A DNA stretch of 64,000 bases. Source: Coriaria nepalensis. Lineage: Eukaryota > Streptophyta > Magnoliopsida > Cucurbitales > Coriariaceae. Every line of letters begins with the position of its first letter. The first letter of the stretch is position 1. The stretch is from the NCBI GenBank assembly GCA_027186245.1, contig CP114498.1, positions 5,029,501 through 5,093,500 of the forward strand. Reading direction: 5' to 3'. Below are positions 1 to 64,000 of this stretch, one piece after another. The notes beneath the pieces were generated by a model, which was given only the letters and a program-made list of their open reading frames with translations, searched no databases and was not told the DNA's origin. A program made the translations under genes and the position numbers.

Positions 1-575
1 GATAGAGAAATTAGTGGTAAATTACTTTCCTAACTAAATTACTTTCCTAAACTAAATTACTTTCCTATTTTGTATGCTAGAGGATTCTATAAATATGTAT
101 AAACCTGTACATGAAATATATGAGTTGAATACCTTATTTCCATATCATTACCCTCTGTTTTTAGAAACTATTCTTTGCAAGTTCATCTGTGTTGTTTGCC
201 ATCTAACCACAGAACCTCACATCTTATATTAACCTGTGAAATATTCATGTGATTGGATGATATATATTTCACACTTAAGAAACTGGAAGAGGTGTTTCTG
301 ATGTTGAAACTCTAATATGAACTTAAACTTTTTAATTATAGTTTTACTTTGTCTCTTATCAACTTCTAATCATCTCATTAACTTTCTCAATCTCATGGTG
401 GAAAGAAAGATCTACGCATGTGACTTCAGTGTGGCATGTGAAAAATGCAACTATTTAGACCTTTTTAATAAAAACTTCCATTTTGGATACAATTTTCCTA
501 CTATCATTGTCTTCTGCTTTTCGATGCCTATTGTCATGCTAGTTGACTTTTTTTTATTGTTGCATATTGGCCTAG
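1..575 (+). other. Intron upstream of the first visible exon
   Basis: No supported coding sequence. It ends in a pyrimidine-rich tract and cctag acceptor. At 18-68 three tandem copies of a 16-18 bp unit (taaattactttccta) resemble, in reverse complement, the aggaaact-type repeats of the small LTR at 6430-6632, so part of this stretch could be an old LTR remnant. That link is only suggestive. Confidence 0.5.
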
Positions 576-776
576 GCATACACGTCCAGGTTCAGTAAAA
601 ACTTTTATCTATAATGGAGTGGGAGAAACTTCTCTTTCCAACACATCTCTAGTTGACATGAGTGCTCTCATCAGTTCCGATGTTGTATTAACAACATATG
701 ATGTGCTTAAGGAAGATCTATCCCATGACTCTGATAGGCATGAAGGTGACAGACGCTTCCTAAGATTTGAAAAGAG
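576..776 (+). CDS. SHPRH homologue exon 1 of window (SNF2 N lobe)
   Basis: First exon visible, internal to the gene. The acceptor is cctag ending at 575, and the first base completes a codon begun upstream. It encodes HTRPGSVKTF through RRFLRFEK, including VLTTYDVLKEDL, a conserved SNF2 segment before the DEAH-like box. The donor is GTGCTT at 777; the split Arg codon (ag|g) is completed at 7698. Reading on past 776 gives unrelated residues, which supports the donor. Confidence 0.9.
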
Positions 777-3700
777 GTGCTTTCCTACCTTTTATCTTCA
801 TAATATTTTTGTAGATGCATTAGTTTGTGAAGAAACAGAGAAAGGCAAAACGTTTCTTCTTATTATTCTGTATGTTATGTTACTATAGAAATATTGTGTT
901 ATTATGTAGAATATCTTATTTTCCTTATTTAGATATGTTAGTTTTATATTTTTCCTTCTTTATATTAGTTGTGTTATTTTCTCTCCTAATTCTTAGGGAT
1001 TTCCTAATATTTGCTATTCTATATATTTGTTAGGGTTATGCTGTAAACATTAGATGAAAAAATAAGAGAAGAATTCTTTTCCTATTCTCTCTAAAAACTT
1101 CATGGTATCAGAGCTGGTAATCTAAACCTTGTACTCTGGCTATGACTAAGTACGGGATGGCCATAAACAAGGAAGATCCTGGTGCATCTGAAGCCAAAAG
1201 TGAGCATGAAATATCTGATAGCCGCCATGGGATTTCTGATTCAAGCAATCATGGTGCTTCTGATAGTTCGGTTCAGTCTATTATGGGATATTAATTGAAT
1301 GGGAAAAATTATATTCAATGATCACATTTAGTAATTGTAGAAATATTATTAGAATAGTTTATTTCCTTAGTTAGATTTGTTAGTTATTTATTTTTTCCTT
1401 ATTGTTATTAGCTGGATTATTCTATTCCTAGTTTTTAGGGATTTCCTTGTATTTACTTTCCTATATATTTCCCTAGGATTATGTTTTAAGTAAGAGAAAA
1501 GGAAATAAGAAAGCAGTATTTTGTTTCCTATCATTTTTCATGGTATCAGAGCAGGAAAACTAGACCTTGTACTCCGGCCATGACAAAGTACGGGATGGCC
1601 ATAAACAAGGAAAAACCTAGTGCTTCTAAAACTAAGAGTGAACATGAAATATCTGACAACAACCATAGAATTTCGGATTCAAGCAACCATGGTGGTTCAG
1701 AGGGTTCTGTTCAGTCCATTACGGGCCATAAACTGAATATATAGAATTATATTTAATGGTCACATTCAGTAATGATGTTTGTTAGTGGCTGAGGGAAGGA
1801 TGATTATCTTACTGGTGCAGCAGGTCAACTAGAAAAGGAGGATCCAAAGTAAAAAGATGGAAAGCTGAAAATAACATGGTTATGTCATGGTTAATAAATT
1901 CAATGACCAATGATGTTGGGGAGAATTTCATACTCTATGAAACAACACAAGAAATATGGGATGCTACCAAAGTCATGTATACAGATAAAGAAGATACTGT
2001 TGAAATATTCGAAATAGAAGGAATACTGCATGCATGATCTTCGTCAAGGAGATCGGTCAGTCACTCAATACTTCATGCTTCTCAATAGACATTGGGAAAC
2101 AATGATTGTAGATGTCAAGAGGATGCTGCCAAGTATAAACAGATTGTAGAAAGGAGACGTATCTACAAGTTCTTCCTAGGATTGAATAAAGATCTTGATG
2201 AAATACGTGGCAGAATCTTGGCCACCAAACCTCTCCCCAATGTTCGAGAGGTAGCCTCAGAAGTCTGTCGAGAGGAAAGTAGAAAGAAAGTGATGATGGG
2301 GTCAAAGACTACTCAGTCACAACCTAAACGTTTTGCACTTGCAGCATATGGTCCACCTCATTCGTTCAACAACAACAAAAGGAAAGGAGGAAGACCTTGG
2401 TGTGATCACTGTAAGCGATCAGGTCATACAAAGGAGACTTATTGGAAAATTCATGGAAAGCCTATGGAGTGAAAGTTAAGGGAAAGCCGTGGACATCAAG
2501 TTTCTGTTGAAGAAAAGTATACTGTTTCTGACCCAGCATTGTTTAGTAAAGAGCAACTTGAATTCATTTAGAAACTGATCAGTCAACCATCTCAAGGTTC
2601 ATCATCCTCCAACTCCATAATTGGATTAGGATCCTTTGCACAAAAAGATAATTTCATAACTGCCTTAAAGGCAAGGAGCGTAAAATTGAATCAATGGATT
2701 GTTGACTCTGGAGCTTCAGACCACATGATTGGGGATGCTACATTTCTTATAAATTATAAACAGTGTTCGGGAAACTTTACTATTCGGATCACAGATGGTT
2801 CTCTCTCAAAAGTGGTTGGCATAGGATCTAGTGTGATTTCTAAGGATCTCATTCTTGATCTAGTTCTGTTGGTTCATAATCTAAATTGTAATTTGCTATC
2901 ATCAGTAAACTCACTCAAGGTAAGAATTGTGTTGCGAACTTCTCTCAAAATTGTTGTGTTTTTCAAGATTTGGATTTGAGGAAGACGATTGGCAATACTG
3001 ATAGGTGTTTGGGTCTCTATATTCTTAAGGCTGAAGATCTTTCTAAGAGACAACCTCAAGCGACAGTTTGTGAGAAATAATCCTACTTTGTTTCAGTTTC
3101 AAATAATAATAATGATGTTATGTTATGGCACTATCGCGTAGGGCATCCAAAGTTCATGTACCTTTGAAAGCTTTTTCCTTTCTTATTTAATAAAAATTTC
3201 AAAGTTTTCTCATGTGAAATCTACCAATTATCGAAACATGTTCATAGTCCATATTCAACACTGCCTTATAAATCATCTCACCTATTTTCAATGATACATA
3301 GTGATGTTTGGAGGCCATCAAAGATAAAAATGTTACAGAATCTAGATGGTTTATCTTGTTTATAGATGATACGAGAGTGTCATGGATATTTTTTATGAAA
3401 GAAAAATCTGAAGTAAGTCAAATTTTCATGAACTTCCATAATATGATCCAAACTTAATTTCATGCCAAAATTCAAATTTTGAGAACAGAGAATGCAAAAG
3501 ATTATGTCAATTCAATTCTTGGTAATTTCCTTTAAAAAATGGGTATTGTTTATCAAAGTTCTTGTGTGGATACCCCACAACAAAATGGAGTGGCAGAGAA
3601 GAAAAATAGGGATTTTGTAGAGATTACTAGATCAATCATGTTCACATCTAATGCTCCAAAAACTTTTTGGGGAGAAGTTATTCTTACAGCTGCCTATCTC

Positions 3701-6700
3701 ATAAATAGAATGCCCTCTCGTGTCCGAAAATTCCAAACACTATGCCAAGTCCTTCAATCATATCCTACTACTTGTCTCATTTCTGTCCACCTACCAAAAG
3801 TCTTTGGTTGTGCTGCCTTTGTTCACAATAAGCAGCAAAATCAAACAAAACTTGACCCAAGGGCAATCAAATGTATGTTCTTTGGATATTCCTCCAATAA
3901 AAAAGGATACAAGTGTTATTCACCTCTGACCAGAAAGTTTTACAACACCATGGATGTCACCTTTTTTGAGAATGAACCATATTATCCCAAAACTAATATT
4001 TTGGGAGAGAATAGAACTCAAGAATATCAATTTTGAGACAATTATGAGATTGCTTCCGTATCACCAATCTCTCATTCACCTATCATACCCTCCATAGAAA
4101 TATCTAACTCGCTCCTATCAAAACTATTATTCGTAATGATCCTAAGTCTGTTGGACCCGAAACTGTTGATCATGTTCCTCATTCTAGTCCATCTCAAACT
4201 ATCAAAGATACTGAGTTCATTATTTATTCAAGGAAAAAAAAGAAACCTCAAGGAGGATATAGAGCCTCAAACACATGTTGAGCAAAACCATGAAACCGAA
4301 CTGCATCTGAATCAAGAAGCAACAATAGCAGGTAACACAAATGACTATCCTAATAAACCTTTACTATTAGATGATAATGATCTTGATTTACCTATTGCTC
4401 AAAGGAAAGGAGTGAGATCTTGCACAAAACACCCAATTAATAATTTTGTATCCTATAAAAGTTTGTTGCTAAGTTATAGAGTATTTGTTATCAACCTTAC
4501 TGAAAATCAGATTCCCAACAATGTCCAAGAGGCTCTCAAAGCTCCTGAATGGAGAGCAGCTATTATGGAAGAAGTTAGAGCCTTGGAAAAGAATGGCACG
4601 TGCAAACCTACTGATCTACCGAAAGGGAGAAACACAATTGACTGCAAATAAATTTTCACTATCAAATATCAGGCTAATGGAAGTATTGAAAGGCTTAAGG
4701 CTCGACTATCAAGAAACCTTTGCACCTGTGGCAAAGTTGAATACAATCAGGGTTCTTTTATCCTTGGATGTCAATCGCGACTGGTGCCTACACCAACTGG
4801 ATATTAAAAATTCCTTTCTCAATGGCGACTTAGAGGAAGAGGTATATATGGAAATTCCCTCGGGTTTGGAGAGTCAAGCCAACATTAACAAAGTGTGCAG
4901 ACTTAGAAAATCCTTATATGGCCTTAAGCAGTCTTCTCGAGCTTGGTTTGATTCTTCACTAAGGCTATGAAAAAGGATGGTTATTCCCAATGCCAAACAG
5001 ATCATACACTATTTATAAAGCATTCTGCTAAGAGGAAACTAGCTATTATCATTGTATATGTAGATGATATAATTGTGACATGAGATTATGAAGAGGAAAT
5101 AAGCCAACTTAAGAAGTTTCTTGCTAAAGAATTTGAATTTAAAGACCTAGGAAATCTCAAATATTTTCTAGGGATGGAAATTGCTTGGTCTAATAAAGGA
5201 ATTGTGGTTTCTCAACGAAAATATGTCCTCGATCATCTCAAGGAAACTAGCATGGTTGGATGTAAACCGGTTGATACTCCTATGAATCATTCAACAAAGT
5301 TAGGAGCTGAATAAGAAAATGTTTCAGTTGATAAAGAGCAATATCAGCGACTAGTGGGAAAACTCATATATCTTTCCCACATAAGGCCTGACATTGGTTA
5401 TTCTTTCAGTGTAGTTAGTCAGTTCATGAACACCCCAACTGATATGCACTTGAAAGCAATGTACAGAATTCTGAGGTATCTAAAAATAACTCTGGTAAGA
5501 GGATTGTATTTTAGAAAAAATCCAGATAGGGGTATAGAGATGTTCTCTGATGCTGACTGGGCAGGATATGTGTGGGGAAACCTAGTCACTTGGAGAAGTA
5601 AGAAGCAATTAGTTGTGGCTAGGAGTAGTGCTGAAGCCGAATATAGAGCCTTGGCTCTAGGAATATGCGAGGCAATATGGCTAAAGAGACTTCTTCAAGA
5701 ATTTCAGATTTCTTTAGAAGAACCTATGAAGATGTTTTGTGACAACCTAGCAACCTGTATTGCAAAAAATCCTATTTATCATAATTGTATAAAACATGTT
5801 GAAATAGACCGACATTTTATTAAAGAGAAGATAAGAGAAGGAATAATCACCTTGGTGCATGTTCCAACAAATTCTCAGACTACTGACATTCTCACCGAGG
5901 CCTTCCAAGCAAGTGTGGGGAACGTCGTAGAACCTTCGGGCGGTGCATGGGGATCACACGCTTGGATTCCGGCCACCAAACTCCGAGGAATAGTAGATCG
6001 GTGGTTGGGATTTCGTTCTGAGTAGGCGGTAAGAACAAAAGATGACTTCAATTAGGGTTGCCGAAACAGAATGCTAAAATATACTAAACCCTAGATTGTG
6101 TTTATGCAAAAGTCCCATAACAAAACCCTAATTTTGTAACAAAACTCGAATTTCGAAACCCTAATACAATATTAGAGATGAAAACTAATGCTCTGAATGA
6201 AACCCTAATGCTCTGAATTTCGAATTTTGATGTTCCATGTTGAATTATCATTTATCACAAAATTTCGAGCTGTTAGGACATGACACAACAATTCATTTTA
6301 TATTTATCTAGCGCTTACACTCTCCCTCACGTGCAAATTCCTAATATATGAATTGAAAGCTAAAGGTCTTGCACATGAAATTAATAATTTTGGGAGGCAG
6401 CGTGACCTGAGACCTCGGCTCTGATACCATGTTATTAGATATTAAAAGAGAATTCTTTCTATATTAAAAGAGAATTCTTTCTTATACAATATTGAAAAGA
6501 GAAGCACAAATATATATACAACTAGGAAACTATAATTAAGGAAACTAGAAATAAGGAAACTATAATTTAGGAAACTAGAATTAAGGAAACTAGAATTTAG
6601 GAAACTAGAATTCAGCTAATTGATAGCTAACAAGATCCAAGCTAAGTATGTTTGATATCTACCACCCAGCTTGAGAGGGAGTGTAGAAATATTGTGTTAT

Positions 6701-9700
6701 TATGTAGAATCTTATTTTTCTTATTTAGATATGTTAGTTTTATGTTTTTCCTTCTGTATTATTTTCTCTCCTAGTTTTTAGGGATTTCCTAGTATTTGCT
6801 ATTCTATATATTTGTTAGGGTTATGCTGTAAACATTAGATAAAAAAATAAGAGAAGAATTCTTTTCCTATTCCTATTCTCTCTAAAAACTTCAATTACAA
6901 TAGGGTTTACTAGGGTATATAAGGTGGGAACCAGCTACTGGACAACTGTATAATTCCTGATATATAGGATCTAACATTTATCTATTAACTAAAATGGAAA
7001 AGTTGAATTATTCTAACTACTCTTTTCATAATAATAAATAACAATGTTAATAAGAATAAAGAGATACTTTCTAATATTTCAATAGTTTGTAGGCAACATC
7101 GAGCCAATATAATGTAAATTTTGGCCAAATGCAAATCTGTATGAATTGTAACTTGTAAGTATCCCTGTTGTTAAAGTTGTTTAACATTCTTGTTAACCTC
7201 TTAACCTTTAGGATGATTGATTATAACTTCAACAAATATCAATTTTCCACTTTTTGTGGCAACTTTGCTAATAATGAATTATAATTTATTTTTTATCAGC
7301 TAAGTTTAAACTCCCACCGTTTCCTCCAACCAACTTTAACTAGTAAGATAATGTACGGCCTCTTAAAAATATTGTTAGCAGGACATAACTTCTTGAATAT
7401 GAAAGATTACAAAGTGTTTGTTTTCTAGCCATACATGCCGAGTCAAAAACTGCAAGTTGATGAGAGGAGGTCGGTAGATTGTTTTTGACCCGTTCAAGGG
7501 TAATTTCTAGCTTTCTACCTAAACACTAACTGATAGTTATCCCACAGTTTAGGTAGATACTATGTTGTTTTAGCCTTTGATTCTCTGTTTTAAGGGAAAT
7601 GAATATTTTGAGTTTCAGGGAAAGATTTAGTATGTTAAATTGAATGCAAAGTCCTATTGGGATTGAATAGTTGAGTACATTTACTGTCTCATTTTAGGTA
7701 TCCTGTTATTCCAACTCCTCTCACCAGGACATACTGGTGGAGGGTTTGCTTGGATGAGGCTCAAATGGTAGAGAGTAATGCCTCTGCTGCCACTGAGATG
7801 GCTTCACGACTATATGCCAGGCATCGTTGGTGCATCACAGGGACTCCTATACAAAGTAAACTTGATGACGTATATGGACTGCTGCGATTTGTTAAAGCAA
7901 GTCCCTTTGATGTTTCTAGGTGGTGGATAGAAGTTATACGAGATCCATATGAGGTATGAAGTTTTTAATATTTTCTAAATTTTAGAATTATGGAAGCCTT
8001 TTTAATTCTCAAAAAAGAAAGCAAGGAACAGAAAGCAAAAATGTAGAATAGCTGGGGTGGACCTTTTTGAGCTGAGATTCTTTCAAAGAAAGTTATCAAT
8101 AAACTTTGTGTCCAGAATACTCTCCATATGCAATAGGCTGATTATGAAATAAACTCGATTGACATCGGTATCAAATTTTATAGTGGACCTTTGACGGTTT
8201 TTCATGAACGACGGTTCTGTCTTTATTAAATTTTCAAAGTGATTGTCGCTGAATGAGAGATTGTTGTCTTTACATGGTCATTAGCTTATCCAGGAAAGGG
8301 AGAGATTCTTCTTTTTATCTGCTTTTCCACTTGTTGTGTTATTGCTGTATTTGGTCACACAATCATTTAAGTGACTATTTGTTTTGGTAAAACTTTGTTA
8401 AACATGAAGCCTTTATGGTGTTATCCTCTGTATCTAAAGAAATAAGAGAGAAGGAAAATAAATATATATATATTGAACAAATATAACTTCCAACGGATAT
8501 TTTCCTTTTCTTTTTTTTTTTCTTCCTGATTCTGTAAAATGTACACAGAACCAATATCTTTATTTTGCTTCTAACCCTTGCAGAGAAGGGATGCCGGAGC
8601 TATGGAATTTGCTCATAAGTTCTTTAAGCGAATTATGTGGAGGAATTCAAAGATAAATGTTAGAGATGAGTTGCCGCTTCCTCCTCAGGAGGAGCGTGTT
8701 ACCTGGCTCAGATTCTCTTCGATTGAAGAGCACTTTTACCAGAGGCAACATGAAACTTGTGTGAGTTATGCCCGTGAAGTTATTGAAAGTTTGAAAGATG
8801 ATATTGTCAAAAGAAAAGTCTCAGGTTGTTAATGGCTGCTGTCCTGTAACTTCATTCAAGAGTCATTTCAGACCAATATGTTTAGTGCAAAGTAGAGGAA
8901 TGCATATGCTAAAACTTACAATACCCTCAAACTTACTTTTCCCAGGTTTGCTATCTTTTGATGTCACATTTGATCCTTTAATCACCCATGCGGATGCTGG
9001 AAAACTGTTGACTACACTCTTGAAACTTCGCCAAGCCTGCTGTCACCCTCAAGTAGGGAGCTCCAGGTTGCGCTCTTTGCAGCAGTCCCCCATGACTATG
9101 GAGGAAATACTAATGGTACATTACATATTGGAAAATATATGAATTCATCTTCTACTATATATAAAGCTAAGATTTTTTATGTTTTTTCCCCTATTCCTTT
9201 CGATGTGTGTAATCCAGGTTCTTCTTGGTAAGACCAAGGTAGAAGGGGAGGAAGCTCTCAGGAGGTCAGTTGTTGCTTTAAATGCACTCGCAGGGATAGC
9301 TGTAATTGAGGACAAGTTTTGTGACGCCATATCATTGTACATGGAAGCACTGGCTTTAGCCGAAGACCACTCTGCAGACTTCCGCCTGGACCCTTTACTG
9401 AATATCCACATTCATCACAATCTTGCTGAGATACTTCCATTTGTTACAGAACCCTCAAAATCACCTTCCATGGATCAACATTTACCTAGAATCCCTGCAG
9501 AGAAGTCCTCTAGGAAACATGACATTGTAAAGCTCACTGAACATGTTGTAAAGAGGCAAAAAGTTAGTGGGATGGACAGTAATTCTTTAACCAATGATGC
9601 TTATAATCCATCAGAAAACACTTCCTTCCTCACCAAAAATGGTTTAAAAGGTGACCAAGAATATGATAATGAGTTGCATACATCCTCTGATTTATGCTGG

Positions 9701-12700
9701 GTTCACCTCAAAGCTTGTGAGACATTTAGACAGAAGTACTTAGCTGCGTTCACCTCAAAGCTATTTGTTGCTCAACAAGAGTTTGGAAAATCTTACATGC
9801 AGGTGTATTTCCTTATGCTGCGCTGCTGCTTGTTTAAATAGTAGTACGTGATACATCATGCGATGTTTATTCTGCATACCATATTACTCCAAAAATAATG
9901 AATATGGTTGGTATAATCCAATCACAATTGTATCTTGTATAGTACTTCAGACAACCACATCTTCTTATGGCAGATAATATGCTGACTGATTAAATTTCTG
10001 TTAGATATCTCTCTACCATAGTTTTATTTTTTATGGTGCGTATCTTTTTCTATATCACTAATTAATACCACTAAATCAAATTAAAATTTTTTGGAAGGTT
10101 TGTCTTGCACTTAGGGACACTAATAATCAAACTGGGACTTGGTGGCTAGAAGCACTTGATCATGCTGAGCAAAACAAGTTGTCAAGGGAATTGATGAGAA
10201 AGATTAATGAGGCAGTCTCTGTGCCTCTGAACAATTCGAGATCATCAAGAATTATATCCCGGTGAGTGATGGTTTTTAGTGCTCCACGTCAATCTCCTTT
10301 ACGGAGCTTATAAGTGGCCATTTATTCTTCAATTCTGGTTCTTTTTATCTATCACTATTGATATTGGAAGTTCCTTTCTGTAATATGAGTCAAATAAATT
10401 CAACCCGCTTAATTCAGGTTTTTCTGGTTTTATTGTCAAAAACTTCTTCTATCATGAGTTGTTAATTTGATCAAGGACATTCGAACAGCCACTTTTTCCA
10501 AAACAAAAAGCAGGAAAAAAAAAAAAAAAAAAAAAGGAACGAAACAAAAGACCACACAGTTAGACCCAATAAAATTTGAATAATTAAAAGTACATAATCT
10601 AATTACAAAAGTAAAGATTATTTATTAATATCCAATAAAGTGCACCAGGAACTTATCTGTAGGAATTTAACTGATAATGATTCTCCATTTTTTTTTCGTT
10701 TACGGATTATATGTACATATTATTCTGGTAATTTGTAGAGTTTAAGTTATTGTTAAAGATGTATTTAATCGTTTTGTTGTTATTATAATAATTATTTTTA
10801 TTTTTATTTTTATTGTTTTTGGTGCTGGATGTTTATCCGGATAGTCTCTTTTCTAGTGTCTTCAGGAGGTTTTATCCTGATTTAATGGCTCAGTATAGTG
10901 AGTTCTTATGATAGCCTCAATTCATTTGTCGAAGATAATTAGAAAGTCTTTAATATAATTTAATCCTTCGGATAAAAGCAGTTTGATTGCATGAATATAA
11001 TTTGATTTTTTCTGTCTTTAATCCAGTTTCCGCAGCATAAGTGCTGTACAATATCATATCCAGACTGGTTTGGACATGTTGGAAGCTTCTAGGAAAGTGG
11101 TACTTGACCGACTTAAAGAAATTGATCAGACAATGGAGAAACCCAATGTTGATGATATTGAACGTGTTAGATACTGTCGAAATTGCCAGGCTGATAGTGA
11201 TGGACACCCTTGTCTTCTCTGTGAACTAGATGAACTGTTTCAGGTTTACTACTAGATCACTTCTTTTTTTTTTTTTCTGCTTTTGATACGAGTAGCTATC
11301 CATAATTTTTTCATTGTAATATATATTTTTATTTTATCAGGATTATGAAGCAAGGCTATTTCGTCTTAATAGAGGACATGGAGGGATGTTTACATCTGCT
11401 GAAGAGGCAGTTGAGTTTCAGAAGAAGAAATCTGCACTGAATCGCTTTTACTGGAATTTGTCACAACAAAACATAAATTCAAATTCAGCAAGTGTTACTA
11501 ATGAAGAATCAAATAAGAGAGATGTTGGTGAAAAAGTTATGGTGAGTTACTTCATCCTAATCTGTTAGTTTATCCTGAAAGGTGACTCTAGGTGTACACA
11601 ATTGCAAATGTGAATAGTTTAGACATTGCTTTCCATCCTTTCTATCTTCTTCCTTTGTGTTTGTGTGGGGGGCTCCCTGCATGGAGGGAGAATATAAAAA
11701 GTCAGCATTTGAGCATATCTACTGGAGGTATGGACACCATGCCTTACAGTATTCTTTATGAAGGGGATAGTACACCATCAGCGACATGGACTATATTTGG
11801 TCAGTGACTAAGCTTTTTAATTACCATGATCAAATGCCAGCAATATCCTTATGTTGAACTTGCTGCATCTTGCAGAAGCCCATGCTAAAAGTTTTTCAAA
11901 ATAAAGGTCAAACTATTCACATGCTTCTAGGTATTGAAGCTATTCATCGCATGTCAAATTGTGTACTCTGTCTTAGATGGAGAATACGTCCCTTATATGT
12001 ACTTTCATATCTGGAAAGGTAGCTTTAGACACCAAATGATACTTCAAAGTGATTCAATATCCTTATAATTATTAACTGAATGTTAGATTTTAACAATCAT
12101 GGTTTCTTCATAATTTCTTCTAACTCTCTTCTTGCCATGATGGGGTTTTAGGTTTCAAAACAGCCATCTGAATTGGAGGTTGTTCTTGGTGTTATAAAGA
12201 GCTATTGCAAGGCTCACTTAGGGAAGGAAGGTGTATTAGCAGCCATCAAGCAGCTACAGCTTCTTGAGGTGTAACTTTTTTCTTTCTTTCTTTTTTTGGC
12301 CAGACTGTGACTTGATTAATCTATCATTGCCAACTTCTAAAAGGCTAGTTTGAATTTCCCTAGTATTTGTATTCCTCATTCTGTTGATATTTTTCTTTTT
12401 GACTTGGCAAGGGCATGCGGAAGGAGTATGTGCATGCAAGGTCCTTGGCCATTGCTCAAGCACAAGTTCTGAATGCTCATGATGAACTTAAGATGGCGAC
12501 CACACGATTGTGCTTAAGAGGCAAAGATAATGACAAATCTGCTTTTGCTTTAGCTGAACATGAACTATCCTCAGCTAGTGTGCAGTACTCTAGTGATAAG
12601 TTCATGTCCCTGGGCCTCTTATCACGAACAAAAGGCAAGCTCCATTATTTAGAGGTATGGTCACTTAAAATTGAAACCATCACTGCTATATCAACCCCCC

Positions 12701-15700
12701 ATGGGCACGCATTAAAAAAAAATTAATAATTAAAAAAATAAAAAAACCGAAAAGATGTGAATTTAAAATTGATTTTTTGAGGAATAAAATTCTTATTCAC
12801 TTAAACAGTAAAATACATCTCAGAGTCCCCATGGGGGGGGGGGGGTGAACCCATCAACATAAAAGGAAACTATCTGTAACAAAAAAGAAACTATTTGTAC
12901 AACTAAAAGGAATTAACAAGAATCCCTAATTAAACGCAACTACGTTTGGTTTGGTTGCTAGCAGTATCTTCAATATTTTCTACACTCCCCTCAAGTTTGG
13001 CTATAATGTTAATGAAGCCAGATTGGACTTAAGATCTTCTTACTTAATTCTTGGTAGAGCTTTGTAAGGATGTCAGCTATTTGGAGACATGTTGACATGT
13101 TGACATGTAAAGTAATTTGATTGTCCCCTCTACTTTTTGCCTTATGAAGTGGCGATCAATCTCCACATGTTTTGTCCAATCATGATGCACTAGATTTTTG
13201 GCAATGCTAATGGCATATTAATTGTCACAGTACATCTTCATTGGTTCTTTCACCGAATGGTTTAACTCCTTTAAGAGTCTTCTTAGCCACATTCCCTTGC
13301 ATATCCTAAAGAGTCATGGCTCGAAACTCGGCCTCTGCACTAGTTATTGAAACAATTGATTGCTTTTTGCTTTGTCATGTCACAAGATCTCCCATATATA
13401 GGTGCAATAACCTAAGGTTGATCTTCAGTCCTTTATAGATCCAGCCTTATCAGCATCACTATAAATTTCGGTATCTTTGTTTGATGATTTCCCAAAGGAC
13501 AAACCTTTTCCTGGAGCTAGCTTTAAGTATCTCAGGATTCGAAAGATTGCTTCCATGTGCTCTTCATTGGAACAGTTCATAAATTGACTCACCGTGATTA
13601 CTGAAAATCTAATATCCAGTCTGGTGTGGGATAAATAGATCAATTTCCCCACCATTCCTTGATATCTTCCCTTATCAATTAGGGCACTCCCTTCTTTGAG
13701 ACCCAATTTAGTTGAGTCCATAGGAGTGCACTGGCTTGCACCTCGAGCATTCATGTTTCTTACAGAAGGTCCAACACGTTCCATTGACAAACTGAAATTC
13801 CCTTTCTTGACTTGGCTATTTTCATTCCTAAAAAGTACTTGAGGCTTCCCAGTCTTTGATCTGAAATTCTTTGGCTTTAAGATTGCTCATTTCCACCTCA
13901 TAATCCTCTATTAAAATGATGTCATCTACATACACAATAAGGATGGCAATCCTTCCTATAGAAGAAAATTTTACAAATAGAGTGTGATCGGCTTGACATT
14001 GAGTGTAGCCATGCCTTTAACCACCTTTGTAAATCTGTTAAACCAAGCTGTTGGAGATTGCTTGAGTCTGTATAGAGATCTTTTTAGGTTGCACACTTTA
14101 CTCTTTATATCGGGTTTCTCAAAACCAGGCAGTATGTCTATATACACTTCCTTAACTATGTTTTCATTAAGGCATTCCTGACATCTAGTTGGTAGAGAGG
14201 CCAATCTAGATTTGCAACCAATGATAGGAGGACACTGACTCTGTTCAGTTTGGCTAACAGGGCAAATGTTCCTTCGTACTCAATTCCTGATGGTAATTAT
14301 GTGATTTCCCATGTCTCATTCTTTTCTAAGGCCTAGATCTCATCCCAAACTGTTGCTCTCCATTTTGGTGATTTGAGAGTTTCTTGTATGTTGTTGGGAA
14401 CCTAAATTTTATCAATGTTAGATACCAATGCCCCGAAATTGGGTGAATGTCCTTATAGGATACAAATGTGTATATAGGATGTTTTGTGTGTGATCTAACA
14501 CCTTTCCTAACGGCAATAGGCCAATCATCATCATCATTCGTTAGCTTATTGAGAGAGGGTTCAAAATTAAAATTACCTCGAGGATCTTCATTCGGCCTTG
14601 AATTCAGGCTTGACTCCTAGATTTTCTGAAGATGTACTAGAGAATCTGTTTCCACTTGGTTTCTTTACCTTCTTGAAGTAATTAGACCAGTTATGTTTTA
14701 AGTAGTCTGGTAGGAAATTGTCTAGGTGAATGGCTTTGACTTGCGTGTTAGCACTAGTAGGAGGATATGGTGGGGTTTGGAGAGGTACAGATTCAATGGT
14801 GTTGGCTTCAACATCCCAAAGTTGATATTCTTGATGAAACTACTCTCCCCTTGAATGTCAGATTTTGGGTAAAATGGTTGTTCAAAAAATGTGATATCCA
14901 TAAAGTTGTAGTATTTTTGGGTAGTTGGTGAATAACACGTCTTTTTTTTATTTGAAGAATATCCTAGAAAATGCATTTAATTGCTCTCGGATCAAGTTTG
15001 CCTTGGTTTGAACTATGAATTTGGACAAAAGTAGAGCAACCAAATACCTTGAATGGAATGGTGGATATGAGATGAGTATTAGGATTTGACTTGAGGAGAG
15101 TTTGACATGGAGTTTGAAAATTTAAGAGTCCGAGATGGCATCCTATTGACGAGGTAGGCTGCAGTGAGGACAACTTCCCCCCAATATTGTTTCAATACAT
15201 GTGTGGAAAACATGAGAGAACGAGCAAGATCCAATAGGTGCTAGTTTTTCCTCTTTACAATATCATTTTGTTGGGGTGTGTCTACACATGACCTTTGATG
15301 GAGAATTCCTTGATCTAGTAGATAATCACTAAAAGTGGATGTGAAGTATTCCTTAGCATTATTTGATCGGAAGATTTGAATCTTCACTTGAAACTGAATC
15401 TGGATCATTGAGTTGAAATTTTTGATGATTTTTCTTTCATGAGGAATACCTAAGTGAGTCTTATATGATCATCTATAAAGGTTATAAACAAACGAGCAAA
15501 TGTGATAGTATTGACCCTAGAGGTCCCCATACATCACTCTGAGTCATGGAAAAAGGCTGAGATGTTTTGTAGGGTTGATTAGGATATAAGTGTTTTGGAT
15601 ATGTTTTGAGAATTGACAAATTTCACACGGAAATTTATTTTTATTATTGAATAATAAAGGAAACAGTTTCTAGAGATACAAAAAGTTTGGATGACCTAGT

Positions 15701-18700
15701 CGATAGTGCAATAATGTTATTGTGTTATCGCTAGGTAAATGACTAATAGGTAATGAACTGCTTTGACTTCCAGACACTAAACAATTAGCCTTGTAATCTT
15801 TGACTTAAGGATTAGCCACCTTGAGAAGATAGAGCCCCGAGTACATTTTAGCATTGCTAATTGTCTTTCCCGAATCCAAGTCCTGAAATTTACACAAGTA
15901 TGGATGAGATTTAGTAACACAATTGTGTTTTCGAGTGAGATTACTAATAGATAATAAATTGCACTCTAGATTTGGAACCCAAAGGACAAAATTAAGAGTG
16001 AGGTCCTTTGACACATTGATGGATCTTGAACCAACCCCTTTTGAAGAGAACCATATGTTATTCTGATTGTAAGGTTCTCATGATAACGAGGAAGGTGCTA
16101 AAGAGTTTTCTATCTATGGTCATGTGGTCTAATGCTTCCTAATCCTTGGACTTTCCTTCTCCTTCCTAACAGTAAAGGTAGTTACAAACTTACCTTTCTG
16201 AGCTACGGATCCGGTTCCAGTGATTGAAGAGGATTGAGATTATGATGGTTGACTAAACATTTTCTTCGATAGTTTAAGCTGCTCTTTGTTGAATAGATTT
16301 GGTTCAACTGTTGTAATGTGTTCTTCCATGGAGACATAGTTTCCTCAGCCCTTTTTGTTGAATGTAGGACATGAGGGCTTCCAATCTGCAAGTTTACCAT
16401 AGATTTTTCAACAAATATCTTTGACGTGTCCATGCTTCCGACAATGTTCACACCATGGCCGGTCTTTCCTTTGCCTATTGTCACTAGACTAATATTGAGT
16501 CCCTCTAACGCATAGGGAGCTTCTAGATTTGAAGTGAACAAGTGAGATCCCATCATAACCCTTTTTCTACTTTCTTCTTTCCTTACTGAAAAGGCCTCTC
16601 TAAGACTAGGTGGTGATTTCTTCCCTTGAATTCTCTCTTGTACTTCATCAAGATTTTGGTTAAGTCTAGTTAATAACTTATATAGCCTTTTCCTTTCAAC
16701 AATCTTCTTATATATCAATACATCTTCAAGGCACTTCCATGGATGCTCTTCACATAAGTCTAACTGTTGCCAATAGTGAGTGAGAGCATTGTAGTACTGA
16801 GTTACAGTCAAGTCCCCTTGGCATAAATCATGAAGAGTACTCTCCTATTGGAATAAGTCTCCTTTACCGCTCCCCAGATCTCGCTTGTTGTTTCATAAAA
16901 GATAAAACTTTCTCCTATGTCATTGGTCATGGAAGTAATGAGCCATGACATGACCATGTTGTGTTCGGACTTCCATGTTTGTAACTTCGGATCACCTTTA
17001 TCTGGTTTGACTGCGTCACCCAATAGATAGTCATCCTTTCTCTTTCTACAGATGTACATCATTACTGATTGAGACCATTGGATATAATTGTTCTCATTCA
17101 GGTCATGCCCTGTAATATGAACATGATTGCTATCTGAACTTCCATGACGACCAAGTTCTCTTGATTTTAGGTGATTTTGGAAGTTGAAGAAGACGAGCTC
17201 TATTTCTCTGTAGCTATCCTATACTTTGTCATATGAGATTGATTTGCTAGGTTTCAGAGAGTGGCTCTGATTTGGTTGCTGGCAGTATCTTCAGTATTTC
17301 TACAAAAATAAAAAAACAAAATTACCAGATGCTATAACAATGTGGAGCAGCTCCCCTACATTAACCAAGCCTCCCTTTAACAATGCAGTTTCATTTTTTC
17401 TTTTCCCAAAAAATATATGGCTGGAGTGTTTAATCTATTATTGGCTGTTTTGATTATGTCTAGGGTTTGGTCGTATCAAAACAAAATCCGCCAGTGGGGA
17501 GTCTTAATAAGTTATCAGTGACTCAAGAGATTGCTGTGATGTCAACATTTACAGAGAAAAAAAGTTACTGCATTTTGAAAGTTGATGAGGAAACATGTCC
17601 AGTTTGTCAGGAAAAACTAAGCAATCAGAAGATGGTATTTCAATGTGGGCATGTTACATGCTGTAAATGTAAGTGTTCGTTATCATATCCTTCTGCTCTT
17701 GAGGCTTCTCACAAAAATAGGAGATATTTGCAGAGATTTTTATTATATAATTTTTCAGTTTTAATAGCTCATCTATATAGCCAACACTTGTTCATTCTAT
17801 GAAACTAAGATGTCAAGATTTTATTTTTTGTCAAAAATTGCATTCAATTTCGTGTGAAACTTCCTCTAGCATCCATATTCCATTCCGCACTCCAAGTTGT
17901 AACTGGGAGATATCCTGGATTAATTAAGGTGCTTGTCTGTCAGCAGTTTATGAACTCCTTATATCTATGTTAATCACTCTTTTTTGGTAAGGCATTTTAT
18001 TTTCTTCTTTGATGATTTATATTATGTCTGGTATTATCACTAATGAGATTTATCGGAAGGTGTGGTCCATCTTGTTTCTTGTAGGTTTGTTTGCAATGAC
18101 TGAGCAAAGGCTACTTCATGATAATAAGATTCAAAGTAAATGGGTAATGTGCCCAACATGTCGGCAACACACAGATCTTAGAAATATTTCCTATGCTGAT
18201 GATAGTCAAAATAAAGATTTAACACTCCATACAACCGAAGCCCCTGAAAATAATGAAGCATCTGTAATGGTTCGAGGTTCTTACGGAACAAAGGTCTGCT
18301 TCATACATAGACTTACTTATCGTGATTAATTTCATTAAGAAAGATAACTAGCATGGCACCGATAGTGATTGAAATATCTGCGAACTTTGGATGTTTTCAC
18401 GCCTTTCTGTTTCCCCTGTATTTTGGGTAAATGGTGGCTCTACCTAAGTCAACAATTGCTAGAATAACACTGCACATCTTCTAAGGCAGGCTTCCATCTT
18501 AAGTTTCCGCGGATTCATTATGATCATGGGGTTTCTGCACAAACCCACCTATTTTAATGATCTGCTATGGGACGCTCATTTCTATCTTGAAGTCCAATCT
18601 TTTATTTGATGTCTTGTATGCTACTTTTGTGGGTGGGTCATTTTTACCCCTATATGCTGTGCAGTTGTGCTGATTATTCGTGTCTTTGTTCAGATTGAAG

Positions 18701-19594
18701 CAGTGACAAGAAGAATATTATGGATCAAGACAACAAATTCAAAAGCAAAGGCTCTTGTGTTCTCTAGTTGGAATGATGTGCTTGATGTGTTGGAACATGC
18801 CTTCACTGCAAACGGCATCACCTTCATAAGAATGAAAGGAGGCAGGTAAGAGGAAATCCTGATACAGAGCCATGAAAAGACTATTTATGATGTTGTCTAG
18901 TTGCTGGTATTTGGTATAATAGTTAGACAGTCTCCTCCGTGGCTCTAAATTACTTCATTACTGTTGTCTGGTATGGTGTGTTTATCTGCAAATGCAGGAA
19001 ATCGCATGTTGCAATCAATAAATTTAGAGGACAGAAAAATAGCAGTGGAGAAGTAGGATCCGTGCAAGTGTTGTTACTATTGATCCAGCATGGAGCTAAT
19101 GGCCTCAATCTCTTAGAAGCTCAACATGTTGTTCTTGTAGAGCCACTACTTAATCCAGCTGCAGAAGCACAAGCAATTGGCCGGGTCCACCGCATTGGGC
19201 AGCAAAACAAAACTCTTGTTCATCGATTTATGGTACCTTATATGTTTCTGTTTATTTAAGTACATCTTTTCTCCTCCTCACAGCTTGGCTCACCTTTTTT
19301 CTCCTATGGGGGTAGGTAAAAGGGTCGGTTGAGGAGAGCATATATAAATTAAACAAAAGCAGGAACAGCAATTCCTTTATTACCGGAAATGCAAAGAATC
19401 ATGATCAGCCTTTCCTGACACTTAGAGAAGTTGAATCTTTATTTGCAACTGTACCAACAACAGTAGGTGAAAATGATGAGAAGCCAGCTGAAACCAGAAG
19501 CCTGAGGCATTTTCCTCCGTCAGTAGCTGCTGCTATAGCAGCTGAAAGAAGACTTGAGGAGCATACAACATGTTCTCTTACTAAGACAGTTTGA
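576..19594 (+). CDS. SHPRH-type SNF2 helicase / RING E3 ubiquitin ligase, C-terminal 1,157 residues (15 exons)
   Basis: Exons: 576-776, 7698-7953, 8584-8824, 8946-9115, 9218-9802, 10098-10261, 11027-11243, 11341-11541, 12152-12268, 12412-12654, 17464-17668, 18085-18293, 18694-18845, 18998-19232, 19316-19594. All introns are GT-AG, split codons match at every junction, and there is no internal stop. Visible domains in order are the C-terminal part of the SNF2 ATPase lobe (DEAQ box, residues 86-89; GTPIQ at 115-119), a TPR-like and linker region, a C3HC4 RING (Cys843 to Cys892), and the helicase C lobe with motifs V and VI (GRVHRIGQ, 1048-1055). The architecture, a RING inserted between the two ATPase lobes, is that of SHPRH/Rad5-like proteins, which translocate on DNA and ubiquitinate chromatin or repair substrates such as PCNA in yeast and animals; the plant role is less certain. 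It closely resembles Arabidopsis At2g40770 as I recall that protein. The N-terminus lies upstream of the window. Long introns hold retrotransposons, yet coding is intact. Confidence 0.93.
884..1102 (+). repeat. 5' LTR of sense copia (subfamily A)
   Basis: Begins TATAGAAATATTG (TG mutated to TA) and ends AAAACTTCA just before a primer-binding site. It aligns along its length with 6682-6893. Confidence 0.85.
1103..1114 (+). other. Primer-binding site, initiator Met tRNA
   Basis: TGGTATCAGAGC directly follows the LTR and is complementary to the 3' end of plant initiator tRNA-Met, the usual copia primer. Confidence 0.85.
1115..1335 (+). pseudogene. Truncated copia leader and gag start (subfamily A)
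   Basis: An ATG at 1141 opens MTKYGMAINKEDPG, the usual N-terminus of this gag family, and the frame stops at about 1291. The segment ends abruptly at the second LTR. The homologous stretch reappears after 1541 with about 85% similarity by eye. Confidence 0.8.
1336..1552 (+). repeat. Second LTR (subfamily B) plus primer-binding site nested in the first element
   Basis: The LTR is 1336-1540, TGTAGAAATATTATTAG to TTTTTCA, followed by TGGTATCAGAGC at 1541-1552. It shares ends with subfamily A but differs through its body. No matching subfamily B 3' LTR is seen; the only 3' LTR is type A. Confidence 0.8.
1580..5907 (+). pseudogene. Copia gag-pol remnant (sense element)
   Basis: A broken polyprotein read in several frames. 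Gag starts at 1580 (MTKYGMAINK); its zinc knuckle near 2401-2450 reads CDHCKRSGHTKETY, with Tyr replacing the last Cys. Protease DSGASDH is at 2704-2724. The integrase zinc-binding region is near 3124-3250, and the catalytic core with TPQQNGVAEKKNRD near 3571-3615. Reverse transcriptase runs about 4540-5100 and still shows YVDDII (near 5056), followed by a stop. RNase H at 5354-5900 has SDADWAG and SSAEAEYRAL. Stops and frameshifts separate the domains. This is an old, inactive copy. Confidence 0.85.
5908..6429 (-). other. Foreign segment inside the copia RNase H, with reverse-oriented primer-binding site
   Basis: Homology to copia stops near 5908 and resumes near 6633 with KLSMFDIYHPA. On the minus strand, 6417-6429 reads TGGTATCAGAGCC, a primer-binding site, directly next to the LTR-like 6430-6632. 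A purine-rich, polypurine-tract-like run lies at about 6320-6332, only about 90 bp from it. The remaining 5908-6318 is unclassified and holds four AAACCCTA (telobox-like) motifs near 6083, 6122, 6158 and 6200. Confidence 0.55.
6430..6632 (-). repeat. Antisense LTR of a small nested retroelement
   Basis: Plus-strand ends are TGTTATTAG and AGCTAACA, so as an antisense LTR it begins TGTTAGCT and ends ...AACA immediately before the primer-binding site at 6417-6429. The interior has five or six tandem copies of aggaaactagaatta-like units (about 6533-6610). It is 203 bp long, similar to the other LTRs here but of different sequence. Confidence 0.6.
6682..6893 (+). repeat. 3' LTR of sense copia (subfamily A), preceded by polypurine tract
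   Basis: Begins TGTAGAAATATTGTG after the purine tract cttgagagggag (about 6670-6681) and ends CTTCA at 6893. Matches 884-1102 except for small indels. Confidence 0.88.
6894..7697 (+). other. Intron sequence between copia and exon 2
   Basis: AT-rich, with no open frame or repeat that I can support. Ends with the acceptor attttag at 7697. Confidence 0.6.
7698..7953 (+). CDS. SHPRH homologue exon 2 (DEAQ box, GTPIQ motif)
   Basis: Encodes YPVIPTPLTR, then the Walker B/motif II variant LDEAQMVES and motif III ITGTPIQ, ending VIRDPYE. DEAQ instead of DEAH is also what I recall for the Arabidopsis homologue. The acceptor is attttag and the donor GTATGA at 7954. The preceding intron is 6.9 kb and contains the sense copia element. 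Confidence 0.93.
7954..8583 (+). other. Intron (630 bp)
   Basis: GT at 7954 and AG at 8582-8583. It contains a short (TA)n run near 8462 and a T-rich tract near 8508-8521. No coding sequence or mobile element seen. Confidence 0.7.
8584..8824 (+). CDS. SHPRH homologue exon 3
   Basis: Encodes RRDAGAMEFAHKFFKRIMWR, then LPPQEERVTWLRFSSIEEHFY and SYAREVIESLK. These are family-conserved segments at the end of the first ATPase lobe. The acceptor is cttgcag and the donor GTTGTT at 8825; the Gly codon is split g|gt. Without splicing, a stop follows within two codons. Confidence 0.9.
8946..9115 (+). CDS. SHPRH homologue exon 4
   Basis: Encodes LLSFDVTFDPLITHADAGKL and then LLKLRQACCHPQVGSS and the MTMEEILM segment. 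LRQxCCHPQ is a SNF2-family signature. The first dozen residues have no counterpart I can recall in the Arabidopsis protein, so the exact acceptor is slightly less certain than the rest. The donor is GTACAT at 9116. Confidence 0.87.
9218..9802 (+). CDS. SHPRH homologue exon 5 (TPR-like region)
   Basis: The longest coding exon, 195 codons. It begins VLLGKTKVEGEEALRR and contains alternating small/large residues (LNALAGIAVIEDKFCDAISLY, DPLLNIHIHHNLAEILP) typical of a TPR-like helical pair. A low-complexity, probably disordered stretch rich in Ser, Lys and Asn follows, then a conserved helix ending FGKSYMQ. The donor is GTGTAT at 9803. Confidence 0.9.
10098..10261 (+). CDS. SHPRH homologue exon 6
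   Basis: Encodes VCLALRDTNNQTGTWWLEAL, HAEQNKLSRELMRKINEAVS and a Ser/Asn-rich end. The WWLxAL and EQNK motifs fit the family. The acceptor is ttggaag and the donor the canonical GTGAGT at 10262; the Arg codon is split cg|t. Confidence 0.87.
10262..11026 (+). other. Intron (765 bp)
   Basis: GTGAGT donor, atccag acceptor. Contains a 20-base-class poly(A) run near 10516-10535 and a TTTTTA-rich low-complexity patch near 10794-10816. Nothing else recognised. Confidence 0.7.
11027..11243 (+). CDS. SHPRH homologue exon 7 (Cys-rich segment)
   Basis: Encodes FRSISAVQYHIQTGLDMLEA, then LKEIDQTMEKPNVDDIERV and a CxxC...CxxC segment (YCRNCQADSDGHPCLLCELD) that may bind a metal ion, apart from the RING. 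It ends ELFQ. The acceptor is atccag and the donor GTTTAC at 11244. Confidence 0.9.
11341..11541 (+). CDS. SHPRH homologue exon 8
   Basis: Sixty-seven codons, DYEARLFRLNRGHGG through KRDVGEKVM. Contains EEAVEFQKKKSALNRFYWNL, matching the family's helical linker. The acceptor is ttatcag and the donor GTGAGT at 11542. Confidence 0.9.
11542..12151 (+). other. Intron (610 bp)
   Basis: Canonical ends. A short open frame at 11592-11807 shows no similarity to the family and lies between two in-phase exons, so it is taken as intronic chance. Confidence 0.7.
12152..12268 (+). CDS. SHPRH homologue exon 9
   Basis: Thirty-nine codons: VSKQPSELEVVLGVIKSYCK to QLQLLE. Conserved with the plant homologue, where the VLGVI segment is followed by a basic helix. 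The acceptor is gttttag and the donor GTGTAA at 12269. Too short to stand out alone; found by continuity of the reading frame. Confidence 0.87.
12412..12654 (+). CDS. SHPRH homologue exon 10
   Basis: Encodes GMRKEYVHARSLAIAQAQVL through RTKGKLHYLE, a predicted helical linker before the RING. The acceptor is ggcaag and the donor GTATGG at 12655. The next intron (4.8 kb) carries the antisense copia element. Confidence 0.9.
12770..12984 (-). repeat. 3' LTR of antisense copia
   Basis: On the minus strand it begins TGTAGAAAATATTG and ends ...CAAAAAATCA. The adjacent polypurine tract (minus strand AACTTGAGGGGAG) is at about 12985-12997. It contains a run of 13 G on the + strand near 12834-12846, possibly a length-unstable or error-prone spot. 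Confidence 0.85.
13230..17200 (-). pseudogene. Copia gag-pol remnant (antisense element)
   Basis: Gag covers about 17200-16203, with a degenerate zinc knuckle. The region after protease (CNLLSISNLTRKH) is near 15930. Integrase lies at 15400-14720 (AIKCIF, CYSPTTQKYY). Reverse transcriptase fragments are at 14340-13900 (VYIDILPGFE, SLYRLKQSPTAWFN). RNase H covers 13790-13230 (YSDADKAG near 13450). Several frameshifts and stops separate these pieces; inactive. Confidence 0.85.
17263..17304 (-). repeat. 5' LTR remnant fused to primer-binding site
   Basis: On the minus strand TGTAGAAATACTGAAG...CAACCAA matches the first 33 or so bases of the 3' LTR and then runs directly into ATCAGAGCC, the distal part of a Met-tRNA primer-binding site. 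About 180 bp of LTR is missing. Confidence 0.8.
17464..17668 (+). CDS. SHPRH homologue exon 11 (first part of RING)
   Basis: Encodes a variable segment and then ETCPVCQEKLSNQKMVFQCG and HVTCCK. This supplies the first five RING metal ligands (Cys843, Cys846, Cys859, His861, Cys864). The donor is the canonical GTAAGT at 17669 and splits the sixth ligand Cys867 as t|gt. Reading through would give an unrelated tail. Confidence 0.92.
17669..18084 (+). other. Intron splitting the RING domain (416 bp)
   Basis: GTAAGT donor and ttgtag acceptor. It interrupts the codon of the sixth RING ligand. No other feature seen. Confidence 0.75.
18085..18293 (+). CDS. SHPRH homologue exon 12 (second part of RING)
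   Basis: Completes Cys867 and encodes LFAMTEQRLLHDNK, then WVMCPTCRQHTD with the last two RING ligands Cys889 and Cys892, then NISYADD and VMVRGSYGTK. The spacing is C-X2-C-X12-C-X-H-X2-C-X2-C-X21-C-X2-C, a C3HC4 RING. The acceptor is ttgtag and the donor GTCTGC at 18294. Confidence 0.92.
18294..18693 (+). other. Intron between RING and helicase C exons (400 bp)
   Basis: GT-AG ends; no coding or repeat content recognised. Confidence 0.75.
18694..18845 (+). CDS. SHPRH homologue exon 13 (helicase C, motif IV)
   Basis: Encodes IEAVTRRILWIK, KALVFSSWNDVLDVLEHAF and FIRMKGG. This is the start of the second RecA-like lobe (helicase motif IV region). The acceptor is gttcag and the donor GTAAGA at 18846; the Arg codon is split ag|g. 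Confidence 0.93.
18998..19232 (+). CDS. SHPRH homologue exon 14 (helicase motifs V and VI)
   Basis: Encodes VQVLLLLIQHGANGLNLLEA (motif V) and AEAQAIGRVHRIGQ (motif VI, with the arginines that contact ATP), ending LVHRFM. The HRIGQ sequence is diagnostic of SNF2 ATPases. The acceptor is aatgcag and the donor GTACCT at 19233. Confidence 0.95.
19316..19594 (+). CDS. SHPRH homologue exon 15 (terminal, with stop)
   Basis: Encodes VKGSVEESIYKLNKSRN, LREVESLFATVP and FPPSVAAAIAAERRLEE, ending CSLTKTV and a TGA stop at 19592-19594. The SVEESIYKLN motif after motif VI and the PPSVAAAxAAERR end match the plant homologue. The acceptor is ggggtag. Confidence 0.93.
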   Translation, partial: VKGSVEESIYKLNKSRNSNSFITGNAKNHDQPFLTLREVESLFATVPTTVGENDEKPAETRSLRHFPPSVAAAIAAERRLEEHTTCSLTKTV

Positions 19595-20200
19595 TTGCCA
19601 CTAGTCGTATTAGGTTCTAAGTTATTTCTTAGAAAATCTCCATGTGGGAATCAAGGTGTAGATCCTTGTACTCTACAAACTCATTAGGAAATCATATTAG
19701 ACATCTCTTGAATTTGTCATGTATAAAGGGTTATAACACTTAATCATGTCATTCCTAGTTTTATAATTACATATTTTACCATACATCTATCTGATATCAT
19801 CATCTTATGCATTTATTGTCTCATAGTAGCTCAACACTTTGAACCATAAAAATAAGTTGGTCGAACAATCGTTTTGTATAGAATTGTAAGAATGGATTGG
19901 GTTTTTTGATCTGACTAGTGGCCAGGTACAAAAGCTTGGCCTAACCTGTTTTAGATTACCTAGGATTGGACACACTTTCAAGTCTTCTAAATTTAGGAAA
20001 AAAAAAAAAAATCTTTCATTTAGATGGGATGGGTCATATGAGTATTTCAAAATCTTTTTTAGTGTTTATAATTTTTCTTTTTTTTTATTTTATCCAATCT
20101 CAAATAAGAACTTTTATATCCTCAACTTAAATTTAACTATTTATATATTTTTTATTAATTTATAATGAAGTTTTTATTTGGGTAAAAAGTTATTTTTTTA
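19595..20200 (+). other. 3' UTR and downstream flank of the SHPRH homologue
   Basis: Follows the TGA stop. No clear AATAAA signal could be picked out, so the transcript end is unknown. From about 20050 the sequence becomes very T/A rich and grades into the microsatellite. Confidence 0.5.
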
Positions 20201-20331
20201 TTATATTTATATTTATATTTATATTTATATTTATATTTATATTTATATTTATATTTATATTTATATTTATATTTATATTTATATTTATATTTATATTTAT
20301 ATTTATATTTATATTTATATTTATATTTATT
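20201..20331. repeat. (TTTATA)n microsatellite
   Basis: About 21 uninterrupted copies of the hexamer ATATTT, roughly 130 bp. Copy number is likely polymorphic. Confidence 0.95.
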
Positions 20332-20339
20332 ATTTTTAA

Positions 20340-20529
20340 AAGGGGTGGGCCCATGGGCCTGGCTCGTTGTGTCTATCCTAGTAAACTCGATCTAGCTTGA
20401 GATAAACTCAATGGGCTTTTTGAACCTAGCTCGATCCGGCCTTTTTTTTATTCAAGGGCCGGCCAGGCCTGACCCAGCCCTAAATAGTAAAAAGCTCAGC
20501 ACAGGCCGAGCGACTTGTTTTGATAGCTC
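20340..20529 (-). repeat. GC-rich patch, possible end of a non-autonomous hAT-like element
   Basis: Contrasts with the AT-rich surroundings and carries gggcctggctcg and ggccggccaggcctg motifs. Read on the minus strand from about 20529 it starts CTAGAGCTATCAAAAC, reminiscent of hAT-type ends of the form TAGGGCTGTCAAA. No opposite terminal repeat or target duplication was found, so this is tentative. Confidence 0.3.
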
Positions 20530-20537
20530 TAGTCTTG

Positions 20538-23452
20538 TCAAATTGCTTTCAAATTGTTTAGTGACTTGAAGAGATTAATTGATATGATTTTGCGGTAAAA
20601 CAAATCCAAACTTCTCTTCAATAGATTATTTCTAAGTTATACACGAAAGTCATGTTTGAAGTGCAAAAATAAAATTTGTTCGAATTATTTTCAAATGGTT
20701 TATTGACTAGAATGGATCCATTTACATGATTTTGAGGTAAAAAATTTCACACTAAACTTCATTTCCAAGTTATGCATGAAAGTTCTGTTTGAATTGTGAA
20801 AATAGAATTCATTTGAGTTGCTTTTAAATGGTTCGATGATTTGAAGGGACTCATTGACATGATTTTGAAATAAAACAAATGAACACTTCCCTTCAACAAA
20901 TCATTTTCATGTTATGCACGAAAGTCATATTTGAAGTGCGAAAATAAAATTCTCTCGAATTGATTTCAAATGATTTATTGACTTGAAATGACTCATTGAC
21001 ATGATTTTGAGGTCAAACAAATGCACACTTCCCTTCAATATATCATTTCCAAGTTATGCACGAAAATCGTGTTTGAAGTACGAAAATAAAATTCATTCAA
21101 ATCGCTTTCAAATGGTTTAGTGACTTAAAGGGACTAATTGACATTATTTTGTGGTAAAACAAATGCACACTTATCTTCATTAGATCATTTCCAAGTTATG
21201 TAGGAAAGTTGTGTTTGCAGTGCGAAAATAAAATTCGTTCGAATTCTTTTCAAATGGTTTATTTACTTGAATGGACCCGTTGACATGATTTTGAGGTAAA
21301 ACAGATGCACACTTCCCTTCAATAGATCATTTCCAAGTTATGCACGAAAGTCGTGTTTGAAGTGTGAAAATAAAATTCGTTCGAATTACTTTCAAATGGT
21401 TTATTGACTTGAATGGACCCATTAACATAATTTTTAGATAAAACAAATGCACACTTCCCTCCAATAGATGATTTCCAAGTTATGCATGAAAGTCGTGTTT
21501 GAAGTGCGAAAATAGAATTCGTTCGAATTACTTTTAAATGGTTTACCGACTTGAAGGGACTCATTGACATGATTTTGAGGTAAAACAAATGCACACTTCT
21601 CTTCAATAGATAATTTCCAAGTTATGCATGAAAGTCGTATTTGAAGTGCGCAAAATAGAATTTGTTCGAATTGCTTTCAAATGGTTTAGTGACTTGAAGG
21701 GACTCATTGACATGATTTTGAGGTAAAATAAATGCACACTTCCCTTCAATAAATCATTTTCAAGTTATGCACGAAAATCGTGTTTGAAGTACGAAAATAA
21801 AATTTGTTGGAATTGCCCTCAAATGGTTTATCGACTTAAATGGACCCACTGACATGATTTTGATATAAAACAAATGTACACTACCCTTCAATAGATCATT
21901 TTCAAGTTATGCACAAAAGTCGTATTTAAAGTGCGAAAATAGAATTCGTTCTAATTACTTTTAAATGATTTAGTGACTTGAAGGGACTTATTGACATGAT
22001 TTTGGGATTAAAAAAAAACACACTTCTCTCCAATAGTTTATTTCCAAGTTATGCACGAAAATCGTATTTTAAGTTCGAAAATAAAATTCATTCGAATTGC
22101 TTTTAAATGGTTTGTTGACTTGAATGGACCCATTGACATGATTTTGAGATAAAACAAATGCACACTACCCTTCAATAGATAATTTCCTAGTTATGCATGA
22201 CAGACGTGTTTGAAGTGCGAAAATAAAATTCGTTCGAATTCCATTCAAATGGTTTAGTGACTTAAAGGCACTCATTGCCATGATTTTGAGGTAAAATAAA
22301 TGCACACTTACCTTCAATAAATCATTTCCAAGTCATGTATGACAATCGTGTTTAAAGTGCGAAAATAGAATTTGTTCAAATTGCTTTCAAATTGTTTCCG
22401 TGACTTGAAGGGACTCATTGACATGATTTGAAGGTAAAACAAATGAAAACTTTCTATCAATAGATCATTTCCATGTTACGTACGAAAGTCGTGTTTGAAG
22501 TGCAAAAATAGAATTCGTTCGAATTGTTTTCAAATGGTTTATTATTGACTTGAAGTGACTCATTCACATGCTTTTGAGGTAAACCAAATGCACCCTTCCT
22601 TTCAATAAATCATTTCCAAGTTATGCACGAAAGTTGTGTTAGAAATGCAAAAAAAGAATTCATAGGAATTGTTTTCAAATGGTTTATTGAATCATTGACA
22701 TGATTTTAAGGTTAAAAAAAATGCACACTTCCCTTGAATGGATCATTTTCAAGTTATGCACGAAAGTCATGTTTAAAGTGCGAAAATAGAATTCGTTCGA
22801 ATTGCTTTCAAATGGTTTAATGACTTGAAGGCACTCATTGACATGATTTTGAGGTAAAATAAATGCACACATCCCTTTAATAGATGATTTCCAAGTTATG
22901 CATGAAAGTCGTATTTGAAGTGCAAAAATAGAATTTCGTTCAAATTACTTTTAAATGACATTATTTTAAAGTAAAAAAAATACACACTTCCCCTCAATAG
23001 ATCATTTCCATGTTATTCACACTTCTCCCTTTTGAAATATATACTTACCTTTCAAAAAAAAAATCGTGTTTGTAGTGCGAAAATAGAATACGTTTGAATT
23101 GGTTTCAAGTGGTTTATTGACTTGAAGTGATTCATTAAAATGATTTTAAGGTAAAACAATTGCACACTTCCCATCAATAGATCATTCAAAGTTATGCACG
23201 AAAGTCATGTTTGAAGCGCAAAAATATAATTCGTTCTAATTGTTTTCATATGGTTTATTGGCTTGAATGGACCCATTGACATGATTTTGAGGTTCAACAA
23301 ATGCACAATTCCCTTTAATGGATCATTTACAATTTATGCACGAAAGTCGTGTTTGAAGTACGAGAATAGAATTCGTTCGAATTGTTTTCAAATAGTTTAT
23401 TGACTTGAAGTGACTCATTGACATGATTTTGAGGTAAAAACAAATGCATGCA
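20538..23452 (+). repeat. 142-bp satellite, block 1 (array edge, diverged monomers)
   Basis: About 20 tandem monomers. Successive occurrences of ttccaagtta near 21331, 21473 and 21615 are 142 bp apart. Recognisable landmarks in each monomer are TGACATGATTTTGAGGTAAA, AATGCACACTTCCCTTCAAT, CAAGTTATGCACGAAAGT and GAATTCGTTCGAATTGC. Monomers differ from each other at many sites, as expected at an array edge. Confidence 0.95.
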
Positions 23453-23456
23453 TCCC

Positions 23457-26400
23457 TTTTTTTTTTTTTTTGGAAAGTATGTATTCACAAAAAAGAGAGT
23501 GGCTAATCAAAGCCAATTACAAGGATCATTGGGTATATCCAAAGGAGGCCACAAGGGGAACCTCTCCCTAAACAAAAGAGAAGACCCTCTAGGGGCCAAA
23601 ACCGGGGAAAATCCCCGTTACAAGGAAACCAAGGGGCATACCCTAAGGTGGTCACCGGGGGTACCACTATCCAACCTAGCCTTGGGTGAAAAATCCCGCT
23701 ACGGTAGAAAAACCCAAGGTGGCCACTAGGGGGGCCACTACCCATCATAAAAAAAATAGTAATACAAAAAATCTGCATACAAACAAAATACTTGGGGTAT
23801 ACCCCAAGGTGACCACCATGGGGGTTACTACCCAGGGAACAGATTGGCCACCAAGGAGGCCACACCAAAAACTGAACAAAACCAGAAAAAAAAAGTACCA
23901 AAAAACAAATGACAAAAAGGGCCACAGGCGGCCAAAACCCCCCAACATGGCATCATCCAAAATGAAGAGAAACTAAATCACAAAAAAGAAACCCAGAATT
24001 GTTTGGTCATAATATCATCTCTATTTGCCGGAGACTAAAAGAGGACCCTATTTTTAATGTTTGTTGTGATAAGGTCATAAGTAATGCTCGGGAGACCAAC
24101 TAAGTTGTTATGGAGTCTGTTGTTTCGCTCCCTCCATATGTGATAGATGAAGCTATTGAAAGCCATGAAAATCACTTTATCTTTGAGCCTTTTTCCCTGA
24201 AGAGAGAAAAGCTAATCAATCTTATCATTCGAATAAGGCGTGGCTGCAATTGGGAGGAGAAAGCTCTCCATACTTTACCACACTGCAGAAGAGAACTTGC
24301 AAGTTCCGAAGATATGGTCTCTATTTTCTTCACTAAGAAGGCAAAGAGGGCAGGCATTACAAGTGGGAGTACCAAAATGAATAGTCCTATCCTGAGTGGA
24401 AAGCCGGTTAAGCATAGCAAGCCAGGCGATAAAAGAGTGACATGGAACTGAACCTTTACCCCAAATAAATTTAGACCAAGCGACCGAATTGCCCCTAGTT
24501 CGAAACTGATTCCAAGCACTAGAAATAGAGAATCCGTTAGGGGCATGCCTCCAAGAGAAGACATTAGCCCTATACTAGAAGGGTACAACGTAGTAGGAAT
24601 GCGCTCCTAAACTTCCCACCATGCAATAAAGGGAGGAGTGGGAAAATTCCAAGAGATACCCGAAATAATACTACTCACCTTGAGGTTTTTGCTAACACCA
24701 GAAGAAACAATAGTATGGTCCCTAATTAAGGCTCTAATGATCCCATCTTGGATCCACGGGTCATACCAAATGGAGGTGGACTCACCATCACCAATGTTCC
24801 AAAAGAAAGAGGATTTAGCCATATCTCTGACCTTTAGGATTTTTCGCCAAGCCCACGTACAAGTTCTCGGAGTAGAAGAAGTCCAGAAAACTTATTCCTC
24901 AAGAGATGGGAATGGACCCATGCCGGCCAAATAGAGGTGGGAAAGGTGAAAATATTCCATATATGCTTAAGTTGAGCAATCTTATTCCCTTCTCTGATAT
25001 TCTTAATACTAAGGTCCCCTTCATCCTTAGGAAGGAACCTTTCCAAATAAACTCTCGCAAAAGTCATCAATCTCTTTTATGATTTTGGAAGGAATAATAA
25101 AGAGAGAGGCCCAATACACTTAAATCGAAAAAAGCATAGAATTAATAAGTTGAAGTCTTCCAGCAAAGGAGAGAAATTTGGAGGTCCAACTTTTGATTCT
25201 AGAAGCCATTTTGTCCATAAGTGGCTTGCAATCTAAGTAGGAGAGGGTAGTCGAAGAAAGGGGAATACCAAGGTATTTGATTGGGAGAGATCCCACCGAA
25301 AAACCAAGAATGGAAATAATCTCATGTTTGATGGAATCCGGAACATTCCCGAAGAAAATATTACTTTTAGTTAAGTTTGGAATAAGACCCGAAAGAGAAG
25401 AAAACCTCAATAAAGTATCTCAAATAGTCATGGCCGAATTGGTATCTCTCCGAGAGAAGACCATAAGGTCACCTGCAAAACAAAGATGAGTAATACCTTC
25501 CTTGTTGCACCTTAAATGGAAACCAAACTTGTTATCATTCTTCGTATTGTTTAGCAGGCCTGAACAAACCTCCATACAAATGACAAAGAGATATGGAGAA
25601 ATAGGATCTCCTTGTCACATTCCTCTAGAACTCCCAAAGAACCCTGTAAGTTCCCCATTAAGTGAAACAAAGAAGGACGCCGTGGAGATACAAGCCATGA
25701 CCCAAGTAAAGGGGGAAAGTTCATGGTCACCATAACCTCTTCTAAGAAATCATATCTAACCATGTCATATGCTTTCATAAGATCAATCTTAAAAGCGCAA
25801 TTTGGAGTACCTCTTCTAAGATGATGACCATTAAGAAGCTCTTGGGATAAGAGGATGTTGTCACTGATTCTTCTACCCTTAATGAAAGCAGATTGGTTAT
25901 GGCTAACCAGTTTATCAATCACCATAGCTAGCCTTTTACTCAAAATTTTAGTGATGCACTTGTAGACGGTGTTGCAACAAAAGATAGGCCTAAAATCTGA
26001 GAGATAAGAAGGAGCACCTTAGGAATTAGAGAGATGACAGTAGTATTGACCTCCTTAAGAAGAATCCCATGTCGAAAGAAATGCTGAATACCCTTAATGA
26101 AATCCTCTTTGATGATGTCCCAACATCTATGGAAAAAAATAGACGAAAATCCATCCGGACCCGGGGCTTTACTAGCCTTTATATCAAAGAGAGTATTCTT
26201 GATTTCTATTTCACTAACTTCACTAGAGAGGAAAGAATGATCCGAATCTTGAACCTCCTAGAAATAGCACCCTGACTTGAATCCTGGTCTAAGGGAGGAG
26301 AAGACCCGGTAAAGACAAGAGGTTTTTATAGTGGCTAACAACTTCTGTTTTCACTAACTCATAGTCATCAATGTGCACCCATTAGCCTTAGTGATGGAGA

Positions 26401-27808
26401 GAATTTTAGACTTAACCAAATGTTGCTTTATAATCTTGTGGAAATAAGCATTGTTTTGGTCACCTAGGTTAAGCCACTTAACTCTAGACTTTTGTCTCCA
26501 AATATTTTCTTCAATGTTACTAAGAGAAAGAAATTTTCTTAAAGCCTCTTTTTCTTAGAGTAAAGAGTCAGAAGAAGCCAGGGATGAATGGTTAACTTGT
26601 TGGATATTAGCTAGAGAAGATCGAGCATCTTCTAGATCAGCATCCACATTCTTGAAAGAAGAATTTCGGAAGACCTTCAGCGCTATTTTGATATTTTTAA
26701 CTTTCTAACAAGACGGAACATAGGATTACCACTGATTTCAATATTCCAAGAAGACCAAACAACGGCGAAAAATTCTTCATGGTCCATCCAAGCATCAAAA
26801 AATTTAAAAGGAATCTTGAAATTCCCCTTATAAAAAAGGCCAGAAACGATCATTGGACTGTGATCGGAAATACCGGGCGGAAGGAAGGAAGCTTTAGAGT
26901 TTGGGAAACAATCATTACAATCCAAGTTGACAAGCACTCTATCCAGTTTTCTAAGGATGATATTTGGATCATTCCAGTCCAAGTTGCTCCAAGTAAACTG
27001 GAGCCCACCAAAAGAAAGGTCATCCACCTTAATATCAAAGATACAATCATTAAAATGACTCATGCTTCTAGCAACAACCATGTTACCCCCAAGTTTTTCC
27101 GAACATAATCTAGTGACATTAAAGTCACCCAAAATTATCCAAAGTGACGGGTTAGAGATCGGCTTGAAAGCTCTAAGGGAAGACCAAAGAGACATCATTT
27201 CATATCAACATTAGCACCATACACAAAAGAAGCAAGACACCACCACTTGAGATCAATAGAAGAAATCCTACAATGAAGGACTTGCTCACTAACACCTAAT
27301 AAAGTAACCACCACCTTAGAAGGATCCCAACCAACCAGAATTCTACCATCAACCACCGGGGAATTATTATTAATGTAGTTCCAAGCAGGGCAAATAGATC
27401 TATTAATCATATCAAAATTTGGTGATTTGACCTTAGTCTCCACAAGTCCCACAACACAAGCATCATTCTTAACCACTAGACTTCGTACTTCTCTTCTTTT
27501 GATAGGGTCATTTAGACCCCTAACGTTCCAACTTATTATTGACATAAGAAGGACTTCAAAAAGGGACAGAAGAGGGATAAGAGATTAAAACCTCCTATGG
27601 CGGCCCTTCTTGTTGGAGGGCCCTTTCTCTTTCTTCTTCTTTCCATAATGATTCCCGCTTTGTCCGGAGTTGGGATGGCTATCATGAGTAGCCGACGTCG
27701 GGGAATGGGAAGTGTCTGTATCATCATCATCATCACTCCCACTAACTTCTTCATTAAGCAACCCCTTTTTAGGAGTGGAAAAAATCAAGTCAATTGAAGC
27801 ATCCTCAC
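23457..27808 (-). mobile_element. Non-LTR retrotransposon (LINE), antisense, 5' end missing
   Basis: A 15-T run at 23457-23471 is the poly(A) tail on the minus strand. Reading 5' to 3' on the minus strand: end of a first ORF rich in Asp, Ser and Lys (27788-27536); an apurinic endonuclease beginning MSIISWNVRGLNDP at 27545, with LGDFNVTRL near 27130 and SDHSPMIV near 26860; reverse transcriptase (KIDLMKAYDMVRYDF near 25780, LPIKYLGIPL near 25270); a zinc-finger/C-terminal region (24930-24170); and a GC-rich 3' UTR (24060-23472). The YADD-type catalytic box near 25465 reads FAGD. Frameshifts break the second ORF. Inserted in the satellite. Confidence 0.88.
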
Positions 27809-28354
27809 TTTTTGTTTTTGGAAGGTAAGTGTATATGTCAAAAAAAAACCAATTACAGGCTCACAGTAGAAAAAATAAAAGAATACAACAGCCTAAAAAG
27901 GTGACCAACACCTAGAACAAACCAACCTTAAAACAAAAGCAGCTAAGAAGCCAACACAAATTACATTTGGCTAACCCAACGGAGGTCACAAGGGAAACCT
28001 CTCCCTTAACAAGAGAAAAGGAAAAGAACCATAAGAGTAAAAAGACCTGGGAGAACTCCATTACAAGAAACAACCAAGAGCCATACCCCAAAGTAGTCAC
28101 TAGGGGGACCACTACGCAACCTAAGCTTGGGTGAAAAAAACCCCCTTTGGGGATAAAACCCTATGCATGGAGATTTGTTCTGGCCTTCTAAACCATATGG
28201 AACATGATTCTCGATTTTCGTTTCATGATAAATGCCAAAGGGTTAAAGTCTCTCACCTTTGCTTTGTTGATGACTTGATGGTTTTCTTTAAAGGTGATTC
28301 TTCTTCGGCTTCGTGTATCAGCGAAGTCCTTCGGGATTTCGCCTCTCTTTATGG
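27809..28354. mobile_element. Rearranged LINE fragment: antisense 3' tail joined to sense RT segment
   Basis: 27809 to about 28160 is the LINE 3' tail on the minus strand (T-rich start, ggaaggtaagtgtat, then the GC-rich 3' UTR). At about 28160 it switches to + strand RT sequence up to about 28353 that matches 33320-33508 of the sense LINE, including CFVDDLMVFF (normally FADD). The head-to-head order with an inverted upstream segment is what twin priming during LINE insertion produces. Confidence 0.75.
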
Positions 28355-29855
28355 TGCACACTTCCCTTCAATAGATCATTTCCAATTTAAGCACGAAAGT
28401 CATGTTTGACGTGCGAAAATAAAATTTGTCCGAATTGATTTCAAATGATTTAGTGATTTGAAGGGACTCATTGACATGATTTTTAGGTAAGACAAATGCA
28501 AACTTCCCATCAATAGATCATTACCATCAAATTGTTTATTGACTTGAAGTGACTCATTGAAATGATTTTAAGGTTAAGCAAATGCACACTTCCCTTATAT
28601 AGATCCTTTCCAAGTTATGCACGAAAGTCATGTTCGAAGTGCGAAAATAGAATTCGATCGAATTGCTTTCAAATGATTTATTGTCTTGAAGTGACTCATT
28701 GACATGATTTTCAGGTAAAACAAATGCACACTTCCCTTCAATAGATCAATTCCTTGTTATGCACGAAAGTCATGTTTGAAGTCCAAAAATAAAATTCGCT
28801 CAAATTATTTTCAAATATTTAGTGACTTGTAGTGACTCACTGACATGATTTTGAGGTAAATCAAATGCACACTTTTCTTCAATAGATCATTTCCAAGTTA
28901 TTTATGAAAGTCCGGTTTAAAGTGCGAAAATAGAACTGCTTCGAATATCTTTCAAATGGTTTAGTAACTTGAAGGGACTTAGTGACATGATTTTAAGGTT
29001 AAAAAAATGCACACTTCCCTTCTATAGATCATTTCTAAGTTATGCACAAAATTTGTGTTTGAAGTGCGAAAAAAGAATTCGATCGAATTGCGTTCAAAAG
29101 GTTTATTGACTTCATGTGACTTGTTGACATGATTTTAAAGTTAAACAAATGCACACTTCCCTATAAAAGATCGTTACCATGTTATGCATGAAAGTCGTGT
29201 TTGAATTGCGAAAATAGAATTCGTTTGAATTATTTTCAAATGGTTTCTTGACTTTAATGGACTCACTGACATGATTTTGAGGTAAACCAAATGCACACTT
29301 TCCCTTCAATAGATCATTTCTAAGTTATATACGAAGGTTGTTTTTGAAGTGCGAAAATGGAATTCGTCCGAATTACTTTCAAATGGTTTATTGACTAGAA
29401 TTCACTCATTGAAATGATTTTAAGGATAAGAAAATACACATTTCCCTTCTATAGATCATTTCTAAGTTATGCACGAAAGTCATGCTTGAAGTGCAAAAAT
29501 AGAATTCGGTCAAAAGTGACTCATTGACTAGAAGTGACTCATTGACATGATCTTGAGGTAAAACAAATCCACATTTCCCTTCAATAGATTAATTCCTTGT
29601 TATGCATGAAAGTTGTGTTTTAAGTCAAAAAATAAAATTCGCTCGAATTGCTTTCAAATAGTTTATGGATTTGAAGTTAGTCATTGATATAATTTTAAGG
29701 TTAAACAAATACACACTTCCCTCAATAGATCATTTCCAAGTTATGCACGAAGTTCATGTTTCAAGTGCGAATTGCTTTCAAACAGTCTAGTGACTTGAAG
29801 GGACTTATTGACATGATGTTGAGGTAAAACAAATCCACACTTCCCATCAATAGAT
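28355..29855 (+). repeat. 142-bp satellite, block 2
   Basis: About 10-11 monomers, some shortened. Includes the perfect palindrome AATTCGATCGAATT at 28651-28664, a variant of the monomer dyad. It ends with cccatcaatagat, the same insertion point used by the amplified LINE tails downstream. Confidence 0.92.
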
Positions 29856-30268
29856 TTTTTTTTTTGAAAGGTAAGCGTATATTTCAAAAAAAAAACCAAT
29901 TGCAAGCTCACAGTAGAAAAAAATAAAAGAATACAACAGCCTAAAAAGGCAACCAATACCTAGAACAAACCAACCTAAAACAAAAGCGGCAAAAGACCCA
30001 AAACAATCTACATTTGGGTAACCCAATGGAGGTCACAAGAGAAATCTCTCCCCTAACAAGAGAAAAGGAAAAGAACTATAAGAGTAAAAAGACCGGGGAC
30101 AACCCTATTACAAGAAACAACCAAGGGGCATAACCCAAGGTGGTTACTAGGAGGACCACTACCCAACCTACCCTTGGGTGAAAAAACCCATTTTGGATGA
30201 AAAACCCAAGGTGGCCACTAGAGGGACCACTACCCATCATCAAATAAAGCACATCACAAGTTATGTAA
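29856..30268 (-). mobile_element. LINE 3' tail fragment (older copy of the amplified insertion)
   Basis: Begins with the poly(A) complement and gaaaggtaagcgtat right after cccatcaatagat, exactly as in the copies from 37656 on, so it descends from the same insertion. Its right side is different: it ends near 30268 in the satellite without the second target repeat. Confidence 0.8.
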
Positions 30269-31457
30269 ATCAAATGGTTTATTGACTTGAAGTAACTTAT
30301 TGAAATGATTTTAAGGTTAAGAAAATGCACACTTCTCTTATATAGATCCTTTCTAAGTTATGCACGAAAGTCGTGTTCGAAATGCGAAAATAGAATTCGA
30401 TCGAATTGCTTTAAAATGATTTAGTGTCTTGAAGTGACTCACTCATTGACATGATTTTGAGGTAAAACAAATGCACACTTTCCTTCAATAGATCAATTCC
30501 TTGTTATGCATGAAAGTTATGTTTGAGTCCAAAAAAAGAATTCTCTCAAATTGCTTTCAAATATTTAGTGACTTGTAGTGACTCATTGACATGATTTTGA
30601 GGTATATCAAATGCACACTTCTCTTCAATAGATCATTTCCAAGTTATGTATGAAAGTCCAGTTTGATGTGCTAAAATAGAACTCATTTGAATTGCTTTCA
30701 AATGGTTTAGTAACTTGAAGGGAAATCATTCACATGATTTTAAGGTTAAACAAATGCACATTTCCCTTCTATACATCATTTCTAAGTTATGCACGAAATT
30801 TGCGTTTGAAGTGTGAAAATATAATTCGATCGAATTGCTTGCAAAAGGTTTATTGACTTCATATGACTTGTTGACATGACTTTGAGGTAAAACAAATCCA
30901 CACTCCCCTTAAATAGATCAATTCCTTGTTATGCACAAAAGTCGTGGTTGAAGTCCTAAAATAGAATTCGCTCGAATTGCTTTCAAAGTTATACAACTGC
31001 ACGCTTCCCTTCAATAAATCATTTCCAAGTTATGCACAAAGTTCGTATTTGAAGTGCGAATTGCTTTCAAATGATTTAGTGACTTGAAGGGACTCTCATT
31101 GACATATGTTGATGTTGAAGTAAAACAAATGTACACTTGTTTTACTATATTAAAAAAAACAAATGTACACTTCCCATCAATAGATCATTTCCATGTTATG
31201 CATGAAAGTCGTGTTTGAAGTGCGAAAATATAATTCCCTCGAATTGTTTTCAATTGGTTTAGTGATTTAAAGGGACCCATTGACATGATTTTGAGGTGAA
31301 ACAAATGCACACTTCCCTTCAATAGATCATTTCCAAGTTATGCACGAAACTCATGGCGGAAGTGCGAAAATACATTCGTTCCAATTATTTTCAAATGGTT
31401 TATTGACTTGAATGAACCCATTGACATGATTTTGTGGTTCAAAAAATGCACACTTCT
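30269..31457 (+). repeat. 142-bp satellite, block 3
   Basis: About eight monomers, several with internal deletions. It ends with aaatgcacacttct (31444-31457), which is repeated after the next LINE as its target duplication. Confidence 0.92.
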
Positions 31458-34400
31458 ATGGGGCAATGGTGGTGGTGCTTGGTTACTCTTGTCTATGGGG
31501 CAAATTCTGATATTGAGAGACTTACTCTTTGGGACTCTTGGAGGCATTATAAGCCAATTGATTCCTCTATTCCATGGTTGCTTTTGGGTGATTTTAATGT
31601 TCCTCTATTCCATGGTTGCTTTTGGGTGATTTTAATGTTCCTCTATTCCATGGTTGCTTTTGGGTGATTTTAATGTTCCTCTATTCCATGGTTGCTTTTG
31701 GGTGATTTTAATGTTCCTCTATTCCATGGTTGCTTTTGGGTGATTTTAATGTTACTAGATTCATTGTAGAAAAGTTAGGTGGTAAAGTAGACATTTCGAG
31801 GGGCATGGATCAATTTAATAGCTGCATTTATGGTATTGAGCTGGATGATTTGAACTTTGGGGGTATCTCCTTTACTTGGACGAATTCGAACATGAATAGT
31901 GATCATCTTATCCTTCGGAAGCTTGATAGAGGCCTTCCTAACTTGGCTTGGAATGACACTTTTCCCCCTCCGGGCATCTTAGATCATTGCCCGGTGGTTG
32001 TCTTGGGTTTTTTTGAAGCTAGGAAATTTAAGACCCCCTTCTATTTCTTTAATGCTTGGATGGATCAAGAGGGTTTCTTGCCACTTGTGGCTGAGCAGGT
32101 GTGGGGTATAAGGGTAAATGGGAATCCGCTCTTCCATCTTGTTCATAAGTTAAGAACCTTAAAGGGGCTCTCAAAGTGTTCAGTAAGAAGAATTTTCATT
32201 ATGTTAACAATCAGATGATTGAAGCTAAGGCTAAGTTAGACTATCTTCAGATTGCCAACCATTCTCACTCTCCTACTCCGGATTCTCCCACCCTTGAGAA
32301 GGATGCTCTTGTTGACCTCCTCTGCCTTATCAAAATTGATGAGGACATGCTTAGGCAAAAGTCCCAGGTCAAATGGCTTAACCTTGGGGATCAAAATAAT
32401 ACATTTTTTCATACGGTGGTTAAGCAAAGACAGGCCAAAGCTAAAGTTCTCTCTCTATCACTAGATCAAATGGTGAGGTCTTAGAGGATTATGATCAAGT
32501 TAAGGTTGAGGTTATCTCCCCCTTCCAAAACATTTTCTCTCAGCCTAACCTGCCCCCTCCTCTGAATGATGATTTGTTGGAAAGTGCCATTAGTAAGAAG
32601 CTTGAGACCTCTTTTTCTTTTTTTTTGAAAGGCAGCTTGAGACCTCTTACCATAGCAGGCTTGTGGAGGAAATTTCTACTGAAGAAATTAAGAGAGCCCT
32701 TTTTGGGATCAATCCTAATAAAGCTTCGGGACCTGATGAGTTCAGTTCTGGGTTTTTTAAGAGATGTTGGGAAATTATTCATGATGACTTTGTGTTGGGG
32801 ATAAAACATTTCTTCAGGTTTGGGATTTTTCTGAAAGAGGTTAACACTACTGCTATATCTCTTGTTCCAAAGATTGCTTCTCCATCCCACCTCTCCAATT
32901 TTCGGCCCATCTCCTGTTGCAATACTGTCTACAGTGCATCTAAAAAATAATCAGCAACCGCATTAAGCTGATCCTGGATGATCTTATTAGTCCTAATCAA
33001 TCTGCTTTCATTGCTGGAAGACATATTACTTATAATATTCTTCTAGCCCATGAGCTCCTTCATGGCTATCACCTCAAAAGAGGCCCTCATAGATGCCCTT
33101 TCAAGATTGACCTCATGAAGGCTTATGACATCGTTAGATGGGACTTTCTTCAAAGGACTTTGGAGATTATGAACTTTCCCCTTATCTTCATCAGGTGGAT
33201 CATGGCGTGTGTCTCTACTCCCACTTTCTCAGTTTCTCTCAATGGGGAATTGATTGGTTTCTTTTGGAGTAGTAGGGGTCTCCGTCAGGGTGATCCTATG
33301 TCTCCCTATCTCTTTGCTTTATGCATGGAGATTTGTTCTGGCCTCTTCAACCATATGGAGCATGATTCTCGGTTTTCCTTTCATGATAAATGCCAAAGGG
33401 TTAAAATCTCCCCTCTTTGCTTTGCCGATGACTTGTTGGTTTTCTCTAAAGGTGATTCTCCTTCGGCTTCATGTATTAGCGAAGTGCTTCGGGATTTCTC
33501 ATCTTTATCTGGTCTTCTTCCTAACCCTGCTAAGAGTTCTATTTTCTTTGGCAATGTCCCCCCTGTGGTGGAGTCTGTGATTTTTGCTATTTTGGAGTTT
33601 CCGGCTGGATCCCTCCCTATTAGGTATTTTGGCATCCCTCTTGCTTCTACTAAACTCTCTTACAATGACTGCAAGCCTATCATTGAGAGAATTATAAGTA
33701 GAGCAAGGAGTTGGTCTTCCAAGTACCTGTCTTATGCGGGTAGGGTTCAACTCATAAACTCTACTTTATTCTCCATCCAAGTTTATTGGTCTATGCTCTT
33801 CATTCTGCTGTCCAAAATCATGACTGAGGTTGATAGGGTGCTTCGTAGTTTCCTTTGGAAAGGGTCTTCTCTTTATTATGGGGCGAATAAAGTTGCCTGA
33901 GATGTTGTCTGCCTCCCTAGAGCTGAGGGTGGGTTAGGTATAAAAAACATTAAGGATTGGAGCCAAATTGCTCAACTTAATCATAATTGGAACTTATTCA
34001 CCTACCCCAAAGCGATATGGCCGAACTGGGTTCACAATCATTTGATCCGAAATAGGAGATTCTGGATTTTCAATATCCCTAACTCTTGTACTTGGTGTTG
34101 GAGGAAGATCCCAAAGATTAGGGACAAAGCTCTTTTGTCTTTCATCTGGAAGGTTGGGATTGGTGCCTCTATTTCTCTTTGGTATGACCCGTGGACTCGC
34201 CATGGTATTCTTCACACTTAGCTTGGGGAAGATATGATTCATCTTCCGGCGTTAGTTTGAACCTCCAGGTTAGTATTATAATCCATGATTTTTCTTGGGC
34301 TTTTCCTAACCCCTCCGCCATAGTTTGGTGGGAGCTTGCAGATTGCATCCCGTCTTCCATCTCCCCTTCTGGAAATGAAGACAGTTTCACTTGGGCCAAC

Positions 34401-35891
34401 TCCCCTTGGGGGTTCTCGGTGTCTAAAGCTTGGGAACATTTCCGATCTCGTAGTTCTCCGGTTAGTTGAGCTAAAATTGTCTGGTGCAAAGGTCACATTC
34501 CGAGACACTCTTTCATTCATTGGCTTGCAATTCGCAACCGGCTAAGTACACAGGATAGCAGCTTTTCTTTTGGCTACCCTACTTGTAACGTGTGTCACTT
34601 ATTGTTTGGGGAATGCGGAGTCTCGTGATTATTTCTTTGGTGATTGCCCCTTCTCTGCTACTGTTTGGGCTGGGGTTTTGAGTCTCATGGTGATACCTCC
34701 TCTTTTGCTCTCTTGGGATAGTAAAATTATGTGGTTTTTGGGGCTTCCTGGGCAATCTTTATCTAATAGTATAGGGTCATCGCCTTTTCGGGCTTCGTTT
34801 ACCATATTTGGACAGAGAGAAATCAGAGTATTCATAATAACGTTTGTACCCCTCCGGGTATCATTGCTATGAAGATCTTGACTCAAATCAAGATAAAAGT
34901 TCAGAGCCTTCCTATTTCTCCTCTGCATGTGGACATCGATATTTGGAATTATTGGAATGGTATCTCTCTTTAATCCCCCTCTTGTTTGCTTGTCTCTCAC
35001 AGTTTGCTTGTTTTTTTTGTTTTGATAGGTGGGATCCCCTTGGAGGCCCCTTGGAGTTTACTCCTTGTATTGCTTGCGTTTGGTGTTTGTTGCCTTGGGT
35101 TTTGTTTCTCTTGTGGATAGGTGGGGTCCCCTGGGTGGCCTCCTTGGGGTATGCCCTCGTATTATGTTTTATTCTGTAAGCTTAAATTTGGTAAGTGGGG
35201 TCTTGTTGATAATGTCCCTGGTTTTTAACTCTCTTGCTTCCATCCCCCCTCCCCCTTCTCTTTATTTGATATGCTGCATGCTGTGTTTTTGGATGAAAGG
35301 TGGGGTTCCCTGGGTGGCCTCCTTGGGGCTTTCCCCTCATATTGTATGCTTGATTATTTCATATTATGCGGGATTATGAACCCCCGGATGATCACTATAA
35401 GTTTCATTGCTTATACGTTTTTTATGTGGATAGTGGCCTCGTTGTGGACACACTGAGGTATGCCCCTTTTCTTTGTAATTCTTTTCTTTTGATGATGCAT
35501 AGTGGTCTCCTTGGTGACCACCTTGGAGTTTTTCCCCCAAAGGGGTTTTTTCACCCAAAGTTAGGTTGGGTATGGGTCTCCCTTGTGACCACCTTGGGGT
35601 ATGCCCCTTGGTTGTTTCTTGTAATGGGGGTTTCCCCGGTTTTTTTGGTTTGGTCTTTTCTTGTTAAGGGAGAGGTTCCCCTTGTGAGCTTTGTTGGGTT
35701 ATATTTTTGTAGCTTGTTTATAGCTTATTTATCGCTTGGAGTTTTAGGTTGGTTGTGGTCTAGGTGTTGGTCATCGTTTTAAGCTGTTGTATTCTTTTTT
35801 TTTTTTTTTCCACTGTGAGCTTGCTCACCGCGCACTTGTAATCTTTCTTTTTACGGAATATAAACTTACCTTTCAAAATAAATAAATAAAT
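31458..35891 (+). mobile_element. LINE, sense, 5'-truncated in the endonuclease, with 14-bp target duplication
   Basis: Flanked by aaatgcacacttct at 31444-31457 and 35892-35905. It begins inside the endonuclease domain and contains a fivefold 38-bp tandem repeat (31565-31754). The endonuclease continues with WTNSNMNSDHLILRKLDRG. The RT runs about 32660-33900, with KIDLMKAYDIVRWDF, GLRQGDPMSPYLFALCMEIC and an intact FADDLLVFS near 33420; 33115-33900 is one open frame of 261 codons. A zinc-finger-like C-terminal region lies near 34500-34680 (CNVCHLLFGECG). A G-rich 3' UTR with repeated tgggtggcctccttgggg units (34970-35780) and an (AAAT)n tail complete it. Other frameshifts suggest it is inactive. 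Confidence 0.9.
31565..31754 (+). repeat. Five tandem 38-bp repeats in the LINE endonuclease
   Basis: Starts of ctctattccatgg lie at 31565, 31603, 31641, 31679 and 31717. Each unit encodes part of the catalytic-motif region PWLLLGDFNV. Since 38 is not a multiple of three, each copy shifts the frame. The antisense LINE has one copy at this point. Confidence 0.93.
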
Positions 35892-37655
35892 AAATGCACA
35901 CTTCTCTTTAATAGATCATTTGCAAGTTATGCATGAAAGTTGCATCTGAAGTGCAAAAATAGAATTCGCTCGAATTGCTTTCAAATGGTTTAGTGACTTG
36001 AAACGACTCATTGACAGGATTTTGAGGTAAAACAAATGCACACTTCCCTTCAATAAGATCATTTCCAAGTTATCTATGAAAGTCTGGTTTGAAGTGTGAA
36101 AATATAACTCATTCGAATTGATTTCAAATGGTTTAGTGACATGAACAGACTCGTTGATATGATTTTAAGGTTAAATAAATGCACACTTCCCTCTAATAGA
36201 TCATTTCCATGTTATGCACGAAAATCTTGTTCGAAGTGCGAAAATGGAATTTGTCTGAATTGCTTTCAAAGCTTTTATTGACTTGAAGTGACTAATTGAA
36301 ATGATTTTAAGGTAAAATAATTGCACACTTCCCTTCAATAGATCATTTCCAATTTAAGCACGAAAGTCGTGTTTGAAGTGCGAAAATAAAATTCGTCTGA
36401 ATTAATTTCAAATAATTTAGTGATTTGAAGGGACTCATTGACATGATTTTAAGATAAGACAAATGCAAACTTCCCATCAATAGATCATTACCATCAAATT
36501 GTTTATCGACTTGAAGTGACTCATTGAAATGATTTTAAGGTTAAGCAAATGCACACTTCCCTTATATAGATCCTTTCCAAGTTATGCACGAAAGTCATGT
36601 TCGAAGTGCGAAAATAGAATTCGATCGAATTGCTTTCAAATGATTTATTGTCCTAAAGTGACTCATTGACATGATTTTGAGGTAAAACAAACGCACACTT
36701 CCCTTCAATAAATCAATTCCTTGTTATGCACGAAAGTCATGTTTGAAGTCCAAAAATAGAATTCGCTCAAATTGTTTTCAAATATTTAGTGACTTGTAGT
36801 GACTCATTGACATGATTTTGAGGTAAATCAAATGCACACTTTTCTTCAATAGATCATTTCCAAGTTATGTATGAAAGTCCGGTTTGAAGTGTGAAAATAG
36901 AACTGCTTCGAATTCCTTTCAAATGGTTTAGTAATATGAAGGGACTTAGTGACATGATTTTAAGGTTAAACAAATGCACACTTCCCTTCTATAGATCATT
37001 TCTAAGTTATATACGAAGGTTGTTTTTGAAGTGCGAATTGCTTTCGAATGGTTGACTTGAAGGGACCTATTCACATGATTTTGAGGTGAAACAAATGCAC
37101 ACTTCCTTCAATAGATCATTTCCAAGTTATGCGCAAAAGTCGTGTTTGAACTGCGAAAATGGAATTCGTCCGAATTACTTTCAAATGGCTTATTGACTTG
37201 AATTCACTCATTGAAATGATTTTAAGGTTAAGAAAATGCACACTTCCCTTCAATAGACCATTTCAAGTTATGCACGAAAGTCATGTTTGAAGTGCGAAAA
37301 TAGCATTCGGTCAAAAGTGACTCATTGACTAGAAGTGACTCATTGACATGATCTTGAGGTAAAACAAATCCATACTTCCCTTCAATAGATTAATTCCTTA
37401 TTATGCACGAAAGTCGTGTTTTAAGTCAAAATAAAATTCGCTCGAATTGTTTTCAAATAGTTTATGGATTTGAAGTTAGTCATTGATTTAATTTTAAGGT
37501 TAAACAAATTCACACTTCCCTTCAATAGATCATTTCCAAGTTATGCACGAAGTTTATGTTTGAAGTGCAAATTGCTTTCAAATAGTCTAGTGACTGGAAG
37601 GGACTCATTGACATGATGTTGAGGTAAAACAAATGCACACTTCCCATCAATAGAT
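35892..37655 (+). repeat. 142-bp satellite, block 4
   Basis: About 12 monomers. Part of it (about 36340-36990) repeats the monomer series at about 28355-29030 with matching variants, so blocks 2 and 4 share a duplicated segment. Ends cccatcaatagat at 37643-37655. Confidence 0.92.
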
Positions 37656-38210
37656 TTTTTTTTTGAAAGGTAAGCGTATATTTCCAAAAAAAATCAATTA
37701 CAAGCACACAGTGAGCAAGCTCACAGTGGAAAAAATAAAAAAGAATACAACAGCCTAAAAAGGCAACCAATACCTAGAACAAACCAACCTAAAACAAAAG
37801 CGGCAAAAGACCCAAAACAATCTACACTTGGGTAACCCAATGGAGGTCACAAGAGAAACCTCTCCCCTAACAAGAGAAAGGGAAAATAACCATAAGAGTA
37901 AGAAGACCGGGGACAACCCTATTACAAAAACAACCAAGGGGCATAACCCAAGGTGGTCACTAGGAGGACCACCAGCCAACCTAACCTGGGGTGAAAAAAC
38001 CCCCTTTGGGTGAAAAACCCAAGGTGGCCACTAGAGGGACCGCTACCCATCATCAAAAGATGTACACATCACAATGCAAAGGGGCATACCCCAGTGTGCC
38101 CTCTCAACCAGGGCCACTATCCACATATAAAACATATAAGCAACGAAACTTAGAGTGATCGTCCAGGGGGTCATAACCCACCATCACACAAAATAATCAA
38201 GAAAAAAATA
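37656..38210 (-). mobile_element. LINE tail copy 1 (long form)
   Basis: Minus-strand LINE 3' UTR and tail, flanked by cccatcaatagat (37643-37655) and cccatcaatagaa (38211-38223), i.e. its target duplication with one later change. More diverged than the other copies (acacagtgagc, catcacaatgc), so it probably marks the edge of the amplified region. Confidence 0.9.
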
Positions 38211-39334
38211 CCCATCAATAGAACATTTCCAAGTTATGCACAAAAGTCGTATTTCAAGTGAGAAAATATAATTCCCTCGAATTATTTTCAAATGGTTTAG
38301 TGATTTGAAAGACCCGTTGACATGATTTTGAGGTGAATCAAATACATATTTCCCTTCAATAGATAATTTCCAAGTTACGCATGAAAGTCATGTCTGAAGT
38401 ACGTAAATAGAATTCGTTCCAATTATTTTCAAATGGTTTATTGGATCGAATGGACCAATTGACACGATTTTGAGGTTCAACAAATGCATACTTCCTTTCA
38501 ATAGATCATTTGCAAGTTATGCACGAAAGTTGTGTTTGAAGTGCGAAAATAGAATTCACTCGAATTGCTTTCAAATGGTTTAGCGACTTGAAGGGAATCC
38601 TTGACATGATTTTGAGGTAAAACATATGCACAATTCCCTTTAATAGATCATTTCCAAGTTATGTATGAAAGTTGTGTTTGAAGTGCGAAAATAGAACTCA
38701 TTCGAATTGCTTTCAAATGGTTTAGCGACTTGAAGCGACGCGTTGACATGATTTTGAGGTAACACATATGCACAATTCCCTTTAATAGTCTTCCATTTCG
38801 AAGTTATGTATGAAAGTCGTGTTTAAATTGCGAAAATGAGGTTCGTCCGAATTGCTTCCAAATGGGTTATTGACTTGAAGTGACTCATTGAAATGTCTTT
38901 AAGGTTAAGCAAATGCACACTTCCCTTCAATAGATCATTTCAATTTATGCACGAAAGTCATGTTTGAAGTGCGAAAATAGAATTCGGTCAAAAGTGACTC
39001 ATTGACTGGAAGTGACTCATTTACATGATCTTGAGGTAAAACAAATCCACACTTCCCTTCAATAGATTAATTCCTTGTTATGCGTGAAAGTCGTGTTTTG
39101 AGTCGAAAAATAAAATTCGCTCGAATTGCTTCCAAATAGTTTATGGATTAGAAGTTAGTCATTGATATAATTTTGAGGTTAAACAAATTCACACTTCCCT
39201 TCAATAGATCATTCCCAAGTCATGCACGAAGTTCATGTTTGTAGTGCGAATTGCTTTCGAATAGTCTGGTGACTTGAAGAGACTCATTGACATGATGTTG
39301 AGGTAAAACAAATGCACACTTCCCATCAATAGAT

Positions 39335-39905
39335 TTTGTTTTTTTTTTTTTGAAAGGTAAGCGTATATTTCTGAAAAACCAATTACAGGCACACGGTGAG
39401 CAAGCTCACAGTAGAAAAAAATAAAAATAAATAAAAGAATACAACAGCCTAAAAAGGCAACCCATACCTAGAACAAACCAACCTCAAACAAAAGCGGCAA
39501 AAGAAGCCAAAACAATCTACACTGGGGTAACCCAATGGAGGTCACAAGAGAAACCTCTCCCCTAACAAGAGAAAAGGAAAAGAACCATAAGAGTAAGAAG
39601 ACCGGGGACAACCCTATTACAAAAACAACCAAGGGGCATAACCCAAGGTGGTCACTAGGAGGACCACCAGCCAACCTAACCTGGGGTGAAAAAACCCCCT
39701 TTGGGTGAAAAACCCAAGGTGGCCACTAGAGGGACCGCTACCCATCATCAAAAGATGTACACATCACAAAGCAAAGGGGCATACCCCAGTGTGCCCTCTC
39801 AACCAGGGCCACTATCCACATATAAAACATATAAGCAACGAAACTTAGAGTGATCGTCCAGGGGGTCATAACCCACCATCACACAAAATAATCAAGAAAA
39901 AAATA
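39335..39905 (-). mobile_element. LINE tail copy 2 (long form, gaaagg type)
   Basis: Both 13-bp flanks are intact. Shares the tttgaaagg start and the cccatacct and cctcaaac variants with copies 3, 6 and 8. Confidence 0.9.
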
Positions 39906-41029
39906 CCCATCAATAGATCATTTCCAAGTTATGCACAAAAGTCGTATTTGAAGTGAGAAAATATAATTCCCTCGAATTATTTTCAAATGGTTTAGTGATT
40001 TGAAAGACCCGTTGACATGATTTTGAGGTGAATCAAATACATATTTCCCTTCAATAGATAATTTCCAAGTTACGCATGAAAGTCATGTCTGAAGTACGTA
40101 AATAGAATTCGTTCCAATTATTTTCAAATGGTTTATTGGCTCGAATGGACCAATTGACACGATTTTGAGGTTCAACAAATGCATACTTCCTTTCAATAGA
40201 TCATTTGCAAGTTATGCACGAAAGTTGTGTTTGAAGTGCGAAAATAGAATTCACTCGAATTGCTTTCAAATGGTTTAGCGACTTGAAGGGACTCGTTGAC
40301 ATGATTTTGAGGTAAAACATATGCACAATTCCCTTTAATAGATCATTTCCAAGTTATGTATGAAAGTTGTGTTTGAAGTGCGAAAATAGAACTCATTCGA
40401 ATTGCTTTCAAATGGTTTAGCGACTTGAAGCGACGCGTTGACATGATTTTGAGGTAACACATATGCACAATTCCCTTTAATAGAAGACCATTTCGAAGTT
40501 ATGTATGAAAGTCGTGTTTAAATTGCGAAAATGAGGTTCGTCCGAATTGCTTCCAAATGGGTTATTGACTTGAAGTGACTCATTGAAATGTCTTTAAGGT
40601 TAAGCAAATGCACACTTCCCTTCAATAGATCATTTCAATTTATGCACGAAAGTCATGTTTGAAGTGCGAAAATAGAATTCGGTCAAAAGTGACTCATTGA
40701 CTGGAAGTGACTCATTTACATGATCTTGAGGTAAAACAAATCCACACTTCCCTTCAATAGATTAATTCCTTGTTATGCGTGAAAGTCGTGTTTTGAGTCG
40801 AAAAATAAAATTCGCTCGAATTGCTTCCAAATAGTTTATGGATTAGAAGTTAGTCATTGATATAATTTTGAGGTTAAACAAATTCACACTTCCCTTCAAT
40901 AGATCATTCCCAAGTCATGCACGAAGTTCATGTTTGTAGTGCGAATTGCTTTCGAATAGTCTGGTGACTTGAAGAGACTCATTGACATGATGTTGAGGTA
41001 AAACAAATGCACACTTCCCATCAATAGAT

Positions 41030-41600
41030 TTTGTTTTTTTTTTTTTGAAAGGTAAGCGTATATTTCTGAAAAACCAATTACAGGCACACGGTGAGCAAGC
41101 TCACAGTAGAAAAAAATAAAAATAAATAAAAGAATACAACAGCCTAAAAAGGCAACCCATACCTAGAACAAACCAACCTCAAACAAAAGCGGCAAAAGAA
41201 GCCAAAACAATCTACACTGGGGTAACCCAATGGAGGTCACAAGAGAAACCTCTCCCCTAACAAGAGAAAAGGAAAAGAACCATAAGAGTAAGAAGACCGG
41301 GGACAACCCTATTACAAAAACAACCAAGGGGCATAACCCAAGGTGGTCACTAGGAGGACCACCAGCCAACCTAACCTGGGGTGAAAAAACCCCCTTTGGG
41401 TGAAAAACCCAAGGTGGCCACTAGAGGGACCGCTACCCATCATCAAAAGATGTACACATCACAAAGCAAAGGGGCATACCCCAGTGTGCCCTCTCAACCA
41501 GGGCCACTATCCACATATAAAACATATAAGCAACGAAACTTAGAGTGATCGTCCAGGGGGTCATAACCCACCATCACACAAAATAATCAAGAAAAAAATA
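41030..41600 (-). mobile_element. LINE tail copy 3 (long form, gaaagg type)
   Basis: Exactly 1,695 bp after copy 2 and virtually identical with it, including the flanking monomers: a recent tandem duplication. Confidence 0.9.
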
Positions 41601-43144
41601 CCCATCAATAGATCATTTCCAAGTTATGCACAAAAGTCGTATTTGAAGTGAGAAAATATAATTCCCTCGAATTATTTTCAAATGGTTTAGTGATTTGAAA
41701 GACCCGTTGACATGATTTTGAGGTGAATCAAATACATATTTCCCTTCAATAGATAATTTCCAAGTTACGCATGAAAGTCATGTCTGAAGTACGTAAATAG
41801 AATTCGTTCCAATTATTTTCAAATGGTTTATTGGCTCGAATGGACCAATTGACACGATTTTGAGGTTCAACAAATGCATACTTCCTTTCAATAGATCATT
41901 TGCAAGTTATGCACGAAAGTTGTGTTTGAAGTGCGAAAATAGAATTCACTCGAATTGCTTTCAAATGGTTTAGCGACTTGAAGGGACTCGTTGACATGAT
42001 TTTGAGGTAAAACATATGCACAATTCCCTTTAATAGATCATTTCCAAGTTATGTATGAAAGTTGTGTTTGAAGTGCGAAAATAGAACTCATTCGAATTGC
42101 TTTCAAATGGTTTAGCGACTTGAAGCGACGCGTTGACATGATTTTGAGGTAAAACATATGCACAATTCCCTTTAATAGAAGATCATTTCGAAGTTATGTA
42201 TGAAAGTCGTGTTTAAATTGCGAACATGGAATTCGTCCGAATTGCTTCCGAATGGGTTATTGACTTGAAGTGACTCATTGCAATGTCTTTAAGGTTAAGC
42301 AAATGCACACTTCCCTTCAATAGATCATTTCAAGTTATGCACGAAAGTCATGTTTGAAGTGCGAAAATAGAATTCGGTCAAAAGTGACTCATTGAATGGA
42401 AGTGACTCATTTACATGATCTTGAGGTAAAACAAATCCACACTTCCCTTCAATAGATTAATTCCTTGTTATGCATGAAAGTCGTGTTTTGAGTCGAAAAA
42501 TAAAATTCGCTCGAATTGCTTCGAAATAGTTTATGGATTTGAAGTTAGTCATTGATATAATTTTGAGGTTAAACAAATTCACACTTCCCTTCAATAGATC
42601 ATTCCCAAGTTATGTACGAAAGTTGTGTTTGAAGTGCGAAAATAGAACTCATTCGAATTGCTTTCAAATGGTTTAGCGACTTGAAGCGACGCGTTGACAT
42701 GATTTTGAGGTAAAACATATGCAAAATTCCCTTTAATAGAAGATCATTTCCAAGTTATGTATGAAAGTCGTGTTTAAATTGCAAAAATAGAATTCGGTCA
42801 AAAGTGACTCATTGACTGGAAGTGACTCATTTACATGATCTTGAGGTAAAACAAATCCACACTTCCCTTCAATAGGTTAATTCCTTGTTATGCGTGAAAG
42901 TCGTGTTTTGAGTCAAAAAATAAAATTCGCTCGAATTGCTTCCAAGTAGTTTATGGATTTGAAGTTAGTCATTGATATAATTTTGAGGTTAAACTAATTC
43001 ACACTTCCCTTCAATAGATCATTTCCAAGTCATGCACGAAGTTCATGTTTGAAGTGCGAATTGCTTTCGAATAGTCTGGTGACTTGAAGGGACTCATTGA
43101 CACGATGTTGAGGTAAAACAAATGCACACTTCCCATCAATAGAT

Positions 43145-43715
43145 TTTGTTTTTTTTTTTAAAGGTAAGCGTATATTTCTGAAAAACCAATTACAGGCACA
43201 CGGTGAGCAAGCTCACAGTAGAAAAAAAATAAAAATAAATAAAAGAATACAACAGCCTAAAAAGGCAACCAATACCTAGAACAAACCAACCTAAAACAAA
43301 AGCGGCAAAAGAAGCCAAAACAATCTACACTGCGGTAACCCAATGGAGGTCACAAGAGAAACTTCTCCCCTAACAAGAGAAAAGGAAAAGAACCATAAGA
43401 GTAAGAAGACCGGGGACAACCCTATTACAAAAACAACCAAGGGGCATAACCCAAGGTGGTCACTAGGAGGACCACCAGCCAACCTAACCTGAGGTGAAAA
43501 AACCCCCTTTGGGTGAAAAACCCAAGGTGGCCACTAGAGGGACCGCTACCCATCATCAAAAGATGTACACATCACAAAGCAAAGGGGCATACCCCAGTGT
43601 GCCCTCTCAACCAGGGCCACTATCCACATATAAAACATATAAGCAACGAAACTTAGAGTGATCGTGCAGGGGGTCATAACCCACCATAACACAAAATAAT
43701 CAAGAAAAAAAAATA
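43145..43715 (-). mobile_element. LINE tail copy 4 (long form, taaagg type)
   Basis: Starts tttaaagg and carries the private variants cctgaggtg (near 43487) and cactgcgg, shared with copy 9 at +9,485. Confidence 0.9.
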
Positions 43716-44834
43716 CCCATCAATAGATCATTTCTTATGCACAAAAGTCGTATTTGAAGTGAGAAAATATAATTCCCTCGAATTATTTTCAAATGGTTTA
43801 GTGACTTGAAAGACCCGTTGACATGATTTTGAGGTGAATCAAATACATATTTCCCTTCAATAGATAATTTCCAAGTTACGCATGAAAGTCATGTCTGAAG
43901 TACGTAAATAGAATTCGTTCCAATTATTTTCAAATGTTTATTGGCTCGAATGGACCAATTGACGTGATTTTGAGGTTCAACAAATGCATACTTCCTTTCA
44001 ATAGATCATTTGCAACTTATGCACGAAAGTTGTGTTTGAAGTGCGAAAATAGAATTCACTCGAATTGCTTTCAAATGGTTTAGCGACTTGAAGGGACTCG
44101 TTGACATGATTTTGAGGTAAAACATATGCACAATTCCCTTTAATAGATCATTTCCAAGTTATGTATGAAAGTTGTGTTTGAAGTGCGAAAATAGAACTCA
44201 TTCGAATTGCTTTCAAATGGTTTAGCGACTTGAAGCGACGCGTTGACATGATTTTGAGGTAAAACATATGCAAAATTCCCTTTAATAGAAGATCATTTCC
44301 AAGTTATGTATGAAAGTCGTGTTTAAATTGCGAAAATGGAATTCGTCCGAATTGCTTCTAAATGGGTTATTGACTTGAAGTGACTCATTGAAATGTCTTT
44401 AAGGTTAAGCAAATGCACACTTCCCTTCAATAGATCATTTCAAGTTATGCACGAAAGTCATGTTTGAAGTGCGAAAATAGAATTCGGTCAAAAGTGACTC
44501 ATTGACTGGAACTGACTCATTTACATGATCTTGAGGTAAAACAAATCCACACTTCCCTTCAATAGATTAATTCCTTGTTATGCATGAAAGTCGTGTTTTG
44601 AGTCAAAAAATAAAATTCGCTCGAATTGCTTCCAAATAGTTTATGGATTTGAAGTTAGTCATTGATATAATTTTGAGGTTAAACAAATTCACACTTCCCT
44701 TCAATAGATCATTTCCAAGTCATGCACGAAGTTCATGTTTGAAGTGCGAATTGCTTTCGAATAGTCTGGTGACTTGAAGGGACTCATTGACACGATGTTG
44801 AGGTAAAACAAATGCACACTTCCCATCAATAGAT

Positions 44835-45272
44835 TTTGTTTTTTTTTTTAAAGGTAAGCGTATATTTCTGAAAAACCAATTACAGGCACACGGTGAGCAA
44901 GCTCACAGTAGAAAAAAATAAAAATAAATAAAAGAATACAACAGCCTAAAAAGGCAACCAATACCTAGAACAAACCAACCTAAAACAAAAGCGGCTAAAG
45001 AAGCCAAAACAATCTACACTGCGGTAACCCAATGGAGGTCACAAGAGAAACTTCTCCCCTAACAAGAGAAAAGGAAAAGAACCATAAGAGTAAGAAGACC
45101 GGGGACAACCCTATTACAAAAACAACCAAGGGGCATAACCCAAGGTGGTCACTAGGAGGACCACCAGCCAACCTAACCTGGGGTGAAAAAACCCCCTTTG
45201 GGTGAAAAACCCAAGGTGGCCACTAGAGGGACCGCTACCCATCATCAAAAGATGTACACATCACAAAGCAAA
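44835..45272 (-). mobile_element. LINE tail copy 5 (short form)
   Basis: Stops at aaagcaaa and joins satellite tagaactc directly, losing about 130 bp of LINE and the right target repeat. Has gcggctaaag, shared only with copy 10. Confidence 0.9.
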
Positions 45273-46335
45273 TAGAACTCATTCGAATTGCTTTCAAATG
45301 GTTTAGCAACTTGAAGCGACGCGTTGACATGATTTTGAGGTAAAACATATGCAAAATTCCCTTTAATAGAAGATCATTTCCAAGTTATGTATGAAAGTCG
45401 TGTTTAAATTGCGAAAATGGAATTCGTCCGAATTGCTTCCGAATGGGTTATTGACTTGAAGTGACTCATTGAAATGTCTTTAAGGTTAAGCAAATGCACA
45501 CTTCCCTTCAATAGATCATTTCAAGTTATGCACGAAAGTCATGTTTGATTTGCGAAAATAGAATTCGGTCAAAAGTGACTCATTGACTGGAAGTGACTCA
45601 TTTACATGATCTTGAGGTAAAACATATCCACACTTCCCTTCAATAGATTAATTCCTTGTTATGCATGAAAGTCGTGTTTTGAGTCAAAAAATAAAATTCG
45701 CTCGAATTGCTTCGAAATAGTTTATGGATTTGAAGTTAGTCATTGATATAATTTTGAGGTTAAACAAATTCACACTTCCCTTCAATAGATCATTCCCAAG
45801 TTATGTATGAAAGTTGTGTTTGAAGTGCGAAAATAGAACTCATTCGAATTGCTTTCAAATGGTTTAGCGACTTGAAGCGACGCGTTCACATGATTTTGAG
45901 GTAAAACATATGCAAAATTCCCTTTAATAGAAGATCATTTCCAAGTTATGTATGAAAGTCGTGTTTAAATTGCAAAAATAGAATTCGGTCAAAAGTGACT
46001 CATTGACTGGAAGTGACTCATTTACATGATCTTGAGGTAAAACAAATCCACACTTCCCTTCAATAGATTAATTCCTTGTTATGCGTGAAAGTCGTGTTTT
46101 GAGTCAAAAAATAAAATTCGCTCGAATTGCTTCCAAGTAGTTTATGGATTTGAAGTTAGTCATTGATATAATTTTGAGGTTAAACTAATTCACACTTCCC
46201 TTCAATAGATCATTTCCAAGTCATGCACGAAGTTCATGTTTGAAGTGCGAATTGCTTTCGAATAGTCTGGTGACTTGAAGGGACTCATTGACATGATGTT
46301 GAGGTAAAACAAATGCACACTTCCCATCAATAGAT

Positions 46336-46906
46336 TTTGTTTTTTTTTTTTTGAAAGGTAAGCGTATATTTCTGAAAAACCAATTACAGGCACACGGTGA
46401 GCAAGCTCACAGTAGAAAAAAATAAAAATAAATAAAAGAATACAACAGCCTTAAAAGGCAACCCATACCTAGAACAAACCAACCTCAAACAAAAGCGGCA
46501 AAAGAAGCCAAAACAATCTACACTGGGGTAACCCAATGGAGGTCACAAGAGAAACCTCTCCCCTAACAAGAGAAAAGGAAAAGAACCATAAGAGTAAGAA
46601 GACCGGGGACAACCCTATTACAAAAACAACCAAGGGGCATAACCCAAGGTGGTCACTAGGAGGACCACCAGCCAACCTAACCTGGGGTGAAAAAACCCCC
46701 TTTGGGTGAAAAACCCAAGGTGGCCACTAGAGGGACCGCTACCCATCATCAAAAGATGTACACATCACAAAGCAAAGGGGCATACCCCAGTGTGCCCTCT
46801 CAACCAGGGCCACTATCCACATATAAAACATATAAGCAACGAAACTTAGAGTGATCGTCCAGGGGGTCATAACCCACCATCACACAAAATAATCAAGAAA
46901 AAAATA
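46336..46906 (-). mobile_element. LINE tail copy 6 (long form, gaaagg type)
   Basis: Carries a private change cagccttaaaagg near 46447, and its right flank reads cctatcaat. Confidence 0.9.
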
Positions 46907-49011
46907 CCTATCAATAGATCATTTCCAAGTTATGCACAAAAGTCGTATTTGAAGTGAGAAAATATAATTCCCTCGAATTATTTTCAAATGGTTTAGTGAT
47001 TTGAAAGACCCGTTGACATGATTTTGAGGTGAATCAAATACATATTTCCCTTCAATAGATAATTTCCAAGTTACGCATGAAAGTCATGTCTGAAGTACGT
47101 AAATAGAATTCGTTCCAATTATTTTCAAATGGTTTATTGGCTCGAATGGACCAATTGACACGATTTTGAGGTTCAACAAATGCATACTTCCTTTCAATAG
47201 ATCATTTGCAAGTTATGCACGAAAGTTGTGTTTGAAGTGCGAAAATAGAATTCACTCGAATTGCTTTCAAATGGTTTAGCGACTTGAAGGGACTCGTTGA
47301 CATGATTTTGAGGTAAAACATATGCACAATTCCCTTTAATAGATCATTTCCAAGTTATGTATGAAAGTTGTGTTTGAAGTGCGAAAATAGAACTCATTCG
47401 AATTGCTTTCAAATGGTTTAGCGACTTGAAGCGACGCGTTGACATGATTTTGAGGTAAAACATATGCACAATTCCCTTTAATAGAAGATCATTTCGAAGT
47501 TATGTATGAAAGTCGTGTTTAAATTGCGAACATGGAATTCGTCCGAATTGCTTCCGAATGGGTTATTGACTTGAAGTGACTCATTGCAATGTCTTTAAGG
47601 TTAAGCAAATGCACACTTCCCTTCAATAGATCATTTCAAGTTATGCACGAAAGTCATGTTTGAAGTGCGAAAATAGAATTCGGTCAAAAGTGACTCATTG
47701 AATGGAAGTAACTCATTTACATGATCTTGAGGTAAAACAAATCCACACTTCCCTTCAATAGATTAATTCCTTGTTATGCATGAAAGTCGTGTTTTGAGTC
47801 GAAAAATAAAATTCGCTCGAATTGCTTCGAAATAGTTTATGGATTTGAAGTTAGTCATTGATATAATTTTGAGGTTAAACAAATTCACACTTCCCTTCAA
47901 TAGATCATTCCCAAGTTATGTATGAAAGTTGTGTTTGAAGTGCGAAAATAGAACTCATTCGAATTGCTTTCAAATGGTTTAGCGACTTGAAGCGACGCGT
48001 TGACATGATTTTGAGGTAAAACATATGCAAAATTCCCTTTAATAGAAGATCATTTCCAAGTTATGTATGAAAGTCGTGTTTAAATTGCGAAAATGGAATT
48101 CGTCCGAATTGCTTCCGAATGGGTTATTGACTTGAAGTGACTCATTGAAATGTCTTTAAGGTTAAGCAAATGCACACTTCCCTTCAATAGATCATTTCAA
48201 GTTATGCACGAAAGTCATGTTTGATTTGCGAAAATAGAATTCGGTCAAAAGTGTCTCATTGACTGGAAGTGACTCATTTACATGATCTTGAGGTAAAACA
48301 TATCCACACTTCCCTTCAATAGATTAATTCCTTGTTATGCATGAAAGTCGTGTTTTGAGTCAAAAAATAAAATTCGCTCGAATTGCTTCGAAATAGTTTA
48401 TGGATTTGAAGTTAGTCATTGATATAATTTTGAGGTTAAACAAATTCACACTTCCCTTCAATAGATCATTCCCAAGTTATGTATGAAAGTTGTGTTTGAA
48501 GTGCGAAAATAGAACTCATTCGAATTGCTTTCAAATGGTTTAGCGACTTGAAGCGACACGTTCACATGATTTTGAGGTAAAACATATGCAAAATTCCCTT
48601 TAATAGAAGATCATTTCCAAGTTATGTATGAAAGTCGTGTTTAAATTGCAAAAATAGAATTCGGTCAAAAGTGACTCATTGACTGGAAGTGACTCATTTA
48701 CATGATCTTGAGGTAAAACAAATCCACACTTCCCTTCAATAGATTAATTCCTTGTTATGCGTGAAAGTCGTGTTTTGAGTCAAAAAATAAAATTCGCTCG
48801 AATTGCTTCCAAGTAGTTTATGGATTTGAAGTTAGTCATTGATATAATTTTGAGGTTAAACTAATTCACACTTCCCTTCAATAGATCATTTCCAAGTCAT
48901 GCACGAAGTTCATGTTTGAAGTGCGAATTGCTTTCGAATAGTCTGGTGACTTGAAGGGACTCATTGACATGATGTTGAGGTAAAACAAATGCACACTTCC
49001 CATCAATAGAT

Positions 49012-49451
49012 TTTGTTTTTTTTTTTTTAAAGGTAAGCGTATATTTCTGAAAAACCAATTACAGGCACACGGTGAGCAAGCTCACAGTAGAAAAAAATAA
49101 AAATAAATAAAAGAATACAACAGCCTAAAAAGGCAACCAATACCTAGAACAAACCAACCTAAAACAAAAGCGGCAAAAGAAGCCAAAACAATCTACACTG
49201 GGGTAACCCAATGGAGGTCACAAGAGAAACTTCTCCCTTAACAAGAGAAAAGGGAAAGAACCATAAGAGTAAGAAGACCGGGGACAACCCTATTACAAAA
49301 ACAACCAAGGGGCATAACCCAAGGTGGTCACTAGGAGGACCACCAGCCAACCTAACCTGGGGTGAAAAAACCCCCTTTGGGTGAAAAACCCAAGGTGGCC
49401 ACTAGAGGGACCGCTACCCATCATCAAAAGATGTACACATCACAAAGCAAA
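49012..49451 (-). mobile_element. LINE tail copy 7 (short form)
   Basis: Has ctcccttaac and agggaaag, shared with copies 11 and 16. Satellite upstream has the rare gtgtctcatt and gcgacacg variants also found 6,809 bp later. Confidence 0.9.
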
Positions 49452-50514
49452 TAGAACTCATTCGAATTGCTTTCAAATGGTTTAGCAACTTGAAGCGACG
49501 CGTTGACATGATTTTGAGGTAAAACGTATGCAAAATTCCCTTTAATAGAAGATCATTTCCAAGTTATGTATGAAAGTCGTGTTTAAATTGCGAAAATGGA
49601 ATTCGTCCGAATTGCTTCCGAATGGGTTATTGACTTGAAGTGACTCATTGAAATGTCTTTAAGGTTAAGCAAATGCACACTTCCCTTCAATAGATCATTT
49701 CAAGTTATGCACGAAAGTCATGTTTGATTTGCGAAAATAGAATTCGGTCAAAAGTGACTCATTGACTGGAAGTGACTCATTTACATGATCTTGAGGTAAA
49801 ACATATCCACACTTCCCTTCAATAGATTAATTCCTTGTTATGCATGAAAGTCGTGTTTTGAGTCAAAAAATAAAATTCGCTCGAATTGCTTCGAAATAGT
49901 TTATGGATTTGAAGTTAGTCATTGATATAATTTTGAGGTTAAACAAATTCACACTTCCCTTCAATAGATCATTCCCAAGTTATGTATGAAAGTTGTGTTT
50001 GAAGTGCGAAAATAGAACTCATTCGAATTGCTTTCAAATGGTTTAGCGACTTGAAGCGACGCGTTCACATGATTTTGAGGTAAAACATATGCAAAATTCC
50101 CTTTAATAGAAGATCATTTCCAAGTTATGTATGAAAGTCGTGTTTAAATTGCAAAAATAGAATTCGGTCAAAAGTGACTCATTGACTGGAAGTGACTCAT
50201 TTACATGATCTTGAGGTAAAACAAATCCACACTTCCCTTCAATAGATTAATTCCTTGTTATGCGTGAAAGTCGTGTTTTGAGTCAAAAAATAAAATTCGC
50301 TCGAATTGCTTCCAAGTAGTTTATGGATTTGAAGTTAGTCATTGATATAATTTTGAGGTTAAACTAATTCACACTTCCCTTCAATAGATCATTTCCAAGT
50401 CATGCACGAAGTTCATGTTTGAAGTGCGAATTGCTTTCGAATAGTCTGGTGACTTGAAGGGACTCATTGACATGATGTTGAGGTAAAACAAATGCACACT
50501 TCCCATCAATAGAT

Positions 50515-51085
50515 TTTGTTTTTTTTTTTTTGAAAGGTAAGCGTATATTTCTGAAAAACCAATTACAGGCACACGGTGAGCAAGCTCACAGTAGAAAAAA
50601 ATAAAAATAAATAAAAGAATACAACAGCCTAAAAAGGCAACCCATACCTAGAACAAACCAACCTCAAACAAAAGCGGCAAAAGAAGCCAAAACAATCTAC
50701 ACTGGGGTAACCCAATGGAGGTCACAAGAGAAACCTCTCCCCTAACAAGAGAAAAGGAAAAGAACCATAAGAGTAAGAAGACCGGGGACAACCCTATTAC
50801 AAAAACAACCAAGGGGCATAACCCAAGGTGGTCACTAGGAGGACCACCAGCCAACCTAACCTGGGGTGAAAAAACCCCCTTTGGGTGAAAAACCCAAGGT
50901 GGCCACTAGAGGGACCGCTACCCATCATTAAAAGATGTACACATCACAAAGCAAAGGGGCATACCCCAGTGTGCCCTCTCAACCAGGGCCACTATCCACA
51001 TATAAAACATATAAGCAACGAAACTTAGAGTGATCGTCCAGGGGGTCATAACCCACCATCACACAAAATAATCAAGAAAAAAATA
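50515..51085 (-). mobile_element. LINE tail copy 8 (long form, gaaagg type)
   Basis: Positioned 9,485 bp after copy 3 and 4,179 bp after copy 6. Private change catcattaaaag near 50929. Confidence 0.9.
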
Positions 51086-52629
51086 CCCATCAATAGATCA
51101 TTTCCAAGTTATGCACAAAAGTCGTATTTGAAGTGAGAAAATATAATTCCCTCGAATTATTTTCAAATGGTTTAGTGATTTGAAAGACCCGTTGACATGA
51201 TTTTGAGGTGAATCAAATACATATTTCCCTTCAATAGATAATTTCCAAGTTACGCATGAAAGTCATGTCTGAAGTACGTAAATAGAATTCGTTCCAATTA
51301 TTTTCAAATGGTTTATTGGCTCGAATGGACCAATTGACACGATTTTGAGGTTCAACAAATGCATACTTCCTTTCAATAGATCATTTGCAAGTTATGCACG
51401 AAAGTTGTGTTTGAAGTGCGAAAATAGAATTCACTCGAATTGCTTTCAAATGGTTTAGCGACTTGAAGGGACTCGTTGACATGATTTTGAGGTAAAACAT
51501 ATGCACAATTCCCTTTAATAGATCATTTCCAAGTTATGTATGAAAGTTGTGTTTGAAGTGCGAAAATAGAACTCATTCGAATTGCTTTCAAATGGTTTAG
51601 CGACTTGAAGCGACGCGTTGACATGATTTTGAGGTAAAACATATGCACAATTCCCTTTAATAGAAGATCATTTCGAAGTTATGTATGAAAGTCGTGTTTA
51701 AATTGCGAACATGGAATTCGTCCGAATTGCTTCCGAATGGGTTATTGACTTGAAGTGACTCATTGCAATGTCTTTAAGGTTAAGCAAATGCACACTTCCC
51801 TTCAATAGATCATTTCAAGTTATGCACGAAAGTCATGTTTGAAGTGCGAAAATAGAATTCGGTCAAAAGTGACTCATTGAATGGAAGTGACTCATTTACA
51901 TGATCTTGAGGTAAAACAAATCCACACTTCCCTTCAATAGATTAATTCCTTGTTATGCATGAAAGTCGTGTTTTGAGTCGAAAAATAAAATTCGCTCGAA
52001 TTGCTTCGAAATAGTTTATGGATTTGAAGTTAGTCATTGATATAATTTTGAGGTTAAACAAATTCACACTTCCCTTCAATAGATCATTCCCAAGTTATGT
52101 ACGAAAGTTGTGTTTGAAGTGCGAAAATAGAACTCATTCGAATTGCTTTCAAATGGTTTAGCGACTTGAAGCGACGCGTTGACATGATTTTGAGGTAAAA
52201 CATATGCAAAATTCCCTTTAATAGAAGATCATTTCCAAGTTATGTATGAAAGTCGTGTTTAAATTGCAAAAATAGAATTCGGTCAAAAGTGACTCATTGA
52301 CTGGAAGTGACTCATTTACATGATCTTGAGGTAAAACAAATCCACACTTCCCTTCAATAGGTTAATTCCTTGTTATGCATGAAAGTCGTGTTTTGAGTCA
52401 AAAAATAAAATTCGCTCGAATTGCTTCCAAGTAGTTTATGGATTTGAAGTTAGTCATTGATATAATTTTGAGGTTAAACTAATTCACACTTCCCTTCAAT
52501 AGATCATTTCCAAGTCATGCACGAAGTTCATGTTTGAAGTGCGAATTGCTTTCGAATAGTCTGGTGACTTGAAGGGACTCATTGACACGATGTTGAGGTA
52601 AAACAAATGCACACTTCCCATCAATAGAT

Positions 52630-53200
52630 TTTGTTTTTTTTTTTAAAGGTAAGCGTATATTTCTGAAAAACCAATTACAGGCACACGGTGAGCAAGCTCA
52701 CAGTAGAAAAAAAATAAAAATAAATAAAAGAATACAACAGCCTAAAAAGGCAACCAATACCTAGAACAAACCAACCTAAAACAAAAGCGGCAAAAGAAGC
52801 CAAAACAATCTACACTGCGGTAACCCAATGGAGGTCACAAGAGAAACTTCTCCCCTAACAAGAGAAAAGGAAAAGAACCATAAGAGTAAGAAGACCGGGG
52901 ACAACCCTATTACAAAAACAACCAAGGGGCATAACCCAAGGTGGTCACTAGGAGGACCACCAGCCAACCTAACCTGAGGTGAAAAAACCCCCTTTGGGTG
53001 AAAAACCCAAGGTGGCCACTAGAGGGACCGCTACCCATCATCAAAAGATGTACACATCACAAAGCAAAGGGGCATACCCCAGTGTGCCCTCTCAACCAGG
53101 GCCACTATCCACATATAAAACATATAAGCAACGAAACTTAGAGTGATCGTCCAGGGGGTCATAACCCACCATAACACAAAATAATCAAGAAAAAAAAATA
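52630..53200 (-). mobile_element. LINE tail copy 9 (long form)
   Basis: Repeats copy 4 at +9,485 with the shared cctgaggtg variant near 52972. Confidence 0.9.
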
Positions 53201-54319
53201 CCCATCAATAGATCATTTCTTATGCACAAAAGTCGTATTTGAAGTGAGAAAATATAATTCCCTCGAATTATTTTCAAATGGTTTAGTGACTTGAAAGACC
53301 CGTTGACATGATTTTGAGGTGAATCAAATACATATTTCCCTTCAATAGATAATTTCCAAGTTACGCATGAAAGTCATGTCTGAAGTACGTAAATAGAATT
53401 CGTTCCAATTATTTTCAAATGTTTATTGGCTCGAATGGACCAATTGACGTGATTTTGAGGTTCAACAAATGCATACTTCCTTTCAATAGATCATTTGCAA
53501 CTTATGCACGAAAGTTGTGTTTGAAGTGCGAAAATAGAATTCACTCGAATTGCTTTCAAATGGTTTAGCGACTTGAAGGGACTCGTTGACATGATTTTGA
53601 GGTAAAACATATGCACAATTCCCTTTAATAGATCATTTCCAAGTTATGTATGAAAGTTGTGTTTGAAGTGCGAAAATAGAACTCATTCGAATTGCTTTCA
53701 AATGGTTTAGCGACTTGAAGCGACGCGTTGACATGATTTTGAGGTAAAACATATGCAAAATTCCCTTTAATAGAAGATCATTTCCAAGTTATGTATGAAA
53801 GTCGTGTTTAAATTGCGAAAATGGAATTCGTCCGAATTGCTTCTAAATGGGTTATTGACTTGAAGTGACTCATTGAAATGTCTTTAAGGTTAAGCAAATG
53901 CACACTTCCCTTCAATAGATCATTTCAAGTTATGCACGAAAGTCATGTTTGAAGTGCGAAAATAGAATTCGGTCAAAAGTGACTCATTGACTGGAACTGA
54001 CTCATTTACATGATCTTGAGGTAAAACAAATCCACACTTCCCTTCAATAGATTAATTCCTTGTTATGCATGAAAGTCGTGTTTTGAGTCAAAAAATAAAA
54101 TTCGCTCGAATTGCTTCCAAATAGTTTATGGATTTGAAGTTAGTCATTGATATAATTTTGAGGTTAAACAAATTCACACTTCCCTTCAATAGATCATTTC
54201 CAAGTCATGCACGAAGTTCATGTTTGAAGTGCGAATTGCTTTCGAATAGTCTGGTGACTTGAAGGGACTCATTGACACGATGTTGAGGTAAAACAAATGC
54301 ACACTTCCCATCAATAGAT

Positions 54320-54757
54320 TTTGTTTTTTTTTTTAAAGGTAAGCGTATATTTCTGAAAAACCAATTACAGGCACACGGTGAGCAAGCTCACAGTAGAAAA
54401 AAATAAAAATAAATAAAAGAATACAACAGCCTAAAAAGGCAACCAATACCTAGAACAAACCAACCTAAAACAAAAGCGGCTAAAGAAGCCAAAACAATCT
54501 ACACTGCGGTAACCCAATGGAGGTCACAAGAGAAACTTCTCCCCTAACAAGAGAAAAGGAAAAGAACCATAAGAGTAAGAAGACCGGGGACAACCCTATT
54601 ACAAAAACAACCAAGGGGCATAACCCAAGGTGGTCACTAGGAGGACCACCAGCCAACCTAACCTGGGGTGAAAAAACCCCCTTTGGGTGAAAAACCCAAG
54701 GTGGCCACTAGAGGGACCGCTACCCATCATCAAAAGATGTACACATCACAAAGCAAA
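54320..54757 (-). mobile_element. LINE tail copy 10 (short form)
   Basis: Repeats copy 5 at +9,485, including gcggctaaag. Confidence 0.9.
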
Positions 54758-55820
54758 TAGAACTCATTCGAATTGCTTTCAAATGGTTTAGCAACTTGAA
54801 GCGACGCGTTGACATGATTTTGAGGTAAAACATATGCAAAATTCCCTTTAATAGAAGATCATTTCCAAGTTATGTATGAAAGTCGTGTTTAAATTGCGAA
54901 AATGGAATTCGTCCGAATTGCTTCCGAATGGGTTATTGACTTGAAGTGACTCATTGAAATGTCTTTAAGGTTAAGCAAATGCACACTTCCCTTCAATAGA
55001 TCATTTCAAGTTATGCACGAAAGTCATGTTTGATTTGCGAAAATAGAATTCGGTCAAAAGTGTCTCATTGACTGGAAGTGACTCATTTACATGATCTTGA
55101 GGTAAAACATATCCACACTTCCCTTCAATAGATTAATTCCTTGTTATGCATGAAAGTCGTGTTTTGAGTCAAAAAATAAAATTCGCTCGAATTGCTTCGA
55201 AATAGTTTATGGATTTGAAGTTAGTCATTGATATAATTTTGAGGTTAAACAAATTCACACTTCCCTTCAATAGATCATTCCCAAGTTATGTATGAAAGTT
55301 GTGTTTGAAGTGCGAAAATAGAACTCATTCGAATTGCTTTCAAATGGTTTAGCGACTTGAAGCGACACGTTCACATGATTTTGAGGTAAAACATATGCAA
55401 AATTCCCTTTAATAGAAGATCATTTCCAAGTTATGTATGAAAGTCGTGTTTAAATTGCAAAAATAGAATTCGGTCAAAAGTGACTCATTGACTGGAAGTG
55501 ACTCATTTACATGATCTTGAGGTAAAACAAATCCACACTTCCCTTCAATAGATTAATTCCTTGTTATGCGTGAAAGTCGTGTTTTGAGTCAAAAAATAAA
55601 ATTCGCTCGAATTGCTTCCAAGTAGTTTATGGATTTGAAGTTAGTCATTGATATAATTTTGAGGTTAAACTAATTCACACTTCCCTTCAATAGATCATTT
55701 CCAAGTCATGCACGAAGTTCATGTTTGAAGTGCGAATTGCTTTCGAATAGTCTGGTGACTTGAAGGGACTCATTGACATGATGTTGAGGTAAAACAAATG
55801 CACACTTCCCATCAATAGAT

Positions 55821-56391
55821 TTTGTTTTTTTTTTTTTAAAGGTAAGCGTATATTTCTGAAAAACCAATTACAGGCACACGGTGAGCAAGCTCACAGTAGA
55901 AAAAAATAAAAATAAATAAAAGAATACAACAGCCTAAAAAGGCAACCAATACCTAGAACAAACCAACCTAAAACAAAAGCGGCAAAAGAAGCCAAAACAA
56001 TCTACACTGGGGTAACCCAATGGAGGTCACAAGAGAAACTTCTCCCTTAACAAGAGAAAAGGGAAAGAACCATAAGAGTAAGAAGACCGGGGACAACCCT
56101 ATTACAAAAACAACCAAGGGGCATAACCCAAGGTGGTCACTAGGAGGACCACCAGCCAACCTAACCTGGGGTGAAAAAACCCCCTTTGGGTGAAAAACCC
56201 AAGGTGGCCACTAGAGGGACCGCTACCCATCATCAAAAGATGTACACATCACAAAGCAAAGGGGCATACCCCAGTGTGCCCTCTCAACCAGGGCCACTAT
56301 CCACATATAAAACATATAAGCAACGAAACTTAGAGTGATCGTCCAGGGGGTCATAACCCACCATAACACAAAATAATCAAGAAAAAAAATA
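55821..56391 (-). mobile_element. LINE tail copy 11 (long form)
   Basis: Left part matches copy 7 (agggaaag), but the right part is long form: a recombinant of the two types, or the parent of the short one. Confidence 0.9.
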
Positions 56392-57514
56392 CCCATCAAT
56401 AGATCATTTCCAAGTTATGCACAAAAGTCGTATTTGAAGTGAGAAAATATAATTCCCTCGAATTATTTTCAAATGGTTTAGTGACTTGAAAGACCCGTTG
56501 ACATGATTTTGAGGTGAATCAAATACATATTTCCCTTCAATAGATAATTTCCAAGTTACGCATGAAAGTCATGTCTGAAGTACGTAAATAGAATTCGTTC
56601 CAATTATTTTCAAATGTTTATTGGCTCGAATGGACCAATTGACGTGATTTTGAGGTTCAACAAATGCATACTTCCTTTCAATAGATCATTTGCAAGTTAT
56701 GCACGAAAGTTGTGTTTAAAGTGTGAAAATAGAATTCACTCGAATTGCTTTCAAATGGTTTAGCGACTTGAAGGGACTCGTTGACATGATTTTGAGGTAA
56801 AACATATGCACAATTCCCTTTAATAGATCATTTCCAAGTTATGTATGAAAGTTGTGTTTGAAGTGCGAAAATAGAACTCATTCGAATTGCTTTCAAATGG
56901 TTTAGCGACTTGAAGCGACGCGTTGACATGATTTTGAGGTAAAACATATGCAAAATTCCCTTTAATAGAAGATCATTTCCAAGTTATGTATGAAAGTCGT
57001 GTTTAAATTGCGAAAATGGAATTCGTCCGAATTGCTTCCAAATGGGTTATTGACTTGAAGTGACTCATTGAAATGTCTTTAAGGTTAAGCAAATGCACAC
57101 TTCCCTTCAATAGATCATTTCAAGTTATGCACGAAAGTCATGTTTGAAGTGCGAAAATAGAATTCGGTCAAAAGTGACTCATTGACTGGAAGTGACTCAT
57201 TTACATGATCTTGAGGTAAAACAAATCCACACTTCCCTTCAATAGATTAATTCCTTGTTATGCATGAAAGTCGTGTTTTGAGTCAAAAAATAAAATTCGC
57301 TCGAATTCCTTCCAAATAGTTTATGGATTTGAAGTTAGTCATTGATATAATTTTGAGGTTAAACAAATTCACACTTCCCTTCAATAGATCATTTCCAAGT
57401 CATGCACGAAGTTCATGTTTGAAGTGCGAATTGCTTTCGAATAGTCTGGTGACTTGAAGGGACTCATTGACACGATGTTGAGGTAAAACAAATGCACACT
57501 TCCCATCAATAGAT

Positions 57515-57952
57515 TTTGTTTTTTTTTTTAAAGGTAAGCGTATATTTCTGAAAAACCAATTACAGGCACACGGTGAGCAAGCTCACAGTAGAAAAAAATA
57601 AAAATAAATAAAAGAATACAACAGCCTAAAAAGGCAACCAATACCTAGAACAAACCAACCTAAAACAAAAGCGGCAAAAGAAGCCAAAACAATCTACACT
57701 GCGGTAACCCAATGGAGGTCACAAGAGAAACTTCTCCCCTAACAAGAGAAAAGGAAAAGAACCATAAGAGTAAGAAGACCGGGGACAACCCTATTACAAA
57801 AACAACCAAGGGGCATAACCCAAGGTGGTCACTAGGAGGACCACCAGCCAACCTAACCTGGGGTGAAAAAACCCCCTTTGGGTGAAAAACCCAAGGTGGC
57901 CACTAGAGGGACCGCTACCCATCATCAAAAGATGTACACATCACAAAGCAAA
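57515..57952 (-). mobile_element. LINE tail copy 12 (short form)
   Basis: First of four consecutive short-form units of about 1,502 bp. Keeps accgctaccc and cactgcgg. Confidence 0.9.
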
Positions 57953-59015
57953 TAGAACTCATTCGAATTGCTTTCAAATGGTTTAGCAACTTGAAGCAAC
58001 GCGTTGACATGATTTTGAGGTAAAACATATGCAAAATTCCCTTTAATAGAAGATCATTTCCAAGTTATGTATGAAAGTCGTGTTTAAATTGCGAAAATGG
58101 AATTCGTCCGAATTGCTTCCGAATGGGTTATTGACTTGAAGTGACTCATTGAAATGTCTTTAAGGTTAAGCAAATGCACACTTCCCTTCAATAGATCATT
58201 TCAAGTTATGCACGAAAGTCATGTTTGATTTGCGAAAATAGAATTCGGTCAAAAGTGACTCATTGACTGGAAGTGACTCATTTACATGATCTTGAGGTAA
58301 AACAAATCCACACTTCCCTTCAATAGATTAATTCGTTGTTATGGATGAAAGTCGTGTTTTGAGTCAAAAAATAAAATTCGCTCGAATTGCTTCGAAATAG
58401 TTTATGGATTTGAAGTTAGTCATTGATATAATTTTGAGGTTAAACAAATTCACACTTCCCTTCAATAGATCATTCCCAAGTTATGTATGAAAGTTGTGTT
58501 TGAAATGCGAAAATAGAACTCATTCGAATTGCTTTCAAATGGTTTAGCGACTTGAAGCGACGCGTTGACATGATTTTGAGGTAAAACATATGCAAAATTC
58601 CCTTTAATAGAAGATCATTTCCAAGTTATGTATGAAAGTCGTGTTTAAATTGCAAAAATAGAATTCGGTCAAAAGTGACTCATTGACTGGAAGTGACTCA
58701 TTTACATGATCTTGAGGTAAAACAAATCCACACTTCCCTTCAATAGATTAATTCCTTGTTATGCGTGAAAGTCGTGTTTTGAGTCAAAAAATAAAATTCG
58801 CTCGAATTGCTTCCAAGTAGTTTATGGATTTGAAGTTAGTCATTGATATAATTTTGAGGTTAAACTAATTCACACTTCCCTTCAATAGATCATTTCCAAG
58901 TCATGCACGAAGTTCATGTTTGAAGTGCGAATTGCTTTCGAATAGTCTGGTGACTTGAAGGGACTCATTGACACGATGTTGAGGTAAAACAAATGCACAC
59001 TTCCCATCAATAGAT

Positions 59016-59454
59016 TTTGTTTTTTTTTTTAAAGGTAAGCGTATATTTCTGAAAAACCAATTACAGGCACACGGTGAGCAAGCTCACAGTAGAAAAAAAA
59101 TAAAAATAAATAAAAGAATACAACAGCCTAAAAAGGCAACCAATACCTAGAACAAACCAACCTAAAACAAAAGCGGCAAAAGAAGCCAAAACAATCTACA
59201 GTGGGGTAACCCAATGGAGGTCACAAGAGAAACTTCTCCCCTAACAAGAGAAAAGGAAAAGAACCATAAGAGTAAGAAGACCGGGGACAACCCTATTACA
59301 AAAACAACCAAGGGGCATAACCCAAGGTGGTCACTAGGAGGACCACCAGCCAACCTAACCTGGGGTGAAAAAACCCCCTTTGGGTGAAAAACCCAAGGTG
59401 GCCACTAGAGGGACCGTTACCCATCATCAAAAGATGTACACATCACAAAGCAAA
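59016..59454 (-). mobile_element. LINE tail copy 13 (short form)
   Basis: Shares accgttaccc and acagtgggg only with copies 14 and 15. Confidence 0.9.
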
Positions 59455-60517
59455 TAGAACTCATTCGAATTGCTTTCAAATGGTTTAGCAACTTGAAGCG
59501 ACGCGTTGACATGATTTTGAGGTAAAACATATGCAAAATTCCCTTTAATAGAAGATCATTTCCAAGTTATGTATGAAAGTCGTGTTTAAATTGCGAAAAT
59601 GGAATTCGTCCGAATTGCTTCCGAATGGGTTATTGACTTGAAGTGACTCATTGAAATGTCTTTAAGGTTAAGCAAATGCACACTTCCCTTCAATAGATCA
59701 TTTCAAGTTATGCACGAAAGTCATGTTTGATTTGCGAAAATAGAATTCGGTCAAAAGTGACTCATTGACTGGAAGTGACTCATTTACATGATCTTGAGGT
59801 AAAACATATCCACACTTCCCTTCAATAGATTAATTCCTTGTTATGCATGAAAGTCGTGTTTTGAGTCAAAAAATAAAATTCGCTCGAATTGCTTCGAAAT
59901 AGTTTATGGATTTGAAGTTAGTCATTGATATAATTTTGAGGTTAAACAAATTCACACTTCCCTTCAATAGATCATTCCCAAGTTATGTATGAAAGTTGTG
60001 TTTGAAATGCGAAAATAGAACTCATTCGAATTGCTTTCAAATGGTTTAGCGACTTGAAGCGACGCGTTGACATGATTTTGAGGTAAAACATATGCAAAAT
60101 TCCCTTTAATAGAAGATCATTTCCAAGTTATGTATGAAAGTCGTGTTTAAATTGCAAAAATAGAATTCGGTCAAAAGTGACTCATTGACTGGAAGTGACT
60201 CATTTACATGATCTTGAGGTAAAACAAATCCACACTTCCCTTCAATAGATTAATTCCTTGTTATGCGTGAAAGTCGTGTTTTGAGTCAAAAAATAAAATT
60301 CGCTCGAATTGCTTCCAAGTAGTTTATGGATTTGAAGTTAGTCATTGATATAATTTTGAGGTTAAACTAATTCACACTTCCCTTCAATAGATCATTTCCA
60401 AGTCATGCACGAAGTTCATGTTTGAAGTGCGAATTGCTTTCGAATAGTCTGGTGACTTGAAGGGACTCATTGACACGATGTTGAGGTAAAACAAATGCAC
60501 ACTTCCCATCAATAGAT

Positions 60518-60956
60518 TTTGTTTTTTTTTTTAAAGGTAAGCGTATATTTCTGAAAAACCAATTACAGGCACACGGTGAGCAAGCTCACAGTAGAAAAAA
60601 AATAAAAATAAATAAAAGAATACAACAGCCTAAAAAGGCAACCAATACCTAGAACAAACCAACCTAAAACAAAAGCGGCAAAAGAAGCCAAAACAATCTA
60701 CAGTGGGGTAACCCAATGGAGGTCACAAGAGAAACTTCTCCCCTAACAAGAGAAAAGGAAAAGAACCATAAGAGTAAGAAGACCGGGGACAACCCTATTA
60801 CAAAAACAACCAAGGGGCATAACCCAAGGTGGTCACTAGGAGGACCACCAGCCAACCTAACCTGGGGTGAAAAAACCCCCTTTGGGTGAAAAACCCAAGG
60901 TGGCCACTAGAGGGACCGTTACCCATCATCAAAAGATGTACACATCACAAAGCAAA
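60518..60956 (-). mobile_element. LINE tail copy 14 (short form)
   Basis: Follows copy 13 by 1,502 bp and is nearly identical to it. Confidence 0.9.
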
Positions 60957-62019
60957 TAGAACTCATTCGAATTGTTTTCAAATGGTTTAGCAACTTGAAG
61001 CGACGCGTTGACATGATTTTGAGGTAAAACATATGCAAAATTCCCTTTAATAGAAGATCATTTCCAAGTTATGTATGAAAGTCGTGTTTAAATTGCGAAA
61101 ATGGAATTCGTCCGAATTGCTTCCGAATGGGTTATTGACTTGAAGTGACTCATTGAAATGTCTTTAAGGTTAAGCAAATGCACACTTCCCTTCAATAGAT
61201 CATTTCAAGTTATGCACGAAAGTCATGTTTGATTTGCGAAAATAGAATTCGGTCAAAAGTGACTCATTGACTGGAAGTGACTCATTTACATGATCTTGAG
61301 GTAAAACATATCCACACTTCCCTTCAATAGATTAATTCCTTGTTATGCATGAAAGTCGTGTTTTGAGTCAAAAAATAAAATTCGCTCGAATTGCTTCGAA
61401 ATAGTTTATGGATTTGAAGTTAGTCATTGATATAATTTTGAGGTTAAACAAATTCACACTTCCCTTCAATAGATCATTCCCAAGTTATGTATGAAAGTTG
61501 TGTTTGAAGTGCGAAAATAGAACTCATTCGAATTGCTTTCAAATGGTTTAGCGACTTGAAGCGACGCGTTGACATGATTTTGAGGTAAAACATATGCAAA
61601 ATTCCCTTTAATAGAAGATCATTTCCAAGTTATGTATGAAAGTCGTGTTTAAATTGCAAAAATAGAATTCGGTCAAAAGTGACTCATTGACTGGAAGTGA
61701 CTCATTTACATGATCTTGAGGTAAAACAAATCCACACTTCCCTTCAATAGATTAATTCCTTGTTATGCGTGAAAGTCGTGTTTTGAGTCAAAAAATAAAA
61801 TTCGCTCGAATTGCTTCCAAGTAGTTTATGGATTTGAAGTTAGTCATTGATATAATTTTGAGGTTAAACTAATTCACACTTCCCTTCAATAGATCATTTC
61901 CAAGTCATGCACGAAGTTCATGTTTGAAGTGCGAATTGCTTTCGAATAGTCTGGTGACTTGAAGGGACTCATTGACACGATGTTGAGGTAAAACAAATGC
62001 ACACTTCCCATCAATAGAT

Positions 62020-62459
62020 TTTGTTTTTTTTTTTTAAAGGTAAGCGTATATTTCTGAAAAACCAATTACAGGCACACGGTGAGCAAGCTCACAGTAGAAA
62101 AAAAATAAAAATAAATAAAAGAATACAACAGCCTAAAAAGGCAACCAATACCTAGAACAAACCAACCTAAAACAAAAGCGGCAAAAGAAGCCAAAACAAT
62201 CTACAGTGGGGTAACCCAATGGAGGTCACAAGAGAAACTTCTCCCCTAACAAGAGAAAAGGAAAAGAACCATAAGAGTAAGAAGACCGGGGACAACCCTA
62301 TTACAAAAACAACCAAGGGGCATAACCCAAGGTGGTCACTAGGAGGACCACCAGCCAACCTAACCTGGGGTGAAAAAACCCCCTTTGGGTGAAAAACCCA
62401 AGGTGGCCACTAGAGGGACCGTTACCCATCATCAAAAGATGTACACATCACAAAGCAAA
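62020..62459 (-). mobile_element. LINE tail copy 15 (short form)
   Basis: Follows copy 14 by about 1,502 bp; the next satellite run is shorter by about three monomers (spacing to the next marker 1,081). Confidence 0.9.
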
Positions 62460-63102
62460 TAGAACTCATTCGAATTGCTTTCAAATGGTTTAGCAACTTG
62501 AAGCGACGCGTTGACATGATTTTGAGGTAAAACATATGCAAAATTCCCTTTAATAGAAGATCATTTCCAAGTTATGTATGAAAGTCGTGTTTAAATTGCG
62601 AAAATGGAATTCGTCCGAATTGCTTCCGAATGGGTTATTGACTTGAAGTGACTCATTGAAATGTCTTTAAGGTTAAGCAAATGCACACTTCCCTTCAATA
62701 GATCATTTCAAGTTATGCACGAAAGTCATGTTTGATTTGCGAAAATAGAATTCGGTCAAAAGTGACTCATTGACTGGAAGTGACTCATTTACATGATCTT
62801 GAGGTAAAACAAATCCACACTTCCCTTCAATAGATTAATTCCTTGTTATGCGTGAAAGTCGTGTTTTGAGTCAAAAAATAAAATTCGCTCGAATTGCTTC
62901 GAAATAGTTTATGGATTTGAAGTTAGTCATTGATATAATTTTGAGGTTAAACTAATTCACACTTCCCTTCAATAGATCATTTCCAAGTCATGCACGAAGT
63001 TCATGTTTGAAGTGCGAATTGCTTTCGAATAGTCTGGTGACTTGAAGGGACTCATTGACATGATGTTGAGGTAAAACAAATGCACACTTCCCATCAATAG
63101 AT

Positions 63103-63671
63103 TTTGTTTTTTTTTTTAAAGGTAAGCGTATATTTCTGAAAAACCAATTACAGGCACACGGTGAGCAAGCTCACAGTAGAAAAAAATAAAAATAAATAAA
63201 AGAATACGACAGCCTAAAAAGGCAACCAATACCTAGAACAAACCAACCTAAAACAAAAGCGGCAAAAGAAGCCAAAACAATCTACACTGGGGTAACCCAA
63301 TGGAGGTCACAAGAGAAACTTCTCCCTTAACAAGAGAAAAGGGAAAGAACCATAAGAGTAAGAAGACCGGGGACAACCCTATTACAAAAACAACCAAGGG
63401 GCATAACCCAAGGTGGTCACTAGGAGGACCACCAGCCAACCTAACCTGGGGTGAAAAAACCCCCTTTGGGTGAAAAACCCAAGGTGGCCACTAGAGGGAC
63501 CGCTACCCATCATCAAAAGATGTACACATCACAAAGCAAAGGGGCATACCCCAGTGTGCCCTCTCAACCAGGGCCACTATCCACATATAAAACATATAAG
63601 CAACGAAACTTAGAGTGATCGTCCAGGGGGTCATAACCCACCATAAAACAAAATAATCAAGAAAAAAAATA
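63103..63671 (-). mobile_element. LINE tail copy 16 (long form)
   Basis: Left part of the agggaaag type, as in copies 7 and 11. Private changes aatacgacag (near 63206) and ccataaaac (near 63642). Satellite follows to the window end. Confidence 0.9.
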
Positions 63672-64000
63672 CCCATCAATAGATCATTTCCAAGTTATGC
63701 ACAAAAGTCGTATTTGAAGTGAGAAAATATAATTCCCTCGAATTATTTTCAAATGGTTTAGTGACTTGAAAGACCCGTTGACATGATTTTGAGGTGAATC
63801 AAATACATATTTCCCTTCAATAGATAATTTCCAAGTTACGCATGAAAGTCATGTCTGAAGTACGTAAATAGAATTCGTTCCAATTATTTTCAAATGTTTA
63901 TTGGCTCGAATGGACCAATTGACGTGATTTTGAGGTTCAACAAATGCATACTTCCTTTCAATAGATCATTTGCAAGTTATGCACGAAAGTTGTGTTTGAA

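Follow-up and report, generated by a model that had tools for sequence, protein, structure and literature searches.

Arabidopsis CEN178 arrays reportedly contain ATHILA copies that were duplicated after integration, together with flanking monomers. This system resembles the array of Coriaria described here in that an element was copied inside a satellite, but the element is an LTR retrotransposon. Co-amplification of a captured element with a satellite is already known, and the Coriaria case will not surprise a specialist; it is unusually readable.

The common cetacean satellite incorporates the 3′ part of L1 (Kapitonov, Holmquist and Jurka 1998, via PMC9659126 and PMC8909793), and a review names it and others as satellites with LINE 3′ ends (PMC9659126). 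In that review's summary, the LINE 3′ end lies within the repeating unit, as in Coriaria; the cetacean satellite is from an animal and its monomer is itself L1-like, whereas in Coriaria an existing 142-bp satellite took up the tail (PMC9659126). Compared with the cetacean satellite as outlined there, the Coriaria array has kept its target repeats, together with an older copy and what is probably an empty site. Composite repeats of apes, found from self-alignment dot plots, also form tandem units (‘tandem composite repeats’), but they are primate repeats, and the sections describing them give no case with the Coriaria structure (PMC11168930). The rye repeats pSc200 and pSc250 are likewise plant tandem arrays that expanded with adjacent transposon pieces, and short pieces of two LINEs lie beside the arrays (PMC4857426). 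They differ in that mostly LTR elements occur at the array junctions, as seen in 454 reads and BACs, and in that the account of these junctions gives no resolved unit with target repeats (PMC4857426). Celine, a centromeric LINE of poplar, shares with the Coriaria case a plant LINE, target duplications, and repeat-rich regions; it differs in colonising centromeres via insertion, and its description, where it treats these regions, gives no tail-satellite unit (PMC11288735).

The case presented here rests on one assembled 64-kb window, i.e. the whole stretch of 64,000 nucleotides analyzed. A 36-kb stretch keeps a series consisting of a probable empty site, an insertion with target repeats, and an old duplicate, and also a derived deletion and several amplification tiers. 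The copies share site, flanks, and target repeats; the cut copies have a common deletion junction; sequence beside the tail has diverged in parallel with it; and a block has been duplicated. Because the tail is an unambiguous junction marker in a self-similar satellite, the order of exchanges becomes readable, and the marker lets the array be followed in relatives or individuals.

The array very probably arose by one LINE insertion, a block duplication, and one deletion, followed by repeated unequal exchange and co-amplification. A plant L1-type LINE would have inserted once, by target-primed reverse transcription and on the minus strand, between monomers of two classes, M and N. The inserted copy would have been 5′-truncated to about 555-571 bp, with duplication of the 13-bp CCCATCAATAGAT. 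The tail-bearing monomer block would then have duplicated, one product being the isolated copy at 29856, whose 5′ side was lost. At the other product, monomers and tails would have paired out of register, and homologous exchange between them would have amplified ‘tail plus 5 to 15 monomers’ as a higher-order unit. One unit would have lost 608 bp via a join at AAA, giving a short class that also spread. We infer this order of events, that the LINE inserted by target-primed reverse transcription, and that unequal crossing over or gene conversion drove the amplification.

Layout of the tails and the 142-bp satellite

A blastn search of the window with the first tail returned 16 LINE 3′ tails within 37656-63671, all in one orientation. 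Nine are full (555-571 bp, query bases 1 to 553-555 covered), and in seven the alignment ends near tail base 425 (cut tails). The following were placed by junctions and blastn:

37656-38210, minus strand: tail 1, full, right repeat with one mismatch
39335-39905, minus strand: tail 2, full
41030-41600, minus strand: tail 3, full
43145-43715, minus strand: tail 4, full
44835-45272, minus strand: tail 5, cut near base 425, with P2 as the adjoining monomer
46336-46906, minus strand: tail 6, full, right repeat with one mismatch
49012-49451, minus strand: tail 7, cut
50515-51085, minus strand: tail 8, full
52630-53200, minus strand: tail 9, full
54320-54757, minus strand: tail 10, cut
55821-56391, minus strand: tail 11, full
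57515-57952, minus strand: tail 12, cut
59016-59454, minus strand: tail 13, cut
60518-60956, minus strand: tail 14, cut
62020-62459, minus strand: tail 15, cut
63103-63671, minus strand: tail 16, full, its unit leaving the window

Exact CCCATCAATAGAT, with which an M monomer ends, stands immediately left of all 16 copies, which bears out the claim of an earlier note that 16 tails sit at one position of one monomer behind a common left repeat. That nine tails keep both 13-bp flanks, as the same note had it, holds if one mismatch is allowed: the right repeat is exact after seven of the nine full tails and mismatched at one position in tail 1 (CCCATCAATAGAA) and tail 6 (CCTATCAATAGAT). The 13-mer family has 115 matches with at most one mismatch, far above chance (mean of 0.14 in 100 shuffles).

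Measured from start to start, units 1-8 are 1687, 1695, 2112, 1690, 1504, 2675, 1504, and 2112 bp long, and units 9-15 are 1690, 1503, 1692, 1501, 1502, 1503, and 1082 bp long. The 15 complete units thus span 1.08-2.68 kb (1082-2675 bp); 11 of them fall into 1.50-1.70 kb (1501-1695 bp), in agreement with the size of about 1.5-1.7 kb proposed earlier for most units. The 16th unit runs past the window end.

For monomer decomposition, nhmmer was run with a 142-base consensus; the 186 matches, some of them partial, lie between 20537 and 63965. Monomer identities refer to aligned bases only, gaps excluded. Two parts of the satellite frame the analysis:

20537-23458, plus strand: old monomeric satellite part with 21 monomer matches and without a tail of the insertion (nhmmer, identity)
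37656-64000, plus strand: compound higher-order repeat (monomer classes, unit lengths, monomer identity)

The range 37656-64000, to which the finding had originally been confined, is too narrow, as a 17th copy lies at 29856-30258 and the satellite begins near 20537. With monomer classes defined at a 12% cut-off, units with a full tail (T) are of the types (i) T-NOPPQKLM, (ii) T-NOPPQKLPKLM, and (iii) T-NOPPQKLPQKLPKLM, and those with a cut tail (t) are (iv) t-PQKLPKLM and (v) t-PQKLM. Identity is 97.1-99.9% among the five T-NOPPQKLM units and 99.3-99.9% among the six t-PQKLPKLM units. As in a higher-order repeat, ordered and diverged monomers recur far more alike than the monomers are mutually; as in a compound satellite, element copies with common junctions co-vary with the neighboring M and N.

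Homogeneity sets in abruptly, at the first full tail. At 20537-23458, the median best-match identity is 0.880 (n = 21 monomers), and none of the 21 has a match of at least 0.97. The median is 0.944 at 28377-37655 (n = 33) and reaches 1.000 from 38224 on (n = 132), where all 132 monomers are at 0.986 or above.

A search of the literature by monomer sequence words gave no match for the monomer, and one for “142 bp” repeats gave no plant satellite by title; neither result shows that the satellite is unpublished. No entry recognizable as the 142-bp monomer or the tail-satellite unit appeared in the literature searches, which is weak evidence.

Deletion, probable exchange and amplification

All seven cut tails have one common junction with monomer P2, so that the cut class seems to go back to a single event. 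The cut units lack 608 bp (43584-44191 in the frame of unit 4), a stretch that holds whatever of the tail lies beyond the cut, then the right target repeat and the monomers N, O, and P1, and finally 43 bases at the start of P2. As AAA is found on both sides of the deletion, the exact breakpoint is ambiguous by three bases. A blast comparison of unit 5 with unit 4 (95% identity) gave the shared tail only, and the deletion was therefore placed by reading both sequences. Three of the ten informative tail sites occur in all four combinations with the cut or full state, and none of the 45 pairs of tail sites does; this indicates that the tail was probably a place of crossing over or conversion between cut and full units. 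Duplication is also seen at a larger scale:

41038-46343, plus strand: three-unit block of 5.3 kb with tails 3-5, which recurs at 50523-55827 (stepwise identity)

The two blocks are 99.6-100% identical per 500-column step and about 99.9% identical overall. Together, the deletion class, the exchange inside the tail, and the block duplication fit repeated misaligned exchange at several scales.

Near-identical units of equal length (units 13 and 14, both t-PQKLPKLM, are 99.87% alike, and units 12-14 measure 1501-1503 bp) would also be expected if units had spread via extrachromosomal circles and rolling-circle reinsertion, not by unequal crossing over. We consider this rather unlikely, since unit length varies between 1.08 and 2.68 kb with PKL or PQKL modules gained or lost, and since unit types alternate, as expected from exchange of misaligned monomers. 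On these two grounds, circles were set aside as the sole route.

The captured tail might itself have altered how the array recombines, its shared 425-bp core becoming a preferred site of misaligned exchange and so starting the higher-order amplification, a speculative idea that we regard as improbable and that concerns one array. In its favor, homogenization starts right after tail 1, stretches without a tail in the amplified part comprise 15 monomers at most, and tail variants occur in new combinations with the cut or full state. This idea would also involve a GGGGCATACCCC hairpin, which is predicted to lie just past both breakpoints. One tail folded as single-stranded DNA had more structure than 100 shuffles (z = −5.1), a result that serves this speculation only. 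Against it speaks the older tail copy, which stayed single without amplification.

Assemblers err at near-identical blocks of the kind seen at 41038-46343 and 50523-55827, and the exact unit count could still be wrong. That the array as a whole is an artefact, with one or a few units wrongly repeated, is nevertheless highly unlikely, as units are unlike one another in length, in the modules they contain, and at diagnostic sites, and as tail 1 and the isolated copy are about 3-9% apart from the other tails.

Older tail copy, probable empty site and neighboring monomers

Upstream of the amplified part, the satellite contains the following features:

28377-29855, plus strand: older satellite block to the left of the isolated copy, made up of E F A G H I. 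J K L M (nhmmer, classes)
29856-30258, minus strand (LINE sense): 17th and oldest tail copy, ‘E’ (blastn, junction)
31020-31327, plus strand: probable empty site, with an M-like monomer, a single CCCATCAATAGAT, and an N-like monomer, without tail (13-mer, classes, clustering)
36344-37655, plus strand: block to the left of tail 1, made up of E F A G H. J K L M (classes, identity)

The isolated copy has the same left junction, CCCATCAATAGAT, and is 91.1-92.2% identical to the other 16 tails; its tail sequence is cut off at about base 419, where monomer F follows. The two flanking blocks, 28377-29855 and 36344-37655, are related by duplication, with 96.2% identity over EFAGH and 93.7% over JKLM. 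Between the isolated copy and tail 1, 29 of 401 sites differ in the tail and 34 of 538 in the left flank JKLM (Fisher p = 0.60). Tail and JKLM are thus similarly diverged, and both fit one common origin. In the far left flank EFAGH, 25 of 653 sites differ, which is closer than the tail (Fisher p = 0.02); divergence is therefore non-uniform, and this counts against the single-insertion account.

The stretch 31020-31327 is probably an empty site, judged from its monomers. Its M-like monomer at 31020 agrees with the M of unit 1 at 91.2% of 125 aligned bases, but its best match is not M (0.894 versus 0.892 for M), and it joins the M cluster only from a cut-off of 0.14, alongside the tail-free monomer 36997. 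The N-like monomer at 31186 drops out of the N class at cut-offs of 0.10 and below. The M-like monomer also carries a small additional duplication.

Clustering of monomers was done with a first-choice cut-off of 0.12, and cut-offs from 0.08 to 0.16 were compared afterwards. At 0.08, 0.10, and 0.12, the tail-preceding monomers form one cluster with exactly 17 members among the 186 matches; at 0.14 and 0.16, two and four tail-free members are added, with all 17 still inside. Tails at different monomer positions, which according to the earlier note would speak against its reading, were thus not observed: 17 of 17 follow one monomer cluster at all five cut-offs.

Distances between tails correlated with those between the left-hand M monomers (Mantel r = 0.82, p = 0.0001, n = 17 copies), also without the two oldest copies, i.e. 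the isolated copy and tail 1 (r = 0.40, p = 0.0025). For the right-hand N of full copies, the correlation was r = 0.90 (p = 0.0015, n = 9). Further left, the correlation fell to r = 0.64 at L (p = 0.013; p = 0.21 once the two oldest copies were dropped) and to r = 0.31 at K (p = 0.004; p = 0.50 once they were dropped), and for the right flank of the seven cut copies no correlation with tail distance was found (r = 0.12, p = 0.40). Homogenized monomers would produce such a weak link at K and L and its absence at the cut flank, but this gives no positive support.

Since all 17 copies follow one cluster and co-vary with M and N, one insertion with co-amplification is the simple reading. One retrotransposition followed by amplification, as first proposed, agrees with both observations, but the history is longer than described then: the older 17th copy, one secondary deletion, and the block duplication have to be added.

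The tail and related LINEs

By its sequence, the tail comes from a plant L1-type LINE, of which it is the 3′ end, truncated on the 5′ side. A longer related element in the same satellite supplied the reference 3′ end:

31458-35891, plus strand: related longer LINE, located in the monomer that follows the N-like one (blastn, RT domain; flanking repeat by eye)

A 14-bp repeat, AAATGCACACTTCT, was read by eye on both sides of this LINE. The tail matches its 3′ end on the opposite strand with 77-80% identity (query bases 2-555). A reverse transcriptase domain (PF00078, 2.2e-27) lies at 32944-33900. It has 755 relatives at E ≤ 0.001; among the 120 of these listed, several are named LINE-1, and the named organisms are all flowering plants, many rows being without name. 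No Pfam match, and with it no endonuclease domain, was obtained in the open reading frame 31712-32218, and the element is therefore not called full length. The satellite holds further LINE pieces: a nested pair occupies about 23459-28355, and a 3′ scrap lies near 23030. In a minus-strand LINE, the open reading frame 26683-27204 has a sub-threshold Exo_endo_phos match (19.9 bits versus a cut-off of 24.5).

5′-truncated L1-type insertions arise by target-primed reverse transcription. In the array, the left target repeat is directly adjoined by the T-run, and the opposite tail end stops abruptly at the right repeat, which gives the picture of a 5′-truncated L1-type insertion in minus orientation. 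A 3′ poly(A) end, 5′ truncation, and 13-bp repeats, as in L1-type insertions, are found in all nine full copies (seven with exact repeats).

That several LINEs inserted independently at the same preferred monomer position is scarcely credible and close to refuted: other LINE pieces did insert into this satellite (31458, the nested pair, and the scrap near 23030), but at different points of the monomer and in either orientation, whereas the nine full tails have one 5′ truncation point, the seven cut tails one junction, and all tails follow one monomer class with parallel divergence beside them.

The window also contains an SHPRH-like exon. A protein search with it gave 71 relatives, most without name and the named ones from flowering plants. 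The best-scoring relative, aligned over 78% of the query, was 57% identical; a Camellia protein reached the highest identity, with 76% over 32% of the query.

Deletion endpoints within the LINE tail

Two different deletions were distinguished among the shortened copies of the LINE tail. In the older copy, the seventeenth tail (29856-30258), the deletion ends near tail base 419 (position 30258), and in the cut class, comprising seven shortened tails, it ends near tail base 425 (e.g. position 45272 in tail 5), approximately 6 tail bases apart. A predicted GGGGCATACCCC hairpin lies just past both ends.

Other LINE sequences

The longer relative of the tail, the LINE at 31458-35891, carries near its 5′ end a 38-bp unit in five perfect tandem copies (31562-31753). 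At 27805-28360, a minus-strand LINE tail is fused to a plus-strand reverse-transcriptase piece, and this composite, which abuts a second minus-strand LINE (about 23459-27804), has the layout of a twin-primed (5′-inverted) LINE insertion. We also noted a LINE 3′ end remnant of about 33 bp with an A-run, lying in plus orientation within the satellite (23030-23062).

Sequence left of the satellite

Shortly upstream of the satellite start lies a TTATAT microsatellite of 24 copies (20190-20335). The non-satellite left part of the window contains pieces of copia-type retrotransposons alongside an ORF (9143-9841) encoding the SHPRH first helical domain (PF21325); those relatives of this ORF that bear names come from flowering plants.
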